Assembly: GCA_963082975.1 (NCBI GenBank)
Contig: OY720344.1
Location: forward strand, 29,981,172-30,045,171
Length of the DNA stretch: 64,000 nt
Source: Labia minor
Taxonomy: Eukaryota > Arthropoda > Insecta > Dermaptera > Spongiphoridae
Direction: 5' to 3'
Under the pieces are notes generated by a model. It was not told the DNA's origin and ran no database searches. It worked only from the letters and a program-made list of their open reading frames with translations. Both the position numbers and the translations under genes were made by a program. Of the stretch, positions 1 to 64,000 are shown piece by piece (within the stretch, counting starts at the first letter, position 1; every line of letters starts with the position of its first letter).

Positions 1-50
1 TCAATATTTTTTAAAGGGTCAAGCGAGAGCTCGGTGTCCCAGGTACTATA
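1..50 (+). repeat. 3' end of a family IV hairpin repeat, cut by the window start
   Basis: The stretch AGCTCGGTG...CCAGGT followed by a (TA)n run matches the terminal segment at 48836-48866, where ACCGAGC and GCTCGGT form a hairpin before CCAGGTTCTA. Here the left hairpin arm is degraded (AAGCGAG). The rest of the element would lie upstream of the window. It is probably a Helitron-like 3' terminus, but too little is visible for a firm class call. Confidence 0.35.
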
Positions 51-1030
51 TATATATACACACACAAATATTTAAATATTTTTAAATATTATGATTTATA
101 TTAATATTTTATTTATATTATTTGATAATTCAATTTTATAATTTTTGTTGAATATTTGTGAAATTGAGCTTTCATAGTTGGAGGAATGTGGTTGCTTGTT
201 GTCCATGTTTAGTAATGTCACAGAAATAGAAAGAGATATAGGATATATCTATATCCAATTAAGATTAAATAGATTTATTTATTTATAAAATTATATAAAA
301 TGAATACTCACAGTATTTATTTCCTTATTTATTTTTTTTCCTTTTGATAAATTTAAAAAAAATAAAATAAACATTTCAATGATCTGTTTAGTTTTTCAGA
401 GATAAAAAAAAAATCAAAACAAAAAAATAGAATTAATCCATGTGCAATTGTACAAATAAATGTACACTTGGCTAATATTTATCATAAATAATTAATTATA
501 TTCGTAGTATAGTAGTATTTATGGATTAGATAATGTCAACGAAACGCGTCATTACCGAGAAAAACCCGCTAGCGAATAAAGAGTTCACGAGGTCTTATGA
601 CCTCAGAGGCAACGCGGCATAACTTCAGTAAAAAATTCACTCTCAATTAATTTTTTGGAAACTATTTATTATTATGTTTTTCTTTAATTATTTTTTTTTT
701 AATATTATTTATTTATATTAATTAAATCACTGTCTGTGTTAATTGATTAGAACATTGATAAATGATGAATTTTGATTACTTATTAGGTTTTACAGAATGA
801 TTTGGATTTTTAGTAAGGATTTCATCGATTATATATATTAAACTTTGATACTTAAGCTTAATATCCTATAAAACTCTTGTTTAATTTATACAATATTTTA
901 TCTTTATCATTCCTAATAATTAATAATTAATTGTGTAATACAGATTTTTAAATTGAACTTATTTCTAATAATGAATATATATATATATATAATAGTAGAG
1001 TATAATAAGCGCTTAGATAATTACAGATGA
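51..1030. other. AT-rich spacer, no gene seen
   Basis: Long A/T runs and TA dinucleotide stretches with no credible open frame. The only GC-richer patch is 538-622, which holds a small inverted repeat GAGGTC-TTAT-GACCTC at 589-604. No function can be assigned to it. Confidence 0.5.
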
Positions 1031-1464
1031 ACAATTGAAGACCTTAGAGCGAAACAGTGGTAAGCCACAAAATCAAAAAGTTGAGATATTGCAGTTTAAA
1101 GTTTAAAGAAAAGATATAAAACATTGGGTTTACTGCATATATTTCAAATTTGCTCAATATGTAATATCAGTAAAGGGAAAAAGTCAGCAACTATTATTTC
1201 TTTAAATAAAACATTTTTTCTACAAAAATTAGAATTTATTTTGAAAAAAATGTGGCTTACCATGTTTTTGCTAAAACTAAACTAAACGGATGATAAAAAT
1301 AACTAAGATAATATAATACATCTATAACACATCTAAAATTTCAACATCTTTATCTACTATATTTTTTTCACAAAAAAAAAAAATAGAATTTACATAAATT
1401 GTAGCTTCACGTGTTTTTGCTTTATCTAAATTAAAACAAAATAAAGAAAAGAATGCAATACTTA

Positions 1465-1842
1465 TTAATCATCTAAAATTTCAACCTCATCATCTACATC
1501 ATCAACAGTTACATTTAATTGAATGTAAAATGATTGATAGGCTGGAGGTATATAAGGCAATAATGTTTGTACATTTTTAATTTTCTTTTCTGCTATTTTT
1601 AATGGCTCGTTGTATTTAAGTTTAATATCTGACAAGGTTATCATTACAGGTCTACCTTGTTTTAAGACATTAATTTTCCTGTATTCTCCATTAACTGTGT
1701 TTTTAACAAAAAATGATCCAATATTCTCTGATTTAAAGCAAAAGCTATACGTTCCTGAAAATTCCAAGTTTGTCTTATCAGAAAAGCGTGCTTTTTTGTT
1801 TATATTCGCCAACAGAGGCTCATAAGAATAAGTCTTTTTGAC
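1465..1842 (-). pseudogene. Unrecognised open frame inside TIR element, possible transposase C-terminal exon
   Basis: The frame is open for about 125 codons from just after a TGA at 1843-1845 and ends with a TAA at 1465-1467. It has no credible ATG near its upstream edge, so if real it is an internal or 3' exon. The product is lysine-rich in its first part and contains YNEPLKIAEKKIKNVQTLLP, then PPAYQSFYIQLNV, and a very acidic tail (DDVDDEVEILDD). Codon choice looks more protein-like than the surrounding spacer. It lies within the 1031-2413 transposon, so a transposase or accessory fragment is the natural guess. I recognise no family and no DDE motif. Confidence 0.4.
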
Positions 1843-1985
1843 TCATTTTTGTTACTATAAATGGGTTTTTTCGGTTTGATTTTTGAATGACATCTAGCCA
1901 ACCTTATGGTGAATATATTTTGGTCCTCGTTGTTGGGCAATAACATCTTAAGCCACATGGCATACAATACTTTTGCATAAATTAT

Positions 1986-2198
1986 TTACAAAATATTTTT
2001 ACATAAAAACGTGGTAAGCCAAAAAAATAAAAAACTATAACCTATCTCAGAAGAATCTGTCGACATATTATCGTTATTTGGTACAAAGTCTTTGTCGACA
2101 CAACTGTCATCACTCTCCTCAAAAAACTCAGGACTAGAACGGTTATTTTCACGAATAATTGCTCTTGAACGAAGACATAAACCAGAAGTCGACGCCAT
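1986..2198 (-). pseudogene. Short acidic open frame inside TIR element, possible first exon
   Basis: The ATG at 2196-2198 opens a 70-residue frame beginning MASTSGLCLRSRAIIREN and then rich in acidic and serine residues (FFEESDDSCVDKDFVPN). The last 15 or so residues are hydrophobic and read through a copy of the TGGTAAGCCA motif, so the genuine coding part may stop earlier, perhaps at a splice donor near 2035. It has the same strand and order as the 1465-1842 frame, consistent with a two-exon relic gene of the transposon. Not assigned to a family. Confidence 0.35.
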
Positions 2199-2566
2199 AT
2201 TGATGTGGCTTACCATGCTCTTCACGTAAGAAAATGAAGTAATTTTGCCAACACCAACAACATGATTTAGCGATAACAGCGCTATTTATTACGAAACAGT
2301 CAAAATAACTTTTTTAGTGGTTTAATATTGTTCCCGCCATATGATAAATGCAATAAAACAATTTTCGGCAAAAGTGTGGCTTACCACTGTTTCGCTCTAA
2401 GGTCTTCAATTGTATATAGGCATGCTTTTTGATAATAATTATTAATAATCATCTCTCTCCAAAGTTTTCTAACGATTCACTTTAGATAAAAAAATAATTA
2501 AGTTAGCATTAAATGATGTATTGAGTATTTTTGAGTATTCTTCGCAGCATTTATGGGCTAAAGAAA

Positions 2567-2925
2567 GATGAGATCACCGGGAAATGGTGGAGACTGCATA
2601 AATAGGAATTGCATGAACTCTATGCAACTTCAGATATAGTTAGGGTCATAATATCAAAAAGATTGCGTTAGCCAGGACACGTGGTAAGAATGGAAGAGGA
2701 AAGACAGGCGAAAAATATGTTTAAGGGGAAACCAATTGGAAAACGTCCGGTTGGAAGGCCAAGGACAAGGTGGGCGGACAAAGTAGTAAGCTAAGTAAGA
2801 GAGATGGGAGAAAATAGGAGTTGGATGGGTGTAGCTCAGGATAGGGATATTTAGAAAAATGTGGTTGCTGCGACCAAGAACTTCCGAGTTCTGTTGAACC
2901 ACAGAGATTGATATTGAAATGATAT
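2567..2925 (+). pseudogene. Non-LTR retrotransposon ORF2 C-terminal fragment (LINE)
   Basis: Translation across this stretch gives the familiar tail of insect LINE polyproteins: RLR*PGHVVRMEEERQAKN, then GKRPVGRPRTRWADKV, then GVAQDRDI*KNVVAATKNF. Several in-frame stops mark it as dead. The same family occurs at 63391-63722 (minus) and, as a short scrap, at 37082-37167. The 5' boundary is ragged and no poly-A or target duplication is clear. Clade cannot be fixed from this tail. Confidence 0.75.
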
Positions 2926-5054
2926 AAGGTGTAATTAAAAAGAATAAAATAATTATAAATTGTGATAAAAATATCTATAAAATATTTCTAGAAATAAAGA
3001 AAATAGACAATCGAGAGTGAAAGTCGAAATTACAAAATTTTATAGTACATAGAATTTTATTTATTAATTCCTTAATAGAATTATAATATTAAACATAAAA
3101 TAAATAATTAGTTTATTTATTGATAGAATTTTTTTTAATTTTATACATCTTATAAAGTCATTTTTTGTGTTTGTTAATTAAGTAATTTTCATTTTAATTA
3201 TCCATTCAGGTAATTATTATGTTATTCAAATAATTAAATGAATTTATTTATAAATATTTTAATGAGTTTTCAGTTTTCTTTTGAAATTGAAATATTTTCA
3301 TTCACTTTTATATATAAAGATTATATATTATTTTTATACTATAATTTATACTTTAGATATTTACTATAAATTAATTTCCAAACCGAATTCAAATCCACAT
3401 TTCCCATTTGATTACTAAATTTATCCTAAATCAACATTTTTTTTTTTTTTTAATTAAATAAATAATCTCTCATTTGAACGAAATTCATGATTTACAGTTT
3501 AATATTTAATTCGTTAATCTACAGATTTTCATAAATTCTATGTTCTATTGATTGGATGGTTTATTTATTCTATGTTTTTATTGTATATTATTCGACATTG
3601 AAAAAAAAATATTCATATTTCTTGAATAAAAATTATATTTAATAAAATATGATTAATTAAATTAAAATAAGTTAATTATAAATATGAATCCTTTCTACTC
3701 ATAAATATGAAACCTTTAATTCTTGTCGTTATTTAATTAAACATCTTAATAATTTATTTTAAATAATGAAAAAAAAGTTTAATATTTATTTATGTGCAAT
3801 TTAGTAGAATTATAGAATGTTAATTACTTTAAGTATGTCAAATTCAGTTTCTGCATTTTTAAATGTTTATTAAGATATACGTATTTGTTGTTGTAGAAAA
3901 GTAACTTTTATAATATACTAGATACTAGATAATCAATTTAATTTAATTACTTTTAATTTAAAAAAAGATACATGTATAAATTTACTTTTTTACATATTTC
4001 TATATTGAAGGGCAGAAATTGTAAATTAGAGGATTATTATAAAAAATATCAAGATAAATGCTTAATGACTTAATATAACTAAATATTTTACATTTCTTGG
4101 ACTAAAATTATTAATAAGATGAAATTTTATATTTAAATACATTGATGTTGAACGGCGAGGGGCTTGCCCCCCCCCCCCCCCCACTTTCTTCTCTATTTAC
4201 TAAATCGCTGATAATTCTGTTTGAATTAAGATCCAAATCAAGGCTTCTCAATAAAATAACAATCATCAATGGTGTTTGTGAATTTAATATTAATCTATTT
4301 CATAAAATTAAGCTTCAATTAAATATTTGAAAAGCAAATTAGTCATTGGGATTAAAGATGGAATATGGAATGAATGGTGACTGGCGGACGTGCGTCTGAG
4401 GTCAACCAACCAAACTGCAAACTCACTTGGCTCTCATGACAGCCTTCGATGATTAATCGAATAATCGGTTAAGTAAATGCTCGTAGCTCAGCTTTTGTTC
4501 TACCCTATTCTTTCGGTTGGTTACTTGGGTAACATAAAGGGGTAATCCATTTTATTTTATATATTTTATAAGATTAGAGCAAATAAAGTTTATAGTCATA
4601 TTAAGAGTTGAATTTATTTCAAAAGCCTTATTTCGACCCGTATCATAGGTATTTTCTAGTTTTATTATCGAATTTTTTTTTTCAGCCAAGCAATGGTATG
4701 ATACTTAAAGGGCAAAGTACTTGAGATGGAGAGCTGGTATGGTCCTTTATCTCCCTTCAATCCTCTTTTAACAATTGCATTGTGATGGCTTTAGAAACCA
4801 AATCGCTCAAGATGTTTCCAAACACTAGAACATCAGAACAAGAACATTATTAGCAAAATCTTATGAGATTCCGTGCTTTTGCCATTTCAGATATTTTAAG
4901 GAATTGAATTTTATTAATAGTGAAACTTGATAATTTAACAAACAACTACTACAAGTATTTTAATCAATCAACTCCATTAAAAACATTTTATTTATTCTTT
5001 AAATAATTGGTTGTTAAAAATTTAATAATATCAATTTTATAAATATTTCAATTT
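2926..5054. other. AT-rich spacer with a C16 run and one balanced-composition island
   Basis: Mostly A/T homopolymer and TA-rich DNA. A run of 16 C sits at 4167-4182. Positions 4360-4530 are of balanced composition and repeat-poor (GGCGGACGTGCGTCTGAGG; ATTAATCGAATAATCGG), unlike the flanks, but have no open frame. A second, weaker island lies at 4680-4880. Confidence 0.5.
4167..4182 (+). repeat. C16 homopolymer
   Basis: Sixteen C in a row in a genome where A/T runs dominate; G on the other strand. Confidence 0.98.
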
Positions 5055-5467
5055 TTGATGATGATAGGGAAGGTATTGTTTTCACACCAAATTTCACATG
5101 TGGAGATTTTTACATATCTCCACGAATCATGTATTTTGTTAACAGAAAAAAGTACTTTTAGCATGATGTCTGTCCGTCCGTCCGTCTGTCCATCTGTCCA
5201 TGGTGTGTCCGAATAGACGTATATAGCTTGAACGGCTCAACGGATATTGATAACATTTGATATATTTAATTAATGCATCAGTAGCATGAATTCATCCACT
5301 TTTGCTGTATATCCAAAAACCGGAAGTGGTAGTTTACAAAGTATTAATTTTATATTCATTGTCGGAAATTTTTTATTACATTAAACTAACTGGTGAAATA
5401 ATAAATACATTTAAATAAATATAATGTTGTTTTTAATTATTTTGAAATCGTCGGTCTGCCACAACTC
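5055..5467 (+). mobile_element. Helitron2-like repeat family I, diverged and shortened copy (D)
   Basis: Shares with the better copies at 7922, 26403 and 43302 the segment GGTATTGTTTTCACACC, the stem-loop GTGGAGAT/ATCTCCAC, the tetranucleotide array of GTCC/GTCT near 5169-5205, and the box AACGGCTCAACGG. The 5' tip (ACCGACCG) is mutated to GATGATGAT and the 3' end keeps only CGTCGGTCTG. It lacks the second internal repeat of the 5' module. It appears to be an old, internally deleted copy with no coding capacity. Confidence 0.7.
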
Positions 5468-7921
5468 ATTTTTAGTTTTAAATATAACCTTTGAAAAATT
5501 CTACTATATTATATTCTTTATTAAACTTTTTTTTTCATCAAGTTGTAGAAACATGAATAAGATTGAAAAGAATCAAAATTAAATGGAAAAGTCACAAACA
5601 AAATAAGAAGGACTTGGATAAATGAGTGTTACTGCCAAAAATTATTATATAATAACCATATAATGAAGAATATAATAAATTCTGTAGCTAAAAAATATAA
5701 TTATAATTGAATACTTGATTTTCACACATGTAAAACCGTGAAATTAATTTTTTTTTTTCTTAATTTATTTCAAAAAATAAATTTCATGGTTACAAATTTT
5801 AATTTCCACTCCAAAGGAAAAGCAATAATGGAGTTTTGTTTAATCATAGAAATATAACATTATTTCATTCTTTCATAAATCATTATCTTTATGAATATTT
5901 TAATAATAATATTTTTAAATAATAAAACGACACATTTATTTATTTTTTTATAGAATTATTGATATTCAAAGAAAATTTCAAAATGCAATTTTGAGTATAA
6001 CTTTGTAATAATAATAAAAATAAAAATATATGAATGATTTGTAATTCTAATTGATACATTATGTTTTCTATAATTGAAAAAATATACAGACCTTATGTTG
6101 TAAATAATCCATCTTTGGATGTGACTGTTGCCTTTCTACGGCAATCCATCATCGCTATTACTTGTACAATGAATTATACTTTGAATTGGTAGAGAGTAGG
6201 ATTGTCACCGGTTGTTAACTTGAAAGAGACAAATCATCACCAACATTTCGATTGGATATGATAATTGTCAAATGGCTCATATCATATATTACTATTATTA
6301 GTATGTATTATTCATTTTCCAATACCTCATGTGGAAGGAATGACCCCTGGAATGGTTTTTGTCAAGGTTGATTTATCAATAAAGAACAACACTATTGCTA
6401 ATATTTACGAGGTGCTGGTGTTGTAACTACCGAGATTGTTGACATTCATGATTGGTTGTTAATAACAGGGATACAACTTATTTAGTTAACGATTTATTTT
6501 TATTTCAGTTTTATATTAAAAAAAAAAAAAAAATAAACAGGATACAACACATAATTAACCTATTCTATTAATTTCATAATTTTTAATTAAGTTTCAATGT
6601 TAATTATAAGAATGAATTTGTTTTTTATTTCTTTTCTTTTTTTTTTAATTAAAAAAAAAAATTCAAATCATTAAATTTCATTTATGCAATTGGAAAAGGA
6701 AATTTGAACATCTGACATGTTCAAATGTTATAAATTGAACTAACCAACCACCAACTATGAATGAAATTGGTTTTATAGCTTTGTTATATATGATTGGATA
6801 TGAATCAGATCATAATCCAATTGTGCTCTGGCATATCACTAAGAGTTCAACTTTATAGGGGTTGAAATTGATTAAGGATGAATAATAGAAAATAAAACCT
6901 GAGTAATCAGTTATCAATATTATATTGCAACGGATAATTATACTACATATCCATTTTGAAATAGTGATTACATGTATTATGTTCATAAATGTATATCGGA
7001 ATAAATACTTAATCCATGTAATCTTTCTAAATACGGATATATGAGTAGATTTTCAGTTCAGATCATTAAGTCAGTTATTTCCGATTATTACTAATTTTTT
7101 TTTTAATTATTTTGTGAGATATTCATTTATATTAATTTTTATTTTTTTTTATTTTTTAAAGATATTTTATATTGATAAAGTGAAAAAGCCCCGTTTACGA
7201 TAAAGTTCAGTGTATATAGTTAAACTTCTTTCTTTTTTGCGACTTTTAAATTGTTTCTATTAATAATGACAACACGTTCTTTTATTTTATTAAAATTTCT
7301 GTATAGATGTCCTCAAAAAAATGAACAAGGTTTAATAAACCAATGTTTAATTTATATCATCATAGGACATCTTACAATTAGTTTAAAAAAATATTTCATA
7401 AAATTAAATAAAATGGGCTACCTTTTATAAATAGTATCAATAAATAAAATAAAGTTGATGAAAAATCGATTTCAATATAAGAGAGAACAGACAGACAGAC
7501 ATGCAGTGAAATTCATAAAAACGCTATAATTATAAAAACTATTTTTTAATGATATTTACCACGAATACAAAGTAACCAAATACGTCAAGAAATAAATAAT
7601 TCTATAAAATATGTGTATAAAGAGAATAGCAATTCAATATCATCAACAAAAACTTATTTTAGTTTTGCGAACCTAAACTTCAATTTAACTTTAAACTTTT
7701 CACTCATATATGTTATCTACGCAATTTTTTAAATTAAAATATTAGTTTTAATTTATAAATTTAAATAAAAAAAATATTATAAAAAAATATTACAAAATAA
7801 GAAAATATTAATTAATTATTTAATTAATTGAAATTAATTTGAAAGTAATAATCAGAATATTAATGGTTAAAAAAAACTATTTAAAATTTCAATACAATTT
7901 GAAATTAATATTTTCATTTGT
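5468..7921. other. AT-rich spacer
   Basis: No credible gene. Balanced-composition patch at 6100-6480 (CTACGGCAATCCATCATCGC; CACCGGTTGTTAACTTG) without coding potential. Short (CAGA)n at 7488-7502. The rest is low-complexity A/T. Confidence 0.5.
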
Positions 7922-8553
7922 TTTTACCGACCGACGATAGTAAGGGAGGTATTGTTTTCACATCAAATTTCACATGTGGAGATTTTTACATATCTCCACG
8001 AATCATGCATTTTCTTAACAGAAAAAAGTATTTTTAGCATGATGTCTGTCTGTCCGTCCGTCCGTATAGATGTGTACAGCCTGAACGGCTCAACCGATTT
8101 TGATGAAATTTGGTATATTTACTTAATGCATCAGTATGATGAATTGATCAACTTTTGGTGCAAATCCGGAAACCGGAAGTGGTAGTATTAGCGATCGACG
8201 ATAGGAAGGTAAGGGTTATTTTCACACCAAATTTCACCTGAGGAGATTTATTTATATATCACCACGAATCATGCACTTTGTATTGGTTTTACCCTCGAGA
8301 AAAATCATATTTATTAGTTTTTTCTTGATTTAAAATTATATGACGTCATCCAGTCATTCATGACGTCACAGCCTGGTCTTGCATATATATTATAAATAAA
8401 ATAAAATTAAAAATGTTTATATTTATTATTTATGTATCCATATCTGTTTTTTATTACATTAATAGATATATTAAAATTATTTGAAATTGTTTCTGTAGCT
8501 GCTAATTAATTTACTTCAAACCGTCGGTCGGTTCGGACCTGGCCACAGGTCAA
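7922..8553 (+). mobile_element. Helitron2-like repeat family I, near-complete copy (A)
   Basis: Begins TTTTACCGACCGACGATAG and ends CGTCGGTCGG then hairpin GACCTG-GCCA-CAGGTC (8536-8551). ACCGACCGACG at the 5' tip is inverted near, but not at, the 3' tip, with the hairpin outside it. That arrangement is the asymmetric inverted repeat plus 3' hairpin described for the Helitron2/HLE2 group. Inside are stem-loop GTGGAGAT/ATCTCCAC, a GTCC/GTCT array at 8045-8066, the box GATGAAATTTGGTA, CCGGAAGTGGTAG, and a second copy of the 5' module at about 8192-8280. No coding capacity, so non-autonomous. The 77-residue open frame across it is a by-product of the array. Confidence 0.8.
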
Positions 8554-10638
8554 CTTATTATTGTTAGTTTAACCAATGTACACAAAATTTAAAATAATTA
8601 AATTAATAAAATAATATGTTTGATGTAACCTTTATTGTTTCAAGAATAAATAGATATTTTTTAGCGTTTATTTACATACAGTCATACATGCATAGAAGGG
8701 TGTAGGGTGTTATATATATATATATATTAATTCTTTTGTTAATTAAAATAATACTTGGGATCTTGTAAATAATAACAATATATTTAATATATATAAAAAA
8801 TTTTAATTTGGAGAATATACATATAAATTTATAAATAGAGAGATAGATTATTTATAATTTAATTAAAATAAATTTTAAATTTTCTAAAAGAAAGGAAATA
8901 AATTCCTTTAGGTAAGTTTCGAGAGGGATGCGATAGGTGTACTTACTGAATGGCATCTTGGATCCCAAGTGAGTTTTAGCTGGAGGCTCTACACTCGACA
9001 GTATTAAATAAAAGCACAAGCCAAACACGAAATGTCAATTAATTTGGGACCAGCGGAGCTCCGGTGGGTGGGCCTCAAGCTTTAATTGAAGACCACCGGA
9101 CCCTTTTCTAAAACACCTCAAATTCACTTGGATACTTCTTGACATTTTAATTTAACCACTGTAATTATAGGAATCGAGTAATAAATTTTAATCACGCAAA
9201 CTCAGGGGGCAACCGTCTACTTGTTGACCAGATTCCCATCTCAAATAAATTCATTTTTTTTTCTATATATATATTTTAATTAAGTTACTTTCATTTTGTT
9301 TGACTAAGGTCCTAAATTATTATTATTATTACTGACGAAAACTCTTCTTTATAGGTAGATATATTTATTAATATATAATAAAATCTAGAATTATATTATG
9401 TATTATTTTTTTCATACATCTTTCACTAAAAAAATTTAGAAAATAGAAAAAAATATTAATCAGTATTATATGTTTGTAATTAATAATTAATATCATATTA
9501 TCTAGAATACTGGTGAGATTATATATATATGATATTATAATATATATATACATATAAATATATATTAATTTAACTAATTATTTCAGTGAATTCTCGTTCC
9601 TAATTGTACAAATCCATCTATGAATAGAAAAATAAATCGGCATTGAATTCTTTAAAAATAAAGTAGAAACTGAAAATATTTTTTATAGTATATCATTAGT
9701 ATTATAGAGATGAAGAGTGTGCGAAAATTACATAGTAATTTAATAAGTCTTTAATTAATGTTTCTTTTGCATTATGCAAATGATTTTATTTAGAATAAAC
9801 AATTAATTTTTTTAAAAACGAATTATTAAATGAAATTTTTTCGCATCAAAGGGTTATAAAATAAATATTTTCAATTAAAATTAGAAAATATCAAATGATT
9901 TAAATGAAATTTTAATGAAAAGTAGATCAAATTTAAGTGGTACTTAGATATTAAGCCTACCCACAGATTAAAAGAAGAAATAAAATGATAAATAATTAAA
10001 TCTATATAAATAATTTTTCATTAATTATTTTAATGACCTTTAAATGAATGTATGTAAATAGATAATAGGTACAATGACTAGAAGAAAACTTTATAAGATC
10101 AGTGTATAATAATATCATATACACTATAAACAAGTAAAATATTTAGATTAAATAGCAAATATAAAAACAAATGATTTTCATGATCTATTATCTGTAATGT
10201 CCTTCTTTGACATGCTTAATGTACTGACCTCTATTTACATTTACGTACTATTTCAATTTCACACATTGAAACATTTATAAATAATAAATTACCATTTATA
10301 GTACGAAACAATTATTTCAAATAAAATACAATAAGCAGAATAATAAATCTAGTTATTGTAATAAACTCAAATCGCTTATTAATATCGTTGTATTGTTTAT
10401 AATAAAAAAACACTGAGGGTTGGAAGGTTATAATCAAGGTTTTGAATGGCAATAATCCAATGATCTTTAAAGCCGATTCTTCTAAAGTGTTTATGTTTTA
10501 AAAATAAATTTATTTTTACCAAATATAATCAAAACCAAACAATGATTAGTTTTTTTTGATATTTTAATAAGTGAAAGATTATAAGACAATGTATATAATA
10601 AAAAAAAAATATATTTTTTTTTAATTATTATTTAACTA
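8554..10638. other. AT-rich spacer with a balanced island at 8925-9240
   Basis: 8925-9240 is the only complex stretch (GCGATAGGTGTACTTACTG; ACCAGCGGAGCTCCGGTGGG). It has no open frame and resembles no repeat in the window. It could be conserved non-coding DNA. The remainder is TA-rich, including (TA)n at 8711-8727 and 9521-9552. Confidence 0.45.
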
Positions 10639-11791
10639 AGGTAATGGCACCAATAGATGACATTTTAAGCGCTCTTGCCACTATTTTCTTTTATAAAACT
10701 GAAACTATAAGTCTCACAAAAAAAATCTTTTGGTTATTATAAAGCTTATCTTACCTTTTATCACCAGGATAAATATTTTAAACTTTTATATGAGTTTAAG
10801 AGGAAATATAATTTTTTTTCAAAGTAATCAAATGGCACCTATAGGTGACACCAACAATTTTGGTGGAACCTAATGATGACAATTATGGAACCCAAAGATG
10901 ACATCTACTTTTTTCACTTCGCTTGCTCTCTTTATCTTCAACTTATTTATTTACAAAGTAAAACATCTTTCCAACACCTTGTTGCTGATTTAACTTTAGT
11001 TATAATAAAAAAATCAGGTTTCATATAATGATACATTAGATATATTTATTGTGATTGATTTTATTTTTAGCTGATTATTATAATAAAATAAAAAATTGAT
11101 TTTAAACAAATCTTTTTTAATTATGCATTTTTAATTATACATTGAGAACAGAGTAATTTAAAAAAAATTTCAAAAATATAGTGTATGAAGTTCTGGAACA
11201 GAAAAAAATTTTCTGACAATGAGAAACCTAAAGATAGAACACAATGTCAATCAATTCAGACATGAAACTTGGTTGAATTATATAAAATTATCTCCTTTTT
11301 ACAGCTATTAATATAATAGACAATTTTTTTAAAAACCTACTTATAGCTGAAATTGCTGTCATCTATGGGAAAAACAATTTTAGTGGCACCTATAGATGAC
11401 ACGGTTGATAAAAAAGATACTTTTAAAAATTAGGTGTTTAAATTGAAGTGATTTATATCTATATTAAGTCTATTTTATAATGTAGTTATTAAATTTTTGA
11501 TATATATGAAAATAAAAATATCAAATACTAATTATGAACATTAGTTACCTTAAGGTTATCTTTAAGATTTGTTGAAAAAATCAATTGTTGACGATTCAGT
11601 CTGCTTTTCAAGTTAAAAGAAAAAAAATAGGGCGACTTAATGTATTGTTGTAGGATATCTCAGGTGGTGGAAAAACAAAACTATCATTTAAAAAAAAAAT
11701 TCCGTGTATGTTTTAAAATTTGCTTATTTTTTTAGTTTAAATTCAAAAGTGTCATCTATAGGTGCCATGTCATCTATAGGTGCCATTACCT
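10639..11791. mobile_element. 1.15-kb TIR element with iterated GGCACCTATAGATGACA motif
   Basis: Left tip AGGTAATGGCACCAATAG (10639) is the inverse of the right tip CTATAGGTGCCATTACCT (ends 11791), flanked by TA on both sides (10637-10638, 11792-11793), a Tc1/mariner-like TA target duplication. The motif GGCACCTATAGATGACA or its complement recurs about eight times: 10646, 10832, 10861, 10885, 11356, 11380 and twice in tandem at 11749-11785. No open frame of note, so it is non-autonomous. The superfamily is uncertain; the TA duplication is two bases in a TA-rich genome and so weak evidence. Confidence 0.75.
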
Positions 11792-13055
11792 TATTTACTA
11801 CTTAAAAAAGTAAATTTCTATGATTTAGATTGGCCACAGAGGTTGTTTGATTTTAAATAATTATTTTTTTGAGAATTTTTCAAACTTGGTAACAGACATC
11901 TTCAAATTAGTACGAAACTATTTCTAAATTTGAAATTTGTATTAACAAATTTAAGTATGGGTTCTACCATGCTGTGCCCAACTGATGACATACCCTGATT
12001 TTGGTCATGTGATATGTAATATAGTCAGTTTGTAATAATTAATATCTCATTAGTTATTATTCTTTTTTTTCGTTATGCAAATGCAAAAAAATCTAATTTA
12101 AACATTTATTATTAAATTTAATAATTTTTAAATAAATAGGGATATTAAAAATACATTTTTTTTAAATGATTATATAATAGATTACTAATATGAATATTTA
12201 AGAACAACTAATAATTTACATATTAATAATTTTCATGAAAAAAAGATAAATTTTCAAAATAAATGATTGTTTTATGATGTAGAAAGGGTTGTGTGTGTGT
12301 TTTTAAGATCTTTATTTATACATAACAATCTTTTTTGTTATTATTATTTATTGAAATTTAGGATTATTTATAAAATATAAAATGTAAAATATATATTTTA
12401 TTTGACATGCTAAAAGTAATTATATAATCATTATATTATTATATGAAAAGTAAAATCTTAGAATTTTTTTTTTATTTGAATGTAAATGTTTAAATGTTAA
12501 CTAAATGAATAATTAAATGTTTAAATGGAATATAATGAGGAGATTGAATGGAGGACGATGAGAAGTCATCCTATATGCCACACCTTTCTTCACAAATTTT
12601 CGTAATCTTTTTTTATATTTGAATTTCACGTTATAATGAACAAAAGTAATTAATCAAATAAAATAATAACACGATAACCAATTAACAAGAAAATATATTT
12701 TAATTAGTTTTCTTAATTTGGCTCATGTGTCATGACTTAGTCTAACATAGATGACGATAATAGGTATGTAGTTGCACGTGCAAACACCTCACCTTTAAAA
12801 TAAAAATTATGCAATAATGTTGAAACATAAATATGAGAATAAAAAAAAAACTAAATATATTTGATTTCAAGTCTCATCATCAAGATTAATAATTTAATAA
12901 TCCATTAAAGGAGTATTAATATTTTATTTTCATTTATTATAATTCACAAATATTTTCAACAACAATTATATATTATCATTAGAAATAATTTTTTAGTTTC
13001 AGATTATATATATATATATATATATATTTATTTAAACAAAACATCTGACATTTGT
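11792..13055. other. AT-rich spacer
   Basis: No gene or recognised repeat. A short perfect palindrome TTGCACGTGCAA lies at about 12773-12784. (TA)n at 13004-13027. Confidence 0.5.
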
Positions 13056-13312
13056 ACGTCCTACGCAAGGACAACTCTTATCAAGTCGGTTATATCAATG
13101 ATGTGTCTTATGATTAAAAGAAGGGTCCTATCAACCTTTACCTTGATTTTCTTGATCGGAGGCACTACTTTTTATCTAGTATTCCCAGAAACTAGGTTGA
13201 TTCCGTCCCATAGACCCCGCTAGAAAAATTCCCTTGCCAGGCCAGGGACTTGAACCCGGGACCACGAGAATGTGAGCCAGCTACGCTGCCTACCACCCTG
13301 CGGCGCCTCTAG
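13056..13312 (-). repeat. tRNA-derived SINE, full-length-like copy
   Basis: Read on the minus strand, the head GGCGCCGCAGGGTGGTAGG leads into a polymerase III B-box GGTTCAAGTCC (complement of 13246-13256), followed by CTGGCCTGGCAAGG, a body with GGTCTATGGGACGGAATCAA, and the 3' part ACCGACTTGATAAGAG. The same body occurs at 18856-19060 and 57618-57766. The A-box is imperfect. Head plus B-box plus shared unrelated body is the standard SINE plan. Confidence 0.8.
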
Positions 13313-14517
13313 ATTATTATATAAATATGTTCAAACGTAGGTTAATGATATAGTTTTGGGCTAGAAGAGTTCAGGTTGAGGTTGAGGGTTCAAAAGTGCC
13401 AAAAATAGATTCAAAATCTAAAAGTGTCATAAATAATATTAATATAATAATTTTTATCAATAAAGCCCTCATGATTATTCATGTTAAATGGAATTTAATT
13501 CTTGATGACAATTTTTAGTTTATGTGGACAAAGCCCGACTGGTTGGCAGTATCTTTTTTTGTATATATAATTAAAAATTAATGATCATTTTATTCTATCA
13601 AAAAATATACATTGTGATTTTTATAATCATTATATTTTTCTTGTATTTTTTTTTTTGTTTTTAATTAGAAATAAATTCTCATTTTATTTTTAAATTATCA
13701 ATTATTTTGTAATTTTCTTTGTAAAAAGTTATAAATGAAGGTATTTGTAATATTATGTTCTTAACATAGCATTCATATATGTATGTATATAGTATGTCTT
13801 CTGGTTCTGATTTTTCATCATAAATCATTTCTTGCTGATTGTGCTTCCTCTGGTTTTTCATCTTGCACTGTTTTTAATTATTCAAGAGGCCCGCCTAGAA
13901 GGAAATAAATTTTTCTTTAGGTAATTAATTACATCGGAGTGGTCTGGAAGCTGAAGGGCATCATGGAATATTATATTTAATTAGCGAACTTCCATCTCAA
14001 AGTGCTGGTCACGTCTTGGCTTAACTCGACTCCGAGGGGCCAAATAAGAAACTTGAGCAAATGGAACAATTTCAGATTGAGCTATACAGCTAAGTAAGAA
14101 CGAGACTTAATCAATTTTTAATAAAGTTATTAATATATAATAATTTACCAAATAAAATCAATTATAGTTTATCTATCTATAATTTGTATTAGAAGTTTAA
14201 ATTTACTTTTTACTTGATTTCTTAATTAAGATTCCTTTAAAACATTTCATTTTAATTAATATTTTTATAAGTTTAAATGACATGCTATAAAAATATTATT
14301 TTTAAAAATAATAAATATTTCTAGAGAATAAAAATATTAATTACTTTGTACTTATTATTTTTTAGAAAACGAAAAAAAAACACAATATCTTTTTATTTGA
14401 AGATAACTGGTTCAATATTTCCTTTAGAAGAAATTTTCTTGTAAACCAGGTCTAGAAACAGTTTAAATGCCCACTTGGGACTGTTTTTCTGTATCTATTT
14501 TTTTGTAAGATTCTCAT
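13313..14517. other. AT-rich spacer with balanced island 13880-14110
   Basis: The island has no open frame (AGTGCTGGTCACGTCTTGG; CGACTCCGAGGGGCC). Its leading GGAAATAAATTT-CTTTAGGTAA resembles 8905-8932, which may be coincidence in AT-rich DNA. No gene seen. Confidence 0.4.
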
Positions 14518-14720
14518 TATTATTATTATTATTCGAGTTTTTGCACTTACTCAGCATTTAATGCTGGTAAATTTTCACCTATCCCCTTTGGGTCTTTTTT
14601 TTGCGATTAGGCTCGGACGATATGGGCAGGGAGTTCACCCTGGCCCACAGATCGCTTAGGAATTTATTATTATTATTATTATTATTATTAATATTATTGT
14701 TATTATTATTTGGATTTTAA
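14518..14720 (-). repeat. LINE 3' end with (AAT)n tail
   Basis: On the minus strand GTGGGCCAGGGTGAACTCCC, then CATTAAATGCTGAGTAAGTG, then GCAAAAACTCG run into (AAT)n. This is the look of an insect non-LTR retroposon 3' UTR. A second (ATT)n array lies at the other side (14662-14710). No coding part is attached, so it is a severely 5'-truncated copy. Confidence 0.55.
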
Positions 14721-14961
14721 AAATCAAGCAGCTGCAAGGTGTAATAATAACATCAATTATCATTCATTTTAAATTTTCTTCTTTTCTAAGAGATCTTATA
14801 ATGTGGCATAAAAGCTTCTTAAATGGGACACAACTAATTTTTGCTAGATCTTTAGCCAAAGAAATGTCCTTTCAAACATTTTTAAATTTAAAATTGATAA
14901 TGATTTGAAGAAGGGTTACTAATTTTTTTATTTTGTAGTATAATTTAGAGTAAATGAATTA

Positions 14962-15193
14962 TGGTAAACGTACCAGTAGTTAACCACTATACTAGTAAAT
15001 GACCATTTGATAGATTTTTTATCAAAATAACCTTTTTAATTTCAAATTAAGCACGAGATATCGATAAATATCAAAAAGAGCCTCTCCCGGATTTCTTAAC
15101 AATGAAAAAGAGAAATTAAAAAGCTTATTTTGATAAAAAATCTATCAAATGGTCAATTACTGGTACAGTGGTTAACTACTGGTACGTTTACCA
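14962..15193. mobile_element. 232-bp palindromic MITE
   Basis: The left 75 bases (TGGTAAACGTACCAGTAG...) and the right 75 bases are nearly perfect inverted repeats, with TA on each side (14960-14961, 15194-15195). Inverted similarity continues outward through GAATTA/TAATTC, so the true tip may be a few bases further out. The arms contain two variants of ACTAGTAAATGACC / ACCAGTAGTTAACC. No coding capacity. Tip sequence resembles those of the elements at 10639 and 46450. Confidence 0.8.
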
Positions 15194-15612
15194 TAATTCA
15201 TTTTTTTCTCCAAGAAATCTACAATCTAAATGAAAAAATATTTAACTCATTATTTAAAAAATACAATTTTTTATAAATTAATAATTCAATAGATATTTAA
15301 GAGAAGATATATTCGAAAATAATTCAATAATAATGAAACTGAATAAACCTCTTTTATAATAATATTTTTTTTTTTTTTTTTTATATATTACTCCAGAAAA
15401 TATACAATCTGCCTATTTTAATATAGGCAATAAGTAATTTTTATAAAAATGAAATACAAACAATACATACATATCATTGGCAATACAATATCATGCCAAG
15501 CAACATATTTGCACTTGACACACACATATTAGTTTTAAATATTATACACTAAACACACACACTCATCCCGAACATTTCATAAACACGCACTTCACTTTGT
15601 CACACATGAATG

Positions 15613-15897
15613 TCAAAATTTTCTATTAACGAGATCCAATATATCATATCTTTTTAATCTCTTGATTGTATCATCCCTAACTAGTAATTTTTTAACTAAC
15701 ACATTTGGATGGTTTTCCATTTTTTTAATATACTTTTCACTTAGGATGTTTATTTCATCATTTAAGTTTTTAATTTCTAAGTCCCTTTGTATGAATCTAA
15801 TTGGAACATACCACGGGGCTCTTACAAGATTTTTAAGTGTTTTGTTTTGAAAACTTTCAATTTTTTTTATGTTAGTTTTTGATTTTATAATAATATC
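15613..15897 (-). pseudogene. Jockey-like LINE, reverse transcriptase C-terminal fragment
   Basis: The minus strand is open for 94 codons to a TGA at 15613-15615. It reads IIIKSKTNIKKIESFQNK, then NLVRAPWYVPIRF, IQRDLEIKNLNDEI and KYIKKMENHPNVLVK. The order FQNK...APWYV...HRDL/QRDL...HPN is the well-known end of jockey-type LINE ORF2, after the reverse transcriptase palm. It is intact within this piece but the rest of ORF2 is missing upstream, where stops appear. The plus-strand open frames here are shadows. Confidence 0.8.
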
Positions 15898-16680
15898 TGA
15901 AACATTTACCGTATATTTTGATTATCCTTCGTTTTGTGTTATTTATAACTATACTAATTTCGATAAGAAACTACTCATCATTAATTATGTTTCTTAATTT
16001 ATATTTTTGTTTTTCTTGTTTATTGTACATTTTTGATATTTCCTTTGGAATTTCTTTCATTCAATTTGTAGGGAAGTGTATATATAATATATTTCTATTA
16101 TTTCATAAATCAAATTAAAATATGTCTACCCATTAGGGGTTTTCTCCATTATCCAAGTAAATTATGACGATTATTTTGGAAAGACTACCAAATAAGCTCG
16201 ACTAATATTAACGAATGTTATTCTACTTCCCACCTTGGATCGTTTTGTTTATCAAAGCTTCAAAAGGCAATTTGCCATTAACCATTATTCTTCGCAATAA
16301 ATTAAGGTGGATTGATCCGAAAGGCGACCCTGAGAACCACTCACTGGGTAGCCGTGACCCTTTCCCAGGTAGGTCTTCCCGATCTTTACCTTTTGCCTTG
16401 TCTTTATAAAAATCACTGATAATAAGATTTTCTATACTACTCGTTGAATCTTAAGTAAACAATTCGATGTTTACCAAATTATTCACTTCTTATGTACCAA
16501 GTTAATTACGAATCACTCACGATTCATTTTACAGCTTGTTATCAGCTATTAGCTGCCAGTTCAACATTCTTCAAAGAACACCTCCATTAATTAGAGTTTG
16601 TTTAACTTAAAGACTCTGATTGCTAAGTCCTTTGAAATTTTTTTTCTAGTAAAATCAGAGTAATAAAATTAATTACCGTA

Positions 16681-16715
<35 letters not shown>

Positions 16716-18255
16716 ATATATTAAAGGATATAATTTATCAAAAGAATAAAATTTGTTAGGTAAGGTGTTAATAAATTTAATTAAGTATATTTTTAGAAAA
16801 AAAAAAAATAAAACTGAAAAAAGTTTTAGAGAATGACTATTTATATATAATATATGGAATTCATGGAATCATTTATCTACATATGACAATGTAAATACAA
16901 TATTACTTGTAAAATATTATAAATATATAGAAACTGTTGGTATAACAAGGCATTAGAAAAGGGGGTTCCCCTTTATGTTTTTATATGTAGTTAAGTATAC
17001 AAACGATCTATTCCAAGATTTTAATTCAAGTAATTATGTTCTATGATGTATATATATATAATAACCGTAATAAATAAAATATTAAATTTTATTATGTAAT
17101 TTTTATATATATTACTTAAAATGTTAACAGCTTAAACTCATTGGTAATATTTAATATTTCTGTTTATCTGTTTGAAATATTTTTTTTTATTTATACTTTA
17201 AAGTTAGTTATCATAATGGCAAGTATTTTATTTATAGAGTAAAAATAAAAAAGAAAAAGTACGTTGCTCTTTCTAATATAAGTTTAATTTTCATTTGGTT
17301 TTATAAATATATGTCATTTAGTTTTTATATTTACTACATAGTTACGTAGTAAGGTTATTGTAGAAAAAAAGTGTTCTACCTATTCTGAAAGAACTTATCG
17401 ATATAAAATATGAGCATAATATACCTTATGATAGTCAAGGTATTACTACTATATACGTATTTTATAAATTTATGATCTTTATTAGGATCTATTGCGATTT
17501 TACAAAGTCAGCTTCAAGTTTCTTGTAGACACAGCTCTTTACCTTCACAATCCACTTTATAAGCTAAAGTCATATTATACGCATGAATAAGATAAAAAAT
17601 AAATGATTTGTAAAGTAAAGAAAAAAGTAAACAATATTTAAAATCGCACTATTATAGTTTTTTCATGTTAAATAATATTCAGACAATACAAATACAAGTT
17701 TGATTAAAAATTTAATTTACAAGTTTCTTATTAAACAATATAATTTAAAAAAAAAATTATTAAAAATATTAGTAATACTAATTTTATTTTTTTGAAAAAA
17801 AAAAGATTAAGGTGGTGATCTTACGAATTTAAAAAGATTTTTTTTTAAACATAATCGCTCTTTATTTAATGCTGCAATGGCTCTATTTTCCTGGACTGTT
17901 TTTTTTTTTAATCTTTGTTGACGTTTGGGATTTTTAATAAGTCGCTTGTGCGTGATTTTTTTTTTCTTAGTGATTCTGCCACCCGCATCGCCTACGCCTA
18001 TTCAAACCTTTCCAAGGACTCCATGAGGGCATATCTCTTTTTTTTTGTTTTGTTTTTTTTTTCTTCTATTTTTATTATAACGTTATCTTTCAGTTTTCTA
18101 AGGTGAAGAAGTAGGTGGAGTATTTCATTATCTTTATACAAATCATTGATTAGTTCATTTCCTATTTGGATTTATAAATCCTTTATTGATTGTCTTCTCT
18201 CAATAAATACGATGAATTCAATAATATCTTAATAAAATGAATAAATAAATGTTTT

Positions 18256-18286
<31 letters not shown>

Positions 18287-18855
18287 TTAAATATTTTAAT
18301 TCAAGGCAAGTTTCTTGGGATGGCGTGGGTTTGGCGCCAAGTTGACGATCTGCTAACTATAACGGAAATTTTGATTAGTACAATTAATCGGATCTGATTT
18401 TTTTTATATTTCCATTCTTAACATTATAACATTTACATAAATTTACATTCGACTATATTTATCCATTAAGAAAATACATTAGAAAAAAAAATGGAGAGAA
18501 GTTGCTCCTAATGTGAATAACATTAAAAATGAATAATTAAAAAAAAAGATGAAAATAAAATTTTCTTAAATATGCTCCATTTTAATTAATTAAATTTTAT
18601 TAACTTTTTTTTTATATATTTTTATTTATTTTATTTGATTTTTTATTTTTACTTTTTCTTTTTGATATTTAAAAATAAACCTATTTTAATCAGTTTAAAC
18701 ATTTAATATTTACTCTTTATCAATAAAAATTAAAATTTATATTATAAATTCTTTTCAACTTCAACCTTAATCTTCAATCTCAATATTTTGTCATAGTTTA
18801 AGTTTTTATTCTTTTTATACTAAATTTTAATTAAAATATCTATTTAATATTAAAA
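15898..18855. other. Spacer with balanced island 16140-16410 and (TA)n blocks
   Basis: 16140-16410 is of balanced composition (GGTGGATTGATCCGAAAGG; CACTGGGTAGCCGTGACCC) and has a 64-codon frame without recognisable content. (TA)n palindromic blocks lie at 16680-16722 and 18258-18290. The rest is AT-rich, with a T-rich patch with short frames at 17900-18110 that look random. Confidence 0.4.
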
Positions 18856-19060
18856 GGCGTCAACAACGTTGACTCACATTCCCATGGTCCCTGGTTCGAG
18901 TCCCGGGCCTGGCAAGGTAATTTTTTTATCTGGGGTCTATGGAACGGAATCAACCCAGCTTTTGGGATCAAAATTGGAAAGCTACTTGATAAAAAGTAGC
19001 GCCTCCGTTCAAGAAAATCAAGGTAAAGATTGATAGGACCCGTACTTCTAATCAATTCGT
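18856..19060 (+). repeat. tRNA-derived SINE copy
   Basis: Contains B-box GGTTCGAGTCC at 18893-18903, then CGGGCCTGGCAAGG, GGTCTATGGAACGGAATCAA and AGTAGCGCCTCC...CAAGAAAATCAAGG, matching the copy at 13056-13312. The 5' head is shortened (GGCGTCAACAACGTTGACTC) so the A-box is damaged, and the copy ends soon after GATAGGACCC. Confidence 0.8.
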
Positions 19061-21019
19061 TTTTCAACGTATTTTCTATTTAGTCTTGATAAATGGGTAA
19101 AAATCTATTTTCATTTATACCTAAATAAAATAAAATAATTTATATAATATATTTTTATTTATTTTAGATAATATCAAGAAAAATTTATAAACAATTAAAT
19201 TCATTTGAAAATTTCATCTGTTTCGTGTTAGAAAGTTTATCATTAATAGATAAATAAATAATAAATTATCTGATACAAGTTATAAAAATATACATATAAG
19301 AATGTTACTACCTACCTATAAGTTTGTTTATCAAGTAAGATATTGAGAGGAAAAAAAAAATGTAATGATTATTCTTATTATCCATGTTATTGAAATATAA
19401 GAAAATAAAATGAATAAGAAGTTAATAAAATTTCTTATTTGTATTTTTCCATTTAATTATATTATATTTCTATATCATGTATTATTTCATTAACATTCAT
19501 TTTAGTTAAATATAAAAATAATAAAAACACATAAACAAATAAATAAATTGTTCCAAGGAGTACGTGTTTTCTTTTTCTCATAAAATATATAAATCTTAAT
19601 ATAGAATAGGTAAAATAAGATAAGGTCATTTGTCGTGTGGTTTGTGACATTGGAGCTTGGTTTTATTAATTGCAGGCGCCATCATCAAGGGTATCAAGTT
19701 ATCAGTGCGTGTTGTGATTTCGATCAGTGATTGACTTTATGTATATCTTGGTCTGGGTGAACAGGTCTATTAGAAGCTGTATGCAGATCAGGATCATGAC
19801 TACTGGCTATTCAGTAGACCCCTGCAGAGTGCACTTATGACATGGACTCCATTAATTGATCAATTTCTGCCTTGTCGAAATGTATGATTCTTTAAAGAAA
19901 AAAAAAAACAGTTTGAAATTAAATGAAAATGAACTTTACATTTAATAATGAAGATTTATTGAATTTAGTAATAATAATATTGTGATAAATGTATAAACTT
20001 AAAATATTTTACTTATTTTCTTATCCCGTGATTATAAAAATATACAAACGATTTATCGATTCATGAAAAAATTAATTAAAAATACATCATAATTTATAGA
20101 ATTTTTTTTTAAGATAAAGATAGAGCTAAAAAAAGTAAAATACCTAATTTAATTTTCAACTTTCATTTATTTCATTTTATTATTATTATTATCAAAAAAA
20201 TTAATCTATTATTTTTAACATTTAATTTTTTTATACAAATTATTTTTGTTTATAATTACAATATACAAAGACTAAATAAAAAAGGCAAAAAAAATATTTC
20301 TAAAAATATTAATTAAACATTTGAGAAAATTAAAAAATAATTTTTTTATTTAAATAAGTATTTAATTTTTTCTAAAAAAAAAAATAATTGTATTGTCATT
20401 CATAAAATTTTAATCTAATTAAATTAGAGATGGAATTATTTTTAGTAGACGATTTAAATTTCCATTAGAAAATTTACATTTATTAAAACTAAAAAAAAAA
20501 TTAATTATTATATTTTTTTAATAAAATATTTTATTTACTATTTATACCATTTTTTTTAAATTTAATCCTATTTTCTATCAATTCTATCAATTAAGAAAAT
20601 AATTTTATAAAAAACGAAAAATTTTATAATAATAAAATATAACCATCATCTAGCAGGAAAATATTTCAAATTTTAAACACAATAATTTTTTTTTTTGTTT
20701 ATTAGTTTATCTAAGCGAACCCGATGCAAACGGAGTTTGCAATTTCAGTTTAAACATAATTTATCGTGGTTTGCAGCATTAATTAAATAGTTCTTTGAAA
20801 ACAATATTTTTCATATACCAATGAATATTTTTTAGTAACAACAGTTTCTGTCTCAAGCTTTTTTCTCCTATATTCACGCATATACTCGGCACGTTTCAAT
20901 CTTTTTCATTTGGATCCATTATCGATTTAAATATTTACCGTATATATTATTCTGTTAAACAATAATAATAATAATTTATAGGAAATTTTGTTTCACATAC
21001 TTCAAAACAACACAATGTG
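19061..21019. other. AT-rich spacer with balanced island 19640-19870
   Basis: The island (GGCGCCATCATCAAGGG; CAGATCAGGATCATGACTAC) follows a plausible splice acceptor TTAATTGCAG at about 19675 but has no long frame. It could be an untranslated exon or regulatory DNA. The remainder is A/T low complexity. Confidence 0.35.
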
Positions 21020-21400
21020 GTGAAACGACTGTGAAAAAAAATGAACTGGTGGAAAAGATCAATGAAAAAAATTAGAGGAAACCGTTGTTTCACCTTAACC
21101 GAACTTTCCTTCAGTTTTCCGAAAATTTCACGCACTTTATTGTACGAAATTGTTTCTCAAAAGTTAGGCTACCATAAGTTTTGTGCCAGGTGGGTACCAC
21201 ACTCAGGCGGCGGATTTCTATGAGGAAGGAATTTCGAAGCACGTTCATCGTAGCGATGACGTTAAATGTCTCAACTTTTTTGACGATTATGTTGAAAAAG
21301 TATTTTAGTTGCTCTTTCAAATGTATATAATGTATATAAATTTTCCTGTACTAGTTCTGTCTTAATTCCAAAACGTAACCTACTTTGTGAATTACCCTCG
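21020..21400 (+). pseudogene. Mariner transposase relic with internal deletion
   Basis: Two ends of a mariner transposase lie side by side. The N-terminal part reads ELVEKINEK, then after a frame slip in the A-run at about 21066 CFTLTELSFSFPKISRTL and LGYHKFCARWVP, the typical helix-turn-helix region. It then jumps directly, in another frame, to AADFYEEGISKHVHRSDDVK and CLNFFDDYVEK with a TAG at 21306-21308, the normal C-terminus. The whole catalytic core is missing. Beyond it, AAACGTAACCTACTTTGTG...ACCCTCG at 21371-21400, followed by TA, looks like the right terminal repeat. No matching left repeat was found. Dead copy. Confidence 0.8.
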
Positions 21401-24400
21401 TATATAATATTGCTTATTGTATATATTACATTATATAAAACTACAATGTTGAGGGGTAAACGAATCACTAAACGTCAGATGGGTAATGGCATTAGAGAAA
21501 CGAGAGATAAAAAGAATCGTACGGATATGGCTGAAAAGGATGGAACGTGATTTTAAGGAATTTAATTAACAAATATTAAAAAATAATGATTTCCAAATAA
21601 ATGATTATTTTATGGTTGTAACGTTAGTTGTTATTTTTTCGGAATACATTTTTTAATAAAAAAAAGAAAAGGTTTCAGGTAACAGCATATATGCCCGGAT
21701 GTTATTTTATCTCTTTGAGGTTATGTTTCATACTTGGTGATATTTATAGCAGTAAGACTTTGTATTATATGCCTTGAATGCATTCTAGTTTAGATGGAGT
21801 ATGGACTCCATTTATGTATCCATGGAACGATTGAGGAAGGCTGATCTGACTATTAGTAGATAACCGTCTAGTGAATAGTTGTCTTGTCAGTCGAAAATTT
21901 GCGAAGTGACCTCCTGCGAAACTTTGGCGCTTTCGAGTTGCAGATACTATCTGTTGATTTATAGACACGAGCGCTGTTGCTTATTGTGCCAAGGGAATTA
22001 GTAACCAACAACTTTTCATATATTATTAACCATAACTGGCTACATCTCCCAAATGGCCATTTTGCTTGTAGGATAAAAAATAAAATAAAATATGAAACCC
22101 TTCGCTCTACATCTACGTGTTCATTTTAGTACATTTAAAAATTAAACTACCAATAGAGAACAAACACAAACCTCATCTGAATAAATTTTATTAATAAACA
22201 AACAGTTTTCTATTTTTAGATTGAATGTGGTAAATTTCATAAAATACTAAAAATTACTTGTATGTGCTATATTACTGATTTTACTAGAATTCAACAACTC
22301 TGAATTTTTATTTGTTTATTAATTAAAAAAAACATAAAATAAAGCAGAAACATAAATTACAGTTCATTTTGAAGGACATGGCTTTCTGAGGAGGAAAGAA
22401 AGCATCTTCATTATACAAGTATTTTATTAATTTTGTTTGAATATTTTTTAATCGAAATTCATTAAAAATTTATTAAATCAATGAAACTAATTGTAATTAA
22501 ACAAAACAGTAAGATTAAAATCAGTAAAAAAAAAGGAAATTCAATTTGAATAAAAAAAAGATATTTTATCCAAATTCAACAAACTTAATCAAATAGGTTA
22601 ATTTTTTATATTCCGTAAATCTTATTTTTAAATACTTAAGATATGTAAAATCAATATAAAATTGTCTATTACAAACGAAATCAGTTAAAAGGACTGAAAT
22701 ATGTATAAATACTACTAAAAGTATACCGCTATTTTAAAATTTGTTTACAATTCATTATACTTTTAAGTTTATTCTACCTCACATTTCAACTGTGATAAAT
22801 TCAGTTGAAATATCAATATTTAGTAGTTATTATATATACTATATATATATATGTATGTCAATAATATTATTTAATATATAGTCATCTATAGACTTCTTTA
22901 TGTATATTTTATTTATTTATACAGAGATTTGTTTTTATAAATTTCTTTTTTTTTTTCAAAATATACAGTTATCGGGCTTTCCTCGAATTCATACTAAAAT
23001 TACCACAAGACGTGAATTTTCATATATAATATTATTAGAGTCTAAAAAAAGATTGTCTGTTTAGACTCTGTTATGGTAAGTGATCCATCCAGACAGACGT
23101 TTGGACAGAAAACAGACTGGATTTTTCTCATGAATCGTGATCATCATGTTCTAAAACGTGAAAAAAAGTAAAACTTATGATCTTCTTTTTTTTCTTTATT
23201 AATTTAAAATAAAAATCGAAAAATATTGTTTTAAATTCATATAAATATGAATATTAATCTATTTAATATCATTTTATCAATTAATTATTTATCATCAGGA
23301 TATATCTCTTATAAATTTATTAAATCAATAGAAATAAATTGATTATGTTTTTATAAATTTATCGTTACCGATCAGAATACAAGTAATTTAATTGTAATTT
23401 ATTAACTAAATGTGTCAAATTATTTCATAAATTACAAATCATTCAATTAAATCTATAATAATTGTATTACAATTTTTATTTCACTCGTGTAAAGTGTTAC
23501 TTGTTTGTTTTTATTTCTTAATATAATAAATAAAAATAATCCTCTACATAAAGCCCACGCAGAAATATTTTAAATTCAAAGTAAAATTTGAATTAAATGT
23601 TGTAAATCCTGAAGGAGAGCAACTATCAATGGTCCTTTTGAAAATACCTGACATGTTAGATTGTAAGACAAGATCCATTCGTTGTTTTAATGCTTAACGG
23701 TCGTTTGACCTGGTAATAAATATTAAAGGGGTATTTAAATTAAACAATTAGAGATTTTAATAAATCACAATATAATGAAGAAATGTTTTTACCTAAAAGC
23801 TCTCCAAAATTTTTTATTGTAGAGATAATAAAATCGGTTCATTTTTCTATTTCTAAGTAACTTTAGTCACGGCAATAATATTTTATATATCCATTTTACA
23901 AAAAATAATTTTATTATGTTTCTAAATAGTTTAATTTATTTTTTATCTAATATTATGAATATTTAAGAGTGAGTGACATTTACATATATTTTGGAAATTT
24001 AAAAGATTATAATATAGGTTTTATCCCTTCCATAAATCGGGTTAGAGAGCTTTAAGCCATATTTTTGTCTATTCTTTATTTCTCTATTCCCAAAAATAAT
24101 AATTACTTCTAATAAAATCGATAGAAATTTTTTGTAAATTACGTTTTTTCTTAAATAATATATTTCAACTTAAATTTATTATATTTTACTATAATTTTCT
24201 TTTTATTATCATTGATTGATGTATATTTAATTAAAGATGATTTTGCGAAATTATAAAAAGACTGTAATTATAAATTCAAAATTAATTTAAAATTTTGTTG
24301 TTTTTTCGTTTGTTATATTTAATTTTAAAATCAATTAAAAATTAATAATAAATGTAATTATCATGGGGCTACCACCTTAATTTAATGGTCTCATATATTA

Positions 24401-26402
24401 TATTTTATTATAATTGGTTATAAATATTTTACGAAATACCCTCTTAGATATTATAACATATTCTCATTGTCTAGTTAGTTACAAATGGCCAGTATATAAT
24501 AAATAATATGTATATAAATACGTCATGCTTCTATCTAAATAACTCTTTACCATTTCATACATCATTGAGACAAACTCCATCCTTATTTATTTGAAATTCT
24601 ACTATGCCATCTAATAAATTAAATTATAAATATTATAGTTATAGTTGGCATGATTATTACTTTCAAAATGAGTTTTAGAAATAATATATGGATTTATAAT
24701 ACAAACTTATTTCAAATCAGACTAGAGAATTTATTTTTTGCAATGTCAAAAATTCAGAGTTTTAAAAATGATTGAAAAAAGTTAATTTAAAAATTTAAAA
24801 AACAAAATAGTGTGATTTCATTTGCAATGTAATAAAAGATAAATAGATTTATATTATTTTTTGATTATGATTTGATTAAACCAAAAAAAAAAAAACAACT
24901 TTTATCTCTTATAATTTGGAAAAGATATTTATCTTTATAATTTTGATAACTAAAGATTAAATTAGATTTCTTTTCAAAGATTAATAATTCATCTATAATA
25001 AGTTTTGTTTTTAATGAAATTTTCCAGTTCAAGTTATTTTTAATTTAAAATCCAGCTTCTATTTTAAAAGTCCCAGTGGAGTAAATAACACCCGTTTATG
25101 GACCAACGGGAAGATACTCCGGATTTGCAACTTTAATCTATCCCTATTGGTTGGAAACCCTTGAGATTAGTTTTTTTTTATTCTGTTTCTTTGTTGAGAC
25201 CCACACACAATTCCAAGCAATCAGTCTGAAATATCCACTCGGGCTGAATTAACATAATAACGCGTTGCTGGTGAATAAAAGTCAAGCCGATTGTATCTTC
25301 ATGCGAGGCCCTAAACTGTCCCTGGGCATTAAAATTGATTATTATAATATTCCGCGAATTAAATCGAAATTCGAATAGCTAACTAAAATAATCCGGTATT
25401 TGTACAAGATGTTTATCTGCAACGCCTAAACGGATACTCATTGTATGCAAGACGATGGGCTGGCTGTTGCTCACTCTCCTGGAAAAATTAATGGTGATTA
25501 TACCTCCTTCGGAAATGTTACATTTTGATTTAAATCTTATCGTTAAAGTTTTGGAAATTTATTAGCATGTCAAAAAACATTTTACTAACAGCATAATTAA
25601 ATTTATCTAAATTCACACAACAACATAGTTTATTAAATAATCCACAAACCAGATTTTTTTTTTTATTAATTTGCCTTTTTAATTTAAATCATCAATCAAT
25701 CATACTTAAAGAAGAAATAAAAAAAATAGACATTCTTTTTAAATAATCCAAAATAAACTCATGTCAAAATTAAATATTCATCTTCCTAAATTCAATTTAA
25801 CATAAATATTAATGAAATAAAAACAAAACAAAACATATCATTAAATTAAATATATATACCTTTCAAATTATTTGTTTATTTCTAGCAGCTATAATTATTA
25901 GATATAAGTATATACAACTAATAATTTATATTATTCAATGATTTTTGTTTATGATTCATTCTTTTGTATAAAGTATCGCCCGCAACATTTTTATTATTCT
26001 AAAATTAATTTGCACCCAAAACAATTGATATTAGTTTTTAATTTGAAACCAGATCAATTCAATATAAATTTAAGAAAAACTTATTTCTAAATTTTCTATT
26101 TTATTAATATTTTAATTAATATAAAAACATTCCATATTAACATAAATAAATCAGAGGTAGGAAATAATTTCTAAGATATGAGCTTTTTCTAATTTTTCTG
26201 AAAAAATAATGACACCAATTATATTAATAGTAATAAATATTCAATATGTATATATGCACTTATTTGGATTACTAAAATAGAAAAAACTTACATATTTATT
26301 GACATTCTGTGAAAACTTTTTGAGTATAAAACTTAAAAGTATAAATATATTAAACATAATAACATTATCACCAAATTAAATACATATTTATTATTAAATA
26401 AG
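21401..26402. other. Long AT-rich spacer with islands at 21720-22010 and 25040-25510
   Basis: No gene supported. 25040-25510 is the longest stretch of balanced composition in the left half (ACGGGAAGATACTCCGG; CGTTGCTGGTGAATAAAAG; ACGATGGGCTGGCTGTTGC) with no open frame. 21720-22010 is similar but weaker. The remainder is A/T low complexity. Confidence 0.45.
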
Positions 26403-27066
26403 TTGACCTGTGGCCAGGTCCGAACCGACCGACGGTTTGAAATAAATTAATTTCCAGCTACAGAAACAATTTCAAATAATTTTAATATATCTATTAATGT
26501 AATAAAAAACAGATATGGATATAACATAAATATTTTTAATTTTGTTTTATTTATAATATATAGCTGAAGTAGCCGGCGTTGCCGGCGTTACCCGAGGCTG
26601 TGATGTCATGAAGGGCTGGGTGACGTCATATAATTTTAAATTAAGAAAAACATAATGAAGATGATATTTCCCGAGGATAAAACCAATACATTCGTGGTGA
26701 TATGTAAAAAAATCTCCTTATGTGAAATTTGGTGCGAAAATAACCCTTCCCTTCTTATCGTCGATCGCTAATACTACCACTTCCGGTTTCCGGATTTGCA
26801 CCAAAAATTGATCAATTCATCCCACTGATGCATTAAGAAAATATACCAAATTTCATCAAAATCCGTTCAGCCGTTCAGGCTGTACACATCTATACGGACG
26901 GACGGACGGACGGACAGACGGACAGACGGACGGACGGACAGACATCATGCTAAAAATACTTTTTTCTGTTAAGAAAATGCATGATTCGTGGAGATATGTA
27001 AAAATCTCCACATGTGAAATTTGGTGTGAAAACAATACCTCCCTTACTATCGTCGGTCGATAAAAA
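26403..27066 (-). mobile_element. Helitron2-like repeat family I, longest copy (B)
   Basis: Reverse orientation. 5' tip ACCGACGATAG at about 27050-27060 (written CGTCGGTCG on the plus strand) and 3' hairpin GACCTG-TGGC-CAGGTC at 26405-26420. It has a longer GTCC/GTCT array (26893-26943) than the other copies. It also keeps a central segment missing from copies A and C: two tandem GCCGGCGTT units at 26573-26590 and ACCCGAGG, next to a TGACGTCA-like site. Non-coding. Confidence 0.8.
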
Positions 27067-28129
27067 TCCAGAATATTAATAATAATATAATGTGAAATTT
27101 AGTCATCGTTAGGAAATTTATCCTGTATAGCCACTTATATATAATTTAGTATGCCTTGGTGTATAATTACTAACTTATAAACTTGCACTGCATTCGAGGT
27201 GATTGTTTATAAGATTAAATGATATTTAGTCTTTATTAAAGTATATACATAGTTGAAAATACAAATTTAATTTGTTATTATTTATAAAATTAACCAAAAT
27301 CATTAAACGAATAATAATGTTTATACATATAGTATTTCTAAAAATAATTTAAGGGTATTTAGTAGACAATGACTAAAGATGATTTCCCCAAAATATCTCA
27401 GTGTACTCATTGTCCCCCCTGATAAAAAATTAATATATTTAATTTTTAAAAAATATTATTTTTTTTTTATTTTTCAATTATTACTCAATTTATGTTTGAA
27501 TAAAAAATAGGAAGAGATTAAAATATAATTTGTAGAATGCATAAAAGTTATCATTAAAAAAAATATAATTAATAGATGTTTGAATTCGATCTATAAATCT
27601 CGAATGATATACATTATCATAAAGGGTGAAATATGAAAATTGCTATTTTTATGAACTATTAAATTTAAACGATGAGTGGTCTCATAAAAATGAAGATAGT
27701 CGATTAAATCGTGTAGCAAAAGAGATCACCTTTCTATTCAAACCTTCCCAACTTTAACACATCCTAAACCGATCAAAGGAGACGACCATCCATCATAATA
27801 CCCAACGTTACTGACAAACCGGAAATTGAAAACTCAGCTGTTCTCTGTTTTAATTCACATCACTGATGAAAAAGTCAAAAGAAAACGTTTTTTTTTTTTT
27901 TTTTTTTTTTTTTTTGATTATATGTTATATATTAGTTATATTTTTTTTAAATAGAATTTGTTGTTAGGAACAATCAATTAGAAATATTCTTATTATTACC
28001 GTAGGACTTAAATCGTGACCCTAGTTAAGTTGAACTTGGGCCTCTCACGTTCACAACTAATTGCGTTTTGGAGAAGCAACATTTTCATTTGTTTCCGCCC
28101 TTTCATATTAAATTATCTAGATTATTTTT
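27067..28129. other. AT-rich spacer with a T28 run
   Basis: A run of 28 T at 27888-27915. Balanced patch 27700-27850 without open frame. Nothing else recognised. Confidence 0.45.
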
Positions 28130-28161
28130 ACCGACCGACGATAGTAAGGGAGGTATTGTTT
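28130..28161 (+). repeat. 32-bp stub of family I 5' end (E)
   Basis: Exactly the first 32 bases of the family I repeat (from ACCGACCGACG to GGTATTGTTT), preceded by TTTT as in the full copies, then unrelated sequence ATTTGAGAGACT. The break falls at the same base as in the stub at 30184-30215. Confidence 0.85.
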
Positions 28162-29063
28162 ATTTGAGAGACTACTAGTAAATTTGCTAATTAAAATTAG
28201 TCTAAGGTTTTTTTGTTTGAACTATTTATACAAATTATTATAATCAAATTTTATAAAATATTTAAGGGATTAAGACTTAGAACTGATCGCTCTTTAAAAT
28301 TTTATAAATAAAAATATATTAAAAAATCTAGAACTCCGTTTAATTAAATTTTATTTTTTCTATAAAATGTAATTAATAATTATAATATTGTACAAATCAT
28401 GTTTGAACTAAAAAAGACTAATAAATAAATAAATAAAATCTATTATTAAAGTTAATGATAGGATTACTTTGGGAATCCATTTGGTATCACTTTGTCCTCA
28501 CGTGAGCAGATGAATTTTTAATAAATAGAAAAAAAATAAATAAAATTTTAAATCAATCGTTGATAATCTAAATGAGATTACTAAAAAATAACATTTTTCT
28601 TTGTGATTTTTATTATTTTAATATTTTGTATATGTATGTATACTCAATTAGATTTTATTTATTAATTTATTTGACATTAAAATATGGCTATTTTTTTAAA
28701 CCTTTTGAAACATTCGAAGAATTAATTTTTATAATTCATTTATAAACATTCAAATATCATTAAAAAAAATTGTTCTTTTTTATAAATGTTCAAATTAACC
28801 ATCCCACATTTTAATAAAATTAAAAACTGGTAACGCCTCTGCTTTTTTCTTGATTAAGTTATTCACTCCTAATTATTATTCTTTTCTTCCCTTTAATAAA
28901 AAATAATCTCACATTCTCTTTTATATTCTTTTTAAAAATTTTAAAGGATAACATGCATTTAATACATATTTCAAATATTTTTTCTTCTACTTTCATAAAA
29001 TTATATTATATTAACTTATTACAAATTGAATCTAAATTTATAATTTATGAATTATATTGATAA
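28162..29063. other. AT-rich spacer
   Basis: No gene or repeat recognised. Patch CACGTGAGCAGATG at about 28500. Confidence 0.45.
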
Positions 29064-29273
29064 AGAAGTATTCATAGTAGAAAAAATAAAAGATTGGAAC
29101 GTAAGATAAAAAGATGTGTATTTAAAGGCTTTAACGAGGTAGACAAGGAAGACCAGTGGTTGAGGTCGAAAGAAGGCATTGACAAGAATGTCTCAACTGG
29201 GAAGGGCGAAGGGGTCGGAAATCTGCCCACAGGATCAACCCAAACTGATGAGTGGGTTTTGAGAATGCAGTAG
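29064..29273 (+). pseudogene. Unassigned open frame in GC-richer patch
   Basis: Open for 69 codons from after a TAA at 29061-29063 to TAG at 29271-29273, reading RLERKIKRCVFKGFNEVDKE, then DQWLRSKEGIDKNVSTG. The base composition is richer than its surroundings. There is no convincing start codon or splice signal. It may be a scrap of a transposon protein or chance. The minus-strand frame across the same span is a shadow. Confidence 0.2.
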
Positions 29274-30183
29274 ACACTCACACACTCACCCATAGACATG
29301 AAAAAACTAAAATGCATTTGCATTATAAAAATGGATTTAAAAAACACTCAAGTGATTGATTACTTTAATTTTATTCTGCTCAGTTAATAAAAAAAAGATG
29401 AAAATTCTTTATTAAATCGAAAAATATTTGTTAAAAATGTTTTAACCGGGACATTTGTGATAAGTCTAATTAAAAAGGAGTCCAATAAATAATTAATTCT
29501 TATATAAATATTTGTATATAACTGAAAATTAGAGTACTTAACTTATAATCAAATAATGGTTCGGAAATTAATAATAATAGTAGATATTGTCTTTGGGAAT
29601 TACAGTTAAATTTTCTCACTAAAAACTATACAGCAAGTTAAACACCCTCCTGAAGAAAGGATTGACATTCGCTTTCTCTTTTTCAGGCAGTTTTTCATTG
29701 CAAATTAAGTGTTTTTAAAAAAAAAAGGTTAACGAGATTATCAGACGAAATGTTACCCCTTAAGGCTCTGATGATTGCATTAAATCACAATTATGAGAAG
29801 ATTTATTGCATATTATTATAACCTTATAAAGAGTGTTTCTTTTTAATTTTTTTTTTTAAGTATTAAAACCTATTTGGGTCGAGAGAAAAAAAGATGCTGA
29901 CTGTAGAAGTACAACGACTTTTTATATAAATTTATGTTTTCAATATATGTAGTTATAATTATAGTCATAAAGAAGATCTGTTTATGTTTTATTTAAAATT
30001 TTTTTTTTTTTAAATTAATAATTACCTTAGTAATAAATTTAAAACAATAATTAAATATTATAAAAATAAATTAAATAATAACAAAAAAAAGTTAATTTGT
30101 TAAAATGATAATTAATATTTGGTTCATTTAATTAATTAATGAATTTTTATTTTAATCTTCTTAATTTTTTGCTCTCTCTTTTT
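29274..30183. other. AT-rich spacer
   Basis: No gene or repeat recognised. A/T low complexity with a moderately complex patch at 29640-29790. Confidence 0.45.
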
Positions 30184-30215
30184 ACCGACCGACGATAGTA
30201 AGGGAGGTATTGTTT
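30184..30215 (+). repeat. 32-bp stub of family I 5' end (F), abutting family II
   Basis: Identical to the stub at 28130-28161 and preceded by TTTTT. It is followed at once by the 5' tip of a family II element, ACTTTCCCGC. The remainder of family I is not found after the family II element ends. Confidence 0.85.
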
Positions 30216-30920
30216 ACTTTCCCGCATACTTCGTATAAGGGAAGTATTGGAATCGTCAAAAATTTCAACTTCGAGATTTCGATAGATCTTGATGTTTTAG
30301 ACCTCCCTGAGTCGGAAAATACCATTTTTCGAATTATGTCTGTGTGTGTGTGTGTATGTATGTATGTAATGTCTGTGAGCAAATTTACTCAAAAACTAAT
30401 TAAGCTAGGACTTCGAAATTTGGTACATCGATATTATTCACAGTTTGTAGATTTCTATCAAAATTTCGTTAACCGGAAGTGGTACTTTACCTACACTGGT
30501 TGCGTTTACCTTTCAAGTAAAGTACCAGTTTGCTTCGAGATATTTGCTTCATATTTTGTATATAGATTTAAAAATATGAAAAAAATTGAGATACCAAATT
30601 TCATCATGATCTGACTACCAGAAGTGACATTTTACCTATACAAGTAGAGTAAACTGTAACTTTACTAAACAAGTAGCGTTTACCTTTTTTAGTAAAGTTA
30701 CAGTTTACTTCCAGATATTTTAAATTTAAAATCAGTTAACCGGAAGTAGCACTTTATTCTCTATATATATAAATGTTACCAAATATCAAATTTGACACCA
30801 ATAAACTAACACGAACTGGCTCTTTATCAATACCAAGTTTACACATTCTAAATATTCATTCACAACTCTTTATACAAATTTATATGCGGGAAACTCTAGG
30901 GGAGGACACTCCCGCTTTTT
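30216..30920 (+). mobile_element. Helitron2-like repeat family II
   Basis: TTTCCCGCATA at 30218-30228 is repeated inverted at 30883-30893, followed by hairpin GGGAG-GACA-CTCCC (30900-30913): the same asymmetric-repeat-plus-hairpin plan as family I with unrelated sequence. Inside are GTATTGGAATCG, GAGATTTCGATAG, a (TG)n/(TATG)n array at 30340-30368, CGAAATTTGGTACATCG and CCGGAAGTGG. Several stretches of AGTAAAGTTACAG / GTAAACTGTAAC form local inverted repeats at 30648-30720. The 134-codon frame running in from the stub looks like a by-product, with no known domain. Confidence 0.7.
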
Positions 30921-31107
30921 AGATTAAATAAATAAAAAAACATTTCATTGTCAGTTAAAAAGATGAAAAAATAAGAAATTCGGAAAATTAAATTAATTAA
31001 TATATATTAACAATAAATTAATTATATTTAATTTTTACATCAATTTTTGTAACCTTAATATAAATCATGAACTGATAAATAAATCATCTAAAAATCATTA
31101 TATTATA

Positions 31108-31711
31108 CACCTATCCCCCGATTTACACGGTAGATACGTTCCTGAGAAAAACGTGTAAATCGAAAATTAAAAATTTTCAAGTCAAAATCGTGTAAATCGA
31201 ATAGCTTGCAGAAAATGCATAATTTTGCTATTTAACAGTTGTGATTTTTTTCAATATTTTTAGGTGTACACAGAAATAAAAATAAAATGCATTGACAGGT
31301 TAAAATATGTAATATATTACGGAAACACTGTTTTTTTATTTAATTACAATACATTAAACAGAAGAACAAAAAATAAAACCAAAGGTGTTTTATTATCCTT
31401 CATCACTATCAGAAATTACTCTCATTCTTTTTTTCGGAATCGAAGGTTGGAATATGGAAAATTAAATCTTTCTGAAACTGGGAAACTTTCACTCAAATAC
31501 AATTTTCCGTAGATAAAACTTTAATTTTATGCGAAGAAATACAGACACAATGTGCATGTGCAGCAAGTCAGCACATAAGCTCGGGATTCCCCGTGAGATG
31601 TGTACACAGCGCATTTAGTAGAGTGCGATAAAAACAAAAAAAACTTATTTGGAAAACCGTGTAAAAGTGAAAACGTGTAAAACAAGTACCGTGTAAATCG
31701 GGGGATAGGTG
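31108..31711. mobile_element. 604-bp non-autonomous TIR element, pogo/Tigger-like
   Basis: Tips CACCTATCCCCCGATTTAC (left) and GTAAATCGGGGGATAGGTG (right) are inverse over about 26 bp, flanked by TA (31106-31107, 31712-31713). C-rich tips followed by GTTCCTGAGAAAAACG resemble pogo/Tigger MITEs. CGTGTAAATCG recurs internally at about 31150, 31189 and 31690, with CGTGTAAAA variants at 31650-31680. The 82-codon frame inside has no transposase motif. Confidence 0.75.
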
Positions 31712-33798
31712 TATATTGTTTTATAATATATAAATAAAAATCATTAAGAAATGTAATACGTAATAAAAGATAATTGGTGTGTAAGTGTGTTAATTTTTAA
31801 ATATTAACTTTCCATTAGTTTCATTAAATTTTAGAAAATCTCCGGAAATAACAAGATAAAGAATTGTCTTTGAAAAATTCTCTCCCTTTCATCCACTTCA
31901 AATCATTTCTGTGAGAGATGACAGAAAAAATAATTTCCTTGATAGCAAAAATAAATATAAACTTTCTGAAAAAAAAAAATAATAATTTTGACTTTCCACT
32001 CTTTAAAATGATTGTAGGAGGTAGAAATTGGCATCAGAGATTGTTTATTTATTTAAACTTAAAAGAGGCGTTTAAAATTAATTAAATAATCATTTATCCT
32101 TGTATATTAGACATAATGATCTTTTAAAGGAGTTTTTTTTTTTGTGTTCGCTATTCATTCTCAAATTTCACAGCAATTAGTGGTGCAAGTTAAAATAGTG
32201 AATGATCATTTCTGACCTCGTAATAAGATAATAGGAACAGGAGGATCAAAATTCGATTCATTTTAATTGGCATTGAACTTATGGACTACCAAACTTAAAT
32301 GAGTAATGCGAGATAGAATAATCCTTATATTATTTGTTTGCCTCTCTATTTAAGATAAATGATAGTTATAATATAACAAGATTGTTATCGTGTTGCAGAA
32401 ACTTGTAATTAGAAAACCGGTACAAAATATCAACCACTTGTGGAAAAAAATAAAGGAGAGAAAAAATCACGATCAGTCAGTGAAATTGGACAATAATTCA
32501 TCTTCCGTTGAAAATAAATGTTCGTTCTTTTTTCTCTCTTTCTCTCATATCTATTGTTATTATTTGAATATATTGGAGATTAATTCAATATTTTTTGTTA
32601 TCCGAGGATGCAATCAGAGCCCATGGAGAAATAAAAACGACTTCCTTTGGCACTTGTGAAATTCTTTCTATTTTATAGGCCTTTATATAGATATGCAACC
32701 GCACTGCATGATGTTCTTAGCAATTCAAAAGCGTCTGTCTCCTCCTCTTTTAACACCCTTTTGAGAAATTAATATTTTGCAACCAACTTGTTTTGTTAGC
32801 GTTTTCAAATTGGTTATGTCGAATATGATATATGACCTTAGAAAAATTATTTACTGAGTGGCGATTAAGAAAAAAAAATATTATACCTCGTTTTACATTT
32901 ACACATATTCTACTTTGGGGAGCGATAAATATTCAGAAGTCATATTTTAGAATATTCATAGCCTTTAGTTATTAATCAATTTTATTTAACTATATAATAT
33001 ACTATATAAGATTTAGATATAGATATTTTTTTTTCTTCAAAATTGATCGATTGTATTGTAAGATATAACTAAGAAAACATTTTCCAATCATTAATAATAA
33101 TTCCATTTAAAGATTTATTTTATCTTAAAACATATTTCATTTTAAAAGAGTAGTGGTATCCGCCCAACTGCTTAACCACTGGTCATCCTCCTATTCAAAA
33201 AATCAAAATATATAAATTATTAATTAAATTAACTAAATAAATTCATAAATTAAATTAATTAATTAAATTATTAAATAAATGTTTAAAATTATATATTAAT
33301 TTTATCATAAAAGAAAAAAAAAAACATCTCTTCTTTGTCATTCTTAAATATTGGTTATCACTTTTTCTGATAGGTATATTTATTTGTTTGTCCTTGTGAG
33401 TTTTCGCTCTCTCACCTCCCTAACGAATATAAAAATAGAACCCTGATCGGATTTAAATCTTCGGATTTTTTATTTATTTTAAAGGTACCAGTTTCCCCGT
33501 ACATTCTTTACAATTTTAAAATAAGGTTTTGAAATATTTTTTTTTATATAATTAAATATAATAAAAAATGTATAAACGAGGGTGATGGGGAAACCAAATA
33601 ATTATATAAAAAATCGAATTAAATATTAAAAAAAAAAATATTGAATTTATAAAAACTAAAAGTATTGAAAAAACAATTAATTCTATTAAATAACTATTTT
33701 GGTGATTCTGTAGTAAATCTTTAAGTATTTTAAAAGTTGTGAAGATATATAGGATATTAACTGATGATATGTTGAAGGAGATCAAAATTGAGGTCGTA
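31712..33798. other. Spacer with balanced island 32390-32720
   Basis: An acceptor-like GTGTTGCAG precedes an open frame at about 32398 (KLVIRKPVQNINHLWKK), but the frame degenerates into hydrophobic low-complexity residues and has no donor. The remainder is AT-rich. Confidence 0.35.
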
Positions 33799-33806
33799 TC
33801 TATATA

Positions 33807-35429
33807 CACTTGCGTGCAGCTAAATCGACTCAACCCAAAAGCGCGAATAGAAAGTCTTATTTTTTTGAAATGGCTAAGCCGATATTTATAAAATGTATAT
33901 ATTTTTCAAGCTTGTTTATTTAGCTTTACATTGATATCAATATCAAGTAAATTGGTTGATTACTTTTTAAATTATTTGATCTGAATGACTGAACTGGAAA
34001 AAATGTTGTTCCTAGCTGCCGCTAATGCTTATTTTCAATTGCCTTATAAAATTCCATACAACCAATTATTCTTATTAATCGCATTTCATATGATTTTTGG
34101 ATTAAATTTACACAAATTGACAACCATTTTTATCAGAAAATCATGGATACAAATCCAGAGGTTGCCTCTCAAGTTGTTATTTTGATAAAACAGGGTCATT
34201 GCCAAAGAGAAGTCGCTCGTCTGTTGAACTGTCAGTCTGCTGTCTCAAGGATATACAGGAGGTTTCAGCAAACTGGTGGCTTTACTCGGAGACTAAATAC
34301 CCGCTGCCGTCGGTCAACGTCTGCAAGAGATGACCGTTTTATCGTTACGACGTCTCTCCGAAATCGCCATCTCACTGCCGTAAGTCTTCAGAAGCAGCTG
34401 AGAGAAGTTCGAGGTGTGGCTGACAGTCAGTGGAGAGTGAGAAGACGCTTGAAGGAAGCCAACCTCACTTGCAAAAGACCTGCCACTGGCCCGAAATTAA
34501 CCACAACCCACCGTTGCCCGAGAGCATCTCAATTGGAGTATCGACCAATGGAGGGCAGTTCTATTCACTGATGAGTGTAGAGTGTGCCTTTATGGTAGTG
34601 ATAGGTCGAGATAAGTCGAGTGTACAGGCGTCCGGGTGAGCGATTTTCCCAATGCTGTTGCATCTCTGAAACAGTCTCTTATGGTGGTGGTTCTTGCATG
34701 ATTTGGGGTGGCATTTCCTTGGACGGAAAAACAGACATTGTTTTTGTGCCTGGCGGAGGCCGTGGAGGGGGTCTAACATCTGACCGATATTTTGCATCAT
34801 GTTGTTCCCTACGCCGGATTCATTGGCGAAAATTTTTTATTGATGCATGATAATGCCAGGAGCCACACTGCGGTGGCCACTCGGCAATACTTGACTGAAG
34901 TTGGTATCGAGACCATGGAGTGGCCAGCGCTCAGCCCGGACATGAATCCAATAGAGCATATGTGGGACCACCTCAAACAAAGGGTACGATCAAGAAATCC
35001 CGCACCTTCGACCATTGTTGAGCTCCAAAGAGCTTTGTTAGAAGAATGGGAGAACATCCCCCAAGATTTTATAAAAAATCTTATAAGGTCGATGCGGGAT
35101 CGCATGAGGGCTGTCATTAAAGCTAAAGGGGGGAACACCAATTATTAAGAAAATAAATTTTCTTTATTATGATTAAAATTATTGTTTTATTTAAATTTTT
35201 AACATTCCTACTTTTCCTTTCCTTAACATCGTTTTTCACTTTCATTGTCATTCAGATCAAATAATTTAAAAAGTAATCAACTAATTTGCTTGATGTTGAT
35301 ATCAACGTAAAGCTAAATAAATAAGCTTTAAAAATATATACATTTTATAAATATTGGCTTAGCCATTTCAAAAAAATAAGATTTTGTTTGCGCGCTTTTG
35401 GGTTGAGTCGATTTAGCGGCACGCAAGTG
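33807..35429 (+). mobile_element. Tc1-like transposon, 1,623 bp, TA target duplication
   Basis: Tips CACTTGCGTGC / GCACGCAAGTG with long inverted repeats: left 33807-33989, right 35247-35429, about 183 bp each with scattered mismatches. TA at 33805-33806 and 35430-35431 is the target duplication. Between the arms lies a broken DD34E transposase. Size and structure fit the Tc1 family, with arms longer than the shortest Tc1-type repeats. Confidence 0.93.
34143..35148 (+). pseudogene. Tc1-family DD34E transposase, frameshifted
   Basis: Starts MDTNPEVASQVV at an ATG at 34143. A helix-turn-helix with GHCQREVARLLN and QSAVSRIYRRFQ follows, then the GRRRSTSARDD-like linker (here CRRSTSARDD) and a second DNA-binding helix ending VRRRLKEANLT. 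The catalytic core is present: VLFTDE (first D, about 34571), GGGSCMIWGG, LLMHDNARSH (second D) and NPIEHMWD (E), with 34 residues between the second D and the E. The stop is TAA after GNTNY at 35146-35148. Reading requires at least three frame changes (about 34510, 34605-34620 and 34785), and a TAA lies near the second, so no complete enzyme can be made. A cut-and-paste integrase acting in the nucleus is the family role. Confidence 0.93.
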
Positions 35430-36462
35430 TATATAAAAGGCAATGTCTGTGTGTCTGTGTGTGTGTCTGTCTGTCTCTTATAGACTCAAAAACTACCCGT
35501 CCGATTACGGTGAAACTTTCAGCGATTGTTGTGGGCATCCCAGGGAAGGTTTTAGTGTAGTTAAATCCAAAATTAATTTATCCAAAATTAATTTAATTAG
35601 TAATATATTGGTAAAAGTCTGTAGTTACACAAAACTATCGACAGATGGCGCTACATATAATTTTCCAAATTCAAATATTTTTAATTTTTTTTAAACTTAA
35701 TATTTCTAACTTTGTATTACAATACAATAATGAGACGGAATTGTTGTGTGTTAAATTAGATTTTATAAATTGAAAACCATTAGTTATACTCTTAAGTTAT
35801 TTAGTTATTAACAAGATAAGAATTGTTGACTATAAAAACCAATTTGTTTTTAGGTAAGAATATATTATTCTATTTATTGTAATTATTTAAAATTTTTCTA
35901 ATGTAATAAGATGTTTTTAGCAAACAAATCTGTCTATAGTCCATTTGATTAAACCTACCATCTTATATATAGATTGTCGTGTATAAGATATTAGGGGTGA
36001 GGTATTTTATAAGAAAAATTGGGTTAAAAATAAGTTTAATTATTTGGTAGCACTCTGGATTGAATTTAGAATAATTAAAAGGGTTATTGAAACCGCGTAT
36101 GTTGATTAGGGAATGACAAGATTGAATAGGTTCAATTAAAAAATGCTTATATAAAATTATAACTAAAAATGATTTATTTAATAAAACTATAAGAATTTAA
36201 ATTACAATTTAATTAATTTTTTGTGAATAAATAAACATATATAAAAAATATATAAAATTTGAATTTTCATTTATTCATTCATTTAAAATTATTTTTCGAT
36301 TGTTCCTTTAAAATAACCCCTCTTAGGGGGTCGGAAGGGGAGGCAACATAAGGGAATTTTCTTTCTCTTTGTTATTGGGAAAAACCAGGGGGGGGACAGT
36401 CTTACCAGGAAAAACCCAAATTGTCAGCGTCCACTCTGGGGTTTTAAACAGTTTTAAAGGAA

Positions 36463-36572
36463 ATGTTAATTATAAGTTCATTTCTCAACGAGTTGTAACT
36501 TTAAATTATTTTTATTAATGTTAATTATAAGTTCATTTCTCAACGAGTTGTATCTTTAAATTATTTTTATTA
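36463..36572 (+). repeat. 55-bp tandem duplication inside the Helitron
   Basis: Two head-to-tail 55-bp units starting ATGTTAATTATAAGTTC at 36463 and 36518. They differ by a single base (AACTTT versus ATCTTT). Local duplication within the cargo of the Helitron. Confidence 0.9.
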
Positions 36573-36883
36573 ATTTAATTAATTATAATTAATTTATAGC
36601 TAATAATAGTTTATTATAGCTAATAATTTTTTTAATTTTTAGTGTAATTTGCACGATCATTATTTATATAAAAAAATAAACACATTTTGCAATTTTAATT
36701 TTTAGTGTAGGAAAATTTGTTGTTGATTAAATTAAAATATATTTTCCAAGAAAACAAATATATGTCTTATCTACTTATACTGATTGAAACTTTCAACCAA
36801 ATACTATGTATCACTCGGGGGTACAGGGGGCGGAGCCCCCGTCTAGGTGTGAAGAGCGCCTGGAAGGCGCTCTGATCAGCTAG

Positions 36884-37081
36884 TTATTTATATCTTCGGA
36901 TTTGAAATTGATGAATTTTAACATTTTTCTATATTTCATTTAACAAGTTCGAAGTGAAAATGTTTATTTTATTTCGCAAATTATGATTTAAAACTCAAAA
37001 TAGCTCAATTGATTAAGGATTTAGTAAATAAATAAAAATAAGAACTTTTTTCAATCATAATAAACATTTAACTAAAAAATT
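36884..37081. other. AT-rich spacer
   Basis: Nothing recognised between the Helitron end and the LINE scrap. Confidence 0.4.
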
Positions 37082-37167
37082 GAGGTGGCTCAGGATAGGC
37101 ATAGGTGAAGGAATATGATTGCTGTGATTAAGCACTTTCCAGTTTAATAGCACCAAAGTGATAAATT
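37082..37167 (+). pseudogene. Scrap of LINE ORF2 C-terminus
   Basis: GGTGGCTCAGGATAGGC...GGAATATGATTGCTGTG resembles 2830-2915 (GTGTAGCTCAGGATAGGG...AAATGTGGTTGCTGCG) and the complement of 63425-63510. It translates roughly as VAQDRHR...NMIAVIKHF. It is about 85 bp and heavily decayed. Confidence 0.5.
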
Positions 37168-40100
37168 CTTTAAAGAACTTTATTATAACATTTTTTTTCA
37201 ATTGATTATTTCCAATTTTTTATTTTGTATTTTATTTTCTTATTTCTCTTATTTTTTTTATTTCTAAGAGTATAGATTACTAAAAGGAAATTGGAGCATT
37301 TTTTTCCGCAAATCTCACGTGATTATGATTTTTCTTCCTTAACTATTTTTTTAACTTATTTCAACAAATTCATATAATATGAGTGGTAATATATATAAAT
37401 AATTATCGCGATTTGTTTGGCCTTTGTTTGATGATGTGCGTGTCGATGTTTTTCATTCGGGACTCCTACATCACGCTATTTCGGTCTATGGATCCCACAC
37501 CGACTTTAAAAGACCCCCACATCGCTAAAGAATAGGAAGCGTATCATCCGATGTACTTTTTTACATACTAAATCCTTTCCTGAAATCTAGGTCATTTCTT
37601 TGTCATATCATTATTCTAATTTGATGTCATCAAAAAATAAAAACATTTCATATAGTAATATATTATTATAATAATAATAAAAGAAAAATAAATACTTTAA
37701 GTAGATTGTTAATAGATTATCAGGACTTATATATACAAATGTCAATGAACTTTTTCTATTATAGGAATTTTAATCCATTTTTATTTTATTAAATCAGAAT
37801 TACACATGATACGTACAACAACAACAAAGAATATACATCGTTGATTATTAAAAATCAAATTAAAGCGACCATTTTATTGAAATTTGGCTAGATTTTTAAA
37901 TAATAATATTCAATTATTACTGATTATAAAATAATAGAATAATAATCTTTTGTTAAATTATAAATATTTATTTAATAATAAAATAAACGAGATGGTGAAC
38001 AAAATAAATATTTCTTTTTTTTTTGTTTAGAAGAATTAGATAATACAAAAAACTTAAAAATTCTTGTGAATATAAAACGTAAAGAAATATCACAATTGAT
38101 TTTTTTTGTCATACTCACATAATATTTTCAGTTAATTCGCATTGTCCATAAATAAATAATATAAATGAAAATAAATAAGAATTTTTATGATTTATTTTGA
38201 TTTTAAACATTAAATTAGACAAAAAAAATTCAATTATATTTTTTTCTTACAACATTGAGGCGGAATTTTAAAAAGATGAACAGAGAAATAAATAATTCTT
38301 GTGAAACAGAATGAAATTCCAGGTAAATATCGATAGTCCTTCAAAGTGATTTGAGTTATGATTATTTGGATCGATCTCGTATGATTCCGCATTTCATTCA
38401 ATTTTGTAGCAATTGATTTCCTTTCACTAAAGATAATCCTATGAAATTCTTAAGTATTTATATAAAAAAATATGCTTTTTTAATAATTATGTATTAATAA
38501 TAAATTAAGAATCTATCATTTTATGTTATATTATTGTATCTCTATAATTTAATTTAAAATTTTGAAAAATTCATTTTATAAATAAAATAAATATTAATAT
38601 AAAAATGATATATTTTTTTATGCGGAATAAATTATTCTTGGTTTTCTGATCACGTTTCTTTTATCCATTCTTATCATACATATTGCTGTAAATACATTCT
38701 TTCAAATAATAATCGACTTGACTTAGAAATATTCGAATATATATTCTTATATTATAAATATAGATATTTTTTTAGTTTGTTTTATTCTCTTTCTTTATGA
38801 TTTTTAGGATAAATTTATATTGTCATCATAAATTTCAAATTTAATAACATTATACAAAATATAAAATAATCAAAAAAAAAAGATTAAATTATTATTATTA
38901 TTATTATATTTATTTTTAATTGATATTACTCATTATATAACTTTTTCCTCTTAAATTTAATTTAATTTGCTATGCATTCATTAAATGATTACCCTCGAGT
39001 ACTATAATTATTTATCGTTAAAATATATAATATATGTGTTTTAGTAATTTATTAATTCGTCTAATTTTTCCATAATAAATAAAATGGTATTTATTATTAC
39101 CTTTCATGTGAAAATGTATAAAACATTTATCGTCAATTGTACATTCTCTCTCTAGTTTAATTTTAATTTTCTTTTTAATTTTTAATTTTTTTTTTTGTTT
39201 GTTTTTTTGTTTTTAAAATTCATAAGTAACTAAAAACATTCGTATATTGTATTTAAATTTAATTAAAATTCGAAAAAAACACACCCCTAGAGAAACCAAA
39301 CTGAAATCATTATATCACTTAATAGAATTTATTTGCACTATAAATTCACACTTAATTTTAATTTAATCATAACACAGTAATATTAACAATGTATTTTTTT
39401 ATTTTTCTAGGTGAGCTGTTGAATTTTATTTCAAAATAAAGTATTCATAAGAGTCAAGATCACTGAGGTAAGAATTTATTTATAAGAATTTTCTTGGCCC
39501 TTTTCATTTATTAGAAAAATAGGGGTAGTAAAAAAAACTTAATAAACGCTCTCTATATCTATAAATAAATATTTAATAAACATTATTAAAATTCACAACG
39601 CTATTACTATTCTTGTCTTGCGTTTATAAAATGTTGATGAAATAAATAAATAGTAAATTTATTGACTTTGAATATTAAATATTTTTTATATATACTAAGA
39701 CCACCCACTCAAATAATATTTAAGATGATGAATATATACAACATAATCTTTTTTTAATAATAAAAAAATGTCATTACTAAGGACACTACTTTTTTAAAAT
39801 TAAATATTATCTCAATTTTCAATTTATTTTAAATGAGTTTATTTGAAGATATTAATTTTTTGATTAACAAGAATTTTAAATTTATTTTTTATTTTAAACA
39901 ATAAATAAATCTTGATTTTTTAAAAAAAAAAGATTATGTCAGAATGTACTAACTATTTTAAAGTTTAAAATAGTTGATCATATTAAATTAATATGATTGT
40001 ATTTCACTTAAAATGTTTAAAACGAAAACGAAAATTAACAAATTTTTATAAACAAATAGAACAGAAATTTAGAATATATATAATTGTATATGAATTTTGG

Positions 40101-40977
40101 ATATTTGCGCATGATTATCAAAGGTTTACCCATATTATAGCAGATATATTAAGAACAGTTCTTTTGAGGCAAATAAAAATAAAAATAAATATTTACGAAA
40201 AATTAATTAGCAAATAATATATAACAGATGTTTATAATATTTGTCCCCTTTTGGCTTTGACATTTAATCATTCACTATTTTACTTTTTTAATCTCTTTTT
40301 TTATATCTTTTATGGAATTAGAACCTCCTATTTTTTGCTTTGTAAACAAAGGTTGTATCTATTTGCTAGTAATGCTTATTACTCGTACATATTATCCGGT
40401 TCGAATGATAATTAACGGAATGTTATTATAAAAACTAATTTATATCAAAGAGATAGAATGGCATGTGATATGGTTGTTAATACAATCTGTGATTATTTAG
40501 TATAAGATAGTATAGTTAGACTTTGGTAGGTGTTTATAAACCACGAAAACGTAGTTTAATTCTAGAATCAGATATCTCCTCCTTGCTGGCTAGTCAACTA
40601 ACTCCACCCCTCAATCTTATAATTAAAGTAGCAACACCATTGATAACACTGCGATTGTAGCGTATTTTCTATTAGTGGAATTTTCAAAATTAAATTAAGT
40701 GGAAACACTACTCTATTATCTTTCAAACTTTCAAACATAGTAATATTATATTCTTAAATTACATACCATTTGACTTTGCCTATAATTTATATTTTTTTAA
40801 TGGATAAAAAAAAATAATTATTTAATATGTCTTATTTTAAAAAATGATATTCAAAAAACATTTCATACTTTTATAGGAATAAAAAACTTTATTAAGTGTT
40901 TGTTTTTTTTAAATACTAGTAAAACTATTAAATATGTAATTCAAACATTTAATTTAATAAAAAAATAAAAATTGGCA
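37168..40977. other. Long AT-rich spacer
   Basis: No gene supported; open frames are chance products of low-complexity DNA. A balanced patch sits at 37430-37580 (TGATGATGTGCGTGTCGATG; ATCACGCTATTTCGGTC) and another at 40530-40680 (ATCTCCTCCTTGCTGGCTAG). Confidence 0.5.
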
Positions 40978-41458
40978 TATATATGTTACAGTAAATGTAC
41001 ACTCTTGGGAAATGTACACATTTACCGGAAAATGTGTACATTTCCCAAAAAGTTAGGTATATGTGAACTGAATATAATGTATATGTACATATACAATATT
41101 TTTGTTTTTTGTGATACAATCTGTTCTAGTTGGTTTTTAAATTTTTCTTTTTGTTCCATTGTTTTTCAAAAATTCTAACTAAAAAATAATTTTTTGTTGA
41201 AAAATTAAAATTTTAACTTACCTGAGTCTTATTTCTCTAAATATCTTAAATTATATCAGTATACTATGGCATTAATTAGTAATCTATGCTCACATTTACC
41301 AAAACGACATGGTCATTGTGAATTCAATGTACATTTCCCTTATTTGAAATTGTAAATGTTAGTTGAATGCACATTACCCAAATGAGGAGGCTAATGTGCA
41401 CATTTACCGGAAAATGTGTACATTTGCCACAATATCTACTTTTACCGTAACATATATA
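40978..41458. mobile_element. About 480-bp MITE with nested palindromes
   Basis: The left end TATATGTTACAGTAAATGTA is inverse to the right end TTTTACCGTAACATATA, and inverted similarity continues, with mismatches, for about 65 bp. Positions 41008-41047 form a 40-bp palindrome: arms GGGAAATGTACACA and TGTGTACATTTCCC around TTTACCGGAAAA. A near copy lies inverted at 41393-41433. Variants of AATGTACATTTCCC recur at 41327 and 41361. No coding capacity; the 68-codon frame crosses the palindrome by chance. Confidence 0.75.
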
Positions 41459-43301
41459 TATTCTGGTAAAATAAATTATTATAAAAAATAATTGTGAGTA
41501 AAATTTTCAAAAATAAATACTTTTTGTTTAAAATTAATTGGCATAATGAATATTTGGTATCTTATTTAAGATTATTTTAAAAATAAATTGCTCCAATTTA
41601 TATAATTCTTTTACACCAAAAATGTTTAAATTTTATTATTATAATTCAATTAGTTCTTGTCACTGTAATAACAATAAACTAACCATCTCTAATAATTTTC
41701 TAAAAACATCTATTATATATGTATATATATAATTTTTATTCAGTGGTCTTTCTAGAATGAAATAAAGGGATCGTTATATGTATACTTTAATAACTAAAAA
41801 GAATGCAATTAAATTTCGATTAACGTTTTTATTCTCAGACATTGCCTCATTTATTTCTCAGCCCATTTAAGCTGGCTCAAGATATATATTATACATCTAA
41901 AATTAATTATATATTAGCTAACCTCTTTGAAATTGGATTAAATTTTCATTTTTAAATTTTTTTAACATTTTTATTTTGTTTCATCCATATGGTATACTCT
42001 ATTACTATTGAAAAGCAATCTCCAGGTTTGCTAGCCTTTCCTGGGGAGTTGACATTCACACAATCCTGATTATATGTATATTAAACTTAAAATATGCTTA
42101 AGTAAAAAAAAGAAATAAAATTAAATATAATTAAGTAAAATTGTAATAGCGTATCAATAAATAATCGCAAAAGAAACAATTTAATTTTGTAAATATTGTA
42201 ACTTTCATCTTTTGTATGTTCTGATAAATATATATATCAACTATTGTATAAAAATTTTGGCTAATAAACATACTCTTTAAATTAAAAATTGAAATTGAAA
42301 TTACTATTGAAAAATAAATATTTTATTTTCATTCTTCTTTAAAAAAAAATATATTTTGTAAATTTAATAAATAATCACAATTTCTTTAATATTATTCTAT
42401 ATTATATCTTAATAATTGCTTGAAGGCAAATTATATTAACCAGAAACGGTATAAATAAGAATCGACCTCAGATATGTAAATCAAATGAAGAGATCCATCC
42501 GACATGGATAGAAAAGAGCAGGTACCATTTGTCATTTGGAGAGAAGCCAGTACTTTATAGCAGCTTGTTGCGTGCTCATGTAAAAGATGACCACCCTGTT
42601 AACGAGTGGTAGTGGGAGAGGTTGAACGACACTACAGAGCCATAGCTAAGATTTATATTACAATTGTAATGTTTTATTATGAAACGAAGAGATGTTTTAA
42701 TCGGGCAAATGTATCGCAATGAGTAATTCATTTTGAAGCATGGACAGAGATGAATTAGAATGAATATCAATAAATAATAACTAGATTCCTATTGTCTAAA
42801 TGTCTATAGAATTATTTAGGAATTGGAATATTCAAAGGTAAGCAGATACAACATATTTCTAGGACAATAGAATGAATTAGCTTTTAATATTGAACAATTA
42901 TTTAAATTTTTGTCATTTGAATAATATTGATAAAAATAATAATATAAATTTAATAAATAAGACATCAAATATATAATGTAGTTTTTTTAAAAATCTTAAC
43001 TTCATAAAATGGTCTTATTTAAAAAAAAATGAAAAATTGGAAAATATTTATAAATATTGAAATAAATTATTAATAATTTATTTGATTATTTTAATTGATA
43101 ATTTAAAATCCTAAAAAATCAGAAATAAAATTAGTATTTAATATATAATTATTTGTCATATAAAAATATTGACATATTAATTGTTAAATATAATTATCTC
43201 CTGGAGAAAATTTAAAAAATTTTTTAAAGAAAACCTGGAAAGTCGAATAAGGAAGTAGCTTCATTTTCAAATAATAATAAAGAAAAAATGTTTAACAATA
43301 A
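41459..43301. other. AT-rich spacer with balanced island 42440-42660
   Basis: The island (GAATCGACCTCAGATATG; ATCCATCCGACATGGATAG; AGTGGTAGTGGGAGAGG) has no open frame. It includes an inverted pair ATCCATCC..GGATAG. Otherwise low complexity. Confidence 0.4.
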
Positions 43302-43916
43302 TTACCGACCGACGATAGTAAGGGAGGTATTGTTTTCACACCAAATTTCACATGTGGAGATTTTTACATATCTCCACGAATCATGCATTTTCTTAACAGA
43401 AAGTATTTTTAGCATGATGTCTGTCCGTCTGTCCGTCTGTCCGTCCGTATAGATGTGTACAGCCTGAACGGCTCAACCGATTTTGATGAAATTTGGTATA
43501 TTTACTTAATGCATCAGTGGGATGAATTGCTCAACTTTTGGTGCAAATCCGGAAACCGGAAGTGGTAGTATTAGCGATCGACGATAGGAAGGGAAGGGTT
43601 ATTTTCACACCAAATTTCACATGAGGAGATTTTTTTATATATCACCACGAATCATGCAATTTGTATTGGTTTTATCCTAGACAAAAATCATATTTATTAG
43701 TTTTTTCTTGATTTAAAATTATATGACGTCACAGCCTGGTCTTGCATATATATTATAAATAAAATAAAATTAAAAATGTTTATATTTATTATTTATGTAT
43801 CCATATCTGTTTTATATTATATTAATAGATATATTAAAATTATTTGAAATTGTTTCTGTAGCTGGAAATTAATTTACTTCAAACCGTCGGTCGGTTCGGA
43901 CCTGGCCACAGGTCAA
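43302..43916 (+). mobile_element. Helitron2-like repeat family I, near-complete copy (C)
   Basis: 5' ACCGACCGACG at 43304, 3' CGTCGGTCGG then hairpin GACCTG-GCCA-CAGGTC (43899-43914). It carries the GTCC/GTCT array at 43420-43450, GATGAAATTTGGTA, CCGGAAGTGGTAG and the second 5'-module copy at 43574-43670. Compared with copy A it lacks 20 bases between two TGACGTCA-type sites, leaving one site (about 43723). Very similar to copy A otherwise. Confidence 0.82.
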
Positions 43917-44872
43917 ATTATTTTATTAATATATTTATCTTCTTAAGAAAACACTTTTTGGATATCTATCAATCATGTATTTTAATTTTCTTACTAAATT
44001 TTTTGTTTTAAATTATGTTCATCTCTGAACATTTCCTATATTATTTACAAGAGGAAAGAGAAGAACAAACTTAGGTAACATAATAAATAAACTGTAGCTA
44101 TCAATAGAATTCGACGCAGAAAAAAACTCGTTACTCCACATTAGTGATCAAGACCCACTCACACTATTCCAGTTAATATAGATAAAGATTAATAATCATA
44201 AATCAAGGACTAATTTTTTTTTAATGTATTTTTTAGAATATAATTTAAAGTACTTTGCATTTTTAAAAGAGAAGCTATAAAAAAACTTTAATTTAGTGAG
44301 ATTTCCGGATTTCTTCAAACTGAATCATCACTGAAAAATATTTAGCTGTTTATTATTATACATAAAAGGGTTATAAAATAAAATTAAAATAAAAATATAA
44401 TAATGTTATTGTTTTATTATTATATTTTGAGATATTTTGGATATATCATCATTTTTATAATATGAATGTCAATTCTTTCTTTTTTTAATGATCTGTGAGC
44501 ATTTCTTGGAATTTTCGCTTTCCTTTTTCTTATATTAATGTTTATAATTTAAATTTTTATCTCCAAAAACGAATATTAATTAAGCGCCTACAAATTGATA
44601 ATAAATCATTTTTTTAACTGACCTGAATAGAAATATTGTTTTTCCAATTTTTTTTTTGAGATGCTTTAAATAATAATGTATATATTTCATAAGTATATAT
44701 AAACAGATAAATACATAAATAAAACTAATTTTTATTTTTTTTTTCTGAGAATTGAATTTGCCATTCAAATTATCAGTCAAAATAAACTATTTTCATTAAA
44801 TAATAAATATTATTTTATAAAGATATTTTTAAAAGGAAAGAATACTTGAATTTTTAAGTTATTTGAATTTTT
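43917..44872. other. AT-rich spacer
   Basis: No gene or repeat recognised. Complex patch GATCAAGACCCACTCACAC at about 44145. Confidence 0.45.
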
Positions 44873-45460
44873 ACTATCTCGTAAGAGATAGTATGCGATC
44901 ACGAAAATTTTCGATGTTGAGATTTTGATGTTTTTATACGTTTTGAAGGTTCCTGAATCATTTTCACTAAGGTTGAGATAAATGTCTGTGTGTGTGTGTG
45001 TATGTGACCAAGATTACGGAAAAACGGTTTGAGCTAGAATGATGAAATTTGGCACATGAGCATATTATTCAAAATTCGTAGTTTTCAACTTTTGAGAAAT
45101 GTAGCTCAACCCGAAGAGGGTCATTACTTACAACGTTTTGATTTTTTTTCCTCTAAAGTGACCGTAAAAATAAAGATATATGTTTGATAATTTTTCACAT
45201 GATTAATAATTGTATAAAACTGCTATATATATAATTTCAGCTTGATTGATTCGCTGAAATTACCAGAATTAATTTTTTAACACTGCAAATCTCACGCGCC
45301 AACATGTGACGTGGTGCGATCAACAAAAAGCCAAACATGCGCTGGTTTAATATTTATTATTTATAATTTATAATTAATTAAATTTAATTTAAATATAATA
45401 TATTATGTTATTTAATCCAATTCAAATTGCGAGATAGTCGAGTGGAGACACTCCAGCTAA
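44873..45460 (+). mobile_element. Helitron2-like repeat family III, copy 1
   Basis: Opens with hairpin ACTATCTC-GTAA-GAGATAGT, then GCGATCACGAAAATTTTCG and GTTGAGATTTTGATG, a (TG)n array at 44985-45005, GATGAAATTTGGCACATG and TTTTCAACTTTTGAG. Near the 3' end GCGAGATAGTCG inverts the 5' tip, followed by hairpin TGGAG-ACA-CTCCA and GCTAA before T. It shares over 90% of its sequence by eye with copy 2 at 51738. Non-coding. Confidence 0.78.
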
Positions 45461-46061
45461 TTTATATATATATTTATAATATTCAAAATCTTTTAAATTG
45501 TGAAAATTTAATGATATGACAAGATATCCAGTTCTAATTTGCACCTAAAACCCAAACACTAATCAAATTTTTTATTATTGAAAATAATTTATGAAATATT
45601 CAGGAATAGAAATAATAATAATAATGTTGATATGGATTTTTAACAATTATTTTAAGTTATAATTTTTTCATGAATTTTAAACGGTCATTTATAATGATAG
45701 TAATAAATTTATTTCTGCTATTATTTTTTTGCATAAATAAATAAAATAAATAAATTTTCTTATATGTAGTCTAGACCTAGTATATTAAAATCATTAATTT
45801 TCATATTACTTTAAGATTTCTAATTGAATTAATTACACATTAAAAATATTTATTAAAAAAAATATATGCATAATTTATTGAGGATAATTTTATTTTTATT
45901 TATTTTTAATTAATCATCTTTTCTTAAGAATATTTATCTTAACAACTCACAAAATAATAGAAAAAGGTGGCCGCTGCTCGTCCATCTTTTCCCTTAAGGT
46001 CTCGTCAGATTTTTATTTGCCATATAAGGTTCCTAAAAAGGATTGTAAGTAAATATCCACT
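45461..46061. other. AT-rich spacer
   Basis: No gene or repeat recognised. Confidence 0.4.
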
Positions 46062-46307
46062 TTGAAATGCGCCTTTAAAGCCACTCCTGGCAGGCCATTG
46101 ACGAAGGACCCTCGTCGAACTGAAGATCGTAGACAGATCATTCGGAGAGATGCGAATGAAGAAAAAAGACCCCCGGAATGCAGCAAAGCAGGACGGCGGA
46201 TTCTCGGAAGTCTTGCTATAACGGACAATGGACAGGGGACAGGGGACAACAGGTGGCCGGCCAAACTGCCAATCCACTATCAAAGGACGGAACCCTTTGA
46301 TTTTTAA
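46062..46307 (+). other. Unassigned open frame in GC-rich island
   Basis: The only strongly GC-rich block for many kilobases (about 45965-46310). One 81-codon frame starts MKCAFKATPGRPLTKDPR and continues RRTEDRRQIIRRDANEEK, basic and arginine-rich, vaguely like a transposase DNA-binding segment. Overlapping frames are open on the other strand too, as expected of GC-rich DNA. GGACAATGGACAGGGGACAG is a small tandem of GGACA units. A transposon scrap and an exon are both possible. Confidence 0.25.
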
Positions 46308-46449
46308 TATCACACCATGCACAAATAATTTTTATTACAAAATTTATTAATAAGGAGACTATAGTCAATAATTAATTATACAAAAAAAATGTAATATTTA
46401 ATTGCTAAAAATTTGATAAAATTGATTAAATTAAAAGAAATTTCAAATA

Positions 46450-46975
46450 AAGTAAATGTACCAGTAGTTGACATTTGTACATTTAACAACGCATATAATA
46501 AGACTTATATCTCTCTAAACATTTCAGTACATGAAAGTAATTCCTTCTCTATTGAAGATGTGTAAATATAAAAGTTTTGAATCATAATCTGAGTAAATGG
46601 CACAACATTTACTTTTTATAGAATCGAACAAATAGATATTTTAATATTTTGTTCTTCGAATGCTCAAGGAAGCAAATCACTAATTTTTATTGTTTTTTTT
46701 AGTATTGACATCAATATTAAATATTATTAATTGAATGTCCATATTACCTAATTTTAAGGGTGTCAACTACTGGTGCTTTTAGATGCTGATGCTAAAAAAA
46801 AATAAAAAATAAAAGAAATAGAAAATTACATTGATTTGCAGATAAATTCTTCATTATTAACCAATGAATCATATCACCCAAAACTCAAATTGATATCGGA
46901 TAAAAAACAGAAGATATCAAATTTTTCTCATAAATTTGTCTTTATAGTGTCAACTATTGGTTCAAATAAGTTCAA
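46450..46975. mobile_element. Probable MITE or MITE pair with AGTAAATGTACC tip
   Basis: AAGTAAATGTACCAGTAG at 46450 is followed by TTGACATTTGTACATTTAAC. Inverted or variant copies occur at 46596-46616 (AGTAAATGGCACA / CATTTACTT), 46757 (GTGTCAACTACTGGTG) and 46950 (GTGTCAACTATTGGTTC). The right boundary is not resolved: the unit may be only 167 bp (to 46616) or run to about 46975. Tip and motif match the palindromic MITE at 14962. Confidence 0.45.
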
Positions 46976-48092
46976 ATACAATAGTCATATTACAATATTT
47001 CATAATACAACAAATATGGTACATCTCTTATTAAATGGAACTAAAATGGACAAACCATTGATTAAAAATCATTATCTATTAGGAATTTTGATTATTCATG
47101 CTTCTATTCTATAAATTGTTGAAAACAACATAATAATAAAATAATTTACCCCTCAAGGACCTCCATTTCAATTTCTATCATTATCTCTAATTTCCCCATT
47201 AATACAATTGAAGCGAGGAATATTTCCTACGTGCGTGGATGCCCCTTGGAGAATTAACCTGAATTCCATATAATAATCAGAATGTTTACCTTCGATTTAT
47301 CTATCGACTTTCTCAAAGCTACCTTGATGATTGGGTAATCGGAAGGCCCTTCGACTCCAACAGCTACCAGAGACTGTCGATTATTCGTGCTTCCATTATG
47401 TAAATTACTTGAAAATGTAAGATAATAAATGCTTATCCACGAGTTCGTTTCTGTGTTCATCTATCATACAAAATAAATATTCTCTATATCCTTTAAAACT
47501 ATTAGCAAAGATTATTTTTTTTCTTCTAATATTACACCTACCTATCTTATATATTTTTATGTCATAGGAATGAATAAATAAAACAATTATCAGATTTTAG
47601 ATTAATTAAAAATGTATATAAAATTTAAAAAAAAAAAAAATAATTATCCAAAGAGTTATTTTGGACAAAAAGATATATCTGAAAATAAAAGTTAAATCCT
47701 ATTAGTTTTATGAGAGGCAATAATGATTTTTAATTGATGATTTAGTTTTCTAAATAGGTGCCATAAAACTTTCACAAGCTGAAACTTAAAAAGTTAAAAT
47801 AATACAAAATCAGGTAAAAAAGAATTGAAACATAAGGACGGGAATTCATTACTCCTATACTAATTCATAGATCATGAATATAAATGGGTGTGTATGTATA
47901 TATATATGGAATATATATATATTTATAAGAATATGATTAAATTTGGAATACTTGTAAAATGCTTTTAAAAGTCGAAGCAGATGAGAGATTTTAATCTATT
48001 TTCAATAAAATAATGATAAATGAATTTTTTTTTTCTATTATTGTTTTTTAAAAAATAATGTATCTTATCTTATTATTCTAGCAAAAATTGTT

Positions 48093-48119
<27 letters not shown>
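46976..48119. other. AT-rich spacer with balanced island 47150-47460
   Basis: 47150-47460 is of balanced composition (CTACGTGCGTGGATGCCCC; GGAAGGCCCTTCGACTCC) with a 68-codon minus-strand frame lacking recognisable motifs. (TA)n at 47895-47922 and 48091-48119. Confidence 0.4.
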
Positions 48120-48123
<4 letters not shown>

Positions 48124-48500
48124 GTTTAGGTTTCCGTGAAAGTTATTGTTATTATTACTATCAGATTTTTCAGGGATATAATCACGTATTTTTGTGAGAT
48201 TGTTTTCTCGACGTTTTGGCACCCATTTTGGCGCCATTTTCAAGAGATTATTTAGGTGGGAATATTTTTTGGGATTCTGGGTCTTAGTCTGTGTGACCAA
48301 GGGTTAATATCGGGATTTTTAGTTGATAGGTTGGATGGTTTTGTACTCACTGCGTTGCTGTGGAGCTCCGAAGAATCCTGGGCAATCCTGACTGGCATAC
48401 GTCCGTACCGGACAATAGCTCGAGGCCAACTGGGACCCGACCCTTTGGATTCTACCTGAGCTTGCTACCTGCGCATGCGCAAGGGGCTTGTGTGCATAAA
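48120..48500 (-). repeat. Possible Penelope-like or other retroelement scrap
   Basis: On the minus strand TGAAAATGGCGCCAAAATGG and GCCAAAACGTCGAGAAAAC translate as LKMAPKWVPKRRENN. Such MAP..PKRR text near the end of insect retroelements, Penelope-like ones in particular, is familiar, but the match is short. The neighbouring 48250-48500 is GC-richer and unassigned, ending in GCGCATGCGC at 48472-48481. Confidence 0.3.
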
Positions 48501-48866
48501 TACGAAATATTATAAATAAAATAAAATTATAAATATTTATTTTAATAATATTTTGTAATCAAATTAAGAAATATATATTATGTTATATCCACATGCCATA
48601 CTTTTATGTCTTTCAGTGCATTAATATGTACGTTGAAGGGCTGTATTTTTTATGACTATTTTTTTTAATTTATGTTGTTAAATTATTTGAAATTGTTTCA
48701 TATATTTTGTCGTTTATTTATTTTAAATAATAATCTTACTTAAGTACCGAGCAGCGTCTCCATGAACCAGGTATTAATTAGTATTAGAGTATTACCAGTC
48801 AAGCCCGATATAATAAGGAATAATTTTTCCTAATGACCGAGCGGCAGCTCGGTGAACCAGGTTCTA
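48501..48866 (+). mobile_element. Family IV Helitron-like 3' region with two tandem hairpin ends
   Basis: TATTATAAATAAAATAAAAT and AAATTATTTGAAATTGTTTC match the 3' third of family I. They are followed by two related ends: ACCGAGCAGC...GAACCAGGTATTA (48746-48776) and ACCGAGC-GGCA-GCTCGGT then GAACCAGGTTCTA (48836-48866). The second is a perfect hairpin, the first is decayed. The start of the element was not found; it may be interrupted by the material at 48120-48500. Confidence 0.5.
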
Positions 48867-51737
48867 TACTATATATATATAGTTGTAGATAAAATTAAAA
48901 TTCCCATGAAATAATCTTGAAAGTAATAAATATATTCATTCTTTTTAATATAATTATTTCTTAATCAAACATGGATGTAAGTGGATTATAAATTGAATGT
49001 AGATTAGCCAAGCCAATTTAAGAAAGCATGTTCGTCGCATCAGTAATACTCAACAATAAGATAAAGAACAAGGCATTGTTTTATCTGGAACAATACAATA
49101 CATGTAATAATATATTCTAACCAACGAGTACTTAATGGCTTACAAAGCAAGTAATTAAAAAGAAAAATGAAATGTACATTTTATTACATATATTTATTTT
49201 CTTTATCTTTTTATTAAAACAAATTTATAATTCTTAAGGAATTAAAAATCTATTAATTGAAATTTATTGGATTTGCATTTATTTAGCCCCTATTTCTCTA
49301 TTAGATTTTATTAATGATATAAATTATATATGTTTATATTATTTTCATAATTAATTTTTAAAGAATATATAAATTTTAAATGAAAACAAACCACTTAATT
49401 TTTGATATTTGTGAAATATGATAAGAAGAAAAGAGAGACAGAGAGTACGAGTATAATTTTGACAACCTAATGAGTTGATTAATATTAGAAAGGATTATGC
49501 CAAAAGTATTAACAAAAGGCAGGTAGGTGGGAATGGAGCGAAGGCGTTCTCTCTCCCCTGGACATCAATCTGGATCAGATAAATTATCCATCTCTCTCTC
49601 TCTCTTTCTCTCTTTCTCTCACTTACACACTTCAAGTTCAGGATATAATCTTTAATTCCTGTTAGACAGTAAGCGGATTTAAACTTATGCATTCCTTCGT
49701 CCTCCTTTTTTTTTTAATCACAACTTCATTAGTAATCGGTGTATGAATACAAATTTGTCATCCACATTTTAATATTTCTTAATATTTTAATTCTGTTAAA
49801 AAATAATTTAATACGATTTAAGCAAAGAAGAAATACTAATCTATATGGAACCATAAATCTTAACGAGAAATCTGAAAGTTTCACATTTATTTTTCTAAAT
49901 ACATTTATAATTTATTTAAATTTTTTTTTTTCATAATGGCCTTTCAGTTAAATTTGTATGAAAAAAAAGATATTATAATGACGAAACAGAAACAAAATAG
50001 TAATATCATAAAATTAATAATAATTATTAATTAAAATAAAAATAATTGATAAAATGAATGTCATTTGTTACTTTAAATAAAACTATAATAATTTCATTAA
50101 TTTTATATTTTTGATTTTTGATCCACTTTTTTAAGAGTTGATTTCATAAATAGTACCTATATTTAAAAATTAAAATGATGATTGGTTAAGCTTATCAAAT
50201 ATTTGATTATAATATAAAAATATTCAGAAATATTTTATATTTCTTCTATCTTTTGATAATCTAATCTTCAAGAACATTTTTTTTCTCCCTATCGTTTGGA
50301 GAGATTAATTTCTTCGATGCTAATTGACTATTTAGTAGAGAGGTTATTGCTCAAATTACCAAAGACACAATAGCTTGTTGATTAGAAAGTATGATGCCAT
50401 TTAAAAATTATGTCAATACGTAGCTCTTGTATTTTAAGCAATTCATCATCCATTTGAAATCATTTAACATTTTTTCCCTATTTTTATATGAATACACATT
50501 TCTATTATTTTTTGTAGTATGAACAAATTTTAATTTTATTTACTTAATATTAATATGTATAGTTTATATTTTTACCTATATAGATAATAAGTAATTAATT
50601 CGGTTTTTTTTATCCTTTTTCATTTCATTATCTTACTTTGTATATCTAATTATTTTTAATGATTTGTATTATGATTATGACAATTATTATATTATTATTA
50701 TAAATATTTATAATATTTATTTTATTTTAAGAAACTCTTAAATTGAATTGATTTAGATGTTATAGAATTGAAATAAAATTATATGAAATAGTTTATTATA
50801 AAATTTTTTTTCAAAATTTATAATTATACACGTTTTTGAGAAAACAATCAATTTTACAAAAGTGAAGTCAATTGCTGTTCAATATTAATTGCAAAATTTA
50901 TTTTTATATTTTTTTATCTGTAGTTTGAATTTCTAAAGATTATATATTTAAATTTGAATTTCTTTGAAATTATAGTTTGTCAAAGAAAACAACTTAATTT
51001 TTATTTATTAATATATTTATTTTTTATTCTTATAGAGATATTCTTAGGTACTATTTGTAAATAAAAAATACTAAATAAAATTATTTTGAATTAGTGATAA
51101 AAATTTAGCAAAATATAAACTTAGTATTCAATCAAACTTATAGGATTTGAAATTTATAAACGAAAAAAAATTACTAATAAATACGAACTCAAAAAAAAAA
51201 AAATTTCCAAAATAATAATAATTATTGGTACTATTTTATTCAATTTTAGAATAATGTTATAAAAATGATACCTTCTTTAGTATTTTCTAAAATTAAGCCA
51301 ATAAAATCTTCTATAAAATTTTCTTTTGAAAAACCTGTTGAAAACATGATTTATAAATACAAATTAAATAGAAAAAAAAAAGTGTTCATAGAAAATACGA
51401 AGGTAGACAGACCACGGTCCTCGTTTCCCTTTGAAAAATCACACCTATTCTTGTGAATAGAATTCCAAAGAGATTTACTTTGATTTAGAACTCCTAAAAA
51501 TGGAATTCTCCCTAGGCAAATGGATTCGCTGCGTGCTCGAGTAATGCCCTCCCTATCTGCCTTGGCGCGTTTCTTCACAATAGCTTGTAAATACGTGACC
51601 GTTCATGCCCGTTTCCATTAACTACTCAAGTGTTTTGTTCTATGCATAAGAGACGGAACCATTCTTGTTGACTTGAACAAATTGATTCTTGTTTAGAAAA
51701 AAAGTCTCAATATTTTAAAAAATGTTTATCTATTTTT
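48867..51737. other. AT-rich spacer
   Basis: No gene supported. (CT)n at 49590-49620. A balanced patch sits at 51400-51640 (AGACCACGGTCCTCGTTTCC; TGCCTTGGCGCGTTTC) without an open frame above 75 codons. The remainder is low complexity. Confidence 0.45.
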
Positions 51738-52367
51738 ACTATCTCGCCAGAGATAGTATTGCGATCACGAAAATTTTCGATGTTGAGATTTTGATGTTTT
51801 TATACGTTTTGAAGGTTCCTGAATCATTTTCACAAAGGTTGAGAAAAATGTCTGTGTGTGTGTGTGTATGTGTGTGTGTATGTGTGTGTGTATGTGTGTG
51901 TGTATGTATGTAGACAAGATTGCGCAAAAACGGTTTGAGCTAGAATGATGAAATTTGGTACATGGACATTATTCAAAATTCATAGTTTTCTATCAACTTT
52001 TGAGAAATGTAGCTCATCCGGAAGTGGGTCATTACCTACAACGTTTTGATTTTTTTTCCTCTAAAATGACCGTAAAAATAAAGATATATGTTTGATAATT
52101 TTTCACATGATTAATAATTGTATAAAACTGCTATATATAGAATTTCAGCTTGATTGAATCGCTGAAAGTACCAGAATTAATTTTTTAACACTGCAAATCT
52201 CACGCGCTAACACGTGGTGCCATCAACAAAGAGCCAAACATGCACTGGTTTAATAAATTTATTAATTTTAATTTATAATTTAATTAATTTAATTTAATTT
52301 AAATTAATATATGATATTTAATTCAATTCAAATTTGCGAGATAGTCGAGTGGAGACACTCCAGCTAA
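51738..52367 (+). mobile_element. Helitron2-like repeat family III, copy 2
   Basis: Opens ACTATCTC-GCCA-GAGATAGT, a perfect 8-bp stem, then GCGATCACGAAAATTTTCG. It carries a long (TG)n/(TATG)n array at 51850-51913, GATGAAATTTGGTACATGG and CATCCGGAAGTGGGTC. It ends GCGAGATAGTCG then hairpin TGGAG-ACA-CTCCA and GCTAA (to 52367) before T. The inverted CGAGATAGT/ACTATCTCG pair is internal to the hairpin at the 3' side, an asymmetric repeat. The array is longer than in copy 1. Confidence 0.8.
51850..51913 (+). repeat. (TG)n/(TATG)n microsatellite inside family III copy 2
   Basis: Alternating TG blocks interrupted by TATG. It sits at the same internal position as the shorter array of copy 1 (44985-45005), so it expanded within the element. 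Confidence 0.95.
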
Positions 52368-52644
52368 TTTTTTTTAATAATACCTGTTCCATAATATTTG
52401 AATCTAAATCTATATATATAAAATGAACAAAAAATATCTTTAAGATTAAAATTTTTCTCTTAATTTCTTTTAATTGCTTTTATCCACCTACATACAATAT
52501 TTTATATTGACTCCTACGATTTTTAATCTCCTTTAATTTGATTTTACAAATAATAACCTATTTAATCAAAAGAATCATTTAATGTTTAATATATTTTTTA
52601 AAAAATAAATATCCATAAACATATTATTGAATTTATATATTTTA

Positions 52645-52670
<26 letters not shown>
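52368..52670. other. AT-rich spacer ending in (TCTA)n
   Basis: A (TCTA)n array at 52647-52674 runs straight into the 5' tip of the Helitron at 52671; part may be expansion of that tip. Confidence 0.5.
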
Positions 52671-52675
<5 letters not shown>

Positions 52676-53681
52676 ATATATAAAAGGCAATGTCTGTGTG
52701 TCTGTCTGTGTTATTGTTTTGTGTTTTGTACATATATATGTAAAATAAAGAACAAACAGAAATAAGAAAATAAATTTTAATTAATATAATTTATAAAAAA
52801 ATTAATGTTCATAAACTTAGAATATTAATTATTTCTTCTTCTTCTTCTTCTTCTATTATAGGCCTAAGGCCTGTTCTTCTTCACTATCCTCAGGTCTTTT
52901 TTGGGAAGAGTACGCCCAGCAGTCAGCCCATTTTTTCGGTGGCTTGGTCTCTTGTGTTGCTGGCCTTCCATCCCGGGCTATATTCTCAAGAGCCCTTCCG
53001 CGTTGGCTCTTCCTACGTGTTCGTTCCATTTTTACGGCGAATCTTAACCCATTTTCCGTAATAGGTTCGTTGCCGTGTCGTCAATCTGTTAATCATTCCA
53101 ATTTTCGAGGCTGTGTGTGGTTCATTGAGCAATTGTGATTTGCGTCTCTTGAGTAGATTGCTAGTCTCATCTCCGAGACGTGGATGTTCTTAGTTAAGTC
53201 GAAGCCCCCCAACACGACAAGGAGACATCCATGGTGGGGCTTGCCGGAGGCAGCTGATGTTAAATTAAATTGAAAATTTTTGTTCTTAGTTGGAATCGAA
53301 CGCCGACTTCTTGCGTGGAAACTTGGTATCCTACGCTCTCGGCCACCCTGCCTCCTATTAATTATTAATTATTTAATTAATTAAAATCTACTTAAATAAA
53401 TGCAAAGAGCCACAAATATATTAGTAAATATATAAATAATAATATGAAATAGTCAATAAATCTTACTTATTATACTAGGAAAATTTGTTGTTGATTAAAT
53501 TAAAATATATTTTCCAAGAAAACAAATATATGTCTTATCTACTTATACTGATTGAAACAAAATGGATGAAAACATTTTACATACAGACTTTCAACCAAAT
53601 ACCATGTATCACTCGGGGGTACAGGGGGCGGAGCCCCCGTCTAGGTGTGAAGAGCGCCTGGAAGGCGCTCGGAGCAGCTAG
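52671..53681 (+). mobile_element. Non-autonomous Helitron, second copy
   Basis: Starts TCTATATATATAAAAGG after A, ends hairpin GAGCGCC-TGGA-AGGCGCTC, six bases, CTAG (53678-53681) before T. The last about 200 bp and first about 40 bp match the Helitron at 33799-36883; the inner cargo is different. The 3' segment has 29 extra bases after ACTGATTGAAAC compared with the other copy. No Rep/helicase. Confidence 0.87.
52846..53350 (-). repeat. Retroposon cargo: tRNA-like head and LINE-type tail with (GAA)n
   Basis: Read on the minus strand, GGGTGGCCGAGAGCG (A-box-like) and GTTCGATTCC (B-box) at about 53285-53350 form a tRNA-like head. At the other end, a frame beginning MERTRRKSQRGRALENIA continues GRPATQETKPPKKWADCW, ends EEEQALGL with TAA TAG, and runs into (GAA)n at 52848. 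GRP...KKWADCW is the usual LINE ORF2 tail. Either a SINE with a LINE-derived 3' part or two adjacent scraps, both inside the Helitron. Confidence 0.6.
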
Positions 53682-54238
53682 TTCTCAATAATAAATAAAA
53701 AGATTATTTTATTAAAAAAAAACTGATAATAAAACAATTTTATAATATCCTATTAATTAGAAATAAAATTATTGATTTTTTTTTCTTTTTCAAGAAGTTT
53801 TGAAAGCTTTTAAATAATTACAATAAAAAAAGAATAAATTAAAATAAATAATCTTATTAATTTTATTTAATAATTTAATTTTTAATCTTGACTTTTTTCT
53901 TTATGTTAAAATGTTATATTTAAAGTATTTTTAATTTATTTTATTTTACTTACATTTATAAATCACATCTATTTATCTGTATTAATTTTAAATCCCATAA
54001 AAGCATTAGAATTATTACTGTAGGCCAGCGAACTTTATGTAAATTTCTTGTTGTATATGGATTATTTTATCTGAAAATAAAAATTATTATTTAAAAAAAG
54101 TAATTATATATTCAATCATGAATAAAAACTAAAAGTATAAGAATTTTATACCTATATATATATATATAAGTTAAAATTTTATACAAAATATATATTATCA
54201 AATTTATTCATTAAAAAAATAATACTATAAAACAAAAT

Positions 54239-54282
<44 letters not shown>

Positions 54283-56928
54283 CTCATCTTAATTTAATTT
54301 AGTTTAATCAATTATTTAGAAAATTGTATATGAAATTAAAAATTTCAATCAAGATTAGTTATTTCATTTTTAATTTATATCTAAATTTTTTTAAATCAAA
54401 ATATTGTTTAATATTACTTAAATTATTATTAATTTTTTACTAAAAAATTTATTTTCATAAAGTATATATCTACTTTTAAAAAATAAGAAAATAAAAAGTA
54501 AAGATTAATATTATTCAATGGATCTAAGAATTTCATGGGGCAGCTTCGGTTCTATTAAATCAATTATCAATTGAAAAAAAAATAATAATTTTATATCATC
54601 TTCTATAATATTCAAAGCTGGTCCTGAGCATTTTTTTAAGTTTTTATAAATAATAGAGATAATTGAACAAAAGTAAGATCTCTATTTTTAAAATTTTTTA
54701 TGTTGTTTTTACTAAAATTCGCCTTTGTAAGTACTTATAGCTTATCTTGCTGCTTCTGACCTGCTTAGAGGATTGATTTCAACAATAATAAATTAATTTT
54801 TACTTATCTTATATAAAATTATAATCTATTTTTTAATTTTTTTTTTACTAAAACCATTTTAAAAACATTCATTCCAACTGCTAATTAATTATATTATATC
54901 ATTTTTTTCTTATTAATTATCATTTTGTGTTTTTTCATTTATGAATAATTAAGAAGAATAAAATTCGTGGTTTAAATATAAATTTACATTAAATATCCGT
55001 TTTCAGTTTAACTTTTGTTAGTTATTAAAAAAAAACATAAGCACAATTCCCCAATGCAGTTATACTTGTATATTAAATTCTTTTTCAACACATGCTTTTT
55101 TTATTCAATAAAAAATCAAGTTTTATCCTAATTGTGTAATAAAAGTTTAAATGTAGTTTATTTTTAATTGTATTGTATTTTTTTCTGTCAAGATTAATTT
55201 AATTGTCTTCAGTCTTTATTTGATCATGATTGTGACTCGACTAGATCCAATTTAGAATTTCTGTTATAGAAAAATACAAGTCCAATCAACATGATAAAAT
55301 TAAAACAGATAAATCCTGTACTTTGCATGGATATATAATTTGGTTTGCTTGATTTTTTTTTTTTTGTTTACCCTATTAGGATGGTTTTAAAAAATTTAAT
55401 CAATTTTAAAGCATGGGTAAAACGATTTTCTCTCTCTTTCTCTACATACCTACTCATATATGCTCGAATATTCTAAACACTATCAAATTCAGTACTTAAA
55501 TTACATTTAAAAAAAAAAAAATATTATAATCTCAATGTGAAAAAAATAACTTCGATGATGGTCATCATTTAATTATGAACTATTTTATTAAAATTAAAAT
55601 TATTTTAATAGTAAATAAATTGTTTAATATAATGAAATGTAAAAAATAATGAACAAGTAATGATATTAAAATTGATATAAGAGTCCAAGATTTTTCGATT
55701 TCAGTAACATCACTGAGATAAATAAATAATTTAAAGGGGGTTTCAAATATATTAACCATTTACATCTAAATTTACCCCTGGCAATAATTATTTTAAATTA
55801 ATTTTCTTAAATTTATAATAAGAAAAATATAAAAATAATAAATAATATTTTATTTATTATATTTGATTATAAAGACGAATGTTGAAAAAATAAATAATAA
55901 ATATTAATAAAAAAACTAGAAGAATAGTTAATACAAAATGATAAGTAATTTTAAATAATTTAAAATCAATTTTCAAAATTATTAATAGAATTAAACTAAA
56001 TTTTCGATGAATATTTTTTTTTTGAGTGATAATGATGATCAAGTCTTCAAATAATAAAATAATGTAAAAAAATATTTCACATATGTGATAGTAAGAGTTT
56101 GAAGTAAGAGGAGGCAATTTAAGCTAATGCAGTGATCTCGAAGGAATTGCATCAGGGATGGGGGCGGAGTTCCTGACGCAAGAGTCTCCGTCAATGAATC
56201 AATTCGATGGTAATTATCCCTAAGTGATAAGCATCTTAATGGTATGGACGTAAATCATAGTTAGGTCAGGGATCAAAATCCGACACCAAAATAATTAAAT
56301 ATTTTTATCCTGAATTAATATCATTTTATTTCCGTTAATATAAACAAAAGAAAAACAGAATACTCCTCTATCGATTGATAATTTCTTATATAAAAAATTA
56401 TCCCTTTGTCACTTTCACATATAAAATTTTTTTTCCAAATTAATAAAAATGACATCTACTTTATGTGATTTATTTTGAAACTTCTTCAATAAATTGTTAA
56501 AGACATCTATTTAAAATTCCAAAATACAACTCAGCCATTTTATTCTTTTATTATTTTAATATATTTGAAAAACTTATAGAAAAAAAGAAAAGAAAAAAAA
56601 AATCATTGAAATGGCAAAAAAGCCTGGTGTTAAAATTTTTCTTTAAATTACTAGAAAAAGAAATGATAAATGGACTTCATTTCAAAAAACAAAAAAAAAA
56701 TTATGTTGAAAATATGAATCTATTAACTAATTAAATATTATTTTTTCGTTATTTATTTTACGCTGTTTAAAATATTTGTATTAGCCCTTATAGCATCTTT
56801 TACTATTGGGGAATTTATCACCTTTAATATTGTATATATTTTAATTAATTAATTTTTTTTGGACTACGTAAGCTTTTTGATATATATATATATATATAAT
56901 ATTTTTCGAAAAAAGCTCCAACCAAATC
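53682..56928. other. AT-rich spacer
   Basis: No gene supported. (AT)n at 54240-54279. A balanced patch sits at 56100-56280 (GATGGGGGCGGAGTTCCTG; AGAGTCTCCGTCAATG). The remainder is low complexity. Confidence 0.45.
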
Positions 56929-57160
56929 TTCTGAATGCTTGTGTTTAATCTTATTTCCAGTAAATTTAAATTAAATTATTAAAAAAGAACACATTTTCTC
57001 CTATTATGGTGTTTGTCTTAAGAACTTTGTCCATTTCAAATAAATTACTTATCCGACATCGTTAAAACTTAATTTCTTTTCTAATACCTTTAAATTAAAA
57101 TGGTCAAATTGTATTGATTAAAATAAAATCCAATAACATTGATAAATTGATAAAACTTTG
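56929..57160 (+). repeat. Direct repeat, left copy (about 232 bp)
   Basis: From TTCTGAATGCTTGTG to ATTGATAAAACTTTG this matches 58650-58884 with only a few mismatches and small indels. The repeat has no terminal inverted repeats, no coding frame and no match to the transposon families here. Confidence 0.9.
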
Positions 57161-57617
57161 AAACTAGAGTCTTATGCCGGAATGGAGAGGGATATGTGAA
57201 AGATTTTTAATATTGAATTGATGGGATTTGGGATTTGAATAGGGTTTGGGACTCGACTTTCTCAATTGAAGGCGAGGAAAAGTCGTGGCTTGCGTGAGCA
57301 GGGTTGCTTCCCTGAAGTGGAACAATCTCTATCGGGGTCACAGAGAGTGTCCACCCGCTACTCATGGGGCTCGGGCAAAATTCTTCTTTAATATAGATCA
57401 TGTTTTTCTTTATATATAGCCTTTTCCTAGTCAGTAAATGTATACTAATTACCACCACGAGTCACCAATTGAATGAAAAATTATTGTAAACCCTTTTTTG
57501 TTGTTTTGGGATAAAATTTTTTATGTACCATACATTGGCTAATAAACATACTTTTTAAAACTACTTAAACTAAAAAAAAACAATTTTTCTTTAAATTAAT
57601 TTTATTGTAAATTTATT
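57161..57617. other. GC-richer patch between the direct repeats
   Basis: 57180-57380 is of balanced composition (GGGACTCGACTTTCTC; GGCGAGGAAAAGTCGTGGC; GTCCACCCGCTACTCATGG). An 83-codon minus-strand frame crosses it without known motifs. Unassigned. Confidence 0.3.
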
Positions 57618-57766
57618 GGCTTCTGGGATCAAAATTGGGAAGCTACTTAATAAAAAGTAGTGCCTCCGATCAAGAAAATCAAGGTTAAGGTGGATAGGAC
57701 CCATTCTACTGATCTTAGAACACCTAATTAATAGAACCGACTTGATAAGCGTTGTTCTTGTGAAGT
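57618..57766 (+). repeat. 5'-truncated SINE copy
   Basis: Begins in the body (GGCTTCTGGGATCAAAATTG), then AGTAGTGCCTCCGATCAAG, GGATAGGACCC and ACCGACTTGATAAGCG, matching the SINEs at 13056 and 18856. The tRNA head is missing. Confidence 0.8.
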
Positions 57767-58649
57767 CAGAGAATTTTTCTATTGTTGTATTTTCATTTTT
57801 GACAAAATTATATAATAAAGTTATTTATGGACTATTTTGTTCTAGTATAATTTATTTTAAATGTTTTTTTAAGTAAAATTATTAAAAAAAAACATTTTAA
57901 TTTAATTAATCTTAATTATTTAGATAAAATATTATTACATTATGTACGAGAATACGAGAAATCTTTTTAAATTCAAACATGGACAATGCCTTTATATTAT
58001 TTTCCTCTAACACAAAAAAAAAGAAAGGAAAATGAATGAAAAATGAAATAGTCAGATGATCCCGACATGCATTGCTATCTCTGAAATTGTCCATTTAAAT
58101 CACTTCGTTTATATAAATAGATATTTATATGCATTATTATGCTAGTATGAATTTTATATCTACAGTCAAAAATGTTATCTCAAATAAATGAGTTTGTGCA
58201 GATTTCAAATATTTGTTTTATTTGATTGTTTATACAGAGAATCCTTCTCTTGGAAATTATATCAAAGGCACCTTTCATCTATAGAATTTCAATGTCTAAC
58301 ACACACATTTATACTAAATATAAATAAAATAATTTTATCATTATCTAAAATTTATCTGGTTAAATTTTTTTATAAAATATTTTTTGTTTCAATTAATTAT
58401 ATTATATTTTAATTATAATTATTATATTATATATTCAATAATTATTAAATTGAAAAAAATATATTTATTATATATTTATTATTATTATATTCGGATAATT
58501 GATAAAATAGAAGGCATGAGAGTAAATATTTTTCACATTAAATCGCAATTATCTATCAAAGTATAAATATTAAAATAAGTGTAAAAGTGATATATTCGAT
58601 AAATTATATGTACTTTTCTGTTAGAATATTAAAAGTTAATTTTAAAGCA
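57767..58649. other. AT-rich spacer
   Basis: No gene supported; open frames at 58188-58566 are leucine/isoleucine/tyrosine-rich products of AT-rich DNA. Confidence 0.45.
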
Positions 58650-58884
58650 TTCTGAATGCTTGTGTTTAATCTTATTTCCAGTAAATTTAAATTAAATTAG
58701 GAAAAAAGAAGACATTTTCTCCTATTATGGTGTTTGTCTTAAGAACTTTGTCCATTTCAAATAAATTACTTATCCGACTTCGTTAAAACTTAATTTCTTT
58801 TCTAATTCCTTTAAATTAAAATGGTCAAATTGTGTATTGGTTTAAAATAAAATCCAATAACATTGATAAATTGATAAAACTTTG
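58650..58884 (+). repeat. Direct repeat, right copy (about 235 bp)
   Basis: Partner of 56929-57160, same orientation, start-to-start distance 1,721 bp. Differences include ATTATTAAAAAAGAAC versus ATTAGGAAAAAAGAAG and a few single bases. Confidence 0.9.
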
Positions 58885-60617
58885 TAATTAGATCATTTAG
58901 ATGATTTTCATGGTATCCTTTGACCAAAGCAATAAAAGAAAGGAAAGGAAAACTAAATAACAGAAATGCATCCAACGCAAATTTGAATTGTAATTAGTGG
59001 AGTGTTTCTTATTTTAAAAACATGAAAAATTCAATTTATAAGTTTAATTTGATTAATAAAATTATTTGAATTGTGATAATTTTTATTTTAATTATAATTT
59101 TATAAACATTCCCTTTATTTTTAATAAATGAAATATTTTTTTAAATATAATTATAACCATAGGTATTTATTTATTATGTAAAAAAGTAGCCAAATACAAT
59201 CTTTTCCTATTATTCAGTTAAATAGGATTTAAAGGAAAGCATAACTGTTAATTATAAAGCTCTATTATTTTATCATAGCCATTTATCCCAAGAAGAAAAA
59301 CCATACACATTTTTAGAAAAATAATTTTTTATTATTATTTTACTTTTACTATTATTCATACAAAATTTACATATAAATTAAATAATTTAATTTAAATAAT
59401 TTTAAACAATCTGGAAAATAATTAAAAAAATTATCATTATTTGTTAAATAAAAAACTGTAAAATTTATAGAAGCCGGGAAAAACTGTTTTTTATTAAAGT
59501 AATCTTTAACCAAAATGATTAGTTGCATTAATATTAAATGAATATGCATTTGTAAAGGATATATATAATTCACAGACCAGAAAATTTAATTAAATTATAA
59601 CTACTCTTATTTAATCTACCTAATAGAAATAATATCGTGAATATTTGACAAGAAGCAAGATGAAAATAATCCAGTTAAATGACATTTTAATTACCATCAA
59701 ATGGTTGTGACTTTGATAGGCAGTTGATCACAAGTCCTGATCTAATTGTTTTAAATAAGCTTGGGTTTAGAAACAAAACAAAATTATTCATCCGAGACAA
59801 TGAATAGATACTCAGATCTTCATGAAATTATTAATATCCACTTTGCCTAGAAAATATGTGTAATTTAGTATTGAAATGAAAATTCATTTTATTATAAAAT
59901 AAAATGAGGAACAGAATTCTATTTTGATACTCCTGAAACTCACCGAAACATTAATAGAATTTATTTATTTATTGATTTAAGAAAATAATATATATTTTCT
60001 CCTTATATTTTTTTAAAATAAAATAATTACAATTCAGATAGTTCAGAAAATATTGTATACTATTATTGTACATATAAGTTATTTTACTAATTAAATAATT
60101 TTAACTGAAAAATTTCTTTATAAGCATTTGTATATTGAAATAGATTATTTTAAGTAATTCCAGTTTTTATTTTTTCAGAATATATTCTTATTTAATAAAA
60201 AAGTTGTGAAATAAAAAAATACCTAAAATAGGTGGGATCAGAATGATTCAAGAAAAAAAACAACAAATCAAAGAAATAAACGGTTTATTTTTCTTTTGAG
60301 TTTTAAAAATTTTCTATTTACCTTAAGAATACCATAAAACTTGAAAAAACTTTACTGCTCTTTCTTTGTTTCTTTATGGTAACTTGAAAATTTTCTGTTA
60401 AATATAAGACAATTCCTTTTTGGAAAAGTATATTATTTTAGCATTTTTTTTTTCAATCAAATATTTTGTTATTTACCATTTCATTTAGTTATATACACTT
60501 ATTAAGAAGCTGAGAGAAAGTTTTTCTCGCAAACAAATCGCATTCAAAATTCCATTGATTGAAGTAAATCTTGAGATTGGAAAATATTTACTTAAAACCT
60601 GGCGTGTTCGTTTCCAG
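58885..60617. other. AT-rich spacer upstream of the signal-peptide exon
   Basis: No coding sequence. It should contain the 3' part of an upstream intron or the promoter of the gene beginning at 60618. A pyrimidine-rich acceptor TGTTCGTTTCCAG lies at 60605-60617. No TATA-initiator pair could be singled out against the AT-rich background. Confidence 0.4.
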
Positions 60618-60748
60618 GCTGCAAGTCATGTTGGTCTGCTGAGCGGCGTTCCGGAGGCGTCCTGCCATGCTGCTCCTCGCCTCCATCTTGGCGCTTCTGG
60701 CGTTGCTTCCGGCCGGCTTGGCTGACTTCCGCTCCATCTCCTACGAAG
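60618..60748 (+). CDS. Exon with start codon and signal peptide of a secreted or membrane protein
   Basis: This is the one host-gene exon with strong support. It is strikingly GC-rich against AT-rich flanks, is preceded by an acceptor (TTCGTTTCCAG|GC, 60607-60617) and ends at a textbook donor (GAAG|GTAAGT, 60745-60754). The ATG at 60667 (G at -3) opens 27 codons plus one base: MLLLASILALLALLPAGLA, then DFRSISYE. A hydrophobic core followed by A-G-L-A is a typical signal peptide with cleavage likely after LA, so the product enters the secretory pathway. An upstream ATG at 60628 gives only a four-codon frame (MLVC) that ends at 60642. The upstream acceptor implies an earlier untranslated exon. 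The protein family is not recognisable from so short a piece. The minus-strand frame here is a shadow. Confidence 0.78.
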
Positions 60749-61124
60749 GTAAGTTTTGTCTTTTTCCCTCCACAATATCTAACCATGTCAGCATGGTTGA
60801 TCAACATGATTAGCATGCGGTGATTTTTTTTTTTAGCTGTTTATGCATCTTTTGGGACATCCTGTTTTATTATTATTTATTTTTCAGGATATCGTTGCAA
60901 TTCTATACTATGCTTAGGAATAAATATAGTACTCTTTGATCCAAATTAATGGCGTTTGCATACTGATATCTTATCAAGTATTCTCTTGCCAAAATTCTTC
61001 TTCCTTTCTCTGTACGTGCGTACACTACCAAATCATTTGCTTTAATGGAATTATAATATCCCTTTGACATATCCAATTGTTAAACTTCGTTTTTTATTCG
61101 CTTTTATTCAATTTTGACAATTAG
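60749..61124 (+). other. Intron (inferred)
   Basis: Starts GTAAGT and, if the microexon is real, ends TTTTGACAATTAG after a pyrimidine-rich tract. Less AT-extreme than most spacer here. No conserved element recognised. Confidence 0.45.
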
Positions 61125-61166
61125 ATACAGAGAGTGGATCGGATTCTTTGATCTTAAACTTTGCCG
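61125..61166 (+). CDS. Candidate 42-nt microexon of the signal-peptide gene
   Basis: Bounded by ACAATTAG| and |GTAATA. Its length is a multiple of three and it joins the preceding exon in phase 1 without a stop, adding DTESGSDSLILNFA to ...SISYE. It is therefore phase-symmetric and could be a cassette exon inserting 14 residues. The serine/acidic SGSD piece could suit a glycosaminoglycan-modified or linker region, but that is speculation. An alternative is that the resemblance is chance, as the donor is only moderate. Confidence 0.4.
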
Positions 61167-63390
61167 GTAATAATCATCCTATTCCACCCTCCATTGCTAT
61201 TAATCCTCATCTTTTATTTGTTAGAAAAGACTTTACATTTCTAAAACATTTTCGTCGTGCACAATTAGTATTTTAAGTATCTTGGATAATATTTTCTAAT
61301 TAAGATAATCTTCTTTTAATTCTCTTAATGATACCTTATTTTATTTTTCTTCAAATTTGATTATTAATCATCTTAAATTTATTATATGAGATGAATATTT
61401 CTGTTAAAATCAAATTTTGATTGTATTTATTATATTATAAATAAATATATATATATATATATATATATAAATTAAACGATATCTCAGATTAGTTTATATT
61501 TTTATAATCAATTTAATTTTTATCATATATATATATATATAAACACTATAGACAAGTTGTCTACTTAACAATATAACTTTAAATGTTTATCAAGAAATAT
61601 CCTAATTAAATTTATTAATAAACAAAAACAAGATTCCATTCAAATTGGATTATAAATTATTTAAATATTAAATTAAATATTTTATTTATATAATTATCAT
61701 TATTATTCATTTTTTTCAATGAAATTATAGATATAATAAAATGATATGGAAATTTTCATAAAAATTTAATCAAGTTATTTTTGAAAAAATATTAATTTTA
61801 AAAATTATTTTTATATTTGATATTATAATTTAAATTAATTTTATTTATACCATGTTAATATTATAACTAACTTTTTATGAATTTATAAAATTATATGTAA
61901 TTTTGTTTAGTTCGACCAAATGCACACACTAAATTTTGAAAATGATTTCAGACTCACGTCACCTGTAAACATGAATTATATAGAAAAATATATTCTTAAG
62001 AAAATTAAAGTTTTTTTGATCAAGAGACTTAATTTTTTTTGATCAAGAGAATTAATATTAAAGAGAGACGGATGAGATCAATATTAATATCTGCCCTTTA
62101 AATTTAAAGTTATTTTAAAAGAACATATAATATGTATATATATAAAGATATAAATATAGATCGATAGATAGATAGATAAAATTTATTTTCAATTTAATTT
62201 TATAAATATATTTATTTATTTATTTATATAAAAATAATTTTTTGTGATAAATGCTTTATAGAAAAAAGTTATGAATGAATTTTTCCTCTAGATAAAAAAA
62301 TAAAAATAACAATTCTGTTATTTTTTTCCTGTCACTATTAGAAAAATAAATAAATATCGTTCATTCATTTTTTCCTGACAATTTCACACTGACTCCTGGT
62401 TTGAATGGCTCTTTTTCCATCATGCAACAAAAGACTCGTTGTTCAATTCAGTGGCCCTCTTGATAAATGACCGCTTCTTGTTGCGGTTTCAAGCAATTAA
62501 TAAACCGATTAGGTTGTCATTTAGAATAGTCATCTTTCAACAAAAATTAATCAATTGTAAATTTGTATCGTGATTTAATTTATAAGTATATCCAAAAAGA
62601 GAGAGAGAGAGGGAGAAAGAAGAAAAAAAAACGAATAAAATATTCATTCCTGATTGTATTAAATTCAAATAGAAATACATCAGTGGTGGCTTTTTTCAAT
62701 GTGCTGATTAGTTTTTGGTTTATTAGTTATCGTTCGAGATTCAATCTTGACATTAATAGTATGAACAATGTAATTTGGTCCACATTGGCTATGTAAATGG
62801 CTAAATCTGCATAAACACAGGGCGTTCCGGGCTCTCCTTTTAATTGACTCTCTTATCGTTCAATCAGTTATTCTAAATTAAATTGTCCGATTTGTTAATG
62901 CAAACTAATAACTAGAAAAAAAGTTTTGTTAATAAATTCTCTTAAACGATTCTTTCATAATAATTAATTGAAGAACTTATTCTTAAATATTGATACAATT
63001 TAAATAAAATAAAAGTTTATTAAATTTCTGTTTCTATCAGAGCTTTGATTAATGATTTGCTTTAAAAAAAAAGAAATAGAAATAAATAATTTAGATCAGA
63101 ATCATCATTTTAAAATAATGAATTTGATTTAATTTTCTTTTGAATAAATAAAAAACAATTTTTAAAAAAATATTATTTTAGTGGATTAAAGAGGGTAATT
63201 AGAAATATTAAAATATTTTTTTTCCGAAATTCCATAAAAAATTATAATAAAATATTTATTATTTAATAAGACAAAATATAAGAAAAAGTGAAACAATATA
63301 TATATATTCTCATTTTGAAGGATTTTAATTAATTAGGAATTCCAAAATATTTATTTATTAAAGTATTTATTTTTTGATGACCGCGGAGTA
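61167..63390. other. AT-rich presumed intron
   Basis: No further exon that continues the reading phase was found. (TA)n at 61445-61470 and 61528-61542, (GATA)n at 62160-62176, (GA)n at 62599-62611. Balanced patch 62380-62560 without open frame. Confidence 0.4.
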
Positions 63391-63722
63391 TTATAAGTAA
63401 TATTTAAAAATTTTATCTATCTCTGTGGCACTTAGTACTCGGAAGTTCTTGGCCGAAGCAACCACATTTCTCCAAGTATCCCTGAGCACAACAACCATCT
63501 CACTCCTACCCTCTCCCATCTCTCTCACGTCCCTTCCTACATTGTCAGCCCTCCGTGTCTTTGGTCCTCCCAATCGTTTCCCAATCGGCATCCCCACCAA
63601 TATATTTTTCGTCTTTCTTTCCTCTCCCATTCTGCCTATCGTAGTCTTCTTGATTTTATAACTCTAATTTTGTCTGGAGATGCATAGAGGTCATGCAATT
63701 CATTTCTATGCAGTCTCCGCCA
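63391..63722 (-). pseudogene. LINE ORF2 C-terminal fragment, same family as 2567-2925
   Basis: Minus strand reads GEERKTKNILVGMPIGKRLG, then GPKTRRADNVGRDVREMGEG and RNVVASAKNFRVLSATEI. GGCGGAGACTGCATAG...GAATTGCATGACC at the 5' side matches 2585-2612. A deletion removes the GHV.RM segment relative to the 2567 copy. The plus-strand 78-codon frame is a shadow. It lies in the presumed intron of the host gene, opposite in direction. Confidence 0.75.
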
Positions 63723-63930
63723 AATTTAAAAATTATATATATATACTTTTATTTTAGTATAAATAAAACTAAATTTATTTATATTTATTATTATTATAAA
63801 GTTTAATTTAATTATATATTTTTTTCTATAAAAAATAATTTGTCTATATTGAGAAAAAGAAGTGAAATACCAGTTGAAAAGAATTTGTTGGTTAGGGTAT
63901 AATAAGATTGTCGCTGCCGCACTTTCCAGG

Positions 63931-64000
63931 TTTACCTAGTACTGAATCTAGCGGAAGAAGATGAAGAGTTCTCTACCCTTGAAATATTGGAAAAGCAAAT
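63931..64000 (+). CDS. Possible exon start, truncated by window end
   Basis: A pyrimidine-rich acceptor CTGCCGCACTTTCCAG| (to 63930) precedes an open frame VYLVLNLAEEDEEFSTLEI continuing LEKQ to the end of the window. The sequence is of coding-like composition. In the phase required by the exon at 60748 or the microexon (one base carried over), a TGA appears after 11 codons, so it would not join them directly. It could belong with another exon in between, to another gene, or be chance. Confidence 0.3.

Follow-up and report, generated by a model that had tools for sequence, protein, structure and literature searches.

Families I-III of Labia minor as probable DINE-1-like repeats with one internal plan, and solo heads of family I

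Repeat families I, II and III, found in a 64-kb stretch of the Labia minor genome (hereafter the window), are best read as HINEs, DINE-1-like non-autonomous relatives of Helentrons that are moved in trans. We give this explanation as a whole, including solo heads made by premature stops, a probability of about 0.8. New here are the solo heads of family I, which the genome holds in addition to intact heads of this family. The 29-base start of family I (ACCGACCGACGATAGTAAGGGAGGTATTG, flanked by T-runs) could by itself form a complete micro-transposon, present at more than 1000 sites. It would consist of a nick site, a T-run terminator and, between them, a small hairpin with a 3' arm that mimics the 3' subterminal inverted repeat (subTIR). 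The Helentron stop signal would then be a hairpin with an adjacent T-run, and the 5' inverted repeat a second terminator, a proposal to which we give slightly less than even odds.

Table 1 Elements and parts of elements in the window.
Feature	Positions	Strand	Remarks
Family I, old degenerate copy	5055..5470	+	without inner second 5' unit; decayed tip and hairpin
Ia, full family I copy	7926..8559	+	TTTTT upstream; 3' border approximate
Conserved core GAAATTTGGTA to CCGGAAGTGG in Ia	8105..8182	+	
Same core, other copies	43488..43565; 26777..26854 (-); 30415..30482; 51950..52027		
Inner second 5' unit in Ia	8190..8284	+	
3' hairpin of Ia	8536..8551	+	GACCTG GCCA CAGGTC
Ic, full family I copy	26397..27061	-	3' border approximate
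3' hairpin of Ic	26405..26420	-	same as in Ia
Inner second 5' unit in Ic	26685..26769	-	equivalent place
Solo family I head, 32 bp (29 bp + TTT)	28130..28161	+	TTTTT before, unrelated DNA after
Solo family I head, 32 bp	30184..30215	+	adjoins 5' end of family II element
Family II element	30216..30918	+	tip ACTTTCCCGC; degenerate central repeats
3' hairpin of II	30900..30913	+	GGGAG GACA CTCCC
Ib, full family I copy	43304..43922	+	97.2% to Ia; 3' border approximate
Inner second 5' unit in Ib	43573..43665	+	equivalent place
3' hairpin of Ib	43899..43914		same as in Ia
IIIa, family III element	44873..45462	+	
3' hairpin of IIIa	45440..45453		same as in IIIb
Family IV-like 3' part	48480..48870	+	hairpin CCGAGC GGCA GCTCGG; weak match to 3' third of I
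IIIb, family III element	51738..52369	+	
3' hairpin of III (IIIb)	52347..52360	+	GAGTG GAGA CACTC

The Helitron2-like reading of the preliminary description is supported for these families, which have asymmetric subTIRs, a 5' inverted repeat, a GTCY/TG array, a 3' hairpin, a T-run target and no long ORF. The 5' copy of the subTIR is terminal and the 3' copy internal, with lengths of 11 bp in family I, 11 bp in II and 9-10 bp in III, the last being slightly short of the 11-15 bp in print for HINEs. The 5' inverted repeat is a perfect 8 bp in family III (-6.5 kcal/mol), interrupted in II (-4.5) and weak and interrupted in I (-1.6). At a fixed place in block A lies the array, which consists of GTCY in family I and of TG/TATG in II and III. 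A stem-loop follows just past the 3' subTIR in six of seven copies and is decayed in the old copy; its sequence in family I is unlike that in II and III, and the hairpin of III falls within a segment that shares homology with the 3' end of II. Of 60 family I heads sampled, 54 are preceded by TTTTT, which has a frequency of 0.017 in the window, and all 60 by TT; the counts in a second set, one member of which is an inner unit, are 24/29 and 29/29. T-runs make the exact insertion borders ambiguous, and no target duplication beyond this ambiguity was seen by eye in the nested sites read (L073, L076 and L122). No ORF of at least 150 aa from a start codon occurs anywhere in the window. Pfam searches of ten window ORFs detected a Tc1-like transposase and no Rep, and Rfam gave 0 matches at gathering scores. 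The canonical Helitron class (Helitron1), which lacks inverted ends and has 5' TC and 3' CTRR with insertion between A and T, was rejected, since the tips of families I-III are inverted and their first base is an A that follows T. Family III ends in CAGCTAA followed by T, a partial likeness to the canonical end. Comparison of an approximate Drosophila DINE-1 core with the elements gave 8/2000 shuffles for II, 71/2000 for IIIb, 274/2000 for IIIa and 1273/2000 for I; the alignment is marginal for II and unconvincing for III and I, and we do not claim homology to that core.

Four families had been described as sharing one internal plan, and for families I-III this is true: the tip is followed by the simple array, then by GAAATTTGGTA and CCGGAAGTGG, and finally by the inverted tip and the hairpin. 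Across seven copies, the distance from tip to array is 110-121 bp and that from GAAATTTGGTA to CCGGAAGTGG is 58-68 bp, with decayed motif forms counted in the old copy and IIIa. Exact CCGGAAGTGG occurs at six sites in the 64 kb, all within these elements, though IIIa has none; 100 shuffles gave a mean of 0.00. A blind scan for an inverted tip plus hairpin returned seven places, six of which are these elements, and missed the old decayed copy; shuffled sequence gave a mean of 0.5 and a maximum of 2 (40 shuffles). The old copy scores 395.6 bits in nhmmer with a model that includes the copy itself, and is 73-76% identical to the young family I copies. Genome-wide, the spaced core pair has 21,247 exact copies (reversed control, 0). 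Public viral contigs gave 0 matches to relatives of these elements, public genome contigs gave two, both chance-like and in bacterial DNA, and a literature search for the core strings gave only matches under unrelated titles.

Since the reversed-window control in nhmmer produced a family III TG-repeat match with an E value of 1e-10, array-driven matches were set aside, and the body alignment of the window copies was made with tips and array removed and with dinucleotide shuffles as the chance level. The bodies align beyond chance on both sides of the array. To its right, the pairwise z values are 7.2, 7.2 and 17.0, each with 0/1000 shuffles; to its left, they are 5.7, 4.3 and 5.8, with 0, 2 and 0/1000 shuffles. 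Identity between families over the whole alignment is just 46-59%. The AT-rich part, also listed in the common plan, drops out of it: the 3' thirds of I and II match at chance (443/1000 shuffles), those of I and III weakly (20/1000) and those of II and III well (z 5.2), and a part that is not alignable across all families is not a body common to all. Family IV, said to share the 3' third, shows no more than a weak match to that of family I; no shuffle of 1000 reached the score, but z is 3.9 and the sequence AT-rich. Its nhmmer E value is 0.006 against 0.03 for the best reversed-window match, and no 5' end was found for this part. A further array-bearing family, V (35430-36885 and 52677-53683), is not claimed as a body relative: V against II gave 11/2000 shuffles, and V against I and III chance. 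The 3' end of V against that of III gave 19/5000 shuffles, as one of nine 3'-end comparisons.

Conservation in the body is block-like. On the right side, two stretches of invariant columns, 11 and 10 long, stand amid otherwise diverged sequence (permutation P 0.0015 for the longest run, 0/20000 for summed run squares); to the left of the array, the values are P 0.022 and 0.0016. This pattern, read from the alignment, suggests selection on the body of families I-III, as the preliminary description had proposed; it fits selection and falls short of proof. The blocks may have been kept for a function such as transcription or helper recruitment, to which we assign about one chance in three. ACCGGAAGTG is given as an ETS motif in the part of PMC7946360 available to us, and the DINE-1 authors took the conservation of the DINE-1 core as functional. 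Against this, the comparison covers three lineages, and the motif is lost in IIIa.

The tips of the families had been called unrelated. This stands for family I, whose tip differs, and not for II and III, whose tips agree at 8/10 bases. The 3' ends of II and III, including the inverted tip, are homologous (0/5000 shuffles). Since their 5' ends compared alone are within chance (571 and 271/5000 shuffles), the tip kinship rests on the 8/10 bases and the 3' ends. The 3'-end homology rules out unrelated tips with simple swapping for this pair; the 3' ends are diverged homologues, so drift covers II and III and end swapping is unneeded for them. The mosaicism of family I is real: the young copies carry an inner 5' unit that is 83.5-86.7% identical to the outer 5' end (z 19.6), family I is nested in family II copies, and joints lie at T-runs. 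In the window, each of the three young copies has this inner unit, on which the preliminary description was silent. A common plan made by true end exchange, in which different tips were joined to one body by recombination or template switching, would accommodate a family I tip unlike those of II and III and a 3' third unlike that of II around a common body. It would also suit the composite structure of young family I, the nested family I in family II copies among the core loci, and the likeness of the family I 5' hairpin arm TAAGGGAGGTATTG to the II arm (31/5000 shuffles). We nevertheless consider such exchange unlikely, at about one chance in five. Families II and III share homologous 3' ends, and matched point changes separate their tips; no 5' tip of one family was seen with the 3' end of another in the window copies or, by eye, in six core loci (L006, L007, L012, L014, L017 and L030), and vertical divergence accounts for the remainder. 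No clean tip exchange was seen in the copies read.

Two solo heads of family I lie in the window, and the preliminary description mentions neither. A solo head is 29 bp between T-runs, sitting in other DNA. The genome holds 18,438 intact family I heads and 5,832 intact family III heads in the GCCA-loop form, and solo family I heads are estimated at 1,420 (1,026-1,636, 95% sampling limits). Family I heads depart from the family sequence with V after GTTT in 863 cases and with D after GTTTT in 858; of the 20 heads that come first in each listing, 18 and 15, respectively, have no continuation into family I. Departures are fewer at a control base (B after GTTTTCAC, 172) and at the next T-run (S after ATTTTT, 102, a control that takes C or G only and hides copies going on with A or T). 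Family III departures with D after GTATTG number 471, and none of 20 read is solo despite the perfect hairpin; this is one departure point, and 0/20 still permits up to 17% of the 471. Solo heads thus make up 33/40 of the departed family I heads read and 0/20 of those of family III (Fisher P 2e-10); the sampled heads are the first listed, all on one contig (C1) and non-random, and the search catches exact heads only. Empty sites can be recognised by eye for four loci: L073, L076 and L122 interrupt T-runs that belong to family I, L069 interrupts one that belongs to family III, and the window contains the uninterrupted forms. A hairpin with a T-run directly after it is probably a false terminator. 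The accessible text of the literature searched yielded no solo or head-only insertions of HINEs, which is no proof of their absence from print.

Solo heads could instead be remnants of full family I insertions, left by later deletion between the internal GTTTT and the T-run of the 3' flank. The T-runs at both ends of a solo head and the T-run joints in other copies (L117, L118 and L012) agree with such deletions. However, the next internal T-run (ATTTTT) should then serve too, yet departures there do not rise above background (102, a count limited to C or G that misses A and T, against 172 for three bases at the control site). By eye, the target around L073, L076 and L122 is as it stands in the uninterrupted copy, except for the length of the T-run. 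We therefore regard deletion as improbable, somewhat more so than end exchange. That families I-III are MITEs or other TIR transposons is very improbable: they have inverted tips, and similar elements were earlier called MITEs (parts of PMC4067079 and PMC2374699), but the 3' copy is subterminal with a hairpin beyond it, the nested cases read have no target duplication past T-run ambiguity, and we came across no ends of a TIR transposon flanked by target duplications.

An autonomous Rep/helicase copy with the ends of families I-III, proposed earlier as a check, was not found in 30 Rep loci (3.3-3.6 kb each) or six 10-kb regions, among 104 PF14214 matches in the genome. Only two of the 30 loci have anything resembling the ends of I-III: L057 carries the 3' end of a family I element and a hairpin that by eye looks II-like, and L058 gives a single loose match of II type. 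Four of the 10-kb regions have only loose matches to the tips, one (L147) matches nothing in the window by blastn, and one (L148) carries a whole family III copy beside Rep DNA. The RGSPH signature is present in L058-L061, L065 and L066, where L061 and L065 are one locus. No endonuclease domain was detected at E 0.01 in four ORFs scanned, those of L065 and L066 included; two of the four have RGSPH.

We consider that a Rep/helicase made elsewhere would act in trans on families I-III. It would recognise the subterminal inverted tip, nick at the boundary between a T-run and A, and peel one strand 5' to 3', and transfer would stop at a T just beyond the hairpin at the 3' end. The three families would be diverged lineages from one ancestor; their tips would change by drift, with the match between the 5' tip and its inverted copies preserved, a pattern observed in II and III. 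GTTTT comes directly after the imperfect 5' hairpin of family I, and the two together resemble the normal end; some transfers may end there prematurely, so that about 29 bases are inserted between T-runs, as in the solo heads observed. Mosaics would be built by nested insertion at T-runs and by T-run joints, both seen in several copies.

The closest known systems are DINE-1, INE-1 and mini-me of Drosophila, for which different subTIRs on one plan are already in print, as far as the available part of PMC2374699 goes: 11 species have five subTIRs between them, and D. willistoni has three subtypes that differ in their subTIRs. According to the same text, DINE-1 has 13-bp subTIRs, a partial inverted repeat beside the 5' subTIR, a 3' stem-loop, a TT target and no ORF, and its block A is split by a (CCGT)n(CTGT)n array, with a conserved core of ~90 bp and variable central repeats, features comparable to those of our families; unlike in family I, solo heads find no mention there. 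HINEs and Helentrons, in the portion of PMC4067079 at hand, likewise have subTIRs, a 5' palindrome or inverted repeat, a 3' palindrome and a T-rich target without duplication. Since HINE families are defined there by identical subTIRs of at least 11 bp, I, II and III are separate families. The HINEs in that portion are tied to autonomous partners (>95% identical in Culex, 98% for DINE-1s), whereas none was found here, and it discusses bypass and composite transposition, with head-only insertion absent. Oyster Cg_HINE, from what is accessible of PMC7492417, has a 5' subTIR, a complementary inverted repeat, a microsatellite of 4-nt motifs, a 3' subTIR and a palindrome, with several families on one plan; it also has satellite-like tandem arrays, none of which were noted in I-III, though II has degenerate central repeats. 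In Calliphora, similarly, a single fly genome contains two DINE-1-like families, Helitron2_Cv and Helitron3_Cv; the description of Helitron2_Cv includes GTCY repeats, subTIRs and a hairpin, and no common body is reported for the two in the sections of PMC3630058 covered, unlike I-III. The reconstructed Helitron Helraiser is a precedent for one-ended events: in the available text of PMC4778049, its left end is essential and its right end dispensable, its hairpin is a terminator that helps and is not essential, and truncated and read-through products arise. Helraiser is a canonical Helitron (TC/CTAG), and its truncations there are single events, in contrast to the recurrent 29-bp product of family I.

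These observations bear on how Helentron-type elements recognise their own 3' end. The 18,438 intact and about 1,400 head-only copies of one family form a natural mutagenesis set, in which the stop signal can be read from breakpoints and a hairpin without a T-run (family III, 0/20 departures solo) can be contrasted with a hairpin plus T-run (family I). The common body with drifting tips offers a series for the co-evolution of tip and transposase. The solo heads suggest a route by which small rolling-circle units and mosaic families arise and, if the micro-transposon proposal is true, the 5' inverted repeat of DINE-1-like elements would spawn new short elements and mosaics.

Two 32-bp family I heads (a head being the first ~29‒32 bp of an element) lie in the window without any family I sequence behind them. 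The genome has 18,438 intact family I heads. Genome-wide, 863 heads leave the family I sequence directly after GTTT and 858 after GTTTT. In the first 20 listed heads of each class, 18 and 15 are solo, not followed by the rest of the element, and the other two and five run into family I; this puts the genome's solo heads at an estimated 1,420 or so (sampling limits 1,026‒1,636). Behind L081, one of the 18, a further family I head follows within a few bases. Earlier departures, at GGTATT/H (the slash marks the departure), number 334, and 8 of the 20 read do not continue; by eye, this set includes internal-deletion forms (L117, L118, L123) and a head nested in a family I copy (L122). L123 is a near-minimal complete element. 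Departures a few bases later, at GTTTTCAC/B, number 172. Solo heads exist and concentrate directly behind the family I 5' hairpin.

Hairpin and T-run can be viewed separately. The family III head (5,832 intact heads of one loop form) has a perfect hairpin and no T-run; of its 471 departures after GTATTG, the one point considered, none of the 20 read was solo. At the next family I T-run, which has no preceding hairpin, 102 departures were counted (C or G only after the T-run), and no effect was seen. Some solo heads lie inside other elements, in family I (L072, L073, L076, L122) and in family III (L069). For L069, L073, L076, and L122, the uninterrupted window sequence represents the empty site, a T-run (by eye). 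The alternative that solo heads are remains of full copies after later deletion is disfavoured.

T-runs are the insertion targets. The 30 loci cut around exact core pairs (two conserved body motifs at fixed spacing) yield 29 distinct family I heads, one of them an inner unit; TT precedes all 29 and TTTTT precedes 24. Three of these loci (L012, L015, L017) are family II copies, assigned by tip, each with a family I head 253‒256 bp past the core start, unlike the family II copy of the window. In the two read, L012 and L017, the nested family I copy sits at a T-run. Family II continues beyond it in L012, where family I has lost its 3' end at a T-run; in L017 the 3' side passes into other DNA. L014 shows family I inserted into family I at a T-run (by eye). 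Young family I is itself composite, with a second 5' unit (83.5‒86.7% to the outer unit) beginning after CCGGAAGTGGTAGTATT.

The window (about 25% G+C, in an assembly of 604 Mb and 71 contigs) contains family I in three full copies and one old one, family II in a single copy, and family III in two; its 64 kb include no ORF that begins at a start codon and reaches 150 aa. The motif order and spacing of the preliminary description hold in these copies, and a family-blind scan of the window for an inverted tip plus hairpin found seven places, six of them family I‒III elements. A further repeat family resembles canonical Helitrons by its CTRR end and also carries a TG/TCTG array.

Features of the window and of three genomic loci
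Feature	Position	Remarks
Old family I copy	5055	no inner 5' unit
Unclassified repeat pair	18958-19053, 57619-57714	88%
Long near-perfect palindrome, family II central repeats	30648-30709	26-nt arms, 96%
Decayed Tc1/mariner-type transposase	34050-35145	DDE_3 E 4e-12, HTH_Tnp_Tc3_2 E 2e-07; highest G+C part of window
Further repeat family	35430-36885, 52677-53683	starts AAAAGGCAATGTCTGTG, ends CAGCTAG/TT; two strong 3' hairpins, TG/TCTG array
Family IV-like 3' motif	48741 on	
Unclassified repeat pair	56929-57112, 58650-58833	97%
L064, Rep/helicase element	G000:C9:43362000-43371900	1652-aa open frame; CTTAAGTACCGAGC at 8373, downstream of ORF
L148, complete copy of family III immediately preceding Rep-bearing DNA	G000:C9:23418300-23428200	1060-1260 (Rep on +)
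L123, family I derivative	G000:C1:35578077-35578225	~80 bp; head, 3' subTIR, hairpin

The proposed common body was partly confirmed: with tips and array removed, families I‒III align beyond dinucleotide shuffles on both sides of the array, the weakest comparison being I versus III on the left (2/1000 shuffles as good). The exact spaced core pair has 21,247 genome copies and the reversed pattern none. The shared 3' third was upheld for II versus III (z 5.2) but not for I versus II (443/1000), with I versus III at 20/1000; the match of family IV to the 3' third of family I is present but weak.

Tip copies agree within each element. The tips had been called unrelated, which is true of family I, whose ACCGACCGAC shares 5/10 bases with II and 4/10 with III and whose 3' end is at chance against both (4022 and 1215 of 5000 shuffles). 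It fails for II (ACTTTCCCGC) and III (ACTATCTCGC), identical at 8/10 bases, whose 3' ends, inverted copy included, are homologous (0/5000), while their 5' ends alone fall short of significance (571 and 271 of 5000). By eye, the two tip differences recur in the 5' tip, the 3' copy, and the 5' hairpin arm, that of family II being one base short of a perfect complement. Since the differences are matched, these two tips have changed jointly by drift and were not exchanged.

A PF14214 search gave 104 Rep-like matches. The four long ORFs scanned combine Rep with a PIF1 helicase domain; no endonuclease domain was detected in them at E 0.01. RGSPH, which PMC4067079 names as a Helentron signature, occurs in L058‒L061 and in two of the scanned ORFs (L065, L066). 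The autonomous copy with family I‒III ends as its own, which had been proposed as a thing to look for, was not found in the Rep-match regions considered. The family III copy of L148, whose left flank is unlike those of the related L065 and L147, may reflect transduction, possibly by end bypass. L064, with several PF14214 matches of equal score, is a possible partner of family IV, judging from its CTTAAGTACCGAGC, which is similar to the family IV-like 3' motif of the window.

The structural plan is already in print for DINE-1 (PMC2374699), including different subTIRs on a conserved core within one genus and three subtypes in one species. The name HINE follows PMC4067079; comparison cases come from an oyster (PMC7492417), a blowfly (PMC3630058), Fusarium (PMC5148889), and a moth (PMC4344730). 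In the literature searches made, no account was found of solo heads arising as a recurrent product. We consider that families I‒III are probably moved by Rep-driven rolling-circle transfer, which would stop early where a hairpin directly precedes a T-run and thereby leave a solo head.
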